A DNA stretch of 41,485 nt, taken from the NCBI GenBank assembly GCA_021845885.1, contig JAJZVB010000004.1:1-41485 (forward strand), in the 5' to 3' direction. The notes below the pieces were generated by a model, which did not search any database, was not told the origin of the DNA, and saw only the letters and a program-made list of their open reading frames with translations. Positions within the stretch are counted from its first letter, which is position 1. The number at the start of each line of letters is the position of its first letter. The position numbers and the translations under genes were made by a program. Shown here one piece after another: positions 1 through 41,485 of this stretch. This DNA is from Pseudomonadota bacterium. GTDB taxonomy: Bacteria > Pseudomonadota > Gammaproteobacteria > Burkholderiales > JABEVD01.

Positions 1-1
1 G

Positions 2-679
2 ACCGACGCCAAGCGCGGCAAGATCTTCACCCGCCTCATCAAGGAAATCACCGTGGCGGCGAAGCTGGGAGGAGGCGACATTGCCTCCAACCCGAGGCTC
101 AGGCTTGCCGTCGACAAGGCCTACGACAACAACATGCCCAAGGACAACGTCGAGCGCGCGATCAAGCGCGGCAGCGGCGACATGGAGGGCGTCAACTACG
201 AGGAAATCCGCTACGAGGGTTACAGCATCAACGGCGCCGCAGTGATGGTCGACTGCCTGACGGACAACAGGGTCAGGACGGTTGCGGACGTGCGCCATGC
301 CTTCACCAAGCACGGCGGCAATCTCGGCACGGACGGCTCGGTTTCCTTCCTTTTCAGGCATTGCGGCCAACTGGTCTTTTCCCCTGAAACGGACGAGGAA
401 AAGCTGTTCGAGACCGCGCTCGAAGCCGGAGCTGAGGACGTCCTGAGCCAGGAGGACGGCAGCTTCGAGGTGATTACGTCGCCCCAGGATTTCGAGGCGG
501 TGAAGGCTGCGCTCGAGAAGGCCGGGATCAGGCCAGAATTTGCCGAAGTGACGATGCGCCCCGAGAACGAAACGGTTTTTGCAGGGGAGGACGGGATCAG
601 GATGCAGAAGCTGCTCGACGCCCTCGAGAACCTGGACGACGTCCAGGCGGTCTATACCACGGCGGTGATCGAGGACTGA
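2..679 (+). CDS. yebC: YebC/PmpR family regulator (5' end missing)
   Basis: The reading frame is open from base 2, so the start lies before the window. The visible 225 residues begin [16 protein letters not shown], which corresponds to about residue 16 of the family; full-length YebC is about 240 residues, so only the first 15 or so are missing. The family signature is clear: [16 protein letters not shown], then the [14 protein letters not shown] helix, the [17 protein letters not shown] strand and the [11 protein letters not shown]-terminus. YebC proteins are cytoplasmic. They were described as DNA-binding regulators, and some members help ribosomes through proline stretches. The gene sits directly upstream of ruvC, as in many proteobacteria. 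Its TGA stop is followed at once by the GTG of a ruvC-like relic. Confidence 0.95.
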
Positions 680-784
680 GTGCGCATCCTCGGGATTGAT
701 CCCGGCCTCAGGATAACTGGTTTTAGTTACGGCATAACTTGCTTGCGCAAATTAGCCTGCTCTGAAACCCGTCGCGAGTCATGA
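680..784 (+). pseudogene. Relic of a second ruvC 5' end
   Basis: A GTG codon placed immediately after the yebC stop opens a 34-codon frame whose first 15 residues are [15 protein letters not shown]. This is the N-terminus of RuvC including its first catalytic Asp. Residue 16 onward (SYGITCLRK...) has no RuvC character, and the frame stops at 782-784, overlapping the ATG of the intact ruvC. Compared with the matching codons of the intact gene (793-837), the relic differs at 8 of 45 bases, nearly all synonymous, and shares a 15-base identical block (698-712 and 811-825). It looks like the original ruvC start left behind after a homologous but diverged copy took over. Translation as a leader peptide coupled to ruvC by the ATGA overlap cannot be excluded. 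Confidence 0.75.
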
Positions 785-1284
785 GTGATACGGTGCGGAT
801 ACTGGGTATCGATCCCGGCCTCAGGGTGACGGGTTTTGGCATCCTGGAAAGGAAAGGGCAGCGTCTCGATTATGTCGCAAGCGGCTGCATCAGGACACCC
901 AAAGGCGAATTGCCTGAGCGGCTCAAGTCGATACTGGAAGGGCTTATAGAGGTGATCGCCATTCACGATCCTGCCGAAGTCGCGATAGAGAAGGTTTTCG
1001 TCAACGTCAATCCGCAGTCCACCCTCCTGCTCGGGCAGGCGAGGGGCGCCGCGATATGCGCCGCCGTATCGAGGAACCTCCCGGTTTCCGAATACACCGC
1101 GCTGCAGGTGAAGCAGTCCGTCGTCGGAAACGGGCATGCTGCGAAGGAGCAGGTCCAGGAAATGGTCAAGCGCCTTTTGAACCTCACCGGCATTCCCCAG
1201 GCGGATGCGGCCGACGGGCTCGCCTGCGCGATCTGCCATGCGCATGCGGGCAGCCTTTCCTACAGGATGGGAAGAAGAACATGA
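781..1284 (+). CDS. ruvC: Holliday junction endonuclease RuvC
   Basis: RuvC is a dimeric Mg-dependent resolvase that cuts Holliday junctions held by the RuvAB complex. The 167-residue product is close to the usual 173. The four catalytic acidic residues can be placed by motif: D11 in LGIDPGLR, E70 in EVAIEKVF, and D142 and D145 in QADAADGLA. These match E. coli D7, E66, D138 and D141 with a constant shift of four. The start ATG at 781 gives MSDTVRIL and overlaps the stop of the upstream ruvC relic; the shift of four comes from the extra N-terminal residues. The stop overlaps the ruvA start (ATGA at 1281-1284). Confidence 0.95.
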
Positions 1285-1850
1285 TCGGCAGGATTACGGG
1301 CAAGCTCCTCGAGAAGCACCCTCCCCTCATTCTCGTCGACGTGAACGGCGTGGGTTACGAAATGGACGTTCCCATGAGCACCTATTACGTGCTTCCCGCC
1401 ACAGGCGAATCCGTTTCCCTCTACACCCATCTTTCGATCAGGGAAGATGCCCATGTCCTTTACGGATTCTCGACGCTTGAAGAAAGAAAAGTGTTCAGGC
1501 AGCTCCTCAGGATAAGCGGGGTGGGGCCGAAGCTCGCCCTTTCCGTTCTTTCCGGCCTTTCCATTGCGGAACTGGCCGGCGCAGTCCAGTCAGGGGAATC
1601 CGGAAGGCTGGTGAGAATCCCCGGAGTGGGCAAGAAGACCGCGGAGCGGCTTGTGCTCGAGCTCAGGGACAAGCTCGAAGGGCCTGCCGTCATTCCGTTC
1701 GGAGGGAAAAGCGATGTACTGAACGCGCTCGTCGCGCTCGGCTACAGCGAGAAGGAAGCCTCTGGTGCGGTGAGCCGCATCGATCCGAATCTTTCAACAG
1801 AGGAAGGCATCAGGGCCGGGCTCAGGATGCTTTCAAGGGGGGCTTCATGA
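1281..1850 (+). CDS. ruvA: Holliday junction DNA helicase subunit RuvA
   Basis: RuvA is the tetrameric junction-binding protein that positions RuvB rings for branch migration. The 189-residue product starts [12 protein letters not shown]. It has the N-terminal OB-fold (about 1-64), two helix-hairpin-helix motifs ([14 protein letters not shown] and [17 protein letters not shown], about 73-130), and a C-terminal RuvB-contacting domain with the typical [12 protein letters not shown] helix. A longer in-frame start upstream inside ruvC exists, but ATG 1281 gives the canonical N-terminus. The start overlaps the ruvC stop and the stop overlaps the ruvB start by ATGA, so ruvCAB is translationally coupled. 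Confidence 0.96.
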
Positions 1851-2860
1851 TCGAATCGGACAGGCTGATATCGGGATCCGCCATTTCCCAGGAGGAGGCG
1901 CAGGAACGGGCGCTGCGGCCCAGGCTGCTCGACGAATACGTGGGTCAGGAAAGGATCCGCGGGCAATTGCAGATTTTCATCGAGGCGGCGAAAATGCGGC
2001 GGGAGACGCTCGACCACGTGCTGCTTTTCGGCCCTCCCGGGCTCGGCAAGACGACGCTCGCCCACATCATCAGCCGGGAGATGGGGGTGAACCTCAGACA
2101 GACTTCAGGTCCGGTTCTGGAGCGCGCGGGGGACCTCGCTGCGCTGCTGACCAATCTCGAGCCCCATGACGTGCTTTTCATCGACGAGATTCACAGATTG
2201 AGTCCGGTTGTCGAGGAAATCCTTTATCCAGCCCTCGAAGATTACCAGCTCGACATCATGATAGGCGAAGGGCCTGCCGCGAGGTCGGTCAAGCTCGATC
2301 TCCCCCCTTTCACGCTGGTCGGCGCCACGACGCGGGCGGGCATGCTCACCAATCCGTTGAGGGACCGCTTCGGCATCGTCGCGAGGCTGGAATTCTACAC
2401 GGTGGATGAGCTCGCCAGGATCGTGGTCAGGTCGGCTTCGCTCTTGAATGTCAGCATGTCCACGGACGGTGCGCTCGAAATCGCAAGGCGCTCCAGGGGC
2501 ACGCCGAGAATCGCGAACAGGCTTTTGAGGCGAGTCCGGGATTACGCCGAAGTGAAGGCCGACGGGAAAGTGAGCGCAGAGGTTGCCGATGCGGCGCTTT
2601 CCATGCTCGACGTCGATCCCATAGGCTTCGACGTCATGGACAGGAAGCTGATTCTCGCCATCATCGAGAAATTCTCAGGCGGCCCGGTGGGCGTCGACAA
2701 TCTGGCCGCAGCGATCGGAGAGGAACGGGACACGATAGAAGACGTGATCGAGCCCTACCTCATCCAGCAGGGTTACATCCAGAGAACCGCGCGTGGTAGA
2801 ATCGCGACGCTCATCGCATACCGGCATTTCGGGCTCACCACCGAAGGGAACCTGATTTGA
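1847..2860 (+). CDS. ruvB: Holliday junction branch migration ATPase RuvB
   Basis: RuvB is the hexameric AAA+ motor of branch migration. The 337-residue product is of normal length. Visible motifs are [15 protein letters not shown] near the N-terminus, Walker [10 protein letters not shown], Walker [10 protein letters not shown], sensor 1 VGATTRAG, the arginine-finger region NPLRDRFG, sensor 2 [17 protein letters not shown], and a C-terminal winged helix ending YRHFG. Its ATG overlaps the ruvA stop (1847-1850). Its own TGA overlaps the TTG start of ybgC. Arginine is often encoded by AGG here, as in most genes of the window. Confidence 0.97.
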
Positions 2861-3252
2861 GCTATTCGCTTCCCGTCAGGATCTATTACCAGGATACCGA
2901 TGCGGGAGGCGTGGTGTTCCATTCGGGCTACATCGATTTCATGGAGCGGGCCAGGTCGGAATGGCTGAGGAGCCTGGGGTTTTCCAATTCAGGCCTGATG
3001 AAGGATCTCGGCGTTGTTTTCGTGGTTCGCTCGCTCGAAATCACCTATTTCAAGCCTGCTTTGCTCGACGATCTGCTCGACGTCGGGGTCGAAATCGAAT
3101 CTTTGGGGAGGAGCCTGATGGTTTTCAGACAGGAAGTGAGGCGCGGAGATGCCATTCTGGCGAGCGCCAAAGTCAGTCTGGTCTGCGCGGCAAGCGATTC
3201 ATTCAAGCCTGTGAGCGTGCCCGGCGCGATCAGGAAAATACTGGAAAGCTGA
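2857..3252 (+). CDS. ybgC: YbgC family acyl-CoA thioesterase
   Basis: A 131-residue hot-dog fold thioesterase, the usual first gene of tol-pal operons. In E. coli it acts on acyl-CoA or acyl-ACP near phospholipid synthesis. The signature [20 protein letters not shown] near the N-terminus carries the catalytic Asp and the conserved helix. The only good start is TTG at 2857, which overlaps the ruvB stop as TTGA and gives [15 protein letters not shown], the normal N-terminus. Two bases separate its stop from the tolQ ATG. Confidence 0.93.
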
Positions 3253-3254
3253 AC

Positions 3255-3938
3255 ATGGAATTCACGAAGGATTTGTCTTTTGTAAGCATGATCACGAACG
3301 CGAGCATCGTCGTTCAGGTGATACTCGGACTGCTGCTGCTTGTTTCCCTCCTTTCATGGTGGCACATCTTCATGAAGATGTTCTCGATCAGGCGGGCCTT
3401 CAGCCAGTCCGAAAAGTTCGAGAGGGATTTCTGGAGCAGTTCGGACCTCAATGCCATATACCAGAATGCGACTTCCGGGCGGCACGAGGCGGGGAGCCTC
3501 GAGCGGATATTCGAGGCGGGATTCAGGGAATTCCTGAAACTGAAGCGTCAGCCGGGGATGGACAACGGGGCCGTGATGGAAGGCACGAGGCGCGCGATGC
3601 GCGCGACCTACCAGAGGGAAATGGATACCCTGGAAGCCAATCTGCCCTTTCTTGCAACGGTCGGCTCGGTGAGCCCCTACGTCGGCCTTTTCGGAACGGT
3701 ATGGGGAATCATGAACGCATTCAGGGGATTGGCCAATGTCGCCCAGGCGACCCTTGCGCATGTCGCCCCTGGCATCGCGGAAGCCCTGATCGCCACCGCC
3801 ATAGGGCTTTTCGCCGCGATTCCGGCCGTGGTGGCCTACAACCGCTATTCCCATGAAGTGGACCGGTTGGCGAGCCGCTTCGACAGCTTCATGGAAGAGC
3901 TTTCCAACGTGCTGCAGCGCCAGGCGGCGAGGTCATGA
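3255..3938 (+). CDS. tolQ: Tol-Pal system proton channel subunit TolQ
   Basis: TolQ is an ExbB/MotA-family inner-membrane protein that, with TolR, converts proton flow into motion of TolA during outer-membrane constriction. The 227-residue product has three membrane segments: about residues 15-38 (ASIVVQVILGLLLLVSLLSW) and a pair in the C-terminal half (VGSVSPYVGLFGTVWGIM and EALIATAIGLFAAIPAVVAY). The cytoplasmic loop with the EANLPFLATVGSVSPYVGL motif is typical. ATG 3255 was chosen over a much longer frame from 2961 because it gives the normal MEFTKDLSFVSMI start. It shares an ATGA junction with tolR. Confidence 0.95.
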   Translation: MEFTKDLSFVSMITNASIVVQVILGLLLLVSLLSWWHIFMKMFSIRRAFSQSEKFERDFWSSSDLNAIYQNATSGRHEAGSLERIFEAGFREFLKLKRQPGMDNGAVMEGTRRAMRATYQREMDTLEANLPFLATVGSVSPYVGLFGTVWGIMNAFRGLANVAQATLAHVAPGIAEALIATAIGLFAAIPAVVAYNRYSHEVDRLASRFDSFMEELSNVLQRQAARS

Positions 3939-4360
3939 GTCTGGGTTCGAGGCGTCCGCGCCGCCAGATGAACCAGATCAACGTCGTGCCCTATATCGAC
4001 GTGATGCTGGTTTTGCTCGTCATCTTCATGGTCACGGCGCCCATGATCAATCCGGGAGAGATCAAGCTTCCCCAGGTCGGGCAATCCCTGAAAGTCCCCG
4101 TAGCCCCTCTCGAGGTGATCATCCGGTCGGATTCCACGCTCGCGCTCAGGGACAGGTCGAAATCGGGGTCGGCCAGGGAAATGACGAACGAGGAACTCGT
4201 TTCGGAGATCAGGCAGAAGCAGCAGGACAATCCCGAACAGCCCGTTGTGATCGCGGCTGACAAGTCGGTGAAATACGAAGAGGTGATCAAGGTCATGGAC
4301 ATCCTCGAGAGCCAGCAGGTCAAGGAAATCGGTCTGCTCGCGAAGCCCCTTGCGAAATGA
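3935..4360 (+). CDS. tolR: Tol-Pal system protein TolR
   Basis: TolR is an ExbD-family protein anchored by one N-terminal membrane helix. The 141-residue product starts with a basic segment (GSRRPRRQMNQINVVPYID) followed by VMLVLLVIFMVTAPM. The Asp of YIDVML is the conserved proton-carrying residue. The periplasmic domain contains the usual VVIAADKSVKYEEVIKVMD stretch. It is coupled by ATGA overlaps to tolQ upstream (3935-3938) and tolA downstream (4357-4360). Confidence 0.95.
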   Translation: MSLGSRRPRRQMNQINVVPYIDVMLVLLVIFMVTAPMINPGEIKLPQVGQSLKVPVAPLEVIIRSDSTLALRDRSKSGSAREMTNEELVSEIRQKQQDNPEQPVVIAADKSVKYEEVIKVMDILESQQVKEIGLLAKPLAK

Positions 4361-5112
4361 GCGAAAGGAGAATACCTGCGGCGATTCTCGCCGTCATGGT
4401 TCATCTGCTCCTCTTCGCCGTGCTCGTTTTCGGATTCAAATGGCAGGCTACGGAGCCCGTTCTGATGCAGGCCAAAATCTGGCAGGACATTCCATCCGCC
4501 CCTCAACCCGCTCCCGCCCCGATGCCTCAGCCGAAACCCGCACCCGAGCCCGTTCCCAAACCCGAGCCGATACCTCAGCCCAGACCCGAGCCCGTTCCCA
4601 AACCCGTGAACCCGGAAATCGCCATCAAGAAGGCGAAGGAGGAACATAAGAAGCAGGAAAAGATCAGGCAGCAGATGCTTGAAGAACAGAAGAGGCAGGA
4701 TAAACTGAAAGAGGAAAAGATCAGGCAGGAGAAGCTCAGGAAGCAAAAGGAAATCGAGAAGCAGAAGGTGGCCCGGCAGACGGAAGAAATGAACAAACTG
4801 CTTCAGCAGAAGGCCGCCGCTGCAAGAGCCGGGATAGTCGATGAATACAAGGCGAGGATACACAACAAGATCAAGCGCCATGTCGTCGTTCCTCCCGACA
4901 TCAACGGGAATCCCGAGGCGGTTTTCGACGTGGTGCTCCTTCCGGACGGGGAAGTGCTGAAGGCGACTTTGGTGAAGTCGAGCGGCTATCCCGCCTACGA
5001 CAGCGCGGTCGAGCGCGCCATACGCAGGGCTTCCCCCCTGCCGCTTCCTCCCGACCCTTCCCTTTTCGAGGAATTCAGGACCCTGGACTTGCATTTTAAG
5101 CCCAACGAATGA
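4357..5112 (+). CDS. tolA: Tol-Pal system protein TolA
   Basis: TolA spans the periplasm and connects TolQR to Pal and TolB. The 251-residue product has the three expected domains: a membrane helix (about 8-30); a linker that is first proline-rich (Pro every second residue, about 46-90) and then a highly charged Lys/Glu/Gln helix (about 90-165); and a C-terminal TonB-like domain with YKARIHNKIKRHVVVP and SSGYPAYDSAVERAI. It is shorter than E. coli TolA (about 420 residues) because the helical domain is short, which is common in betaproteobacteria. The proline-rich part is encoded by imperfect tandem repeats around 4500-4610. Confidence 0.93.
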   Translation: MSERRIPAAILAVMVHLLLFAVLVFGFKWQATEPVLMQAKIWQDIPSAPQPAPAPMPQPKPAPEPVPKPEPIPQPRPEPVPKPVNPEIAIKKAKEEHKKQEKIRQQMLEEQKRQDKLKEEKIRQEKLRKQKEIEKQKVARQTEEMNKLLQQKAAAARAGIVDEYKARIHNKIKRHVVVPPDINGNPEAVFDVVLLPDGEVLKATLVKSSGYPAYDSAVERAIRRASPLPLPPDPSLFEEFRTLDLHFKPNE

Positions 5113-5182
5113 AAGAATCTTGTAAGAAATCTTGTATAAACTGCGAAAGCCCGATTGAAGGTCGGGCGAACGGTATTCCGAC
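5111..5182 (+). promoter_or_regulatory. tolA-tolB spacer: 9-bp direct repeat, TATAAA, hairpin
   Basis: This is the only long gap inside tolQRAB. It contains AATCTTGTA twice (5116-5124 and 5128-5136), 12 bases apart. The second copy runs into TATAAA (5135-5140), a possible -10 element, but no good -35 is present at the right distance. A 6-bp perfect stem GCCCGA/TCGGGC (5149-5154 and 5162-5167) with a 7-base loop lies 15 bases upstream of the tolB ATG. It has no U-tract, so it is not a classical terminator. The features suggest a local tolB-pal promoter or a leader structure near the tolB ribosome-binding region. Confidence 0.35.
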
Positions 5183-6442
5183 ATGAAAAAATTTGCAAAC
5201 TGCATCGCCCTTCTGTTTCTGATCCTCTGCAGGCCGGCAGTTGCTGCGCTTTCCATAGAAATCGTGGGTGGCGGGGAAAACCAGATCCCCGTATCCGTGG
5301 TTCCTTTCGAATCCGATGCGCCGGGCGTCTCGGGCGTGATCGCTGCGGACCTCGCCCGATGCGGCATGTTCAAGATGGTCGATCCCGGAGGATTGAGTCC
5401 CCATTCGATCGAACAGGTGGTCTATCCGGACTGGATGGGCAGGGGGGCGGATGCGATCGTCATCGGCGGCATTTATCCCGCTGCCGGGGGGCAGTACGAG
5501 GTGCGGTTCAGGCTGCTTGACGTGGCGAAGCAGGCCCAGCTTGCCGGATTCAGCTTTACGGTTTCGAAGACCCAGTTCAGGCAGACTGCGCACAGGATAG
5601 CCGACATCATCTACCAGCAGCTGACCGGAGATGTCGGGGTGTTCAGCACGAAGATAGCCTATGTGTTGAAGCGCGGAACCCATTTCGAGCTCCAGGTGGC
5701 CGATGCGGACGGTTATGGCGCGCAATCCGTGGCTTCGGTCAACGAGCCCATCATTTCCCCTGCATGGTCTCCGGATGGAAAGAAGATCGCCTATGTCTCG
5801 TTCGAACAGGGCAAGGCGGTGGTTTATGTCCAGGATCTTTTGACCGGAAAGCGGCATATCGTGGCGAATTTCAGGGGCAGCAACAGCGCGCCGACCTGGG
5901 CCCCCGACGGGAAAAGGATCGCCTTCGTGCTGAGCCGCGACGGCCATTCCAGGATCCATATCGTGGACGAGGCGGGAGGGAGTCTCACGCGGGTCGAAGC
6001 TTCGCACGGGATCAGCACGGAACCCAGCTTCTCGCCCGACGGGCAGCAGATCATCTTCACGTCCGACAGAGGGGGCTCTCCCCAGGTCTACCGCATGCCC
6101 GTTACCGGGGGGCAGGCCGAGCGGTTGACTTTCGAGGGGAATTACAACGTTTCACCGCACTACAGCCCGGACGGCAAGAGCTTCGTTTACCTGGAGCGAA
6201 ACGGCGGGCATTTCAATGTCGCCATTCAGGATTTCGCCACGGGCCAGTCGCAGCTTCTCACGGACGGCGATCTCGACCAGTCTCCGACCTTTGCCCCCAA
6301 CGGGAAACTTATATTGTATGCCTCCATTTACGGTGGACGTGGTATATTAGCCATCGTATCGACAGATGGCAGAATCAAACAACGCCTGACCATGCAGTCC
6401 GGGGATATTCGTGAGCCTGCCTGGGGGCCGTTGGTGCATTAG
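5183..6442 (+). CDS. tolB: Tol-Pal system periplasmic protein TolB
   Basis: TolB is the periplasmic partner of Pal and TolA. The 419-residue product has a Sec signal peptide (MKKFANCIALLFLILCRPAVA, cleavage about residue 21), an N-terminal alpha/beta domain, and a C-terminal six-bladed beta-propeller. The propeller repeats are visible as WSPDGKKIAYVS, WAPDGKRIAFV, FSPDGQQIIFTSD, YSPDGKSFVYL and FAPNGKLILYAS. The C-terminus (REPAWGPLVH) is normal. It is preceded by a 70-base spacer with possible regulatory signals and followed after 29 bases by pal. Confidence 0.95.
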   Translation: MKKFANCIALLFLILCRPAVAALSIEIVGGGENQIPVSVVPFESDAPGVSGVIAADLARCGMFKMVDPGGLSPHSIEQVVYPDWMGRGADAIVIGGIYPAAGGQYEVRFRLLDVAKQAQLAGFSFTVSKTQFRQTAHRIADIIYQQLTGDVGVFSTKIAYVLKRGTHFELQVADADGYGAQSVASVNEPIISPAWSPDGKKIAYVSFEQGKAVVYVQDLLTGKRHIVANFRGSNSAPTWAPDGKRIAFVLSRDGHSRIHIVDEAGGSLTRVEASHGISTEPSFSPDGQQIIFTSDRGGSPQVYRMPVTGGQAERLTFEGNYNVSPHYSPDGKSFVYLERNGGHFNVAIQDFATGQSQLLTDGDLDQSPTFAPNGKLILYASIYGGRGILAIVSTDGRIKQRLTMQSGDIREPAWGPLVH

Positions 6443-6471
6443 AAATTTGATCAATAACTAAGGAGATAACC

Positions 6472-6981
6472 ATGAAACAACTGATGTTGAGCGCGCTGCT
6501 GATGAGCCTGCTTGCGGCCTGCGGAAGCCAGCCGACCAAGCCGGAAGCGAAGCCCGCGCCGGTGGTGGAGAAGGCCCCGGCCCCTGCTCCCAAGGCGGAA
6601 ACCAAGCCTGTCGCGGTCAACCCTCTCAATGATCCCAACAACATCCTTTCGCATCGCAGCGTTTATTACGATTTCGACAAGTCGATCGTGAAGGATGAAT
6701 ACAAGCCGATGATCACGGCGCATTCCGAATACCTGACCGGGCATGCTTCCGCCAAGATCCAGCTTCAGGGCAATTGCGACGAGCGCGGCAGCCGCGAATA
6801 CAACCTCGCGCTGGGACAGCGCCGCGCCGACAGCGTGAAGCAGCTGATGGAAGCTGCAGGTGTTTCCGCAGGCCAGATCTCGACCGTCAGCTACGGCTCG
6901 GAAAAGCCGCGCGCTCAAGGCCACAACGAGGAAGCCTGGGCGCAGAACCGCCGCACCGACATCGTTTACCAGAGCGAATAA
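6472..6981 (+). CDS. pal: Peptidoglycan-associated lipoprotein Pal
   Basis: Pal is an outer-membrane lipoprotein that binds peptidoglycan and TolB. The 169-residue product has a lipoprotein signal ending in the lipobox LLAAC (lipidated Cys at residue 17), an Ala/Pro/Lys-rich linker, and an OmpA-like domain with YYDFDKSIV and the meso-DAP-binding stretch GNCDERGSREYN followed by LALGQRRADSV. A strong ribosome-binding site, AAGGAG, stands just upstream of ATG 6472. Two bases differ from a direct join: cpoB starts at the base after the stop. Confidence 0.96.
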   Translation: MKQLMLSALLMSLLAACGSQPTKPEAKPAPVVEKAPAPAPKAETKPVAVNPLNDPNNILSHRSVYYDFDKSIVKDEYKPMITAHSEYLTGHASAKIQLQGNCDERGSREYNLALGQRRADSVKQLMEAAGVSAGQISTVSYGSEKPRAQGHNEEAWAQNRRTDIVYQSE

Positions 6982-7773
6982 TTGCCTAGTGCAGCGAACC
7001 GGAACCGCCTGAAAAGGCGGTTCTCCCTATTCCTTTTCTTGCTCGCGACCCAGGCGCATGCCGGGCTGTTCGACGACGACGTGGCCCGTCAGAAAATCGA
7101 CGAGCAGGCGCAGGAAATACAGAAGCTGAAGGCCGATCTGGAGGATGCCTCGGCCAGGCTCAAGAAGCTGGAAGGCGGCATGATCGACATGGCCACCAGT
7201 ATCCAGTCGCAGAACGCCGATATCGCCGCCTTGCGCGGCAAGATCGAAGAGCTCCAGTACGGCATCGATACCGCGCAGAAGCGGCAGAAGGATTTCTACG
7301 TCGATCTCGACACCCGCTTGAGGCGCCTCGAGCCGCAGGCGGCTTCTTCCCCCTCGGCCGTGATGCCCGCATCGACCCCGGCTGCTGCGGCCCCCTCCTC
7401 GGGCGAAGGCGGCGAATACGAGGCTGCCTTCAATCTGTTCAAGACGGGCGATTACGGCGGCGCCATTTCGGGTTTCCAGGGTTTCCTGAAGGCCCATCCT
7501 TCGAGCAGTTATGCGCCCTCTGCGCAGTACTGGATAGGCAATGCCTATTTCGCGACGAAAGATTTCAAGAATGCGATCGCCGCGCAGAAAACCCTGATCT
7601 CGAAATATCCGGACAGCCAGAAAGTGCCTGACGCCCTCATCAACATCGCGAGCAGCCAGTTCGAGCTCGGGCAGACGAAGGAGTCGAAGAAGACGCTCCG
7701 GGCCGTCATTGAGAAATATCCTTCGAGCGACGCCGCGGCCAAGGCGAAGCGGCGTCTCGACAGCCTGAAGTAG
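6982..7773 (+). CDS. cpoB: Cell division coordinator CpoB (YbgF)
   Basis: CpoB links Tol-Pal function to peptidoglycan synthesis during constriction. The 263-residue product has a signal peptide (basic RNRLKRR, then SLFLFLLATQAHA, cleavage about residue 27), a coiled-coil trimerisation segment (about 35-110), an Ala/Pro/Ser linker, and a C-terminal TPR domain beginning about residue 145 (YEAAFNLFKTGDYGGAISGFQGFL and two further repeats). No ATG is available upstream of the signal peptide. The TTG at 6982, directly after the pal stop, gives a complete signal sequence and is the chosen start. Confidence 0.93.
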   Translation: MPSAANRNRLKRRFSLFLFLLATQAHAGLFDDDVARQKIDEQAQEIQKLKADLEDASARLKKLEGGMIDMATSIQSQNADIAALRGKIEELQYGIDTAQKRQKDFYVDLDTRLRRLEPQAASSPSAVMPASTPAAAAPSSGEGGEYEAAFNLFKTGDYGGAISGFQGFLKAHPSSSYAPSAQYWIGNAYFATKDFKNAIAAQKTLISKYPDSQKVPDALINIASSQFELGQTKESKKTLRAVIEKYPSSDAAAKAKRRLDSLK

Positions 7774-8414
7774 TGCCTTCCCTCAGGGTCAACGAAATAT
7801 TCTATTCCCTCCAGGGGGAGACGAGCCGCTCGGGCCTTCGCACCGTTTTCGTCCGGCTCACGGGCTGCCCCCTGAGATGCAGCTATTGCGACACCGAATA
7901 TGCCTTCCACGAAGGAAGATCCATGGAGATGGACGAGATTCTCGGGGAAGTCGGGAAACACGCCGCGCATTACGTCACGGTCACGGGAGGGGAGCCGCTT
8001 GCGCAGAAGCATTGCCTTCTCCTTCTCGAAGCGCTTTGCGACCAAGGTTATTCCGTATCGCTGGAAACGGGAGGCGCGATGGACATATCGAAGGTCGACG
8101 GCAGGGTTTCCAGGATAGTCGACATCAAGACGCCGGGTTCGATCGAGGAATCGAAGAACCTCTGGTCCAACCTTGATTGGCTGAACGGGAACGACGAGAT
8201 CAAGTTCGTGCTCACGGACCGCGCCGATTACGAATGGGCGAGAAGCGTTTTCGAGGAGAGAAGGCTTGGCGCCATCGCTCCCGTGCTCTTTTCCCCTGCC
8301 CAGGGGATGCTTCATCCGAAGGATCTCGCCGAATGGATACTCGAGGACGGGCTCGAAGTCAGGATGCAGATCCAGCTTCACAAGCTGATATGGGGGAATG
8401 AACCTGGACACTAG
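7773..8414 (+). CDS. queE: 7-carboxy-7-deazaguanine synthase QueE
   Basis: QueE is a radical SAM enzyme that converts 6-carboxytetrahydropterin to 7-carboxy-7-deazaguanine in the preQ0/queuosine pathway. The 213-residue product opens [19 protein letters not shown], typical of QueE, and carries the cluster-binding CPLRCSYC motif (CxxxCxxC) after FVRLTG, then the [11 protein letters not shown]-binding stretch. The start is GTG at 7773, which shares one base with the cpoB stop. It overlaps queC by 17 bases. QueD and FolE, also needed for preQ0, are not in the window. Confidence 0.94.
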
Positions 8415-9081
8415 GCACGCAGTCGTGCTCGTTTCGGGCGGGCTCGATTCGGCGACGACCCTTGCGGTGGCCAAGAGGGAAGGATTTTGCTGCCACGCAC
8501 TGAGCCTCGATTACGGGCAGCGCCACAGGGCCGAGCTTTTTGCCGCGAAAAGGCTCTGTGCCGCATTCGATGCAGAGCACAGGGTCGTGAAGCTCGATCT
8601 CACCGTCTTCGGCGGCTCGGCCCTCACGGACGAATCCATTCCAGTTCCGATCGAAGCCTCAGAGGGCATCCCCATCACCTACGTTCCCGCGAGGAACACC
8701 ATCATGCTTTCCCTTGCGCTCGCCTGGGCGGAAGTGCTCGATTCGGGCGACATCTACATCGGGGTGAATGCCGTGGACTATTCCGGCTATCCGGACTGCA
8801 GGCCTGAATATATCAGGGCCTATGAAGCCATGGCCAATCTCGCGACGAAATCCGGCGTGGAAGGGAAAAAGCTCGCCGTTCATGCCCCCCTCATCGACCT
8901 TTCGAAAGCCGAAATCATCAGGCTGGGCGCTTCGCTGGGCGTGGACTATGCTCTTACCGTTTCATGCTACCAGGCGGACGGCGAGGGGCGGGCATGCGGG
9001 AAATGCGATTCCTGCAGACTGAGGCGGGAAGGCTTCCTTTCCGCGGGCATTCCCGACCCGACGCGCTACTCCCAGGATTGA
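8398..9081 (+). CDS. queC: 7-cyano-7-deazaguanine synthase QueC
   Basis: QueC converts 7-carboxy-7-deazaguanine to preQ0 using ATP and ammonia. The 227-residue product has the PP-loop SGGLDSATT near the N-terminus, the substrate region [18 protein letters not shown], and the C-terminal zinc site with four cysteines (CYQADGEG...CGKCDSC). The start overlaps queE by 17 bases, consistent with coupled expression. The stop codon TGA (9079-9081) lies inside the -35 box of the promoter for the following tRNA genes. Confidence 0.95.
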
Positions 9082-9105
9082 CATCGTTGTCGTGCAAGGT
9101 ATAAT
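9078..9105 (+). promoter_or_regulatory. Consensus sigma70 promoter for tRNA-Lys pair
   Basis: TTGACA (9078-9083) and TATAAT (9100-9105) are both perfect consensus boxes, 16 bases apart. The first tRNA base is at 9119, so initiation near 9112 would give a very short 5' leader. The -35 box overlaps the queC stop codon. No G+C-rich stringent discriminator is evident: the bases after the -10 are TCCACGTTT. Confidence 0.88.
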
Positions 9106-9118
9106 TCCACGTTTCACC

Positions 9119-9194
9119 GGGTCGTTAGCTCAGCCGGTAGAGCAGCGGACTTTTAATCCGTTGGTCGCCAGTTCGAATCTGGCACGACCTACCA
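9119..9194 (+). tRNA. tRNA-Lys (anticodon UUU)
   Basis: This 76-base cloverleaf has acceptor stem GGGTCGT pairing with ACGACCT (first pair G-U), D arm AGCTCAGCCGGTAGAGC, anticodon arm GCGGA-CTTTTAA-TCCGT giving anticodon TTT, T arm GCCAG-TTCGAAT-CTGGC, discriminator A, and an encoded CCA (9192-9194). It is the first of a tandem pair; its first 33 bases are identical to those of the second copy. Confidence 0.97.
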
Positions 9195-9210
9195 TTGGAA
9201 ATCGTTATTC

Positions 9211-9286
9211 GGGTCGTTAGCTCAGCCGGTAGAGCAGCGGACTCTTAATCCGTTTGTCGACAGTTCGATCCTGTCACGACCCACCA
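9211..9286 (+). tRNA. tRNA-Lys (anticodon CUU)
   Basis: This 76-base cloverleaf begins 16 bases after the first tRNA. The acceptor stem is GGGTCGT with a perfectly pairing ACGACCC. The anticodon arm GCGGA-CTCTTAA-TCCGT gives anticodon CTT, the T arm is GACAG-TTCGATC-CTGTC, the discriminator is A, and CCA is encoded (9284-9286). The identical 5' half and single-base anticodon change indicate duplication of a Lys tRNA and specialisation for AAG codons. No clear terminator hairpin with a U-tract follows. Confidence 0.97.
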
Positions 9287-9388
9287 GTATTTATAAGGCT
9301 TGCGCAGATTTCGTGTTACCTGAAGTGGCTCGGGATCTTGCGTCTCTTTATGACGGGGATTTTTCCGTTCGCAAGCATGGAAACGGGT

Positions 9389-9811
9389 TCAAAAATCCAT
9401 GGGGAGCGCAGGCTTTTCGTTTTCCTTCAGATCGAAAAACGCCTCCAACTCCTCTTTCGTCAGGACCTTGGAATATTCGTCGACCAGGAAGCCTGCGAGC
9501 CTGTTTGCTTTCCTGTACAGCGGCTTGTAGGATACGATATGTGCCAGCCAATGAAAAGCTAGCCGGATTCGTTTTTTTTCGACCTGTTGCTGGATGTTCC
9601 ACAATGCCTCGCGTTTCTCCTTCGGAAAATCCCGTCCGAGGCGGTGATCTACCGTCAGGTCGAGTTCCAGCCTGCGGACTCTGGCTTCCTCCTCCCTGCC
9701 CGGCCTGGGCGGCAGCCCGGCATAAAGCTCGACGATCCGTCTCTCGTATTCCCTCGCAGAAAGACGCGGGCCATGCCCGATATCGGTCCCCATCCGCCCG
9801 CCGCTTTCCAT
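9389..9811 (-). CDS. Unknown protein, helical, second gene of a pair
   Basis: I do not recognise this 140-residue product. It is charged and predicted helical (REYERRIVELYAGLPPRPGREEEARVRRLEL, then EALWNIQQQVEKKRIRLAFHWLAHIV), with no signal peptide, membrane segment or familiar catalytic motif. It follows the gene at 9830-10693 by 18 bases on the same strand, so the two probably form an operon. The chosen ATG (9811) has no strong ribosome-binding site; an internal ATG at 9793 (MGTDIG) is an alternative. The pair lies between the tRNA-Lys genes and norD and is likely accessory DNA. Confidence 0.6.
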   Translation of the reverse strand: MESGGRMGTDIGHGPRLSAREYERRIVELYAGLPPRPGREEEARVRRLELDLTVDHRLGRDFPKEKREALWNIQQQVEKKRIRLAFHWLAHIVSYKPLYRKANRLAGFLVDEYSKVLTKEELEAFFDLKENEKPALPMDF

Positions 9812-9829
9812 CAGGCGGCTTCGTTTCGG

Positions 9830-10693
9830 CTATTTCTTGCCATAGACTTCATTCGCAGTGCCTTCTCCATACAAGGAATCGATAATGTCAGGGTCCGCCA
9901 ATACCACCTTTTCGCCCCTTTTCAGATCGAGCAGCTTGCTGTACTGCTCGTCATTTATGGCTGCAGCCATGTCATCCTGGAATTTTAGAGTCATATTGTT
10001 GAACGACTTGATGAATTCTGCGGGCGGCATCTTTTCATGCGCCAAGGACTCCGCCAGGCGCCTGTGCTCCAATTCAACGGATTCCTTTGCGAGGCGCAAC
10101 CCTTTCGCCGCCTTCCCGATGTCTTCCCCGAGGCGGAATTTCACTTCACGTTCGAACAAATCGATATGGAATTTCATGGACTCGATAGGAGTCGCCTCCA
10201 CATCGAATTTGTTATAGGCCTGCTTGATCGAGCGTATGTGCCTGTCCTCGCCTTCGACCAGCGATATCATTGGGGCCTCGACGGGTGACTTTGCAGCCAT
10301 GCATATCGGAAGATCTCCTGTAACGCCGGGGCACTGATTGAATGGGGCGGAACAAGGCCAGAATCCCACCCTGCCGTAAGGCCCGAAGATGGCCGAGGAA
10401 ACGGCGTATCCCCGTGCAGCGCTGACCAATATTCCGGCTGGAAGAAGGATCCTGTTCGCCGCCTGGTGGCAAACCCCATTGATGAGGTAGCAGGTGATTC
10501 CGGCGCGTTCGTTGGGCTGGGCGATACAGTCAGCTCGCCGGGTGCTCCCGGTGCCGCTGTTGAAGGCCGTTCCCCCCGTTTTCCCTCCCCAACACCCCCA
10601 TCCTTTCCCTCCGTTACCGCATTCTACATAAGTGTGATCGGCCGCATCGAGAAACAGCTTTGTCGGGTACTTTTTCGCGACTAATTTTCCCAT
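9830..10693 (-). CDS. Unknown protein with Cys/His-rich N-terminal domain
   Basis: The product is 287 residues from ATG 10693, chosen because GGAG stands six bases upstream; a TTG four codons earlier is possible. Residues 1-135 hold nine cysteines and look like one compact domain. They include HTYVECGN (H20, C25), the Gly-rich GWGCWGGKTGGT and NGVCHQAANRIL (C75, H76). Residues 150-287 are charged and helical. The order of a His on an early strand and a Cys at the start of a helix resembles permuted NlpC/P60 (LRAT-like) thiol hydrolases, but this is only a pattern argument. There is no signal peptide. I have a sense that similar N-terminal domains exist in other proteobacteria without a known function. 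Confidence 0.65.
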   Translation of the reverse strand: MGKLVAKKYPTKLFLDAADHTYVECGNGGKGWGCWGGKTGGTAFNSGTGSTRRADCIAQPNERAGITCYLINGVCHQAANRILLPAGILVSAARGYAVSSAIFGPYGRVGFWPCSAPFNQCPGVTGDLPICMAAKSPVEAPMISLVEGEDRHIRSIKQAYNKFDVEATPIESMKFHIDLFEREVKFRLGEDIGKAAKGLRLAKESVELEHRRLAESLAHEKMPPAEFIKSFNNMTLKFQDDMAAAINDEQYSKLLDLKRGEKVVLADPDIIDSLYGEGTANEVYGKK

Positions 10694-10942
10694 GATTTTC
10701 TCCAAGTTGGTTCAGGGGTAAAGCTTATCGATCAGCGCCATCAGGGTATGGAGGGTGGCAACCACAGTACCCACCCAACCCGGCTCCATCCGGATCTTGA
10801 ATTTTACAATTAGCATATTGTCGCAAACATGCAAGCTGTGATTTCAGCTCACTCCGAAGAGGCGGCAACGGCTTTCTACGATATACTGTCGATCACCATT
10901 TCAGACAGCGAGCGCGCCTATCCAGAAAGCACTGCCTTCGCT
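10694..10942. other. 249-base spacer between norD and the unknown pair
   Basis: No coding region, RNA gene or convincing terminator is visible. The stretch 10790-10830 is A+T-rich and could hold the promoter of the downstream minus-strand pair, but no box close to consensus with proper spacing is present. The GGAG ribosome-binding site of the first gene of the pair is at its left edge. Confidence 0.4.
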
Positions 10943-12766
10943 TCAGCGGGTCAATCCCGCATAGAGGATGGGCAGCTTCTCGGGCAGGCGCTTCACGTGG
11001 TCGACCACCATGTAGTTCCTCTGGCCGAAAATGCGCGAGACGTAATGGTCCGCCTTGGGATCGAGGTTCATGCAATAGGTGAGGATGCCGCTCCTTCGGG
11101 CTTCCTCGACAGCCTTCTTGGCGTCGTATTGCAGGTACTTGTGGTCGCGCACGTCGACGTCGGCGGGCTCCCCGTCCGTAATCACCATGAGGAGCTTCTT
11201 TTCCGACTTCTGCTTGTTCAGGTAATGCGTTGCATGCCTGATGGCCGCGCCCATCCTCGTCGATAGCTGGCCAGTCATGCCGGCAAGCCTGGATTTGGCG
11301 GCATCGTCGTAGGGCTGATCGAAATCCTTGAACCTGAAATATTCGACATGGTGCCGGCTGTCTGAGCAGAAGCCGTGTATGGCGAAAGGATCCCCCACCT
11401 TGAAAATGGCGTCGGCCAGGAGCACGCAGGCCTCCCTGGTGAGCTCCAGAACGGTATGCTTCTGCCCCTTGATCTTGTCGTTCGTCGACTTGGAAATATC
11501 CAGGAGCACGAGGACGGAAATGTCGCGGGTCTTCCTGACGGCGCGCATCATGATCCTTGAATCGGGCTGCATGCCCATCCTGATGTCGATTTGGGCGCGG
11601 ACGGCGGCATTGACGTCGATCTCGTCCCCTTCCTCGAGCTTCCTGATGCGCTGCACCCCCTCCGGCTGGATCGCATCGAGCAGGATTTTCATGCGTGAAA
11701 TGAGATGCTTGTTCCTGGCGATGATGTCTTCGATGATTTTCAATTCGCCTGATTTCGCCTGCATTTCGAGCAAAAGCACCCAGAATTCCTGCTCCGACTG
11801 GATCCGGTAATCCCATTCCGGATAATGGAAGGGCGCGACGCCCGGAAGCAGCGCCCTTTTTTCACGGGTGTCGGCGAATTCACGCTTGAAATTGAAGATC
11901 ACGGAAAGAATGGAGGCCTGCTTGGCGTCCTCTTCATCCGATTCGGCCGCCACTTCGTTGGTCATGCCGAAGCGGCTGGCAAACCTGAGCAGTCTCTTCC
12001 CGGTCTTGATCCGGGCGAGCATTTCGGAACCGGCTCTGGCCGACTCCCAGACATAGCGGTTGTCGTCCCGGTAGGGCGGACTCAACAGGTCTGTGCGGGG
12101 ATTGAAGGCCATGTTTTTTTCGCCGAAAGCCTGCGCAAGCTTCACGCCGACATCCCGCGAAACCCGGTTCGTATCCAGCGAAGCTTCCTTGAAAAGGCGC
12201 CTTCCCAGAACGATCCAGGGATCGTCGTCCCGGTAGGTCTCATCCAGCAGCGCGCGGGCGAGCCTGTCAAGATAATCCCCCGCAGTTTCCGCCTCCGCAG
12301 GTGTTGCCTTGTGCAATCTCGACCATATCTGCTTCAGTCCGGGAAATTCCCGCATCGCGAGCGCCTCCACCCGGGCGTCCTCCACGACTGAAATCACCGC
12401 GATTTGCCAGTTGTCGAGCGATTCCGCGGAAATGGGAGCATTCGTATAAACCAAATGGGCTGCGGCATGGGCCGAAGCTGCGCGATAGACTTCACCTCCC
12501 GGAATTTCCTCGAAATCCTCATAAGCGTCCGGCAGATGGATGTAGTGGTTCTCGATGTAAGGCAGGTAACCCGGGTTCTTCTCGAAATACCGGCCTGTCT
12601 GCTTCATGTTGAATTCCCGTGCCCACAATGCGCGAAGATACATGTTGATGCGACGCTGCACGTCGGCGAAGGGTGTGCCATGGCTTTCCTTCCGTAGCAC
12701 GGCCTTTCCGGATTCGAATCTCAGGCGATTGAGCAGTTCCCGGGCAAGGCGGCCGAGGTCGATCAT
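10943..12766 (-). CDS. norD: NorD/CbbO-type VWA-domain activator
   Basis: The 607-residue product belongs to the NorD/CbbO family. These proteins work with a MoxR-type AAA+ ATPase (NorQ/CbbQ) to mature nitric oxide reductase or reactivate Rubisco. The N-terminal two thirds carry the family region SAHAAAHLVYTN...VVEDARVEALAMREFPGL. The C-terminal VWA domain (from about residue 420) has an intact MIDAS start DISKS and the later VITDGEPADVD. The start was set at ATG 12766, which overlaps the stop of the polyferredoxin gene (ATGA); a longer frame runs back inside that gene and is not used. No norQ, norB or norC is in the window, so the partner ATPase must be elsewhere or absent. Confidence 0.82.
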   Translation of the reverse strand: MIDLGRLARELLNRLRFESGKAVLRKESHGTPFADVQRRINMYLRALWAREFNMKQTGRYFEKNPGYLPYIENHYIHLPDAYEDFEEIPGGEVYRAASAHAAAHLVYTNAPISAESLDNWQIAVISVVEDARVEALAMREFPGLKQIWSRLHKATPAEAETAGDYLDRLARALLDETYRDDDPWIVLGRRLFKEASLDTNRVSRDVGVKLAQAFGEKNMAFNPRTDLLSPPYRDDNRYVWESARAGSEMLARIKTGKRLLRFASRFGMTNEVAAESDEEDAKQASILSVIFNFKREFADTREKRALLPGVAPFHYPEWDYRIQSEQEFWVLLLEMQAKSGELKIIEDIIARNKHLISRMKILLDAIQPEGVQRIRKLEEGDEIDVNAAVRAQIDIRMGMQPDSRIMMRAVRKTRDISVLVLLDISKSTNDKIKGQKHTVLELTREACVLLADAIFKVGDPFAIHGFCSDSRHHVEYFRFKDFDQPYDDAAKSRLAGMTGQLSTRMGAAIRHATHYLNKQKSEKKLLMVITDGEPADVDVRDHKYLQYDAKKAVEEARRSGILTYCMNLDPKADHYVSRIFGQRNYMVVDHVKRLPEKLPILYAGLTR

Positions 12767-13953
12767 TTTTTGTCTGGAGACATCTGCAAGGCATTGGCAT
12801 GCATCGTGCTGCTCCGGACGCATTGCCGCCAGGAATCGGCGAGCGGATTCATGGGATCGAGATCGAGGGAGCAGGCGCACTTGCAGGCAGCCGCCCGGTA
12901 GCATCCGGCGATGTTCTTTCCGCTGCAGGTCGCCTGGAGGCTCGCGCATTGATTGTTACAGACATGCGCCATGCTCTGGATCTTCTGCTGCTCCAGGCGC
13001 AATTTCTTCTCGTCCACGGTTTTCTGCGTGGCGAGCCCCCATGCCATCGAAGCGCATCCGAGCAGGAAAAGCGCCCAAACCAGCCAGCTGAAGCGCGAAA
13101 AGACGCTCTGGAGCTTCTTCCGCCACGTCATGCCGTTTCCCTTTTCCCCGATTTCGAAGCTCAGGAGCCCATTTTTTCCCGATTTCGCCTGCAACCGGTT
13201 GCAGGCATCGACGCATTCGCCGCAGTCTATGCAGGCGTCGAACTGCCCGATGTTTGTCGGCTGGATGCCCGTGATGCAGGTTGTCGCGCAATAGTTGCAT
13301 TTTGTGCAATCGGAAGAACGGGAGGCGTCATAGGTCACATGCAGCGCGTCCCCGGTCTTGAACATGCGATGCCCCATGCGGTAGACGCAGGCATAGTCGC
13401 AGAAGAAATAGCGAACCACGGCGATGTCGATGAAAATGAGGAAAGTCGCGAACAGGTACATGACGAGCATGTTCGCCTGCCGGTTCGGGGACACGGCGAA
13501 AGTCCACATGTCCTGCGGCGTATAGAAGAACATGAGCGCGAAAAATCCGAGCAGCATCGAGGCGGAGAGCAGGCTTGCGCCCAGGATCATCCAGTTGACC
13601 GCCTTGTTCTTCGAAGCCGAGACGATCATGCCTTCGCCGTCCACGCTGACATCGGCGCGCTTCCCCAGAAACCTGAAGGTCAGGTTGTTCGCCCATTCGG
13701 AAAGCAGGTTCTGCGGGCAGGCCCATCCGCACCAGACTGCGCCTATGGTCATGTAGGTGAGGATGGGCGCTGTCGCCACGACCAGCGCCAGCCCGATGAG
13801 GAAGGGAAAATTCGACCATTCCACCTGGCGCCCCGCGATGAAGAAGCTGGCCGAAGCCAGGTCGATGCGGAACAATCCGAGGAGTGGAACCAGAATGATC
13901 AGCAGCAGCGTGAAAAGCTGGGTGGCTTTTCTTTTCCAGTGGTATCGTTTCAT
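12763..13953 (-). CDS. CcoG/NapH-like membrane polyferredoxin with Cys-rich tail
   Basis: The 396-residue product has about five membrane helices (about 12-40, 47-75, 117-145, 160-185, 288-308). It carries the CcoG/RdxA-like motif CGWACPQN after the second helix, and two [4Fe-4S] motifs between helices four and five (CTKCNYCATTC and CIDCGECVDAC). It probably moves electrons in or through the membrane, or assists metal-centre assembly. The usual C-terminal Ig-like domain of CcoG is missing. In its place a tail of about 70 residues after the last helix has eight cysteines in about 45 residues, predicted periplasmic. It is translationally coupled to norD. Assignment within the CcoG/NapH superfamily is uncertain. 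Confidence 0.75.
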   Translation of the reverse strand: MKRYHWKRKATQLFTLLLIILVPLLGLFRIDLASASFFIAGRQVEWSNFPFLIGLALVVATAPILTYMTIGAVWCGWACPQNLLSEWANNLTFRFLGKRADVSVDGEGMIVSASKNKAVNWMILGASLLSASMLLGFFALMFFYTPQDMWTFAVSPNRQANMLVMYLFATFLIFIDIAVVRYFFCDYACVYRMGHRMFKTGDALHVTYDASRSSDCTKCNYCATTCITGIQPTNIGQFDACIDCGECVDACNRLQAKSGKNGLLSFEIGEKGNGMTWRKKLQSVFSRFSWLVWALFLLGCASMAWGLATQKTVDEKKLRLEQQKIQSMAHVCNNQCASLQATCSGKNIAGCYRAAACKCACSLDLDPMNPLADSWRQCVRSSTMHANALQMSPDKK

Positions 13954-14047
13954 ACCGGTTCAATTTTATGCCACTCTCGGCCAAAATAGAATCCCGAACA
14001 TGACGATGCGCCGTTTCACATCCTGCAATATTCATGCGCCACCTTCT

Positions 14048-16693
14048 TCAATGCGGAGCAGGGCCTTCCGTCACCTGGGACAGCCTTGCAACGGATATCC
14101 ATCTGGCATAGGCGTCGCGGACCTGCTTCGAGGTCATGCCGATATAGCGCCTGGCCGCCCTGCTCGGCTCGTCGAGGGGAAGGCCGATCACCGACCTGGA
14201 AATGAGCCCTGAAGCGATATTGTCGATGCTCGATTCGGAAAGGGACATTTTCCTCAGAAGCAATACCTTGGCCTGCCGCAATTCCTTGTCCGAAACCGGC
14301 TTTTCGCTCATTGTTTTCAGGTCCCTCTCCACGATGGCGCGCGCCTTTCCGACATTGGCGGGATCGGCTGCATAGCTCACCATGTAAATGCCCCGCGTCT
14401 TGCTCACCTGGAATGAAGAGCCGACATAATAGACGAGCCCAGAATCCTCCCTCAGGTCCCTGTAGAACCGCGTGGCATAGAAAGCCCCGCCCAGGACGTG
14501 GTTGCCCAATTCGAGCGCATAATAGTCCGGGCTGAAACGGTTGATGCCCAAAGTTTCAGCGAGCATCACCTGGTCCTGGATGCGGCTCCTGTCAGGAACC
14601 GAAGCGGCCGAAGGCTTGCTGAGCGGGACTTCGGGCAGGTCCGTTTCGGGCCTGGATCCTTCGGCGCGCCAGGAGCCGAAGCATTTTTCAATTTCGGCTT
14701 TGACCTTTTCAGGATCGACATTTCCGATCACGACGAGGGTGGTCAGGTCCGGGCGGAAAACCTTCTTGTAATAGCTTTTCACGTCTTCCAGGGTGAGCGG
14801 AGAGACGCTTTTCGGCGTGGTTTCCCTCAAGGAAGGATCGCTTTCAGGGAAAAGCGCCATTTTCAATGCCCTGCCCGTCTGATAGCCCGGGCTCTGCAAT
14901 TCCCCTGCCGCGGATTGGGCAACCTGCCTTTTCACGATCCTGAAGGCCGCCTCAGGGAAGGCGGGATGAAGCTCGTTTTCGGCCAGAAGCGCTACCCCCT
15001 TTTCGAAGCCTTCCTTCAGCACCTGAAGCGAGAAATCGACGCCTGCCGATTCGTCCGCGGCGATGTCGTCGAGAGCTTTCTGGAAGACCATGCGGTCTTG
15101 CTTCTCCGTGCCGTAGGAGAAAAGGCTTCCCATCACCTTGGCCACCCCTTCCTTGCCCTGGGGCTCCTCGAGATCGGGCTTGTTGTCGATATGCCCGTAG
15201 ACGCTCACGGTATCGCTGACCGATTCCGGCTGCACGATGAGCCTGATGCCGTTGGCCAGCCTAAAGTCCGAGGGGTGGACGGAAGATTCGGGGACGGCAA
15301 GCTTCTTCATGTCGCGCTTCGCCCAATCGGGCAGCTTCACCGCCCTGACTTCCTTCGATGCGAAGGATTCCTTCCCGCCGAATCCACGCGACGCAACAGG
15401 CTTGCCTGAAACGCTCGGCGTGAGGATGGCCGTGATCGAATGATCGAAAAGCAGGTATTGGCGGGCGACCCGGTTCACGTCTTCTACCGTCACGGCCCGA
15501 ATCGCCGCGATGTCGTCATCGGGCGACTGCCTCCCCTCCACGGCCAGGGCCTCCGACCAGCTCGAAGCGAGCCCCGAAACCGAGTTCTTGCGGAATTCGG
15601 CGGACGCGACTTCCTTCCTTTTCGCGGCTTCGACAAGCTCCTGAGGGAAGCCTTTCTTCAGGTAATTTTCAAGGACATGCCTGATCTCGGCGAGGAGCGC
15701 ATCAGAGTCCCCTCCCTTCGGGAACATGCCCGCTGCGAACCCCATGCCCGACTCGCTGAAAGTGTTCAGGCTGAAACCTGCAGAAAGGGCACGGCCTTCG
15801 GGAACGAGTCCGTAAAGATCGCCCCTTTCGCTGGAAAGCACGTCCGAAAGCACCTGGGATGCGGCATAGTCGGGACTTCCGTAGCCCGGCATTCTGAATG
15901 AAACGACCGCCATGCCGTAAGGCCTGTCCGTGTCGAAATGCAGCGTTTGCGGGCTGATGGGCGCCAGCCTGACTTCAGGGCGCTTCGGCAGGGGCCTTGA
16001 AGGGATGCCCCCAAAAAGCGTCTTGACCGTGGAAAGGACGCGATCCGGATCGACATTCCCGACGATCACCAATATGGCATTGTTGGGCGCATACCATTTT
16101 TCGTAATAGTCGTGCAGCATCGCGCCCGTCGTCCTGTCGAAGGAAGCTTTCGTTCCCAATGCATCGTGAGCCAATGGCGTGCCCCTGAACATTTCAGAAA
16201 GCAGCTTCGAATAGAACACATATTCCGGGTTGGAGAGATCCTGGGCCACCTCCTGCTCGATGGCGCCGCGCTCCTTTTCCCAGAGCGCATCGCTGTCCAG
16301 GACCCCCTTCATTCTGGCGGCCTCGATATGGAGCGCGACATTCAGGTCATTCGCAGGCACGGTGAAGAAATACTGGGTCACCGACTGCTGGGTGTCGGCA
16401 TCGAACATGCCGCCCATTTCCGCACTGATGTCGGCAAGCTGCCCCGCGGAAAGATCGGGGCTCCCCCTGAACATCATGTGCTCCTGGGCATGGGCCATAC
16501 CGGGAAAACCTTCGGGCGCCTCATTCGATCCCGCGAGATAATTGATCTGGGTCGTGACCACCGGCGCCAGGGCATTCTTCACGATGACGACTTTCAGGCC
16601 ATTGTCGAGCGTCGCCCTGAGCGCCTCTGCGCAGGCGCAAAAAGAGAAGGCGGAAAGAAGGGCTGCGATGCCGAAATTCAGAAATCTTTTCAT
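14048..16693 (-). CDS. Exported M16 family zinc peptidase (pitrilysin-like)
   Basis: The 881-residue product has a signal peptide (MKRFLNFGIAALLSAFSFCACA) and two M16 halves of about 430 residues. The first half carries the inverted zinc motif HAQEH (H68, E71, H72) and a third ligand, E148, in EKERGAIEQEVAQD. The second half (from about residue 470) lacks HxxEH but keeps the M16 C-terminal fold signature (GGAFYATRFYRDLREDSGLVYYVGSSF). It is therefore a periplasmic single-chain protease that would cut peptides in a closed chamber. Its start is 30 bases after nrdG on the same strand, so it may be read from the nrdD promoter, although a functional link is not obvious. Confidence 0.92.
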   Translation of the reverse strand: MKRFLNFGIAALLSAFSFCACAEALRATLDNGLKVVIVKNALAPVVTTQINYLAGSNEAPEGFPGMAHAQEHMMFRGSPDLSAGQLADISAEMGGMFDADTQQSVTQYFFTVPANDLNVALHIEAARMKGVLDSDALWEKERGAIEQEVAQDLSNPEYVFYSKLLSEMFRGTPLAHDALGTKASFDRTTGAMLHDYYEKWYAPNNAILVIVGNVDPDRVLSTVKTLFGGIPSRPLPKRPEVRLAPISPQTLHFDTDRPYGMAVVSFRMPGYGSPDYAASQVLSDVLSSERGDLYGLVPEGRALSAGFSLNTFSESGMGFAAGMFPKGGDSDALLAEIRHVLENYLKKGFPQELVEAAKRKEVASAEFRKNSVSGLASSWSEALAVEGRQSPDDDIAAIRAVTVEDVNRVARQYLLFDHSITAILTPSVSGKPVASRGFGGKESFASKEVRAVKLPDWAKRDMKKLAVPESSVHPSDFRLANGIRLIVQPESVSDTVSVYGHIDNKPDLEEPQGKEGVAKVMGSLFSYGTEKQDRMVFQKALDDIAADESAGVDFSLQVLKEGFEKGVALLAENELHPAFPEAAFRIVKRQVAQSAAGELQSPGYQTGRALKMALFPESDPSLRETTPKSVSPLTLEDVKSYYKKVFRPDLTTLVVIGNVDPEKVKAEIEKCFGSWRAEGSRPETDLPEVPLSKPSAASVPDRSRIQDQVMLAETLGINRFSPDYYALELGNHVLGGAFYATRFYRDLREDSGLVYYVGSSFQVSKTRGIYMVSYAADPANVGKARAIVERDLKTMSEKPVSDKELRQAKVLLLRKMSLSESSIDNIASGLISRSVIGLPLDEPSRAARRYIGMTSKQVRDAYARWISVARLSQVTEGPAPH

Positions 16694-16723
16694 GTTTTTC
16701 CTCTGATCGATAGGGAACGGATT

Positions 16724-17332
16724 CTACTGTCTGTCCTCTTCCCGGGAAAGCCCGGGCACGGACCTGAATGCCTGGATTTTGTAATGACCTGCACCGAGCA
16801 GTTCGAGTTCCCTTTCTATCTTCGCGACATCCCTTTTTCCCAACCCGTGCACCGTGGTCCTGAATTCGCAGTTTACGCCGCTCTCCACGATCAATTCGAC
16901 GCTCCTTCTCGCCTTTTCCCCGCTTCCAGGAACATGCGTGACCGATTCGTAGCCTTCGAAAGGCGCCTTAACATCCATCCCGACCCAGTCAAGATGGGGC
17001 AGGAGCGAATTCAGCCTGTCCGGATAGGCGCCAGAAGTATGCAATCCTGTCCTGAATCCCATTTTTCTCACTTCCTTCACGGCGTCGATCAGCGATTTCT
17101 GAAGCGTGGGTTCCCCGCCGCTGAAGACGACCGCATCCAGAAGCCCGACCCTGCGATAGAGGAAATCCAGAACGCTTTTCCAGGCCACGCCTGCAAAAGC
17201 ATGCCGATCGAGCAGATGGGGATTGTGGCAATACCCGCACCGCCATGGGCAGCCCTGGCAGAATACCACGGCTGAAAGACATCCGGGGAAATCGGTCGTG
17301 GTGAGCGGGGTCAGCCCGCCTATATTGATCAA
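16724..17332 (-). CDS. nrdG: Anaerobic RNR-activating protein NrdG
   Basis: NrdG is the radical SAM activase that installs the glycyl radical on NrdD. The 202-residue product has the cluster motif CPWRCGYC (CxxxCxxC) after FPGCLSAVVFCQG, the VVFSGGEPT glycine-rich SAM stretch, and LDWVGMDVKAPF. It belongs to the longer NrdG type that resembles pyruvate-formate lyase activases without the extra ferredoxin domain. The start is taken as TTG 17332 overlapping the nrdD stop (TTGA), which gives the normal INIGGLTPLTTTDFPG opening. A longer frame to 17461 runs inside nrdD and is rejected. Confidence 0.92.
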   Translation of the reverse strand: MINIGGLTPLTTTDFPGCLSAVVFCQGCPWRCGYCHNPHLLDRHAFAGVAWKSVLDFLYRRVGLLDAVVFSGGEPTLQKSLIDAVKEVRKMGFRTGLHTSGAYPDRLNSLLPHLDWVGMDVKAPFEGYESVTHVPGSGEKARRSVELIVESGVNCEFRTTVHGLGKRDVAKIERELELLGAGHYKIQAFRSVPGLSREEDRQ

Positions 17333-19431
17333 GCTTCCACGAAGGGCCTTCTCTCCAGGTATTCGCCCTTCTTCCCCGTGTTGAATGAAGCCAAAGGGCG
17401 GTGGTAGCCCATCACCCTGGTCCAGATCTCGCAGTCCTGATGCCTTCCTTCGAGGCCGCATTTCGGGCAGGTTGCCTGCTCGCCATCCAGGTAGCCGTGG
17501 CTCGGACAGATGGAGAAAGTCGGCGTCACGGTGATGTAGGGCAGGGCGAACCGCTCGAGGGACCGCCTCAATAGATTCATGCAGGCCTTCCCGCTCGATA
17601 TGCGCTCGGACATGTAAAGATGGAGCACGGTTCCGCCCGTGTATTTTTTCTGCAGTTCCTCCTGCAATTCCAGGGCTTCGAAAGGATCTTCGGTATGGCC
17701 GACCGGAAGCTGGGAGGAATTGGTGTAATAGGGCATTTCTTCCGTCCCGGCCTGCAATATGTCAGGAAAGCGCTTCCTGTCTTCCCTGGCGAAACGATAG
17801 GTCGTCCCTTCGGCTGGAGTGGCTTCCAGGTTGTAAAGATGCCCCGTTTCCTCCTGGAAGACGACCATCCTTAGGCGCACGTGATCGAGCAGTTTGATGG
17901 CGAGACACCTCCCTTCTCCATGGGTGATGTCGAATCGTCCGGAGCTGAAATTCCTGATCATTTCGTTGATGCCGTTGACCCCCAGGGTCGAGAAATGGTT
18001 GCGCAAAGTGCCCAGGTATCTTTTCGTGTAGGGGAAGAGGCCATTTTCCATGTGCCGCTGGATTTCCTTTCGCTTGATTTCCAGACTGTTTCTCGCAATT
18101 TCGAGCAATTCGTCGAGCCGCATGAAGAGTCCCGGTTCGTTTCCCTTGTAGAGATGGCCCAGCCTAGCGCAATTGATGGTGACGACCCCGACGGAGCCCG
18201 TCTGCTCCGCGGAGCCGAAAAGGCCGTTCCCCCTTTTCAGCAGTTCCCTCAAATCGAGCTGGAGACGACAGCACATGGAACGCACCATGTTGGGGGAAAG
18301 TTCCGAATTGATGAAATTCTGGAAATAGGGAAGGCCGTATTTCGCGGTCATTTCGAAAAGAAGCCCTGCATTTTCGCTTTCCCATGGAAAATCCTTCGTC
18401 ATGTTGTAGGTCGGGATGGGGAAGGTGAACACCCTCCCTTTCCTGTCCCCTTGCGTCATGACCTCGATGTAGGCCTTGTTGATCATGTCCATTTCCTGCT
18501 GCAGCTGCTCGTAGGTGAAGGGCATTTCCTCCCCGCCTATGGAAGGAACCTGGTCTTTCAGGTCTTCGGGGCAGGTCCAGTCGAAGGTCAGGTTGGTGAA
18601 CGGCGTCTGGGTTCCCCAGCGCGAAGGCACGTTGAGGTTGTAGATCAGCTCCTGGATGCATTGCCTCACCTCCCCGTAGCCCAGCCCGTCCTTCCTGACG
18701 AAAGGCGCCATGTAGGTGTCGAAGGAGCTGAAGGCCTGGGCGCCGGCCCATTCGTTCTGCAGCGTGCCCAGGAAATTGACGATCTGCCCGACCGCGCTGG
18801 AAAGATGCCTGGGCGGCCCCGCCTCCACCTTCCCCGGCACGCCGTTCAATCCTTCCGAAAGCAGCGTCCTGAGCGACCATCCCGCGCAATAGCCTGAAAG
18901 CATGTCGAGGTCGTGGACATGCAGGTCTCCGCTTCGATGGGCTTCTCCGACTTCTGGCGGATAGACATGATTGAGCCAGTAATTGGCGACGATCTTTCCG
19001 GAAACGTTCAAAATCAGGCCGCCGAGCGAATATCCCTGGTTGGCATTGGCGTTCACCCGCCAGTCCTGCCTGTCCAGATATTCGTTGACTGAAGCATTCA
19101 CGTCGACGAGGGTTCTTTTATCCTGGCGCAGCTTCCTGTGCTGCTCCCTGTAGACGATGTAAGCCCTCGCTGTCATGATATGGTTCGAGGCGATGAGGAT
19201 ATGTTCGACGATATCCTGGATGTTCTCGATGGAGGGAATTGCATTCTCGAATTTGCATGAGACGACCCTGACGGCCTGCGAGGTCAGCCGTTCTGCCTCG
19301 CTTTCATCGAATTCCCCCGTGGCCTTCCCGGCCCGCCGGATGGCCGAATGAATCTTGGCTGCATCGAATCGGGAAAGACCCCCGTCCCGCTTGAAGATTT
19401 GCTTCGGCAGATCATTTCTTGCCGCTTCCAT
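17329..19431 (-). CDS. nrdD: Anaerobic ribonucleoside-triphosphate reductase NrdD
   Basis: NrdD is the class III ribonucleotide reductase, an oxygen-sensitive glycyl-radical enzyme that makes deoxynucleotides without oxygen. The 700-residue product has an N-terminal ATP-cone (about 8-95, FKRDGGLSRFDAAKIHSAI), the catalytic barrel with active-site Cys in RSMCCRLQLDL, a C-terminal four-cysteine zinc site (CPSHGYLDG...CPKC...C), and the glycyl-radical loop RVMGYHR with Gly675 25 residues from the end. ATG 19431 was chosen because a strong AGGAGG stands directly upstream; a start 20 codons earlier is rejected. It implies growth without oxygen at least at times. Confidence 0.95.
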   Translation of the reverse strand: MEAARNDLPKQIFKRDGGLSRFDAAKIHSAIRRAGKATGEFDESEAERLTSQAVRVVSCKFENAIPSIENIQDIVEHILIASNHIMTARAYIVYREQHRKLRQDKRTLVDVNASVNEYLDRQDWRVNANANQGYSLGGLILNVSGKIVANYWLNHVYPPEVGEAHRSGDLHVHDLDMLSGYCAGWSLRTLLSEGLNGVPGKVEAGPPRHLSSAVGQIVNFLGTLQNEWAGAQAFSSFDTYMAPFVRKDGLGYGEVRQCIQELIYNLNVPSRWGTQTPFTNLTFDWTCPEDLKDQVPSIGGEEMPFTYEQLQQEMDMINKAYIEVMTQGDRKGRVFTFPIPTYNMTKDFPWESENAGLLFEMTAKYGLPYFQNFINSELSPNMVRSMCCRLQLDLRELLKRGNGLFGSAEQTGSVGVVTINCARLGHLYKGNEPGLFMRLDELLEIARNSLEIKRKEIQRHMENGLFPYTKRYLGTLRNHFSTLGVNGINEMIRNFSSGRFDITHGEGRCLAIKLLDHVRLRMVVFQEETGHLYNLEATPAEGTTYRFAREDRKRFPDILQAGTEEMPYYTNSSQLPVGHTEDPFEALELQEELQKKYTGGTVLHLYMSERISSGKACMNLLRRSLERFALPYITVTPTFSICPSHGYLDGEQATCPKCGLEGRHQDCEIWTRVMGYHRPLASFNTGKKGEYLERRPFVEA

Positions 19432-19454
19432 TTCCTCCTCCTTCCGGCCAGGAT

Positions 19455-19470
19455 ATACAATATGTTGATT
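19455..19470 (-). promoter_or_regulatory. Candidate NrdR box 2 in nrdD leader
   Basis: ATACAATATGTTGATT matches the NrdR box consensus ACACWATATATWGTGT at 12 of 16 positions. It lies 24 bases before the nrdD ATG, downstream of the predicted start of transcription. It starts 33 bases from the second candidate box, close to the three-helical-turn spacing known for paired NrdR boxes. Confidence 0.5.
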
Positions 19471-19487
19471 GAAGTGAAAACATATAT

Positions 19488-19503
19488 ACACTATCTAGTA
19501 TCT
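19488..19503 (-). promoter_or_regulatory. Candidate NrdR box 1 over the nrdD -10
   Basis: ACACTATCTAGTATCT matches the NrdR consensus ACACWATATATWGTGT at 12 of 16 positions; the first half is near perfect, the second weak. It covers the predicted -10 hexamer of the nrdD promoter, as expected for repression by NrdR. The nrdR gene is not in the window. Confidence 0.5.
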
Positions 19504-19520
19504 GAGCGAACCGATGTCAA
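19492..19520 (-). promoter_or_regulatory. nrdDG promoter
   Basis: On the minus strand a perfect -35 TTGACA (19520-19515) is followed after 17 bases by TAGATA (19497-19492) as a weak -10. The expected start near 19485 gives a leader of about 55 bases with a strong AGGAGG site. The -10 is buried in candidate NrdR box 1. The region is distinctly more A+T-rich than its surroundings. Confidence 0.6.
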
Positions 19521-19607
19521 GAAAAGAATCCGAGCGGAAAAGATCCGGGAACCCTGGTCGACCCTGAAAGGGCGAGAAAAGAAACGCCGGAGATGTTCGG
19601 GCAGGCA

Positions 19608-22600
19608 TCATCCCGATGAAAGCGTCTTCCCTTCCACAAGGAACAAGGCGATTTGCTCGGGCGGAACAGCGGGGCTGAAGAGATAGCCCTGGATCTCGTC
19701 GCACTCGAGCGCTTTCAATTGCGCCGCCTGCCCCATTGTTTCCACCCCTTCCGCGATCACCTTCATGTCGAGGGAATGGGCGAGCGAAATGATGCTCGAG
19801 ACGACGCCGAAATCGTCCGGACTGGTGTTCATGTTGACGATGAAGGAACGGTCTATTTTCAGCGAATTGACGGGAAGCCTTGCAATATAGCTGAGCGACG
19901 AATAGCCGGTTCCGAAATCGTCCACTGCGATTTCCATGCCCATTTCCCTGATTGTGAAAAGCTTTTTCATGTTCTCCTCGATGTCCTGCATGAGCAGGCT
20001 TTCCGTGATTTCCAGGTCGATGCGGGAAGCCCAGTTTCCGACCGCCTTTTCAACCTTCTCCACGAAATCCTTCTGCTTCAGCTGGAACGGCGAGACATTG
20101 ACAGCCACCCTGAGGGATTTCGAGCCGCTTTCGCCCCACTTCAGCGAATCGGACACCGCCTTCTCCAGCGCCCAGCGGCCGACTTCGAGTATCATGCCGG
20201 TCTCCTCGAGAAGCGGAATGAATTTCACAGGGGAAATCAGCCCGCCCTCGGGATCCTTCCATCTTATCAGCGCCTCGAGCGCGGTGATGCACCCGCTTCC
20301 CAGGTCGACCTTGGGCTGGTAATAAAGCACGAACTGGTCCTCTTCGAGCGCGCGCCGCAGCCTGTTCTCCATGGTCAGCTTTTCAGCCACCCTGGCGTTG
20401 ATTTCCGGGTTATAAAAGAGATATTTGTCGCCTGAAAGCTTGGCCTTTTTCAGGGCGGCCTCCGCATTCCTGAAAAGGGTTTCCGCATTCCTGCCGTTTG
20501 CGGGAAAGAGCGCGATGCCGAACCTTGCCGCGATCCTCAGCTCCGTCTCATCTATCCTGAAGGCCTCGGAAAGGGAATTCTGGACGTTTTCTATGAAATG
20601 AACGACATCGGACTCTCTTTCGAAGCCGTAATATATCGCGGCGAAGCTGTCCGCACTGATCCTGGAAAAATGATGCTTTTCCAGAACGCCTGCCGATAGC
20701 CGCTCGGCGATCTGCCTGAGCAGACCGTCCCCGGCATGTCTCCCCAGGGTCTCGTTGATGATCCTGAATCTCTCCAGATCCATCACCAGCACGGCGACCT
20801 GATCGTCCGCAAGCAGGAATTGGCTGAGCCGGTCGAAGAAAAGGGTGCGGTTCGGAAGTCCCGTCAGCACATCGTAATAGGCCAGATAATTGAGCTGTTC
20901 CTCCTTGGCCAGATGGTCGAGCCCGAATGAAATGTCGCCTGCGACTTCGACGAGCAGCTTCATTTCTTCCCTGTCGAAATAGTTCGCCTCGCCGGCATGG
21001 AGAACGAACACGCCGACCTTTTCGCCCCCGACATGGATCGGAAAAACCGCGAAAGCGCGATAACCGCGTTCAAAGGCCTCCTGGCAGATTGCTGAAAATT
21101 CGGGATCGGAGGCCATGTCATTGCAGACGACAATCCCGCTTTCCTTCATCGCCCCCGAATTCAGCAACTGGCTGAAAACCTTTTCGATATCGTCATCCCC
21201 CGCCTTCGCCGCGGGCACGATCCGTTCTTTCGAAAGCATCCCTATCCAGGCCATCTTGAATCCGCCGAGTTCGGCGGCGATCCTGCAGGCCTCGTCGAAA
21301 AGCGCTTTCCTGCTTTTGACTCTGACGATCGTCGTATTGATCCCGGAAAGCACGGCATAAACCCGGTTGAGGCGCATGATTCTTCTTTCCTGCGCCTTGC
21401 GGACGCTGACGTCTCGGGCGACCGTGGAAAGATACTCGACTGATTCCCCTCCCGCCTTGTGGGCGATGATGACCTGGGAAACCGGGATCTCCATCCCATC
21501 CCTCAAAAAAGCGGTTTCCCCGCTCCATGAGCCGAATTGCACGGCATGGGGAATACCCTCTTCCATGACGATCCTGATCGCCCATTCCGGATGTATGTCG
21601 TAGAGGTTTTCGGGCTTCCTGTCGCCTATCATGGCCAAGCCAGCTCGATTGATGGAAAGGAAATTCCCGGACGGATCCGCGGTCGCCACGAAATCGGGAG
21701 TCGAGTCAATGATCGCCAGCAATCTCTGCTGCTCCTTCTCGATGCGCTTTCTCGCGGCGATTTCGAATCTGAGCTCCTTCGTCCGCTCTTCCACCAGCTT
21801 TTCCATCTTCTCATGAAGTCTTGCGCGCTCGAGCGCCACTGCAACCTGCTCCCCGATATTGTGCAGGAGCCTCAGTTCGTTCTCGCTGAATTCCCTTTCC
21901 CCGACCAGATTCATCAAGCCGATCTTTCTTTCCCCGACAAGCAGGGGAATGCTGGCATGGCGAACCCTGTTGAGATTTTCGCATTCCGGAATATTGGCCG
22001 ACTGGACGAGTTCGCCTGAAAGAAGCTTGCGCTGACACAGGCAGTCTCCCTCGCCTACCTCGGAATCCATGTTGCAGGTCGCGCCTATCCTGAAAGCAGA
22101 CTGGCCTTCGAGCAGCAATATCCATCCGGCATGCACGGAAGGCAGTTCCACAGCGCGCTTCAGAGCGGTTTCAGCAACCTCCTTCTCGCTGCCCGCCTCG
22201 TTCAGCCCTTCGGCAATCCGGTAAAGACCGTTGAGGATCTGGTTGGAGCGGGCGAGATCCCTTTCCTTCAATTTCAGTTCGTCGTTGATCCGGATTGCCT
22301 GCTCGTAGGTTGAAATCAAAAGATCCAGAATCTGCTGGCGCTCCGCGGTGATGAAATGGGTCTTGCCGCTCAGCCTGATTTCAAGCCCAAGACGCATCCT
22401 CTGATTCTGCCGCAATTCCTTGTTCATCAGCAGGTATTCGATCCTGGAGACCAGGTAACGCGCGTCATAGGGTTTCCTGATGAAATTGTCTGCACCGCTC
22501 TCCAGGCCCCTGATGACATCCTCCGAATCGGAAAGCGAAGTCACCAGGATGACCGGCACTTCCTTCAGATTCTCGTCTTCCTTGACGGCCCTGCAAAAGC

Positions 22601-22793
22601 CGTAGCCGTCGAGCTCGGGCATGAGGATGTCGCTGACGATCAGGGCGGGCTTTTTTTTCCTGGCGATTTCCAGAGCCTGCCTGCCGTTTTCGGCGACTTC
22701 GGTGGCATAGCCCTGGCCCTCGAGAAGATACTGCAGCTGTACGGCCTGGGTTTTGCTGTCCTCGGCAATGAGAACGGTGATTTTGTCTTTCAT
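19608..22793 (-). CDS. REC-GAF-PAS-GAF-GGDEF(degenerate)-EAL protein, predicted c-di-GMP phosphodiesterase
   Basis: The 1061-residue product is the last gene of the Wsp-like cluster. Order: receiver (1-125, acceptor D55 in LIVSDILMPE), helical linker, GAF (about 200-325), PAS (about 355-475), second GAF (about 485-630), GGDEF (about 640-795) and EAL (about 810-1055). The GGDEF active-site motif is replaced by SADSF, so cyclase activity is unlikely. The EAL domain keeps EALIRW, the Asn of VNVSPFQ, LEITES, DDFGTGYSS, LKIDRSF and EGVET, so it should hydrolyse c-di-GMP. In Pseudomonas Wsp the same slot holds WspR, a REC-GGDEF cyclase. It overlaps cheB by ATGA and is expected to be phosphorylated by the adjacent CheA. 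Confidence 0.9.
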   Translation of the reverse strand: MKDKITVLIAEDSKTQAVQLQYLLEGQGYATEVAENGRQALEIARKKKPALIVSDILMPELDGYGFCRAVKEDENLKEVPVILVTSLSDSEDVIRGLESGADNFIRKPYDARYLVSRIEYLLMNKELRQNQRMRLGLEIRLSGKTHFITAERQQILDLLISTYEQAIRINDELKLKERDLARSNQILNGLYRIAEGLNEAGSEKEVAETALKRAVELPSVHAGWILLLEGQSAFRIGATCNMDSEVGEGDCLCQRKLLSGELVQSANIPECENLNRVRHASIPLLVGERKIGLMNLVGEREFSENELRLLHNIGEQVAVALERARLHEKMEKLVEERTKELRFEIAARKRIEKEQQRLLAIIDSTPDFVATADPSGNFLSINRAGLAMIGDRKPENLYDIHPEWAIRIVMEEGIPHAVQFGSWSGETAFLRDGMEIPVSQVIIAHKAGGESVEYLSTVARDVSVRKAQERRIMRLNRVYAVLSGINTTIVRVKSRKALFDEACRIAAELGGFKMAWIGMLSKERIVPAAKAGDDDIEKVFSQLLNSGAMKESGIVVCNDMASDPEFSAICQEAFERGYRAFAVFPIHVGGEKVGVFVLHAGEANYFDREEMKLLVEVAGDISFGLDHLAKEEQLNYLAYYDVLTGLPNRTLFFDRLSQFLLADDQVAVLVMDLERFRIINETLGRHAGDGLLRQIAERLSAGVLEKHHFSRISADSFAAIYYGFERESDVVHFIENVQNSLSEAFRIDETELRIAARFGIALFPANGRNAETLFRNAEAALKKAKLSGDKYLFYNPEINARVAEKLTMENRLRRALEEDQFVLYYQPKVDLGSGCITALEALIRWKDPEGGLISPVKFIPLLEETGMILEVGRWALEKAVSDSLKWGESGSKSLRVAVNVSPFQLKQKDFVEKVEKAVGNWASRIDLEITESLLMQDIEENMKKLFTIREMGMEIAVDDFGTGYSSLSYIARLPVNSLKIDRSFIVNMNTSPDDFGVVSSIISLAHSLDMKVIAEGVETMGQAAQLKALECDEIQGYLFSPAVPPEQIALFLVEGKTLSSG

Positions 22794-23821
22794 GGTCTCG
22801 CCCTTTTGTTCGCCATGGCGGCAAGGAACGGCGCGATATGTTCGGGCGCGAGAACGTAAGTCGCGCCATCGAGCCTGAGCGCTTCCCCGGCCATGCCGTA
22901 TACGACTGCGCTTTCCCTGTCCTGAACGAAAGTGACCGCTCCCTTTTCCTTCAGGAGCTTCATTTCCCGGGCGCCGTCCCTGCCCATTCCTGTCAGCAGT
23001 CCCGCCACGGAAGCGGGACCGAAATGGTCCGAAACCGACCGGAAAAGAAAGGAAACGGAAGGCCTCAGGCCGTTCTCAGGATCGTCGAGGGTGAGCGAAA
23101 TCCTGCCGCCTTTTTCCACCTTCATCTGATAGCCGTCAGGGGCGATGTAAACGCGCGAAGGCGCCATGACCTCTCCATGCCTCGCCAGGGCGACGGGCAG
23201 AGCGGAAGTCTGGGAAAGCCATTGCGCGAATCCCTGAAGGAACCCTGCAGCCATGTGCTGAACGATCAGGATGGGCAGGGGAAAATTATTCGGCATGGCG
23301 GACAGGATGCCCTGGAGCACCGGCGGCCCCCCCGTCGATGCGCCGATGGCGACGAGCTCGACAGCTGTCTCGGTCCGGGAGGAAAGGAACTTTCCCTTCG
23401 GCCAGCGCCTCACCAGTTTCACTTCGGCCATCGCCTTCACAACCTGGACAAGCTCCATGGCGCAGGCCTCCTGGTCGGGATGACCCAGGCCGGGAGGGCG
23501 CGGGACGAAAGCCAGGGCGCCGGACTCCATGGCATTGAATGTCGTTTTCACGTCTTCCGGATCGGCGCTTCCGCTCACGATGATGATGGGAATCGGATAT
23601 ATTTCCATGATTCTCCGGGTCGCATCCAGGCCACCCATTTTCGGCATGTGAACATCCATGGTGATGACATCGGGCCTGATGCGCATCGCGTTCTTTATGG
23701 CCTCCTCGCCGTCGGAGGCCATTCCGACGACGCTGATGCCGGGCGAGCTTTCCAACACGTGGACCAGCCATTCCCTGGCCACCCGGGAGTCTTCCACCAC
23801 CATCACCCTGATCTCTTTCAT
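22790..23821 (-). CDS. cheB: CheB-type methylesterase (WspF-like)
   Basis: The 343-residue product has an N-terminal receiver (D56 in VITMDVHMPKMGG) and a C-terminal methylesterase with the catalytic triad S162 (GASTGG), H189 (VQHM) and D282 (GMGRDG). It would demethylate or deamidate the MCP of the cluster and so set the signalling level of CheA. The conserved receiver Lys is replaced by Arg in LAFVPRPPG, a small departure that may alter phosphorylation. Junctions with cheA upstream and the EAL gene downstream are both ATGA overlaps. By position and partners it is the WspF equivalent; loss of WspF in Pseudomonas locks that system on. Confidence 0.92.
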   Translation of the reverse strand: MKEIRVMVVEDSRVAREWLVHVLESSPGISVVGMASDGEEAIKNAMRIRPDVITMDVHMPKMGGLDATRRIMEIYPIPIIIVSGSADPEDVKTTFNAMESGALAFVPRPPGLGHPDQEACAMELVQVVKAMAEVKLVRRWPKGKFLSSRTETAVELVAIGASTGGPPVLQGILSAMPNNFPLPILIVQHMAAGFLQGFAQWLSQTSALPVALARHGEVMAPSRVYIAPDGYQMKVEKGGRISLTLDDPENGLRPSVSFLFRSVSDHFGPASVAGLLTGMGRDGAREMKLLKEKGAVTFVQDRESAVVYGMAGEALRLDGATYVLAPEHIAPFLAAMANKRARP

Positions 23822-25800
23822 ATCAGCCTTCCCACGGTCTCGACGAGATTGCCCCGGTCGAAACCGCCCTTGACGATATAGGCATTCGCGCCGGCTTCGA
23901 TGCCCCGCTCCCGATGCTCCCTGGAGTCGAGCGCGGTCACGAGCACCACGGGAAGCGAGGAAAGATTTTCGTCCGCACGGATTCTGGCCGTGAGTTCGAA
24001 ACCGTTCATTCTGGGCATGTCGACATCCGAAACGACGAGATCGAATGATCCCTTTTTCAAATGATTCAGCGCATCGACGCCGTCCACGGCCGTATCGACC
24101 CTGTATCCCGCGGACTCCAGGATTCCCTTCAGGAGGGTTCTGGACGTGATCGAATCCTCCACCACGAGGATGGCCTTGAATTTTTCCTCTTCCAGAGACG
24201 GGGTCACGGACCTCGCCGAAGCCGATTTCATCAGGTCGGATGCATTCAGGACGGGCACGATCTCGCCCGTGCCGAGCAGACAGGCGCCGGCGACATTCCT
24301 GACCCGGACGAGCTGAGGGCCCAGAGTTTTGACGAGCACTTCCTGCTCGCCGAGAATCTCGTCGACCTTGAACCCGAAATGCGCCCCTTCCCGGCCCAGC
24401 ACGATCACCTTCACGGGGTCGGCCTTCGACTGCGGGCCTGCAATCCCGAGCACGGCGACAAGGCTGAAGAGCGCAACCGCCTTCCCCTCGATTTCGGCGG
24501 ATTCCACATTTTCCACGAGCCTGATTTCCCTCCTTTCCACTCTCGCCGCCTTCGCAATGCTTGCGGAAGGAATGACGAAAAGCCTGCCTCCAGCGCGAAC
24601 CAGCACGCCCCTGAAAGTGGCGAGGGTCAATGGCAGGACAAGGCGGAAAACCATGCCGCTGCCGCCGGGGTCGACTTCAATGTTTCCCCCCAGCTTTTCG
24701 GTTTTTTCCTTGACGATGGCGAGCCCCAATCCCCGCCCTGAGATATCGGTGACGGAAGGGCTCGCCGTCACCCCCGACTTGAAAAGAAGCGACGCCATCT
24801 CCCCGGGCCCGACCTTTTCTTCCGGGGAAAGGAACCCGAGCCTGATTCCGGATGCCTTCACTTTCTCGACATCGATTCCGGCCCCGTCGTCGGATACGGC
24901 GATTTCAACCTTTCCGCCTTCTTTCTGGCTCAATGCAATCATGATCCTGCCTTGCGGCGGCTTCATCCTGGCGATTCTCTCTTCCGGAATTTCTATGCCG
25001 TGATCGGCCGCATTGCGCAGCAAATGGATGAGCGGCTCCTTGATTTCCTCCAATATCCGCCTGTCGATCTCGATTTCCCCTCCCCTGATTTCGAGATCGA
25101 TCTTTTTCCCGAGTTCCTTCGAGATCTCCCGAACGAAGCGGGGGAACGCATCGGATACGGAAGAAAAAGGCATCATGAGCATTTCCCTCGCATCGGAAAG
25201 GAGCGCTTCGATCAGGGCTGAAAAGCTGAGCAAATCCTGTTCTGCGATTTTCCTGAAAGCGCTCATGCGCGATTCGGCAGCCTTCATGGCCAGCGTCAGG
25301 TCAGCCCCCTTGCCGGGCAGGCGGAGCATGCCGAGCATTTCGTCCAGGTCCTTCAATCTCTGCTGCTCGGCGAGCCTGGGGAAAAGCAGCTCTTCGGCCC
25401 GCCTCATGACCGTCCCCAGCTTCCTTACGTCAACCCTGACCGTTTCGCTTTCGACCCCTGCAGGTTCGGCGCCCTGGGGCTTCGGGAGCAGTCCAACGAT
25501 ATCATCGACGGCCTCCTGGATTCCCAGGAGCAACTCAGGGGAAACTTTTATTTTCCCGCTTTTCATTTGCGAGAACAGGTCTTCCAGAGACTGGCAGGCA
25601 TGCTCTATCTGCGTCATGTTCACCGCCCTTGCCGCCCCTTTCAGGCTGTGCGCCTCGCGGTAGATCCTTTCGACGATTTCTTCCCGCATCCCGGGCGTAT
25701 CCCTCAAGGCGGTGACGCAGGACGACATCGCCTCGACATGTTCGAACGCCTCGACCCTGAAGGTCGCAGTCAATCTGGAAAGGAAATCGCCTTCTTCCAT
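23818..25800 (-). CDS. cheA: CheA-receiver hybrid histidine kinase (WspE-like)
   Basis: The 660-residue product has an N-terminal Hpt domain with phospho-acceptor H51 (REAHSLKGAAR), a kinase core with LIHLLRNAADHGIE, DDGAGID and GRGLGLAIVKEK, a CheW-like regulatory domain (about 395-525), and a C-terminal receiver (about 540-660, VVSDVDMPRMNG). There is no obvious separate P2 domain. The fused receiver is the hallmark of WspE and other alternative-function CheA proteins, and may act as a phosphate sink or relay. It follows the MCP gene with no gap and overlaps cheB by ATGA. Its likely targets are the receivers of CheB and of the EAL protein. Confidence 0.92.
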   Translation of the reverse strand: MEEGDFLSRLTATFRVEAFEHVEAMSSCVTALRDTPGMREEIVERIYREAHSLKGAARAVNMTQIEHACQSLEDLFSQMKSGKIKVSPELLLGIQEAVDDIVGLLPKPQGAEPAGVESETVRVDVRKLGTVMRRAEELLFPRLAEQQRLKDLDEMLGMLRLPGKGADLTLAMKAAESRMSAFRKIAEQDLLSFSALIEALLSDAREMLMMPFSSVSDAFPRFVREISKELGKKIDLEIRGGEIEIDRRILEEIKEPLIHLLRNAADHGIEIPEERIARMKPPQGRIMIALSQKEGGKVEIAVSDDGAGIDVEKVKASGIRLGFLSPEEKVGPGEMASLLFKSGVTASPSVTDISGRGLGLAIVKEKTEKLGGNIEVDPGGSGMVFRLVLPLTLATFRGVLVRAGGRLFVIPSASIAKAARVERREIRLVENVESAEIEGKAVALFSLVAVLGIAGPQSKADPVKVIVLGREGAHFGFKVDEILGEQEVLVKTLGPQLVRVRNVAGACLLGTGEIVPVLNASDLMKSASARSVTPSLEEEKFKAILVVEDSITSRTLLKGILESAGYRVDTAVDGVDALNHLKKGSFDLVVSDVDMPRMNGFELTARIRADENLSSLPVVLVTALDSREHRERGIEAGANAYIVKGGFDRGNLVETVGRLI

Positions 25801-27261
25801 TCATTTCGCCCCGATCATCTCCCCGAGATGCCTGCCGAGTTCGTGCAGATTGCGCGCTGCAGCCTCGGCCTGTTTCGTTCCCGCCACATTCTGCTGGCTG
25901 GCCTGCCTGATGTTTTCCATGGCCAGCGCGACCTGGTCCATTCCCACCATCTGCTGCTGGCTGGAAGCGGCAATCTGGATCGAAGCCTGGGCGGCCTCGT
26001 TGATGCTTTCCGAAAGCAGGCTGATCGATTCCCCGGCTGCACGGGATTGCCTGACCCCTTCTTCCACGACCTTGGCACCCTGCTCGGCGGCAAGGGCGGC
26101 AGATGAAGTGCCCTTCTGGATTTCAGTGAGGATGGATCTTACCCTGGCTGTCGCCTGTTTCGACTGTTCGGCCAGGTTCTTGATTTCCTGCGCCACGACG
26201 GCGAATCCTTTGCCGTGCTCTCCGGCCTTGTTCGCCTCGATGGCGGCATTCACGGCAAGGATGCTGGACTGCTCGGCAAGATCGTTGACGCTGACGATGA
26301 TCTCGCCGATCGTCTGTCCCTGTTCCGAAAGTTCGACGATCCGCTCCGCGATCTGCGCCATTCTGTCCTGGATGCCCTGCATCACCTTGACCGAGTCATC
26401 CACGGATTTCTTCCCTGCGACGGCGGTTTGCGAAGCTTTTTGAGCACTTTCGGAAACGTTCTTCGCCTTTTGGCTGGCCAGCTGGGCGGTCTGCTTCACT
26501 TCCTCCACTGTGGCGGTGGTTTCGCTCACGGCGGTGGCCGTCTCGGCGGCACCCGATGCGACCTGAGTGGTGGTGGCGAGTATCTGGCTGGATGATGAAG
26601 CCAGCTGGTTAATGCTTTCCTTCAACTGAACGGAAATCGATCGGGTGACGAAATAGCCGAGCAAGGCCAATGCGGCAATGGCCGAGGGAATGCCGTAAAG
26701 AATGGCCGAGAGGGTGGCCCGAGCGCCCGAATTTTCCTTGCCGCTCCTCGTCTTGAGCAGCCCTTCTTCTTCAGCCTGCATATCCGAAATGATTTTCCGG
26801 ATATCGTCCATCTCGTTCTTGCCCCTGTCCGTCCTGACAATCTGCAGGGCGGCATCGAATCCCTGATTTTTCCTCAGGTCTATGGTTTCCTTCATTTCGG
26901 CAAGCTTGTCCGAAACGAGCGGCTCCAGAATGGCGATCCGCCTCTGCTGCAAGGGATTGTCGATGGTCTGTTCGCGCAATTCCTGAAGAGACTCGCTGAT
27001 CGACGCGATGCCTGCATTGTAGGGCTGCAGATAGCTCTCCTCCCCCGCCACGAGATAACCGCGCTGGCCTGTTTCAGCGTCCTGCAATGCGGAAAGCAGG
27101 TTTCCGAGCCTGTCGAGGACCTCGAAGGAATGCGCTCTGAGCTTGGCGCCCTCGATCAGCTCCGCCGCATTGCGGTATGAAAATAGGCCCAGGACCAGCA
27201 GCATGAAAAGCGCCAGCGCATAGCCCGCGCCGATCTTCGTTCCGACAGCCCACTTCGTCAT
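25801..27261 (-). CDS. CHASE3-containing methyl-accepting protein (WspA-like)
   Basis: The 486-residue product has membrane helix 1 (about 11-28), a periplasmic CHASE3-type sensor (about 35-175, with DAETGQRGYLVAGEE), membrane helix 2 (about 185-205) and a long cytoplasmic signalling coiled coil. The hairpin tip is canonical (NDLAEQSSILAVNAAIEANK, then GKGFAVVAQEIKNLAEQS). No clear HAMP domain is present: helix 2 runs almost directly into the coiled coil. No CheR-tethering pentapeptide is seen at the C-terminus (ends LGEMIGAK). It sits between the second CheW and CheA, whereas wspA is first in Pseudomonas, so the order is rearranged. Confidence 0.9.
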   Translation of the reverse strand: MTKWAVGTKIGAGYALALFMLLVLGLFSYRNAAELIEGAKLRAHSFEVLDRLGNLLSALQDAETGQRGYLVAGEESYLQPYNAGIASISESLQELREQTIDNPLQQRRIAILEPLVSDKLAEMKETIDLRKNQGFDAALQIVRTDRGKNEMDDIRKIISDMQAEEEGLLKTRSGKENSGARATLSAILYGIPSAIAALALLGYFVTRSISVQLKESINQLASSSSQILATTTQVASGAAETATAVSETTATVEEVKQTAQLASQKAKNVSESAQKASQTAVAGKKSVDDSVKVMQGIQDRMAQIAERIVELSEQGQTIGEIIVSVNDLAEQSSILAVNAAIEANKAGEHGKGFAVVAQEIKNLAEQSKQATARVRSILTEIQKGTSSAALAAEQGAKVVEEGVRQSRAAGESISLLSESINEAAQASIQIAASSQQQMVGMDQVALAMENIRQASQQNVAGTKQAEAAARNLHELGRHLGEMIGAK

Positions 27262-27274
27262 TTCATTTCCTCCT

Positions 27275-27853
27275 TCATGCGCTTTCGTCGACGATCAATC
27301 TTCCGTCCTCCGTCAGCTTCCCGACATCGAGAATGATGAGGTGGTCCGGTGCCACGCCTAAAACATGGTCCGTTCCGGGAAGTGGCTGCTTCACGAGGCT
27401 TCTCGGGATGGCATGCACGCCGAGAATGGCATCCGCCAGGATGCAGAACCGCATTTCGCCCTGCTCGAGAACGACAAGCCTGTTCATGTCGGTCAGCCCC
27501 CTTTTGGGAAGCCCGAGGAATTTTTCCAGATCGACGACTGAAAGTATTTCCCCGCGGATGTCGACGATGCCCGGAACGAAATCAGGCGTGCAGGGAAGCG
27601 AGGTCAGCCGCTCAAGGGGAAAAACATCCCTTACATATCTGGATTCGGCCGCATAGCGCTCCCTGCCCAGCTGAAACTCGACGACCTCGATCATCTCCCC
27701 TTCGGGAACGCCGGTCCCGCTTTCTTTGGCCAGCTGCGCAGCCCTTCTTTTCAGGATGGCCCTCACCTGTTCCGGCTCCCAGGCGCGCGCCATGGCCGCT
27801 TCCGCCGCCGCAAGGCGCTGCCTCACCGCGTCCCAGTCGATCCTAGAGGCCAT
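27275..27853 (-). CDS. cheW: CheW with N-terminal extension (WspD-like)
   Basis: CheW couples the MCP to CheA. The 192-residue product has a helical extension of about 55 residues (MASRIDWDAVRQRLAAAEAAMARAWEPEQVRAILKRRAAQLA...) before the CheW fold (about 55-190: EVVEFQLGRERYAAES, PDFVPGIVDIRGEILSVVDLEKFLGL). The extension is typical of WspD-type CheW proteins. It overlaps the end of cheR by 11 bases and is 13 bases before the MCP gene. It is one of two non-identical CheW proteins in the cluster, as in Wsp. Confidence 0.9.
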   Translation of the reverse strand: MASRIDWDAVRQRLAAAEAAMARAWEPEQVRAILKRRAAQLAKESGTGVPEGEMIEVVEFQLGRERYAAESRYVRDVFPLERLTSLPCTPDFVPGIVDIRGEILSVVDLEKFLGLPKRGLTDMNRLVVLEQGEMRFCILADAILGVHAIPRSLVKQPLPGTDHVLGVAPDHLIILDVGKLTEDGRLIVDESA

Positions 27854-29081
27854 TTACGCCCTTCCCGCCCAGCATGGCGATGATTCCTGCAAGCCGCCCC
27901 GCTGCGAACCCATCCGATTCGGAAAGGATTTCATCTTCAGGCAATTTCTCGAGCAGGATCCTGGCATTATCGAAATGGGATCCGGCCTCCCTGCCCCGGT
28001 TCTGGGAAAGACACAGGCTGCCCAGCGCAAAATGGGCGAGGATGAAATCCGGATCGAGATAGAGCGTCTTTCTGAGCTCCCTTTCCCCCTCGCTGATTCT
28101 TCCCATCTCGTGCAAGATGCTGGCGAATAGATAATGCCTTTTCGGGTCGAGCCTTTCCGATTCGATCGCCTTTTCGCACCAAATGACGGCTTCATCGAGC
28201 TTTCCCCGATCAGCGCACGATCTCGCCATCAGGCAGGCGTCGGGAAGGATTTCGATCTTCTTTTCAGGACAGGATGCAGCCGGCTTTTCCTTCGGCTTCC
28301 TATAGAATACGGCACCCGGGAAATCGACGGATTCGAAGCGATGGAAAAGGGCTTCGGAAAGTTCCGCGGGGCTCACGACGAGCCAGCCGTTTTCAACTGC
28401 AGCCCCGTACAGCCTGTTTGCTGCGCTCTCCTGCATTTCCGGGCTGAAATACATCAGCACGTTCCTGCACAAAATGATGTCCATGCCTTCGGGATAGGCA
28501 TCTTCCACGAGATTATGTCTGGAAAATCGCACCATTTCCCTGATGCGGGGAAGAAGCTCGTAACCCTTCTCCTTTTTCCTGAAATAGCCGCTGATCCAGG
28601 AAGGGACATCCCTGAACGACCATTCGCCGTACAGGCCTTCTGCGGCCTTTTCCAGGAAGCGGGGATTGATGTCCGTGGCGAGGATATGGATCCCATCACG
28701 CCCGCGAGCCATCCTGTCGAGCAGCATGGCGATGGAATAAGGCTCCTCTCCGCTGCAGCAGCCTGCGCTCCATATCCGGATCGAAGCCCTCGTTCTCAGG
28801 AGTTCAGGCAACACTTCGAGCTCCAGCGCATCGAAAATTTTCCCGTCCCTGAAAAAATAGGTCTCGCCCACGGTCAAATGGCTGGCGAGTATTTCAATTG
28901 GCTCGCGCCCGGCCCTGCCTGAAAGAAGCCATGTTGCGCAGGCATCCTCCCCCGGGAATCCGAGATCCTTTGCCGCTAGAGCCAATCCCCGTTCGAGATC
29001 CGCCCTGCGCTTCCGGGGAAAATAGAGCCCGACATGAGCGGAAAGCAGCTTGCTCAACGGCTCATAAAAAGCATCCTGCAT
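27843..29081 (-). CDS. cheR: CheR methyltransferase with TPR tail (WspC-like)
   Basis: The 412-residue product has the CheR N-terminal helical domain (1-80, HVGLYFPRKRRADLERGL, LTVGETYFFRD), the SAM-binding fold (WSAGCCSGEEPYSIAM, ILATDINPRFL, MDIILCRNVLMYF), and a C-terminal extension (about 300-400) with TPR-like repeats (KRHYLFASILHEMGRISEGERELRKTLYLDPDFILAHFALGSL). CheR-TPR architecture is characteristic of WspC and related alternative chemosensory systems. It methylates glutamates on the MCP. It starts at the base after the upstream cheW stop. Confidence 0.92.
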   Translation of the reverse strand: MQDAFYEPLSKLLSAHVGLYFPRKRRADLERGLALAAKDLGFPGEDACATWLLSGRAGREPIEILASHLTVGETYFFRDGKIFDALELEVLPELLRTRASIRIWSAGCCSGEEPYSIAMLLDRMARGRDGIHILATDINPRFLEKAAEGLYGEWSFRDVPSWISGYFRKKEKGYELLPRIREMVRFSRHNLVEDAYPEGMDIILCRNVLMYFSPEMQESAANRLYGAAVENGWLVVSPAELSEALFHRFESVDFPGAVFYRKPKEKPAASCPEKKIEILPDACLMARSCADRGKLDEAVIWCEKAIESERLDPKRHYLFASILHEMGRISEGERELRKTLYLDPDFILAHFALGSLCLSQNRGREAGSHFDNARILLEKLPEDEILSESDGFAAGRLAGIIAMLGGKGVNGL

Positions 29082-29528
29082 TCAGGTGCACTCCATGGCC
29101 AAGTCGAGCTGCATCCTTTCCTTCCCGGAAAGGAATGCCTCTAGATCTTGGATGAGCACCAGATCCTCCCCGATTCGGGCAATGCCGCCGATATGCTCCA
29201 GCCCGGGATGAATGCATTCGGGTTCGATGATTTTTTCGCATTCAACCACCTCCCCGATTGAATCGGCTATCAGGCCCACCCTGCGCTTTTCGGTATGGGC
29301 GAGAATGATCCTGTCGGTCAACGCAAGCGCCTTCGCGGGAAGGCCGAAGCGGCTTCGGATATTGAATATGGGAACGATTTTTCCCGCCAGGTTGATGACG
29401 CCTTCCACGATCTCGGGGGCGCCAGGCAAGGGGGTGACCTCCACAGAAGGAACGATCCTGTCCACTGAGGCTAGCGGCAGGGCATAATGCAATTCGGACA
29501 GGGAAAACAGGAGCAGCCGGCCATTCAT
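29082..29528 (-). CDS. cheW: Short CheW (WspB-like), first gene of the chemosensory set
   Basis: The 148-residue product is a single CheW domain (LLLFSLSELHYALPLASVDRIVPSVEVTPLPGAP, EIVEGVINLAGKIVPIFNIRSRFGL). It lacks the extension of the second CheW, matching the WspB/WspD pairing. It is 85 bases downstream of phcQ on the same strand. That gap is short enough for read-through from the phc genes but long enough to hold its own promoter. Confidence 0.9.
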   Translation of the reverse strand: MNGRLLLFSLSELHYALPLASVDRIVPSVEVTPLPGAPEIVEGVINLAGKIVPIFNIRSRFGLPAKALALTDRIILAHTEKRRVGLIADSIGEVVECEKIIEPECIHPGLEHIGGIARIGEDLVLIQDLEAFLSGKERMQLDLAMECT

Positions 29529-29621
29529 GACGATTCCGTTATCTTATTCGTCTTTCCCCTTTAGCACATATCCATTAAAAGGCAAGCAAAACTGTCAGGA
29601 TTTACAGGTGCCATTACCTGT
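29529..29621 (-). promoter_or_regulatory. phcQ-cheW junction with short hairpins
   Basis: A perfect 6-bp inverted repeat ACAGGT/ACCTGT (29604-29609 and 29616-29621) spans the phcQ stop codon. A second short stem CTGT/ACAG followed by TTTT can form just after it on the minus strand. They are too weak to call a terminator with confidence; partial attenuation between the quorum-sensing and chemosensory halves is possible. The rest of the gap is A+T-rich, but no promoter box close to consensus stands out. Confidence 0.3.
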
Positions 29622-30567
29622 CGCAAAACTGGCTGATCCAGGCGGCGATCCTCGATGCGGACAATGCCTTTCCGGACGAGGCCACGATCATGCCTTCGAG
29701 GCTGCCTTCGTTTTTCTTCAGCTGCAGCGACCGTCCCGTTCCATGCAGCCGGATGAGGAAGGCGAGCCAGGCAACATGCTGCTGAGAGACTTGTGAATCG
29801 GAAGGGGTTTCCAGGAATTCGGAGAAATCGGGCGCGTTTTCAAACAAAACGGCCCCGTTGCCCGAGATTTTCGCGCCGATTTCGAGAAGCAGATCCGCTT
29901 CCCCCTGCAAGCCGGTCTCGCCCAGCCTGTTTTTCAATGCCAGTCCGAATTGGCCGGCGCGCAAGGCTTCCGCCGCGACCAGATCGGAATAATCCATCAG
30001 CAGCCAGTCGGGCTCGGGCGGGTTGACACCGACGGCAGAAGCGGCAGAAAGATAGTCCTCAAGGACCGAGGCCGATCCTGCAAGAGGATGGCACAATGCG
30101 TAAAGCGTGCCTATGCGGCTGGACACGGTTTGCATTTGACGGACGATCAGCTTCTCGTGCAGAAGCTGGGCATGCTCCTTGCGCAGAGCGGCCAATTCGA
30201 GCGCCTGCTTCAATTCCATTCTCAGGGCCGATATTTCCCAGGGTTTCTGGATGTATCGATGGATCTGCCCCTGATTGACCGCCTCGACGGTCTGCTCGAG
30301 TTCGGAATAAGCCGTGGTCAGGATCCGCACCATGTGAGGATACCGGGTTCGCGCGTAGACCAGCAGCTCGTTGCCGAATCCTCCCGGCATGCGCTGGTCC
30401 GAAACCAGAACGGTCAGCGTCTCTCCATGCTCGTCCAGCTTCCGCATGCCCTCCTCCACAGTGCAAGCTGTAACAACAGGGGCCAGCGAATCGATTGCAC
30501 GCTGGAAATATTTGACTGCCGTGGCCTCATCGTCGACGAACAGGATTAGCGGGGCATTGTCGGTCAT
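29614..30567 (-). CDS. phcQ: PhcQ-like response regulator
   Basis: The 317-residue product has an N-terminal receiver (APLILFVDDEATAVKYFQRA, acceptor D57 in VLVSDQRMPGG, then ILTTAY and YIQKPW) and a helical C-terminal region of about 190 residues with no DNA-binding or kinase motif I can recognise. This matches PhcQ of the Ralstonia phcBSRQ operon, where PhcQ relays quorum-sensing state to PhcA-controlled genes. ATG 30567 was chosen because it overlaps the phcR stop (ATGA) and starts MTDNAPLILFVDDE; a longer frame inside phcR is rejected. The name rests on gene order and architecture. Confidence 0.75.
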   Translation of the reverse strand: MTDNAPLILFVDDEATAVKYFQRAIDSLAPVVTACTVEEGMRKLDEHGETLTVLVSDQRMPGGFGNELLVYARTRYPHMVRILTTAYSELEQTVEAVNQGQIHRYIQKPWEISALRMELKQALELAALRKEHAQLLHEKLIVRQMQTVSSRIGTLYALCHPLAGSASVLEDYLSAASAVGVNPPEPDWLLMDYSDLVAAEALRAGQFGLALKNRLGETGLQGEADLLLEIGAKISGNGAVLFENAPDFSEFLETPSDSQVSQQHVAWLAFLIRLHGTGRSLQLKKNEGSLEGMIVASSGKALSASRIAAWISQFCDR

Positions 30568-31643
30568 GAATCGCTCCTTTTGATAGCCGGAAAGTTGAGT
30601 GTGACGGCAGTATGGATGTCCGGTTCCGAGTGGATCAGGATGCTGCCTCCGAATGACTGCATGATGCGATTGCAGAAAATCATCCCCCATCCCTTTCCGC
30701 CTTCATCCGCATGGGTCGTGACGGGATCACGCATCAGGCGCTCAAGAATGTCGGGGGAAATGCCCGAGCCGTTGTCGACGATGCGTATCTTCGGGCTGTC
30801 TTCCACAAGCACGGTGAAGCAAATCATGGGCGAAGGCTCGCCCTTGATGGCTCGAAGCGCGTTGCCGAGCAGGGAGGACAATACCAGAAGGACGCAATTG
30901 GGCAGGACCATGACCGGGAAATCTTCGAGTATTTCCGTCCGGACCAAGGCCCTCTGGGCTGGATTCAGCGGATAGGTGTCGAGCAGGGATGAAATCAATT
31001 GCCGCGCAGTGCTGTATGCCTCATGGGTGACCGAACCCGCCCCCTGGATCGATTCGGAAAAGGTGGAAAGCAGGGTCAGGCAATAGCCGGCATTGTCGTC
31101 TATGGCCTTCAGGGCTTTCGCGACCTCCGGCTGGCTGGTCCTTCGAGCGATGCCCCTTGCAAAATTGATGATCGTGGCAAGCGGGGTATTGAGTTCATGC
31201 CCGAGAAAAGCGAGCGTCTCGTCGATGGCCTTCAGCCTTTGATGCCTTGCCCTGCGTTCGCGTGAAAGCTCGTCCGCCAGGCGCAGGGCTTTCCTGACCT
31301 CATCGAAATCCAGAGGCTTTTCGAGTATCCTGAAAATTTCGCCGGAATTCACCGCATCGAGAAGCACATCCCGGTCTGCAAATGCAGTCACGAGGATGCG
31401 GACAGCCTGCGGGAAATCACGGGCTGTCTGGCGCAGCAGATCCCCCCCATCCCTTCCCGGCATGCGGTAATCCGTGACCAGTATGTCCACTCTTCTGCCT
31501 AGCAGGATGTCGATCGCGGCATCGGCGCCGGATGCGGTCAGCACCGAATAGTCGGTGCCGAAGGCGCGGGCGAAGTATTTCCCGGCCATGTCTTCGTCAT
31601 CCACATACAGGATCACGGCGGCGGATTCATCCCGGTTCATCAT
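30564..31643 (-). CDS. phcR: PhcR-like receiver-histidine kinase
   Basis: The 359-residue product reverses the usual hybrid kinase order. An N-terminal receiver (ILYVDDEDMAGKYF, D58 in ILVTDYRMPGRDGG, K109 in EKPLDF) is followed by a histidine kinase with H149 in FLGHELNTP and an ATP-binding domain (LLGNALRAI, VDNGSGISP, GGKGWGMIFCNRI). There is no membrane segment, so it is cytoplasmic. In Ralstonia PhcR has this same architecture and is the partner of PhcS. Both flanking junctions are ATGA overlaps, so phcS, phcR and phcQ are tightly coupled. Confidence 0.78.
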   Translation of the reverse strand: MMNRDESAAVILYVDDEDMAGKYFARAFGTDYSVLTASGADAAIDILLGRRVDILVTDYRMPGRDGGDLLRQTARDFPQAVRILVTAFADRDVLLDAVNSGEIFRILEKPLDFDEVRKALRLADELSRERRARHQRLKAIDETLAFLGHELNTPLATIINFARGIARRTSQPEVAKALKAIDDNAGYCLTLLSTFSESIQGAGSVTHEAYSTARQLISSLLDTYPLNPAQRALVRTEILEDFPVMVLPNCVLLVLSSLLGNALRAIKGEPSPMICFTVLVEDSPKIRIVDNGSGISPDILERLMRDPVTTHADEGGKGWGMIFCNRIMQSFGGSILIHSEPDIHTAVTLNFPAIKRSDS

Positions 31644-32962
31644 CCGGCCCTCGGCAAATCAAAAATCATTTTCGTCCATTCGCCATATGCACTTTCCGCA
31701 ACCAGCGTTCCCCCATGCCTTTCGATCACGCCGTAGCTGATGGAAAGGCCCAGGCCGAGCCCCTGGCCGATTTCCCTGGTGGTGAAAAAGGGTTCGAACA
31801 CCCGGTCCAGATTCTCGGGTGCAATGCCCGGACCATTGTCCTGAACCGTGACGAAAAGCCGGTCGCCCCGCCATGCTGCGGAAAGATGGATGGCAGGCTC
31901 GACCCGTTTCGCTGAATGCAGCGCAAGGGCCGAATTGCCGAGCAGGTTGACCAATACGCCGATGACGGCCGCCTCGTCCCCCCGCACCAGCGTGTCCTCC
32001 GGCATATCGCGCGTGATCGAAATACCCCTGGTTTCGTGGCCGACCAGACGAAGCGCAGAATCGGCCACTTTCCCGAAAAGGAAATCGTTCCTTTCCGTTT
32101 CCCCGGTCCGATAAGCGAATGTCTTCAGGTCCGAAACGATATGCTGGATCCGCTGCATCCCCTGCCTGGCATCCATCAGGCATTCCTTGAGCGAATCGCT
32201 GACCCTGGCAACGGGGTCTTCCATCGCGACTTCCATCGCCATCAGGCAATAATTGACCGGATTGTTGACTTCGTGCAAGAGACCTGCGGAAAGCGTGCCT
32301 ATGGCGGCCATCTTTTCCTGCTGCAGCATCTGCCCCTTGATTTGCGCGAGATTCCTGTTGGTTTCTTCAAGCTCGCTGTTCTTCCTCGACAGCTCCGCCT
32401 TGAGCCGGAAAAGCATGTAGCGGGTATGTTCGTTGAAATAGGCGCTGACTGCGCTGACGGCGATGACGAAGGCGAGAAACAGCACATTGATGAGAAAAAC
32501 CCCGTGCAGAACGAAGCTTCCGGGATGCAGGGCGCATACTGCAATATAAAACAGGAAAGTCACCAGGCTCAAGAAGAGGTTATGCCAGAAGCTGAAAGGC
32601 AGCCCGATGCTGGACGCGAAAATGGCGAGGTAGAGACCGATGCTGTACATGGATCTCGCCCCGTCGGTTTCGGCAATCATCCAGGCGATCATGATCTGCG
32701 GCAAGAGAAGCCAGAGCAGCGAGAGCATATCCGTGGCGTCCCGGGACCATTTTGCCTTCATCACGAGGATGACGCCGTAAATCATCAGCGAAACGAGCAG
32801 CCGAACGGCGCCGAACTCGTACAACTTCTGCGGATAAAGCGCGTAATCCAGCCCCACGCCAAGCAGGATGAGAATGATCCCCATGTATGCGCAGGCTATA
32901 CTGAAGTTTAGGCGGAATCCCTTGATTTCATTCTGATATTCAGTATATCTCGGCCCGCTCAT
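31640..32962 (-). CDS. phcS: PhcS-like six-helix sensor histidine kinase
   Basis: The 440-residue product has six membrane helices (about 20-38, 52-70, 80-97, 104-120, 130-146, 153-175), a short coiled linker and a HisKA/HATPase core: H230 in LLHEVNNPVNYC, LLGNSALAL, VQDNGPGIAPENL and GQGLGLGLSISYGVI. The helical sensor with almost no periplasmic loops is the PhcS/LqsS/CqsS type, which detects small lipophilic autoinducers. PhcS senses 3-hydroxy fatty-acid methyl esters made by PhcB, and its gene is 17 bases after phcB here. The LqsS/CqsS alternative is less likely because no LqsA/CqsA synthase is present. Confidence 0.78.
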   Translation of the reverse strand: MSGPRYTEYQNEIKGFRLNFSIACAYMGIILILLGVGLDYALYPQKLYEFGAVRLLVSLMIYGVILVMKAKWSRDATDMLSLLWLLLPQIMIAWMIAETDGARSMYSIGLYLAIFASSIGLPFSFWHNLFLSLVTFLFYIAVCALHPGSFVLHGVFLINVLFLAFVIAVSAVSAYFNEHTRYMLFRLKAELSRKNSELEETNRNLAQIKGQMLQQEKMAAIGTLSAGLLHEVNNPVNYCLMAMEVAMEDPVARVSDSLKECLMDARQGMQRIQHIVSDLKTFAYRTGETERNDFLFGKVADSALRLVGHETRGISITRDMPEDTLVRGDEAAVIGVLVNLLGNSALALHSAKRVEPAIHLSAAWRGDRLFVTVQDNGPGIAPENLDRVFEPFFTTREIGQGLGLGLSISYGVIERHGGTLVAESAYGEWTKMIFDLPRAG

Positions 32963-32979
32963 GAATGGGTATCAATCGC

Positions 32980-34368
32980 TCACGCGACGGTCATTTCCGC
33001 AAAAACGTTCACCCCCGTGGCATCGACAAAGATGCTGTATTCCCGGGATGCGGGAGGAAGAAGCGAAGCGAGCCCCGCCTCGTCCCGCAGGATCAGATAC
33101 CACTCGAGCAAATGCTCCATCACGAATTTCATCGGATTGACCGAATGGACATTGGTGACCAGGAGCATGCCCCCCAAATGCGTGCGCGCAGCAAAATGCC
33201 CTATGAGTCTCGCGCAAACCTTGTCCGACAGATAATCGAAAAGACCGGCGCAGTACACGGCGTCGAATTCCCTTTCGTCATGAGAAGGATCGATGCGGCG
33301 CTTGAGCAGCTTGTGGACGGAGTCATGCACGTAATCGATGGAAACCGGCTTGGCCGTCTGCGCGATGACGGATGAAAGTTTATTTCTGGTCCAGTCCAGC
33401 GTTTCTTCGCTGAAATCGACGAGTTCGAAGGAAAGGAACTCGGGCTGCGGATGACTTTGCAGAAAACGCTGTATCTCGATGGCCGGACCGCACCCCACAT
33501 TCAGGATGCGGAAAGGCCTCCCGGCCTGTCTCGCCTTTTCCGCAAGCCGGTTCAGAAAGTCCACCAGAATGACGATGCGGTTGCGGTGAGCCTCCGCCAT
33601 GGGTGTTTGCAGGAAAGCCGCATTCACCATCTGGAAATACGTGGAGGGCCCCCTGCGCGGATCGTCGAGGATCTGGTTGACCATCTGGTAGTCGCCGGCA
33701 TAGCCCAGGGGCTTCATGTAGGTTCTGAAAACGAAGGGCGCGCGCAGCAGAAGCGGATGCAGGGCGGATTGGGCATAGGCGCGATGCGATGAGGACAGCT
33801 CCGCATCGACAAGGGATGCTTCCCCGTTCAATACATCGAGATAGCGTTGCGCCTTCTGCATCAGGGGATCGAAAAGTTCGAAAAACACGTCTTCCCTGAG
33901 CTGACCTTCCGCCTTGGGAAGCGATTCGGAAAGATCCACCTGTTCGATCCAGCGAGAAACATCGGAGAGGTAGGCGCGCATCTCGTTCACCACGATCTGG
34001 TAGTCCCGCCTGATCTGGAAACGCCTCGTCCAGTCCTCGACGAATGCCTGCGCTTCGGCCCCCACAGTGCCTGGCACCGCATCGACATCGTTCAATTCGC
34101 GCCATTCGTCGATGAGCGTCACCGAAACGATCGCGGTAAGGCCCGTATTGACCAGGCTGATGACGACAGCCTTGCCGAGGTAGGCTATCCTGGCGCCGAA
34201 TCTCACCGTGAATTCGCCGAGCACTTCGCTGACCTGCACGATGGAATAGGGATTGTATACCTCCATCACGAGGGATTTTCTCTGCAGGTTGACGATCGTC
34301 CCCCTGACAGCTTCGCCCTCTGCGTTGCGGAAACTCACCAGCGGGTCAATTTGTTTTTGTGTATGCAA
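32980..34368 (-). CDS. phcB: PhcB-like signal synthase (methyltransferase)
   Basis: The 462-residue product ends in a class I SAM-dependent methyltransferase (motif I RILNVGCGP at about 288-296, LVDFSEETLDW, FDAVYCAGLFDYLSD). Before it lies the helical region with YMKPLGYAGDYQMVNQI (about 217-233), a hallmark of the PhcB family that methylates 3-hydroxy fatty acids to the Ralstonia autoinducers 3-OH PAME/MAME. The first 95 residues are beta-rich and resemble a PilZ-like barrel without the RxxxR and (D/N)xSxxG c-di-GMP motifs. The frame has no ATG near its start; TTG 34368 is the best start, with a weak ribosome-binding site. It heads phcBSRQ. Confidence 0.8.
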   Translation of the reverse strand: MHTQKQIDPLVSFRNAEGEAVRGTIVNLQRKSLVMEVYNPYSIVQVSEVLGEFTVRFGARIAYLGKAVVISLVNTGLTAIVSVTLIDEWRELNDVDAVPGTVGAEAQAFVEDWTRRFQIRRDYQIVVNEMRAYLSDVSRWIEQVDLSESLPKAEGQLREDVFFELFDPLMQKAQRYLDVLNGEASLVDAELSSSHRAYAQSALHPLLLRAPFVFRTYMKPLGYAGDYQMVNQILDDPRRGPSTYFQMVNAAFLQTPMAEAHRNRIVILVDFLNRLAEKARQAGRPFRILNVGCGPAIEIQRFLQSHPQPEFLSFELVDFSEETLDWTRNKLSSVIAQTAKPVSIDYVHDSVHKLLKRRIDPSHDEREFDAVYCAGLFDYLSDKVCARLIGHFAARTHLGGMLLVTNVHSVNPMKFVMEHLLEWYLILRDEAGLASLLPPASREYSIFVDATGVNVFAEMTVA

Positions 34369-34486
34369 AGTATCTCGGGAAATGGGACGACCAGATCCTT
34401 GTGGTTAAACATAGTCATGTAGCGCTACAATAACAGAAAGACTGCTATACGAAAACCGGAGCGTCAAGCGCGTCATATTGCGGCAA
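34369..34486. promoter_or_regulatory. Divergent phcB / LqsR-like control region with 12-bp palindrome
   Basis: This 118-base spacer must hold both divergent promoters. Its clearest feature is TGTAGCGCTACA (34418-34429), a perfect 12-bp palindrome roughly midway between the two starts. On the plus strand TACAAT (34426-34431) overlaps its right half and could be a -10. No near-consensus -35 is seen for either direction, suggesting activator-dependent promoters. The palindrome is a candidate operator; no regulator can be named. Confidence 0.5.
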
Positions 34487-35485
34487 ATGGACAATCGCCT
34501 ACCTGTTTACAGCTACCCGACATTGACCGTGCTGATCGATGACAGCCGGAGTTTTCTGGACAGTCTGGCCTTCCAGCTGAACCCGAGGATAGGGTACAAG
34601 ATATTTCACGATACCCGGGAAACGCTCGACTGGCTTCACGACGCTCAACGCTATGCCGCCATAAGCGATCCGATCTATGCCAAATCCGATGAATTGTCGC
34701 AATTCTTCGAAAGGCACAGCGCCTCCATCGATCTCAGCCGGATCTACCATATCGCGATGAACCGGCAGCGTTTCAGCCTGCCGACCGTGCTGGTCGTCGA
34801 CTACGCGATGCCCCGGACGAACGGGCTGGAATTGTGCCAGGCGGTGCAGGGCCTGCCCTGCAAGAAAATATTGCTGACCGGACAGGCCGACGAAAAGGTT
34901 GCCGTCGAGGCCTTCAATCGCAATCTGATCGATCGATTCATCAAGAAACAGGACCCCAATGCACTGAATCGCCTTGAAGAAGAAATCGTCCGGTTGCAGA
35001 AGGATTTCTTCAACGAGCGGACAAGCACGCTGAAGGACCTGCTTCTTGACGAGACCTATTCCTTTCTGTCCGACCCGGCCATGGGTTCGCTCGTCGCCCG
35101 GATCGGCAGCCGCTACCGCTTTGTCGAGCACTATCTTTTCCCTCACCCCTCAGGCATCCTTTTCTTCGATATCCGAGGCAAGGCCACATTGATGGTGATA
35201 GAAACAGCAGCGGGACTGATTTCCCATGCCGAGATCGCCGAGGATCAGAATGCCCCTCCCGAACTGCTCTCAGCCCTGAAGGCATTCAGGCTGGTGCCTT
35301 TCTTTTCCGACACGAGCGGGATGTATTCGGATGCGATCAGCCACGACTGGCTCTCCTACTGCCTGCCGCCCCAGATCTGCCATGGCCGACAGGATTATTA
35401 CTGGGCATTGTTCGATCTGCCTTCCCATTATCTGAAAGGCACGGTCTATCCCTATGCGGAATTCCTGAAAACGCAATCGATCTGA
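34487..35485 (+). CDS. LqsR-like response regulator
   Basis: The 332-residue product starts with receiver-like TLTVLIDDSRSFLDSL. The acceptor Asp is not reached until D105 (VLVVDYAMPRTNGLEL) because about 50 extra residues, mostly helical, are inserted in the receiver. ILLTG and the conserved Lys (RFIKKQ) follow. The C-terminal 150 residues carry no DNA-binding motif. A receiver with such an insertion and a non-DNA-binding C-terminal domain matches LqsR, the Legionella quorum-sensing regulator. ATG 34487 is chosen; TTG 34478 is an alternative that would put the Asp at 108. It is divergent from phcB and ends 4 bases before the convergent nfu stop. Confidence 0.6.
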   Translation: MDNRLPVYSYPTLTVLIDDSRSFLDSLAFQLNPRIGYKIFHDTRETLDWLHDAQRYAAISDPIYAKSDELSQFFERHSASIDLSRIYHIAMNRQRFSLPTVLVVDYAMPRTNGLELCQAVQGLPCKKILLTGQADEKVAVEAFNRNLIDRFIKKQDPNALNRLEEEIVRLQKDFFNERTSTLKDLLLDETYSFLSDPAMGSLVARIGSRYRFVEHYLFPHPSGILFFDIRGKATLMVIETAAGLISHAEIAEDQNAPPELLSALKAFRLVPFFSDTSGMYSDAISHDWLSYCLPPQICHGRQDYYWALFDLPSHYLKGTVYPYAEFLKTQSI

Positions 35486-35489
35486 AAAT

Positions 35490-36026
35490 TCATACCGCCA
35501 CCACTTCGATTCCGGGCTCTATGGTGCGGACCAGGTTTTCAATCGCGACGAGTGTGCCTGCCTGGGAACTGGGACAACTGCCGCATGTTCCGTAATAGCG
35601 GATGCAGAGCAGGTTGCCGCAGAGGGTCATGATCTCCAGGTCCCCCCCATCTCCGAGGAGCATGGGACGAATGCGCTCTTCTATGACCTTCCTGATGGCG
35701 GAGAGCCTGGGATCTTCGTCCTGCTGCGGTTCGGTTTCGGTTCGAACGGGCATTTCGGCGGCTTTCGCTTCCCGGATCGGCTGGGCGATTCTGCGCACCA
35801 GGTCCGGCCAGTCGGCCTCCCCGTCCTGCGTCACGGTGATCCAGTTGTCCATGTAGAACACGTTCGACACATGCTCGATGCCGAAGAGCCTCACAGCCAG
35901 TTCGTCGTCCGCCGCCTCTTCGAGGCTCGCATAGCTCTTCGCCGCCCCCCAGGCGATCCTGTCCTTCAGCACGAACTTCACCGCATTCGGGTTCGGCGTG
36001 TCCTCGATTTCAGCGATCTTCGGCAT
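35490..36026 (-). CDS. Nfu-type iron-sulfur cluster carrier
   Basis: The 178-residue product has an N-terminal Nfu domain (IAEIEDTPNPNAVKFVL to about residue 90, with VSNVFYMDNWITVT), an acidic linker (PVRTETEPQQDEDP), and a C-terminal NifU-like domain with the cluster-binding CGSC motif in YYGTCGSCPSS. It delivers [4Fe-4S] clusters to apoproteins. It is the last gene of the SUF operon, one base after the sufU stop. Only 4 bases separate its stop from that of the convergent LqsR-like gene, and no terminator hairpin is visible. Confidence 0.92.
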   Translation of the reverse strand: MPKIAEIEDTPNPNAVKFVLKDRIAWGAAKSYASLEEAADDELAVRLFGIEHVSNVFYMDNWITVTQDGEADWPDLVRRIAQPIREAKAAEMPVRTETEPQQDEDPRLSAIRKVIEERIRPMLLGDGGDLEIMTLCGNLLCIRYYGTCGSCPSSQAGTLVAIENLVRTIEPGIEVVAV

Positions 36027-36027
36027 G

Positions 36028-36498
36028 TCATTCCTCCTCGGTGGAAACCGATTCCTCGGTGGAAACCGATTCCTCGGCGTTCAATGCGGCATGCAGAGTA
36101 TGCCAGGGCAATATCGCGCACTTCACCCGCGAGGGCAGGTCCGCGACGCCGGCGAACACCTTCAGCCGCCCGAGGTGATGCTCCCCTTCAGGATCGAGAT
36201 TGCCTGTGGCCATGCCCCTGAATTCGGAGACCAGCTCTTCCGCCTCATGAACCGTCTTGCCCTTCACCGCGCCCGTCATCATCGAGGCGGACGCCTTGCA
36301 GATCGCGCACCCCTCCCCTTCGAAAGCCAGCGATTCGATCCTGTCGCCTGCCACATTCAGGCTCAATCTGACATGATCCCCGCACAGCGGATTGTGACCT
36401 TCGGCATGCCGATTCGCCCCTTCCAGCCTGCCGTAATTCCGGGGCTTACGGTTGTGGTCCAGGATCACCTCCTGGTAAAGCATCCGCGAGTCATTCAT
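36028..36498 (-). CDS. sufU: SufU/IscU-type scaffold or sulfur acceptor
   Basis: The 156-residue product has the NifU N-terminal fold with the three ligand cysteines in NPLCGDHV, GEGCAICKAS and RVKCAIL, and the SufU-type opening LYQEVILDHNRKPRNYG. It would accept sulfur from SufS (zinc SufU) or act as a scaffold. The extra loop around VSEFRGMATG supports SufU rather than IscU. The C-terminus carries a repeated acidic tail (EESVST twice, then EEE) encoded by an 18-bp tandem repeat. It overlaps sufS by ATGA. Confidence 0.9.
   Translation of the reverse strand: MNDSRMLYQEVILDHNRKPRNYGRLEGANRHAEGHNPLCGDHVRLSLNVAGDRIESLAFEGEGCAICKASASMMTGAVKGKTVHEAEELVSEFRGMATGNLDPEGEHHLGRLKVFAGVADLPSRVKCAILPWHTLHAALNAEESVSTEESVSTEEE
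36036..36077 (-). repeat. 18-bp tandem repeat in the sufU 3' end
   Basis: The unit CCTCGGTGGAAACCGATT (plus-strand reading) occurs at 36036-36053 and 36054-36071, with six bases of a third copy at 36072-36077. The copies are identical and keep frame, adding six residues (EESVST) per unit to the SufU tail. Confidence 0.95.
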
Positions 36499-37739
36499 GC
36501 GAATATCTCCCTGACCTTGGCGATGCCTTCCATCAGCCTGTCCACCTCATCCCGGGTGTTGTAGAAGGCGAAAGACGCCCGGGCCGTGGCCGGCACATGA
36601 AAGCGCTGCATCACCGGCTGCGCGCAATGATGCCCGGTCCTGATCGCAATGCCCTCGTCGTTCAAGATCGTCCCCACATCGTGCGGATGCACCCCCGACA
36701 CTTCGAAGGACAATACCGCGGATTTCTCCTTCGCCTGCCCGATGATCCGGATCCCGTCCATCGCCTTCATCCGCTCCGTCGCGTAGGCAAGCAGTTCGTG
36801 CTCGTAAGCCTCGATCGCTTCGAGGCCGATCGACTGCAGGTAATCGATCGCCGCCCCCAGCCCGATCGCCGCGGCGATCGCGGGGGTGCCCGCCTCGAAC
36901 TTGTAGGGAATCACGTTGTAGTCGGTCTTCTCGAAGGTCACCGACAAGATCATGTCCCCGCCCCCCTGGTAGGGCTGCATCGCTTCCAGCCAATCCGCCT
37001 TGCCGTAAAGCACCCCGATTCCCGTCGGGCCGCACAGCTTGTGCCCCGAGAAGGCATAGAAATCGCAGTCCAGCGCCTGCACGTCCACCGCCTTGTGGGG
37101 CGCCGCCTGCGCCCCGTCGATCAATACCGGCACGCCAAGGCTGTGCGCGTGATCGATCATTGCCTGCACCGGGTTCACCGTCCCCAGGGCGTTCGACACA
37201 TGGGTGAGCGCGAGCAACCGGGTATTGGCATTGAAGCACTTCCGGAAGGCCTCCTGCAGCAATTCCCCCTCGTCGTTCATCGGGATCACCCGCAACACCA
37301 CGCCCTTTTCAATGGCCAGCATCTGCCACGGCACGATGTTCGAATGATGCTCGAGACTGGACAATATGATCTCGTCCCCCGCCGCGAGGTGCGCACGCCC
37401 GTAGCCGTGCATCACCAGATTGATCGCCTCCGTCGTGCCGCGCGTGAAGATGATCTCGCGCGCTTCCTTCGCGTTCAGGAAGCGCCGGACCTTCTCCCGC
37501 GCACCCTCGAACTCGCGGGTCGCCGTCTCGGAAAGGTAATGCACCGCACGGTGGATGTTGGCGTGTTCATGTTGCTGGTAATGCACCAGGCGCTCGATCA
37601 CGGCTTGCGGCATCTGGGAGGACGCCGCATTGTCCAGATACACCAGCGGCTTGCCGTTCACGACAAGATCCAGGATCGGGAAGTCGCGCCGGATCGCATC
37701 CACATTCAGGACCGGCGCATCGGCCAGAACGACACTCAT
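36495..37739 (-). CDS. sufS: Cysteine desulfurase SufS
   Basis: SufS is a PLP enzyme that takes sulfur from cysteine for cluster assembly. The 414-residue product has YLDNAASSQMP, IIFTRGTTEAINLV, the histidine before the cofactor (SLEHHSN), LIDGAQAAPH, the PLP lysine in FSGHKLCGP and the catalytic Cys in IRTGHHCAQP (class II desulfurase). ATG 37739 was chosen because it overlaps the sufD stop and gives a normal N-terminus; the frame extends further inside sufD without meaning. It is coupled to sufU by ATGA. Confidence 0.95.
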   Translation of the reverse strand: MSVVLADAPVLNVDAIRRDFPILDLVVNGKPLVYLDNAASSQMPQAVIERLVHYQQHEHANIHRAVHYLSETATREFEGAREKVRRFLNAKEAREIIFTRGTTEAINLVMHGYGRAHLAAGDEIILSSLEHHSNIVPWQMLAIEKGVVLRVIPMNDEGELLQEAFRKCFNANTRLLALTHVSNALGTVNPVQAMIDHAHSLGVPVLIDGAQAAPHKAVDVQALDCDFYAFSGHKLCGPTGIGVLYGKADWLEAMQPYQGGGDMILSVTFEKTDYNVIPYKFEAGTPAIAAAIGLGAAIDYLQSIGLEAIEAYEHELLAYATERMKAMDGIRIIGQAKEKSAVLSFEVSGVHPHDVGTILNDEGIAIRTGHHCAQPVMQRFHVPATARASFAFYNTRDEVDRLMEGIAKVREIFA

Positions 37740-38974
37740 GACAGCCTCCCGAACATCGACTCCCGGAGCGACTCGACGAGCGTCCGTACCGGAATCCTGT
37801 CCACGATCTCGGCGGCGAAGGCGTAAATCAAGAGCTTCCTCGCCGCATCGAACGAAAGCCCGCGGCTCTTCAGATAGAAGAGTTCCTCGCTGTCCAGCTG
37901 TCCCACCGTCGCCCCGTGCCGGCAGCTCACGTCGTCGTTCAGGATCTCCAATTGCGGCTGCGCATCGATCTTCGCTTTGCCCGAGAGCAGCAGGTTCCGG
38001 CTCTCCTGCTTCGTGTCCGTCCCCGAAGCCCGTTCGTGCACCACGATGTTCCCGGAGAATACCGCAGTCGAACTTCCCCCGGCGATGCACTTCTGGCGCT
38101 GCACCGTTTGGCAATTCGGCACGAAATGGTCGATCCTGGTGTGCACATCCGCGATCTGGCGCCCGTCGACCAAAGTCAGCCCTTCGAGCCTCGCTTCAGC
38201 CCCTTCCCCGTGGTGCGAGACTTCCAGGTAATGGCGCGACAGCCGCCCGCCCAGGGCAAGCATGGTCGCATCGTAGTTCGAACCCCGCTCAAGGGCCACT
38301 ACCGTGTTGCCGACATGCACCGCCTGATCGCCTTCGCGCTGCACCCGCACATGCCTGAGGCCCGCCTGGGCCTGCAGCACGACTTCGGTCATGGCATTGT
38401 CGAAGCAATGCCCTTCCCCCGCATACGCCTCGATCAGGGTCGCCCTTGCCTGTTCTTCGAGCACCACCAGACATCTCGCATAAAGCGCCACGGGAAATTC
38501 CCGCTTCGTCGAAACATGCAGCACATGGATCGGCTGCTTCACTTCCCCCGTCACCCGGATGAAGGCGCAGTCCTCGAAGTTCCGGGCATTGAGCTGGGCG
38601 AACACCTCGTCCTGCATCGACTGGCCGAAGTGCTCATGCAAGCCCGCATCTTCCAGGCCCAGCGGGCTGACCTTCACGTTGTCAATTTCGGGCAGATCGG
38701 AGAGTTTGCTCGAAAACCGCCCATCCACGAACACGATGCGATGCGCCTCAGGAATGACCTGCGCAGCGATATCCGGCAGCTCGCCAGCGCCTTCGGCAGC
38801 CTGGAATGTCTGACCGTAAAGATAGGCGAGGTCCGTCAATCGCCACGATTCGTGCTTCGGCCCGGGCAGCTTCAGCGTCCTGGCCCTGACTTCGGCTTCC
38901 TCGCGAAACGAAGCAAACCCATCTTCCTTCGCGGGTGCGGCGAGCAGACTCTTCAGGCAGAGCGCTTCCTTCAT
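37736..38974 (-). CDS. sufD: SufBCD scaffold subunit SufD
   Basis: SufD pairs with SufB and SufC in the cytoplasmic scaffold complex. The 412-residue product has the helical N-terminus ([14 protein letters not shown]...[14 protein letters not shown]), a central right-handed beta-helix ([43 protein letters not shown]) and the C-terminal helices with [19 protein letters not shown] and [21 protein letters not shown]. The start is ATG 38974, which overlaps the sufC stop; a frame open to 39730 is an out-of-frame shadow across sufC. Confidence 0.94.
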
Positions 38975-39723
38975 GCCGCAGCCCTCACCCAGTCGTAGCC
39001 GCGCTCCTCCAGTTCCAGCGCGAGCCCCTTGTCCCCGGTCTTCACGATGCGCCCTCCATGCATGACGTGAACGTAATCCGGCACGATGTAGTTCAAGAGC
39101 CGCTGGTAATGCGTCACCATCACGATCGCATTCTCCTTCGAGCGCAGGCTGTTCACGCCGTTCGCCACGATCCGGAGCGCGTCGATGTCCAGCCCCGAAT
39201 CGGTCTCGTCGAGGATCGCGAGTTTCGGCTCCAGCAGCGCCATCTGCAATATTTCGTTGCGCTTCTTCTCGCCCCCGGAGAAGCCCTCGTTCACGCTTCG
39301 GTCGAGGAAGGCCGGATCCATTTCCACCACCTTGATCTTCTCCCGCACCAGGTCGTCGAATTCCAGCGGATCCAGTTCCTCGCCGCCCTTTGACGCCTGC
39401 AGCGTGTTGTAGGCGAGCCTCAGAAAGGCGCTGTTCGACACCCCGGGCACTTCCACCGGATACTGGAAGGCGAGAAAAAGCCCGGCCCGCGCGCGCTCCT
39501 CCGGGGCGAGCTCGAACAGGTTCCTGCCCTCGAACCAGACTTCCCCCCCCGTCACCGTATAAGCGGGATGCCCCGCCAATACCTTGGAGAGCGTGCTCTT
39601 GCCCGAGCCGTTCAATCCCATGATGGCATGCACTTCCCCGCGATCGATCGAAAGGTCCACCCCTTTCAGGATGGAAACCCCGTCCACGCTCGCCTTCAGT
39701 CCCTTCACGTCCAGCAGCTTCAT
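38971..39723 (-). CDS. sufC: SUF complex ATPase SufC
   Basis: SufC is the ABC-type ATPase of the SUF scaffold. The 250-residue product has Walker [10 protein letters not shown], the Q-loop FQYPVEVPG, signature [11 protein letters not shown] and Walker [13 protein letters not shown] (Asp-Glu), with the SufC-type H-loop VTHYQRLL. It overlaps sufB (39720-39723) and sufD (38971-38974) by ATGA. Confidence 0.96.
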
Positions 39724-41156
39724 CCCACACTCCCTTCCAGTTTCAATCCCAGCAATTTCGTCGCCTCCACCGCGAATTCCAATGGCAGATGCATGAACAC
39801 GTCGCGGCAGAAGCCGTTGATGATCATCGACACCGCGTCCTCCTGACCGATCCCGCGGCTCGCGAACAAAAACATCTGGTCTTCCCCGATCTTCGAGGTC
39901 GACGCCTCATGCTCCACCACCGCCTGCTCGTTCTGCACTTCCACCGTCGGATAGGTGTTCGCCGAACACAGATCCCCGATCAGCATCGAATCGCACTGCG
40001 AATAGTTGCGCGCCCCCACCGCCCTCGGCCCGATCTTCACCAGTCCCCGGTAGCTGTTCGCCGATTTCCCCGCCGATATCCCCTTCGAGACGATCGTGCT
40101 CCTGGTGTGCTTCCCCACGTGCACCATCTTCGTCCCGGTGTCCGCCTGCTGCAGGTGATTGGTGAGCGCCACCGAATAGAATTCCCCCACCGAATGGTCC
40201 CCGAGCAGGATGCAGCTCGGGTATTTCCAGGTGATCGCCGAACCCGTCTCCACCTGCGTCCAGGAAATCTTCGAATTCACGCCGCGGCACAAGCCCCGCT
40301 TCGTGACGAAGTTGTAGATCCCCCCCACCCCCTTCTCGTCCCCGGCATACCAGTTCTGCACCGTCGAATACTTGATGTCGGCATGATCCAATGCCACCAG
40401 TTCCACCACCGCGGCATGCAATTGATTGGTGTCGAACTGCGGCGCAGTACACCCTTCCAGGTACGAAACCTGCGCCCCTTCCTCGGCGATGATCAGGGTC
40501 CGCTCGAACTGCCCGGAACCTTCCGTGTTGATCCTGAAATAGGTGGACAGATCCATCGGGCATTTCACCCCCTTCGGAATGAAGCAGAACGATCCTTCCG
40601 TGAACACCGCCGAATTCAATGCCGCATAAAAATTGTCGGAAGGCGGCACCACGCTCCCCAGATACTGCTTCACCAGCTCCGGATGCGCCTTCACCGCCTC
40701 ACTGAGCGAACAGAACACGATCCCCTCTTCCGCCAGCTTCGCCTTGTAGGTCGTCGTCACCGACACGCTGTCGAAGATCACGTCCACCGCCACCCCGGCC
40801 ATGATCTTCTGCTCGTGCAAAGGCACCCCCAGCTTCTCGAAGGTGCGCCTCAATTCCGGATCCACTTCATCCATGCTGGCAAGCTGCGGCTTCGGCTTGG
40901 GCTGCGCGAAATAAATGATCTCCTGGAAGTCGATGGGCGGATGCGAGACCTTCGCCCACGAGGGATCCTCCATGGTCAGCCAGTGCCGGTACGCCGACAG
41001 CCTGAATTCCAGCAGCCATTCGGGCTCCCCCTTCTTCTCGGAAATCAGCCTGATCACGTCTTCCGACAAACCCTTCGGCACCACTTCCGTCTCGATCTCC
41101 GTGACGAAACCGTGCCTGTACGGCTGGTTCACCAGGTGCTGCAGCGTCGTGCTCAT
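39720..41156 (-). CDS. sufB: SUF complex scaffold subunit SufB
   Basis: SufB is the main scaffold on which [Fe-S] clusters form. The 478-residue product contains the typical [21 protein letters not shown] opening, [26 protein letters not shown], and the cluster-related C-terminal region ([42 protein letters not shown]). The ATG at 41156 was chosen: GAGGAG lies just upstream, it overlaps the sufA stop, and it gives the normal [13 protein letters not shown]; eleven further codons upstream belong to the sufA overlap. Confidence 0.96.
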
Positions 41157-41485
41157 GATTGCTCCTCCACCGAAAAGCTCTCCCCGCACCCGCAGGTGGC
41201 CGCGACGTTCGGATTCCTCACCTTGAACACCTGTCCCAGCCCCTCCCGCACGTAATCCAGCTCCGAACCCGAAAGATACGGCAGGCTCGCCTCACTCACC
41301 ACCAGCTTCGCCCCAAAGCACTCGAACACCTTGTCATCCGCATTCAGCGCCTTCGCAATGTCGAACACGTAGGCGAGCCCCGTGCACCCCGCAGCCTTCA
41401 CCCCAAGACGCAAGCCCAGCCCCCCGGCTTTCCCCACCTCAGCCACCACATGCCGCGCCGCCCGCTCCGTCATCACGACTTCCAT
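41153..41485 (-). CDS. sufA: A-type iron-sulfur carrier SufA/IscA
   Basis: The 110-residue product has the three conserved cysteines of A-type carriers: C34 in [10 protein letters not shown] and C98/C100 in the C-terminal CGCGESF. It carries clusters from the SufBCD scaffold to targets. The ATG lies at the very edge of the window; the N-terminus [13 protein letters not shown] matches the family, so the gene is probably complete, though an earlier start cannot be excluded. It is coupled to sufB by ATGA. As the first visible gene of the SUF operon, its promoter and any IscR/SufR-type regulator lie outside. Confidence 0.92.

Follow-up and report, generated by a model that had tools for sequence, protein, structure and literature searches.

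The Phc quorum-sensing genes and the chemosensory (che) genes that follow them in the window, by which we mean the whole 41,485-nucleotide stretch of DNA analysed here, are probably two modules lying side by side, of which the che operon, with a separate promoter and a lux-type box, is adjusted by a LuxR receptor and acts through an EAL output protein that degrades c-di-GMP. The occurrence of the modules both apart and joined within one genus supports this reading.

Gene content of the two halves

Eleven co-directional genes and one divergent receiver gene are real open reading frames with the expected domains. The features are as follows.

34478..35485, plus strand: phcX, an lqsR-family receiver protein (Response_reg), divergent from phcB
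34369..34477, no strand: divergent phcB/phcX intergenic region, with GCGCTACAATARCAGAAAG common to G008 and partly to G007
32980..34368, minus strand: phcB, predicted signal-synthase methyltransferase (Methyltransf_25; 70% identity to Cupriavidus PhcB)
31640..32962, minus strand: phcS, membrane sensor histidine kinase (HisKA, HATPase_c; synteny)
30564..31643, minus strand: phcR, receiver-histidine kinase (REC, HisKA, HATPase_c)
29614..30567, minus strand: phcQ, receiver protein (REC; C-terminal part without domain assignment)
29529..29613, minus strand: che promoter region (TTGCTT-18-GCTAAA core common to G008)
29592..29607, no strand: lux-type box, CTGTAAATCCTGACAG on the minus strand, one mismatch to CTGTCA-N4-TGACAG
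29082..29528, minus strand: cheW1 (CheW)
27843..29081, minus strand: cheR with TPR-like C-terminal part, WspC-like (CheR above cut-off)
27275..27853, minus strand: cheW2, WspD-like (CheW)
25801..27261, minus strand: CHASE3 methyl-accepting protein (CHASE3, MCPsignal; alignment)
23818..25800, minus strand: cheA with C-terminal receiver, WspE-like (Hpt, HATPase_c, CheW, REC)
22790..23821, minus strand: cheB, REC-methylesterase (CheB_methylest, REC)
19608..22793, minus strand: REC-GAF-GAF-GGDEF(degenerate)-EAL output protein, predicted c-di-GMP phosphodiesterase (domains)

The original prediction had described this gene order, from phcBSRQ through to the REC...EAL gene, with an LqsR-like receiver divergent from phcB and the 85-bp phcQ-cheW interval as the only gap above 20 bp in the run; reading frames and domains agree with it on each point. 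For phcQ, the frame opened by the first start, at 30690, is too long, and a start placed after phcR gives a 4-bp overlap.

In Phc systems a 3-hydroxy fatty acid methyl ester is the signal, made by PhcB and sensed by PhcS. The four genes stand here in the order phcB-phcS-phcR-phcQ with matching domains, and the naming is sound because their products are 67-70% (PhcB), 57-63% (PhcS), about 55-58% (PhcR) and 52-57% (PhcQ) identical to those of Cupriavidus phcBSRQ loci. The complete set that had been predicted is thus present. In the relatives G007 and G008, phcQ is 67-69% and phcX 70-72% identical to the window's genes; the Ralstonia PhcX likewise belongs to the LqsR family and adjoins phcB (PMC10653808). 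Phc systems also include a LysR-type regulator, PhcA, encoded elsewhere in the genome; eight LysR-type genes, compared without a PhcA reference, resemble CbbR, CysB, OxyR, YeiE, MetR, GcvA and, in two cases, YafC/AaeR, and none was identified as PhcA.

In the che half, a single cluster encodes CheA, CheW, CheR-TPR, CheB, a receptor and a multidomain response regulator, which corresponds to the ACF pathway with CheR-TPR as defined in PMC3447774. The TPR matches of cheR fall just below the Pfam cut-offs, and a HAMP domain was not detected in the CHASE3 receptor by domain search or alignment. In the output protein the EAL signature is intact (EALIRW, DDFGTG, EGVE and EIQGY are present) and SADSF stands in place of GGDEF, indicating a predicted phosphodiesterase rather than a WspR-type cyclase. 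The original expectation of a Wsp-like array feeding a c-di-GMP enzyme is supported by this ACF-type gene set, although the predicted output is opposite to that of WspR. Full Wsp membership, which includes a REC-GGDEF diguanylate cyclase as output, was rejected on these motif grounds, and the set is filed as Wsp-like.

Conservation and separability of the junction

Within the genus a second species (G008, locus L027) has the same phc-che order at 51-78% protein identity, with the nfuA and nrdD flanks also kept. Because this is a second, independent metagenome-assembled genome, an assembly artefact was rejected, and the conserved adjacency on which the original prediction had depended is real. 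The join is rare: it is absent from all of the approximately 82 other phc loci and all of the approximately 22 other che loci inspected, and phcBSRQ-che as a general pairing was rejected on those counts. Among genus-mates, phc occurs alone in one genome and che alone in three; none carries both modules unjoined. Since the join is absent elsewhere and each half occurs alone in the same genus, phc and che are separable modules. LysR-gene distances were uninformative for rooting the species tree, placing three genomes about equally distant, with the metR pair mis-paired; the G000 assembly lacks rpoB.

The che promoter region is kept upstream of cheW1 in genus-mates both with and without phc, and a single phc-che transcript is therefore not required. 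This bears on the original suggestion of a single circuit, taken here as a shared phcBSRQ-che transcript with signal exchange between CheA and PhcS, PhcR and PhcQ that sets c-di-GMP. In its favor, the order and short gap persist in two species despite the divergence of the proteins, no terminator-like site was found in the gap, and the genus offers no case of both modules unjoined. We nonetheless regard it as unlikely: the halves are complete and their adjacency is conserved, but the join is missing from every other phc and che locus inspected, a separate promoter region precedes che and is common to genomes lacking phc, and PhcQ of Ralstonia works via PhcA (PMC13320629, PMC8578825).

A simpler account, that a chance move in a single ancestor put che behind phcQ and that the two modules are separately regulated without mutual influence, has an appreciable though clearly less than even chance of being correct. 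The separability of the modules, the separate che promoter region and a lux-type box independent of phc are all as it would predict, whereas the order has been held in two species even though the same operon lies elsewhere in three genus-mates.

The lux-type box at the che promoter

The box at 29592-29607 is the only match to CTGTCA-N4-TGACAG with one mismatch or fewer in the window, and only 27 of 200,000 shuffles of the 85-bp gap scored as well. The promoter region and box recur upstream of cheW1 in G008, G002 and G004, and the palindrome is perfect before cheW in these three genus-mates. Scans for sigma-70 consensus sequences and terminators gave no enrichment over shuffles, and a search of the phcB/phcX intergenic region for a lux-type box found none.

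Beyond the window, a perfect copy of the palindrome lies directly upstream of luxI, the AHL synthase gene, in four genomes (G000, G004, G007 and G008), at a distance of roughly 40-70 bp; a one-mismatch copy occurs near luxR in three genomes, and in G008 the palindrome also precedes rpoS. Sites numbered 22, versus none for a reversed control pattern. Among 436 kb of che loci there were five perfect palindromes, all upstream of cheW1 and two of them in other families, and 1.59 Mb of phc loci held two, one being the G008 che box. A box at a promoter that is shared with the promoter of the cognate luxI is the pattern of a LuxR-regulated operon, and the che promoter box looks, from its sequence, like a candidate LuxR site. 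Three points count against our two-module reading: the one mismatch in the window's own box, the lack of a box at cheW1 in 15 of the 17 che loci from beyond the genus, and G002, which has five boxes but in which no luxI was found.

That the palindrome instead serves another repressor or activator, such as a LexA-like protein, seems improbable. LexA-type sites share the pattern CTGT-N8-ACAG with it, and G002 has five boxes although luxI was not found in its fragmented assembly. This reading is countered by the positions near luxI and luxR, by the absence of sites from G001 and G005 (which have only the other luxI type) and G006 (which has no luxI), with one site in G003, and by the resemblance of the palindrome to the CviR consensus (PMC12114271).

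In two other families the che operon itself contains luxR and luxI together with a perfect CviR box; in G052, luxR lies between cheR and cheW2. We considered whether such pairs are instead a PEP-CTERM acyltransferase and EpsA: the NCBIfam models for these two proteins give sub-threshold matches too, and EpsA is the top NCBIfam match of the embedded LuxR, yet the higher AHL-synthase scores, the near full-length CviR match and the CviR-type box favor quorum sensing. Given the palindromes upstream of cheW1 and luxI and the embedded pairs in two families, a Wsp-like operon with a predicted EAL phosphodiesterase output appears to have been tied repeatedly to quorum sensing, and in the window a Phc system lies next to it as well. 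It is possible, at somewhat short of even probability, that several independent events in Burkholderiales placed this widespread operon under quorum control: through a promoter lux-type box, through an embedded luxR-luxI with its own box, and in the window's lineage also through its position against a complete Phc operon.

Proposed mechanism and relation to known systems

In the two-module scheme that we favor, the first module is the complete phcBSRQ-phcX quorum-sensing set and the second an ACF-type operon in which CHASE3 receptors, arrayed with two CheW proteins, would control the CheA-receiver hybrid, with adaptation by CheR-TPR and CheB. CheA would phosphorylate the receiver of the output protein, which would then degrade c-di-GMP. 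The che promoter would lie within the 85-bp gap, and its lux-type box suggests that AHL-bound LuxR from the genome's luxI-rsaM-luxR set tunes the amount of array with density, while the receptor cue would set array activity; Phc may contribute by read-through transcription or act in parallel. The steps that we infer are LuxR binding, the direction in which it regulates, phosphotransfer onto the EAL protein and the net effect on c-di-GMP. The density link proposed originally is thereby better founded, through the box upstream of cheW and the luxI and luxR genes, but it would run through a system other than Phc.

Wsp-type arrays are surface sensors that raise c-di-GMP. If the operon was indeed repeatedly placed under quorum control, density would set the number of arrays and the receptor cue their activity, a two-key switch lowering c-di-GMP that in the window possibly uses two different quorum signals. 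Recurrent coupling of quorum sensing to a related class whose predicted output is the opposite would illustrate how bacteria join "how many" with an envelope or surface cue in deciding on biofilm exit. The prediction is concrete in that it names boxes and promoters, and genomes that naturally have only one of the modules provide controls.

As originally supposed, no description of a quorum-linked chemosensory/c-di-GMP operon was found in the open-access papers searched. The Phc systems of Ralstonia and Cupriavidus have the same four genes in the same order, with phcX adjoining phcB (PMC10653808), but here phcBSRQ is followed by a chemosensory operon. The CviI/CviR system of Chromobacterium has a counterpart in the che operon of G052: the luxR there matches CviR along almost all of its length, and the box fits CTGNCCNNNNGGNCAG. 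In that operon, however, it is embedded between cheR and cheW2, and it is not present in the window's genome. In Nitrospira (PMC8553950), the NspR1 lux box precedes a GGDEF/EAL gene and similarly wires AHL quorum sensing to a c-di-GMP enzyme gene, though to a single gene, with no chemosensory array and another box sequence. The CheR-TPR/ACF clusters of PMC3447774 share CheR-TPR and a multidomain response regulator with the window, and among the regulators listed for them one is of EAL type and two join REC to both GGDEF and EAL; that paper mentions no quorum-sensing link (no match for "quorum"). The Wsp pathway of Pseudomonas (WspABCDEF-WspR), also ACF, has in common with the window the receptor, two CheW proteins, CheR-TPR, a CheA-receiver hybrid, CheB and a response regulator that is a c-di-GMP enzyme. 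It differs in that here the order is cheW-cheR-cheW-mcp with the receptor fourth, the CHASE3 receptor is without a detected HAMP domain, the promoter carries a lux-type box, and the output is a predicted phosphodiesterase where WspR is a cyclase.

Gene content and predicted signalling

The original prediction of eleven co-directional genes with a divergent LqsR-like receiver gene is borne out by open reading frames and Pfam domains, and all twelve genes lie at the places described. The products of the eleven minus-strand genes are as follows.

Minus-strand gene products and their Pfam domains
PhcB: methyltransferase
PhcS: HisKA-HATPase
PhcR: REC-HisKA-HATPase
PhcQ: REC, with a tail lacking a Pfam assignment
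CheW1: CheW
CheR: CheR, with TPR matches just below the cut-off
CheW2: CheW
Receptor: CHASE3-MCP
CheA: Hpt-HATPase-CheW-REC
CheB: REC-CheB
Output protein: REC-GAF-GAF-GGDEF-EAL

Neighboring genes overlap by 4-11 bp or abut, save at phcB-phcS (17 bp), cheW2-mcp (13 bp) and phcQ-cheW1 (85 bp, positions 29529-29613); for phcQ, a start at 30567 is preferred over 30690. The GGDEF motif of the output protein, the c-di-GMP enzyme, is degenerate (SADSF) and its EAL signature is intact (EALIRW, DDFGTG, EGVE, EIQGY), so the protein is a predicted phosphodiesterase. The Wsp family is the basis of the signalling scheme that we propose. By analogy, the CHASE3 receptor and two CheW proteins would control CheA, CheR-TPR and CheB would adapt the receptor, and CheA would pass phosphate to the receiver of the EAL protein, altering c-di-GMP breakdown in a direction that we infer.

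Spread of the phc-che join

The window comes from a 96% complete assembly of 2.07 Mb, in which it is contig C19. In G008, a second species of the genus, the layout is identical, with the same flanks (nfuA side and nrdD side) and proteins 51-78% identical. Elsewhere in the genus, G007 lacks che and has a TonB receptor gene behind nfuA-phcX-phcBSRQ; the che operon of G002, G003 and G004 lies at another site, and these genomes have no phcB; neither module occurs in G001, G005 or G006. Among the named phc loci (the best 80 of 237 relatives, a few on contigs that stop shortly past phcQ), this che operon was found at one, that of G008, and it was also absent from phc loci found by an order-wide search. 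Of 26 che loci read, two distant ones (L201, L262) were set aside; phc adjoins che in two of the remaining 24, the window and G008. The expected conserved adjacency thus exists in one related genome and is absent from the other loci read, so that the join is genuine and lineage-specific. The two genomes cluster in the che protein tree with modest support (0.77).

The nrdD match in G008 (contig C14:12258-14378) contains one in-frame TAA, which may reflect gene decay or faulty assembly. A chemosensory-type locus of a different kind lies close to the phc operon in Paraburkholderia bryophila (L110:867-7000), where distant cheR/cheB/cheA-like matches and one EAL match occur upstream of phcB. The phcX/lqsR gene adjoins phcB in Candidatus Nitrotoga (L034) and in Methylotenera (L105) and Burkholderiaceae (L106) MAGs, outside the three genera of PMC10653808. 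The phcB gene of a Janthinobacterium MAG is preceded, at a distance of about 1.1 kb, by the palindrome CTGTTAAGGTTAACAG (L044:7133).

The che promoter region and its lux-type box

The sequence 5' of cheW1 is common to the window and to genus-mates that lack phc. The window's genome and G008 share a TTGCTT-18-GCTAAA core upstream of cheW1, G003 has a close variant of it, and AATTCCCGACC precedes this type of core in G008 and G003. As far as sequence can tell, the 85-bp gap is the promoter region of che. A scan of the gap gave no terminator-like site; read-through from phcQ is therefore possible, yet not needed. The proposal that phc and che form a single circuit setting c-di-GMP began from a correct observation and is only partly supported: gene order is kept in G008, but the che promoter region is shared with genus-mates without phc.

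A lux-type palindrome, CTGTCA-N4-TGACAG, lies upstream of the promoter core in G008, G002 and G004. The window has CTGTAAATCCTGACAG at 29592-29607, with one mismatch, and no other site in its 41 kb comes within one mismatch of the palindrome; 27 of 200,000 shuffles of the gap reached a one-mismatch box. In the window the box abuts a -35-like element; in G008, G002 and G004, ~22-35 bp separate it from the corresponding element downstream.

Across the nine genomes of the genus the palindrome occurs at 22 sites, versus 0 for a reversed control pattern, with none in G001, G005 or G006. It stands directly 5' of luxI, the AHL synthase gene, in G000 (the window's genome), G004, G007 and G008, in the arrangement luxI-DUF4902-luxR (the short G004 contig showed no luxR, and the luxR of G000 is cut by the contig end); DUF4902 corresponds to the RsaM family. 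The second-type luxI genes of G001 and G003 have another box, CTATCA-N4-(T/A)GATAG. G003, the single che-bearing genome with this luxI type alone, lacks the first box at its che; at the matching place is CTATCATTTCTGCTAA, which differs at two positions from that genome's own luxI box and is no more than suggestive. Box and luxI type thus co-vary, which supports a LuxR-type protein as the probable reader of the box.

Further boxes were seen in the genus. In G008 the palindrome lies 92 bp upstream of rpoS (box L243:2970-2985, contig C40; rpoS L243:3077), and the AHL regulon may include this stationary-phase sigma factor. G008, G007 and G000 also share another box, ATGTCACTATTGACAG, which has one mismatch and stands just 5' of luxR (L246:2547, L247:2625, L249:2593). 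Lux-type boxes also occur near other receptor genes: in G002, 241 bp separate one (L229:2991) from a NIT-HAMP MCP gene downstream, and in G004 one lies just past an MCP gene (L234:3027).

LuxR-AHL bound at the putative box would alter che transcription with density, and the Phc system could act in parallel. The predicted tie between cell density and che is present in the sequence, but its probable route is the lux-type box, not Phc as claimed. PhcQ of Ralstonia acts through PhcA (PMC13320629, PMC8578825). Compared with reference regulators other than PhcA, the eight LysR genes of the window's genome resemble CbbR, CysB, OxyR, YeiE, MetR, GcvA and, in two cases, YafC/AaeR.

Recurrent putative quorum-sensing links and known systems

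In 436 kb of che loci, CTGTnA-N4-TnACAG palindromes number five, and each of them precedes a cheW1: three belong to the genus and one each to G151 (CTGTCA type) and G384 (CTGTAA type), genomes of other families. The 1.59 Mb of phc loci hold two, of which one is the che box of G008. The genomes G052 and G141, from two additional families, carry luxR and a convergent luxI within the che operon, placed between cheR and cheW2. Both luxR genes and the luxI of G052 exceed Pfam cut-offs, and the pairs of the two genomes are 81-83% identical to each other. The nearest solved relative of the embedded LuxR is CviR, matched over nearly full length; an order-wide search found its close relatives in G052 and G141 only. 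The luxI-cheW2 gap of both contains ACCTGnCC-N4-GGnCAGGT, a perfect match to the CviR consensus, CTGNCCNNNNGGNCAG (PMC12114271); these two are the only such sites in 556 kb, compared with two across the phc loci (1.59 Mb). G052 also has two extra GGDEF genes (HAMP-GGDEF and PAS-GGDEF) between cheA and cheB (L195:12537-15505), placing an array and opposing c-di-GMP enzymes in one operon.

Loci with a box and loci with luxRI are scattered in the che tree, which favors several gains of the putative link. The box search found no link at 15 of 17 che loci outside the genus; predicted quorum control of the operon is thus recurrent, not universal.

The che half corresponds to the ACF/CheR-TPR pathway, and a 2012 study already listed EAL-bearing regulators in clusters of this kind (PMC3447774). 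The phc half has the layout of a typical phc locus, phcX lying alongside as in Ralstonia (PMC10653808), and a lux box 5' of a single GGDEF/EAL gene is already known in Nitrospira (PMC8553950). Within the open-access literature searched, what is new, as far as shown here, is the join of che with phc and the repeated occurrence of quorum-sensing boxes or genes at a chemosensory phosphodiesterase operon.

Follow-up and report, generated by a model that had tools for sequence, protein, structure and literature searches.

Which way would a chemosensory array drive c-di-GMP when the last gene of its cluster encodes a regulator with a degenerate GGDEF domain beside an intact EAL domain, and from what kind of ancestor does such a cluster come? 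Most of what is known of c-di-GMP control by chemosensory systems comes from the Wsp system, which raises the messenger. The locus considered here lies in a 41,485-nucleotide stretch of a burkholderialean genome (hereafter the window), and a preliminary description had called its cluster Wsp-type, with a phosphodiesterase in the position held by WspR. We analyzed the cluster, its output protein and related loci to address both parts of the question.

A complete chemosensory cluster with the output gene last

The genes are ordered CheW-CheR(TPR)-CheW-MCP-CheA/REC-CheB-output and are tightly packed on the minus strand. Pfam identifies a CheW of 192 aa (27275..27853) and another of 148 aa (29082..29528), a CheR methyltransferase with C-terminal TPR (27843..29081), an MCP with a periplasmic CHASE3 domain (25801..27261), a CheA of 660 aa with Hpt-HATPase-CheW-REC architecture (23818..25800) and a REC-CheB methylesterase (22790..23821), which overlaps CheA on one side and the output gene on the other by 4 bp each. 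The TPR-family matches lie downstream of the CheR domain (best E 5e-6), each below its own cut-off, and Pfam detected no HAMP domain in the MCP, where CHASE3 was the only receptor-domain match. The phospho-His context of CheA (HSLKGAARA) and the CheB motifs GASTGGP and GMGRDGA are preserved. The component set of the ACF (alternative cellular function) class is thus complete: CheA, CheW, CheR, CheB, MCP and a multidomain response regulator. A scan for promoters and terminators returned sites no commoner than in shuffled sequences and did not delimit an operon. No flagellin gene was found in the 96%-complete genome, which in 2.07 Mb contains 35 GGDEF matches, 27 EAL matches and 11 MCP signalling domains.

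The output gene (19608..22793, minus strand, as are its domains below) encodes a response regulator of 1061 aa with REC-GAF-PAS-GAF-GGDEF(degenerate)-EAL architecture. The REC domain (residues 7-118; 22440..22775) carries the phospho-acceptor D55 and K107, and is followed by a conserved linker of 84 aa (residues 119-202; 22188..22439; ...FITAERQQILDLLISTYE...), for which Pfam gave no match above cut-off. Two GAF domains (residues 203-323, 21825..22187; residues 494-626, 20916..21314) surround a PAS domain (21399..21761). The latter is assigned based on the following factors: 1) a match below cut-off in the window's protein (PAS_8, E 0.0015); 2) a clear match in the equivalent region between the GAF domains of an orthologue (PAS_4, E 3e-8); and 3) a PAS-like topology at residues 354-461 of the predicted model, held with moderate confidence. 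The full-length model, built on a five-row alignment, is itself of moderate quality only (pLDDT 69.7, pTM 0.35).

The GGDEF domain (residues 638-789; 20427..20882; E 9e-29) has SADSF as its A-site at residues 713-717 (codons at 20643..20657), and the I-site is lost, its position reading LEKH in place of RxxD. In the EAL domain (residues 810-1041; 19671..20366; E 2e-70) all eight catalytic residues are in place (E840, N899, E928, D958, D959, K979, E1015 and Q1035). The closest solved structures are those of GGDEF-EAL proteins, 5m3c (E 4e-97) and 4rnh (E 3e-93). The preliminary description was therefore accurate in the coordinates, domain order and length that it gave, with the PAS domain made clear by the orthologue and the model, as it was in placing SADSF at the GGDEF motif beside intact EAL motifs.

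Motif states across the family

To place these motifs in context, 80 loci with relatives of the window CheA were collected, together with related loci from the same order and class, and the fetched loci were scored with HMMs built from the window domains. The closest relatives of the window cluster encode a REC-GAF-(PAS)-GAF-GGDEF-EAL protein directly 3' of cheB. Output proteins from equivalent clusters, the window's included, gave an alignment of 20 rows; these rows share descent, and the motif counts that follow are not independent trials. One row, from SZAS77, belongs to a cluster whose CheA falls outside the window's CheA clade. The output of G323 lies on a separate contig, and that of G003 runs off a contig end.

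Comparison of the terminal gene across these homologous clusters, as the preliminary description had proposed, returned an A-site predicted to be cyclase-dead in every row. An intact GG[DE]EF motif occurs in 0/20; the typical form is xADxF, and the sites observed are SADSF, NADSF, SGDSF, AANRF, SADYF, SADSY, GGDSF, SADCF, NADCF, GADSF, SADHF, ADDRF, ASDEF and VADKF. Among the other GGDEF domains of the window's genome, by comparison, 28/34 have a strict GG[DE]EF, and the remaining six read GGDDF (three), AGDEF, GSDEF and a very divergent SEASF. Every covered row retains the EAL catalytic residues, with the second Asp of G004 the one exception, and the DDFGTGYSS loop is conserved across the family; variants in the EAL region include ETL for EAL in Haliea and EGVD in G321. 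REC residues D55 and K107 are invariant in all covered rows. Mean identity among rows is 64% for EAL and 65% for REC, and 53% for GGDEF. Two of the 20 rows are interrupted, by an in-frame stop in G004 and a frameshift in G229, which may reflect assembly error or decay; G004 combines its stop with the changed catalytic Asp, and no cheB was detected there.

A phosphodiesterase-only output is thus a well-supported prediction, because no row has an intact GGDEF motif (compared with 28/34 elsewhere in the genome) and only one copy, apparently decayed, departs from the full set of EAL residues. Residue conservation predicts phosphodiesterase activity rather than proving it. As judged from these motifs, the cyclase-dead, phosphodiesterase-competent state is a conserved trait of the family, and is new in the present analysis. 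Two other readings of the motif survey were rejected. SADSF is not a lone mutation of the window's genome, as loss of the A-site extends through the 20 rows; nor are all GGDEF-EAL outputs of such clusters cyclase-dead. The f22 clusters (L188-L191, L194) end in a REC-GAF-GGDEF-EAL-REC protein in which GGDEF and an RxxD-type I-site are intact, so these outputs are possibly bifunctional.

In the GGDEF domain, N680 and D689, an Asn/Asp pair at positions that we take from PleD to contact guanine, are invariant (20/20). D715 is kept in 19 rows and the metal-binding D672 in 17, with Asn in the other three, whereas positions 713 and 716 vary freely. The position of the phosphate-contacting Lys of PleD is not conserved in the aligned segments. 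This residue pattern permits nucleotide binding without cyclisation.

Predicted signalling and the direction of control

The reading that we consider probable is that the cluster encodes an ACF-class system, separate in lineage from Wsp, whose customary REC-histidine kinase output gave way to a REC-GAF-PAS-GAF-GGDEF-EAL phosphodiesterase. An array of CHASE3 receptors with the two CheW proteins would control CheA, which would phosphorylate D55 of the output REC domain and, for adaptation, CheB. The conserved linker and the GAF/PAS/GAF region, where further cytoplasmic inputs may enter, would then relay the signal to the EAL domain for hydrolysis of c-di-GMP. The GGDEF domain, predicted to be unable to cyclise GTP, would have a regulatory or dimerisation role and perhaps bind GTP. 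The pairing of CheA with the output rests on gene order, and the adjacency of cheB and the output gene recurs in relatives. We infer catalysis, phosphotransfer and activation, as opposed to inhibition, of the EAL domain by phosphorylation.

The sign of this last step bears on the physiological outcome. The same phosphodiesterase may instead be inhibited by REC phosphorylation, in which case activation of CheA would raise c-di-GMP, as in Wsp. The sequence fixes no sign, and a long helical linker with GAF/PAS/GAF relays downstream of the REC domain is compatible with either; for WspR and for the Pch protein of P. aeruginosa, however, activity of a CheA-type kinase accompanies output activity (PMC8846402, PMC3861689), although their domain layouts differ, and we regard inhibition as unlikely while giving it real weight. 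A comparable, minor share of belief goes to a local or "trigger" role, in which the EAL domain mainly drives protein-protein interaction and barely alters the global c-di-GMP pool. In a 2.07-Mb genome with 27 EAL and 35 GGDEF matches, the pool may depend little on any single enzyme, and precedents for trigger phosphodiesterases are known (PMC5052742). No partner gene is apparent, however, and the intact catalytic set is compatible with either role. It is very improbable that the EAL domain is an inert sensor that binds c-di-GMP without hydrolysis. Some GGDEF-EAL proteins (LapD and similar) do behave in this way, but the EAL signatures of LapD-like sensors are usually degenerate, whereas this family conserves its catalytic residues together with the DDFGTGYSS loop.

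Lineage of the cluster and probable exchange of the effector

The preferred reading, a phosphodiesterase in place of a kinase, follows from the relatives of the window cluster, most of which, apart from the closest, end in REC-histidine kinases. The post-REC linker (residues 119-202), a single copy in the window's genome, is present in 20/20 GGDEF-EAL outputs and 60/62 histidine kinase outputs. Only one of seven REC-GGDEF outputs has it, that of L018, whose cluster is planctomycete and falls outside the Wsp clade. In G389 (L233), a REC-GAF-PAS-GAF front with 58% identity over residues 4-632 carries a histidine kinase. The parsimonious reading is that the effector was exchanged on a shared ACF input module. 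Because the relatives mostly encode REC-histidine kinases and the REC-linker is common to kinase and GGDEF-EAL outputs, the protein that the phosphodiesterase replaced on its ACF scaffold would have been a kinase and not WspR.

When plasmids were searched for reference Wsp clusters, most of the hits were distant CheA proteins; the controls for comparison with Wsp itself were instead drawn from an order-wide search and validated with the WspR structure. Loci L198-L204, from the same order, include MCP-first clusters ending in a REC-GGDEF protein with the A-site GGEEF, where the window has SADSF. The regulator of one of these, L199, matches 3bre, which we take to be P. aeruginosa WspR, over its full length (E 2e-133), and the L199 receptor has 4HB_MCP_1 and HAMP domains. 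The window MCP has no 4HB_MCP_1 domain, and the gene order, with L199 for comparison, departs from the Wsp order MCP-CheW-CheR-CheW-CheA-CheB-REC-GGDEF. In the CheA tree the window's clade (support 98) and the Wsp clade (support 100) are separate; a tree constrained to unite the window and Wsp CheA clades is worse by 32 log-likelihood units (p-AU 0.038), a significant but not overwhelming penalty. The cluster, its domains, the motif states with their family-wide conservation and the non-Wsp phylogeny are shown at the level of sequence.

That this is a true Wsp system with WspR exchanged for a phosphodiesterase is hardly credible: the component list does match (two CheW, CheR-TPR, CheA-REC, CheB, regulator last), but the receptor is of CHASE3 and not 4HB-HAMP type, the gene order differs, CheA lies outside the WspE clade, and WspR is without the REC-linker. 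Of the preliminary description, then, the output predicted to be a phosphodiesterase and not a cyclase stands, on conserved motifs, while "Wsp-type" and "the position held by WspR" fail as statements of kinship.

Genes upstream of the cluster

Directly upstream of the che cluster and on the same strand, four genes span 29614-34368. Domain matches identify a SAM methyltransferase (32980-34368), a histidine kinase (31640-32962), a REC-histidine kinase (30564-31643) and a response regulator (29614-30690, with its likely start near 30567). A divergently oriented response regulator on the plus strand (34478-35485) matches PDB entry 6sy9, presumably LqsR (E 6e-41). The four-gene set also adjoins the che cluster in the same-genus genome G008, and is found on a Paraburkholderia graminis plasmid with no che genes annotated nearby. 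The five genes resemble a Phc/Lqs-type quorum-sensing set, the divergent regulator being LqsR/PhcX-like: in layout and domains they fit the published account of phcX and phcBSRQ (PMC10653808), a likeness drawn by description. A joint claim would have a conserved ACF branch removing c-di-GMP, a cyclase-dead GGDEF domain that binds GTP and gates the phosphodiesterase, and co-transcription with Phc genes at the level of the genus. We consider this combination doubtful; if it were true, cell density and a CHASE3 ligand would both feed a single c-di-GMP sink.

Comparison with known systems

The window cluster would represent a conserved lineage with a cluster-encoded regulator able, by its sequence, only to degrade c-di-GMP. 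The module of REC and linker also bears histidine kinases, which offers a direct test of how one chemosensory scaffold comes to drive different, perhaps opposing, outputs. The kind of regulator is already known from CheR-TPR clusters: the accessible part of a 2012 survey lists one REC-EAL regulator and two that combine REC with both GGDEF and EAL, and some of its multidomain regulators carry PAS/GAF (PMC3447774). Those ACF pathways share CheR-TPR, CheA, CheB and a multidomain regulator with the window cluster, whereas a conserved phosphodiesterase-only subfamily, an A-site survey and a shared REC linker are not described in that part of the survey.

Wsp (WspA-F and WspR; class ACF) resembles the window cluster in its component set and c-di-GMP output, and differs in gene order, receptor domain, CheA clade and REC linker, and in having a cyclase where the window output is a predicted hydrolase. 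Wsp systems use exclusively WspR or WspH, the latter being a histidine kinase output that takes the place of WspR in Burkholderia cenocepacia (PMC8552884). This variant is evidence that systems of this type can exchange their terminal output, but it remains within Wsp and is without EAL (PMC8552884). FimX has a degenerate GGDEF domain (GDSIF), and its phosphodiesterase activity is raised by GTP (PMC8846402). The likeness is that a degenerate GGDEF domain adjoins EAL and may sense GTP; FimX is treated in that review as a one-component protein, in contrast to the chemosensory output described here, for which GTP binding is putative only. Pch of P. aeruginosa, a phosphodiesterase with GAF/PAS, degenerate GGDEF and EAL domains, lowers c-di-GMP in dependence on CheA phosphorylation, as proposed for the window's output, but it works with the CheA of flagellar motility and has no REC domain (PMC3861689).

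Follow-up and report, generated by a model that had tools for sequence, protein, structure and literature searches.

Which signal does an LqsR-like response regulator serve when its gene stands next to phcB? The question is raised by the window, a stretch of 41,485 nucleotides from a Burkholderiales assembly (contig JAJZVB010000004.1), for which a preliminary description proposed either a hybrid of the Phc and Lqs signalling families or an LqsR-like protein serving fatty-acid ester signals. Both the LqsR-family regulator and the Phc locus proved real, and such a combination was first published in 2023; what is new are the lineages, the divergent arrangement and a clue about the kinase. The features of the locus are listed below.

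34487..35485, plus strand: lqsR/phcX, LqsR-family response regulator, 332 aa (ATG at 34487, stop at 35485)
34369..34486, no strand: intergenic region common to the divergent phcB and lqsR, 118 bp
34426..34445, no strand: TACAATANCAGAAAGANTGC, conserved element between phcB and lqsR, shared with two same-genus MAGs and two Candidatus Nitrotoga
32980..34368, minus strand: phcB, PhcB-type SAM-dependent methyltransferase, presumed 3-hydroxy fatty acid methyl ester synthase, 462 aa (TTG start)
31640..32962, minus strand: phcS, sensor histidine kinase, 440 aa
30564..31643, minus strand: phcR, receiver plus histidine kinase, 359 aa, kinase domain of LqsS type
29614..30567, minus strand: phcQ, receiver protein (start at residue 42 of a longer ORF, set by comparison with relatives)

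The product of the gene at 34487-35485(+) is a complete response regulator of the LqsR family. A phmmer search of all PDB chains returned LqsR (6sy9_A, E 7.5e-41, residues 5-307) as the sole full-length match, the runners-up covering the receiver or parts thereof at E 0.002 and weaker. An AlphaFold model built from 35 aligned sequences (pLDDT 86.6, pTM 0.85) superposes on LqsR 6SY9 with a Z score of 30.6 and an rmsd of 2.7 over 299 residues, insertion and C-terminal half included, at 28-29% identity in the structural alignment; Foldseek gave an E value of 1.7e-27 for the same pair. The second-best structure entry for the whole model (Z 19.7) matches the receiver only. The receiver residues D18, D19, D105, T131 and K154 are all present, and none of them varies across the 35 aligned relatives. 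Translation from an alternative TTG start at 34478 yields 335 aa, in which the acceptor D105 becomes D108.

The preliminary description had attributed to this protein about 50 inserted residues ahead of the acceptor aspartate and a C-terminal domain free of DNA-binding motifs, both as LqsR traits, and had named the structural comparison with LqsR beforehand as a test. Both traits were recovered. In the model, beta-3, which carries D105, begins at residue 99 and is preceded by a helix (43-59) and an extra, partly disordered segment of about 40 residues (60-98). Since plain receivers align with only about 120 of residues 10-178, an insertion of the claimed order is real. Predicted alone, the C-terminal domain matches 6SY9 (Z 13.3) and every other entry at 4.7 or less, and Pfam gives for this half nothing but a sub-threshold Sigma54_DBD match (14.7 bits against a cut-off of 22.8), taken as chance. 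Neither a C-terminal half unlike LqsR nor an uninterrupted receiver was thus seen. A GGDEF-like output, reported for LqsR in the available part of PMC10653808, was not recovered in the structure search with the isolated C-terminal domain, though the domain may still have such an output. The only Pfam name above cut-off is Response_reg, which would also suit a mere receiver protein with no relation to LqsR; the full-length sequence and fold match refutes that explanation and leaves it virtually no probability. Full-length similarity to the solved LqsR, a receiver insertion with an intact active site and an LqsR-type C-terminal domain lacking a DNA-binding motif are found together in this protein.

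The neighbouring genes form a Phc operon, in which phcB, phcS, phcR and phcQ occur in that order, and the LqsR-family gene is physically linked to phcBSRQ, as is characteristic of PhcX. The assignment of the neighbour as phcB, also made at the outset, was borne out by 64-70% identity over the whole length to PhcB of Ralstonia-like and Cupriavidus-like genomes (genus inferred). Counting the window, seven clade-A loci have phcB next to lqsR, and in these the phcB-lqsR intergenic region measures 105-234 bp. TACAATANCAGAAAGANTGC has a single match in the window against a mean of 0.01 in shuffles, and among 266 loci matches to a near-identical pattern are confined to the phcB-lqsR intergenic region. 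The element is a possible candidate for a promoter or operator of lqsR; a promoter scan gave no signal above chance. Eight LysR-type matches occur in the source genome, and 20-kb stretches flanking the phc locus of Ralstonia-like genomes contain a 308-aa LysR; PhcA was identified among neither.

Beyond phcQ, a chemosensory cluster extends on the same strand (19608-29528, minus), comprising cheW, cheR-TPR, cheW, MCP, cheA-REC and cheB followed by a REC-GGDEF-EAL protein. This cluster is kept in one genus mate (L032), and other genes occupy the place in another (L033). A tandem tRNA-Lys pair (anticodons ttt and ctt) maps to 9119-9286 (plus) of the window.

The claim that lqsA is missing likewise held. 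The best match in the source genome to NF005526 reached 149 bits, where 428 are required, and a search with LqsA sequences found at best 91.6 bits at 24% identity, with no ortholog. As the assembly is 96% complete and in 169 contigs, absence of lqsA from the genome is likely but not certain. No LqsS-type membrane kinase lies beside the window lqsR; PhcS is of a different kinase type, and PhcR is an LqsS-type kinase fused to a receiver. LqsA orthologs are missing in 6/6 named genomes with phc-adjacent lqsR and present in 4/4 Cupriavidus-like genomes searched. In eight Oxalobacteraceae loci (L100, L102, L103, L107, L110, L112, L113 and L119), lqsS-lqsR occurs without adjoining lqsA and PhcB is found in all eight genomes; three of these were searched for an LqsA ortholog (L100, L103 and L107), and none was found.

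Six of the 80 nearest named loci have phcB beside lqsR in divergent orientation; they belong to two genus mates (the MAGs G007 and G008), two Candidatus Nitrotoga and two Methylotenera MAGs. In one of the last (Methylotenera AG31, L053 6487-7845, minus), phcB carries one in-frame TAG stop, which would mark either a pseudogene or an error in the sequence. A seventh phc-type locus, in a Gallionellaceae MAG (L044, 2788-6425), consists of phcR, a seemingly frameshifted phcS and a divergent lqsR, such that phcS-phcR adjoin lqsR; no PhcB match was found in this genome, and the locus is possibly a receiver-only remnant. The other loci are lqsA-lqsS-lqsR clusters (60), lqsS-lqsR pairs without lqsA (8) and loci with neither synthase beside lqsR (5). 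In the Ralstonia-like group (g177), phcB is adjacent and lqsR lies upstream and co-directional in 16/16 genomes. In the Cupriavidus-like group (g93), lqsR is divergent and 10-18 kb from phcB on the same contig in 18/22 genomes, and the two genes are on separate contigs in 4/22. Genome G401 has two LqsR paralogs (L193 and L194), one within an lqsA-S-R cluster and the other downstream of phcQ. In G476, phcBSRQ is directly followed on the opposite strand by lqsS and lqsA (L264, 4333-12314), so that both signalling systems share one locus; its lqsR lies 15 kb away.

More distant relatives were also recorded. The small genomes G048, G344 and G396 (family f41) each encode several LqsR-like proteins with 24-31% identity to the window LqsR; neither phc nor lqsA was found near the one G048 copy whose neighbourhood was inspected. 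Viral contigs yielded no relative. Fifteen plasmid records carry LqsR-like proteins, all at 46% identity or less, and a full-length PhcB occurs on one plasmid record, from Paraburkholderia graminis.

Across genomes, LqsR copies without a neighbouring lqsA occur mostly where phcB is present. In a survey of 399 genomes of the order, LqsR was found in 29 and PhcB in 9, all nine being within the 29. In 200 genomes of family f32, LqsR was found in 54, PhcB in 44 and both in 41, that is, LqsR in 41/44 genomes with PhcB versus 13/156 others; the three remaining PhcB genomes have no LqsR at the cut-off used. PhcB was searched in 64 of the 80 named genomes (the 16 left out all have lqsA adjacent). It was present in 17/20 genomes having lqsR without adjacent lqsA versus 20/44 with lqsA adjacent (Fisher p 0.003), and in 11/14 versus 20/44 when the six phc-adjacent genomes were set aside (p 0.037). 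These tests treat relatives as independent, so significance is overstated, and the counts rest on few families.

LqsR could nonetheless act independently of the Phc pathway, with an unlinked kinase or a small phosphate donor driving it; its proximity to phcB would then reflect shared locus ancestry only. According to the available part of PMC10653808, 81.4% of the genes shared by the phcX and phcA mutants of Ralstonia moved in opposite directions, and deletion of phcX left the expression of phcA and the phc genes unchanged; PhcX may therefore act beside Phc rather than within it. Moreover, in a 1.5-Mb MAG (L052, 386-2945) without a PhcB match, lqsR is divergent from an LqsS-type kinase with a different N-terminal part. 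Against this explanation, the linkage recurs in differing orders (divergent, upstream co-directional and downstream of phcQ), and the nine genomes of the window's genus have either both phcB and lqsR (3) or neither (6). We regard it as unlikely.

By sequence, the kinase domain of PhcR is sister to that of LqsS, and the PhcS domain is not. The PhcR domain matches LqsS with 28.6% identity over 255 aa (E 3e-17), and PhcS matches LqsS more weakly (E 1e-8). PhcR and LqsS domains group with support of 99/98 in a 49-row tree and of 99/99 in a 61-row tree (61 of 208 domains, thinned by identity and including 20 background kinases), in which grouping of PhcS with PhcR (p 0.010) or with LqsS (p 0.008) was rejected. 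Fifteen HisKA kinases were found in the source genome, and apart from PhcS and PhcR none of these, 13 in number, belongs to the LqsS/PhcR clade; PhcR is therefore the only LqsS-type kinase found there by the HisKA search. Lqs-linked and phc-linked LqsR proteins have a similar first receiver helix, consistent with one kind of kinase partner. Shortly past the phospho-histidine, LqsS and PhcR have different residues; common descent of the two kinases therefore does not imply common targets, and the difference tells against simple identity of targets.

The other kinase has its own claim: PhcS might phosphorylate LqsR directly, PhcR being a side branch or phosphate sink. PhcS is the published ester sensor in the accessible parts of PMC8578825 and PMC11960443, and its gene has stayed adjacent to lqsR in the Gallionellaceae MAG without a PhcB match. 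That locus retains phcR too, however, and its phcS looks frameshifted; in addition, the PhcS kinase domain lies outside the LqsS/PhcR clade. Direct phosphorylation by PhcS is accordingly improbable, somewhat more so than a regulator standing outside the pathway.

We favour, with a probability of roughly 0.55, a PhcX-like locus in which a Phc operon and a divergent LqsR deprived of its Lqs partners form a signalling route from the ester through PhcS and PhcR to LqsR. In this route the LqsR-family regulator would have lost lqsA and lqsS, and PhcB would make a 3-hydroxy fatty acid methyl ester. Sensing of the ester by PhcS would alter the phosphorylation of PhcR, the LqsS-type kinase domain of which would phosphorylate LqsR at D105. 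The C-terminal domain of LqsR would then act via protein contact or a nucleotide-related function rather than by DNA binding. From linkage, co-occurrence and kinase kinship we infer that the window LqsR serves a fatty-acid ester signal; we likewise infer the ester itself, each phosphotransfer step and the output of LqsR. By analogy with Ralstonia, where PhcQ is placed on PhcA (PMC13320629, in part) and phcR deletion has mild effects (PMC8578825, in part), a second branch of the output may run through LqsR. The opposite PhcX and PhcA regulons fit two branches rather than a simple line. The three f32 genomes with PhcB but no LqsR at the cut-off used, and the LqsR of f49 genomes, which is distant and not phc-linked, speak against the relay.

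How the pairing arose was addressed with trees comprising 59 of 140 extracted LqsR sequences plus Legionella LqsR in the first instance and 47 of 140 in a later one. The window LqsR forms a group (95/96) with the sequences of its genus mates, Nitrotoga, Gallionellaceae and Methylotenera. That group clusters (97/99) with lqsA-linked LqsR of Oxalobacteraceae and Collimonas, and not with the PhcX of Ralstonia- and Cupriavidus-like genomes. A single clade of all phc-linked LqsR was rejected (p 7e-8), also when the lqs-cluster copy of G401 was allowed into it (p 2e-4; p 2.7e-4 without long rows). The PhcB tree agrees: it places the window clade (98/95) within a group (100/99) together with PhcB of Oxalobacteraceae, where lqsR is mostly lqsA-linked. 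The trees favour, without proving, an origin of the window pairing separate from that of Ralstonia. Alternatively, a single ancient phc-lqs superlocus may have broken up lineage by lineage, the window and Ralstonia sharing one linkage event. The combined G476 locus fits this history, and a clade that also admits the orphan L057, from a genome with phcB on a different contig from lqsR, was not rejected (p 0.166); once L057 is removed the rejection returns, and the nesting of the window-clade PhcB also tells against it. We consider the superlocus a tentative possibility, short of an even chance. A stronger version of the separate origin, with two independent captures, was weakened by the same rise of p on adding L057.

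The kinase kinship admits a broader reading, for which our confidence also stays below one half. Phc and Lqs might be two signal-input modules on one kinase-regulator core, in which PhcR (receiver plus LqsS-type kinase) targets LqsR/PhcX and Phc operons have repeatedly taken over LqsR. A common kinase surface would explain why LqsR was taken repeatedly and in differing gene orders, after the alpha-hydroxyketone synthase had been lost or moved. The PhcR-LqsS kinship is not stated in the available part of PMC10653808, and neither the phosphate donor of PhcX nor the target of the PhcR kinase is given in the available parts of PMC10653808, PMC8578825 and PMC13320629. The kinship would join these two gaps and is directly testable biochemically. 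It would also make PhcX a recurring link between alpha-hydroxyketone and fatty-acid ester signalling, Candidatus Nitrotoga and Methylotenera MAGs included, rather than a Ralstonia oddity.

Of the hybrid proposed at the outset, the composition stands (LqsR plus a Phc operon, without lqsA), and the idea itself had already been published for Ralstonia as PhcX. In the accessible text of that report (mBio 2023, PMC10653808), PhcX (RSc2734) of Ralstonia solanacearum is an LqsR-family regulator next to phcBSRQ, an LqsR-family gene near phc is also noted in Cupriavidus and Hydrogenophaga, and PhcX is argued to have shifted gradually from Lqs to Phc during Ralstonia evolution. New here is the divergent pairing in the window's genus, Candidatus Nitrotoga and Methylotenera MAGs; no report of an LqsR-Phc pairing in Nitrotoga, Gallionella or Methylotenera was found in the open-access literature.

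Set against the known systems, the window LqsR resembles that of Legionella pneumophila (6SY9; PMC3376566, in part) in its full-length fold, receiver insertion, acceptor position and C-terminal domain; according to the available part of PMC3376566, the Legionella acceptor is D108 and the C-terminal part has no known output domain. Unlike the Legionella Lqs locus, the window lacks lqsA and lqsS, and identity between the regulators is low (28-29%). The closest lqsA-linked LqsR proteins (60-62% identity) are those of the lqsA-lqsS-lqsR clusters of Collimonas and Gallionella MAG 25 (L045-L051 and L066), which differ from the window in having an alpha-hydroxyketone synthase and an LqsS kinase; no PhcB match was found in these genomes. 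Cupriavidus-like phcBSRQ loci share the divergent orientation of phcB and lqsR and a PhcB of 64-70% identity, but the two genes are 10-18 kb apart where they lie on one contig, and lqsA is present elsewhere in the four genomes searched. The locus is like that of Ralstonia PhcX in that an LqsR-family regulator adjoins phcBSRQ, lqsA was not found and PhcB is 65% identical to the Ralstonia-like protein. In contrast to the Ralstonia-like genomes, where the co-directional lqsR is separated by a gap of about 0.7 kb, the window lqsR is divergent and 118 bp away, and its product is closer to Collimonas LqsR (61-62%) than to Ralstonia-like LqsR (48-49%).
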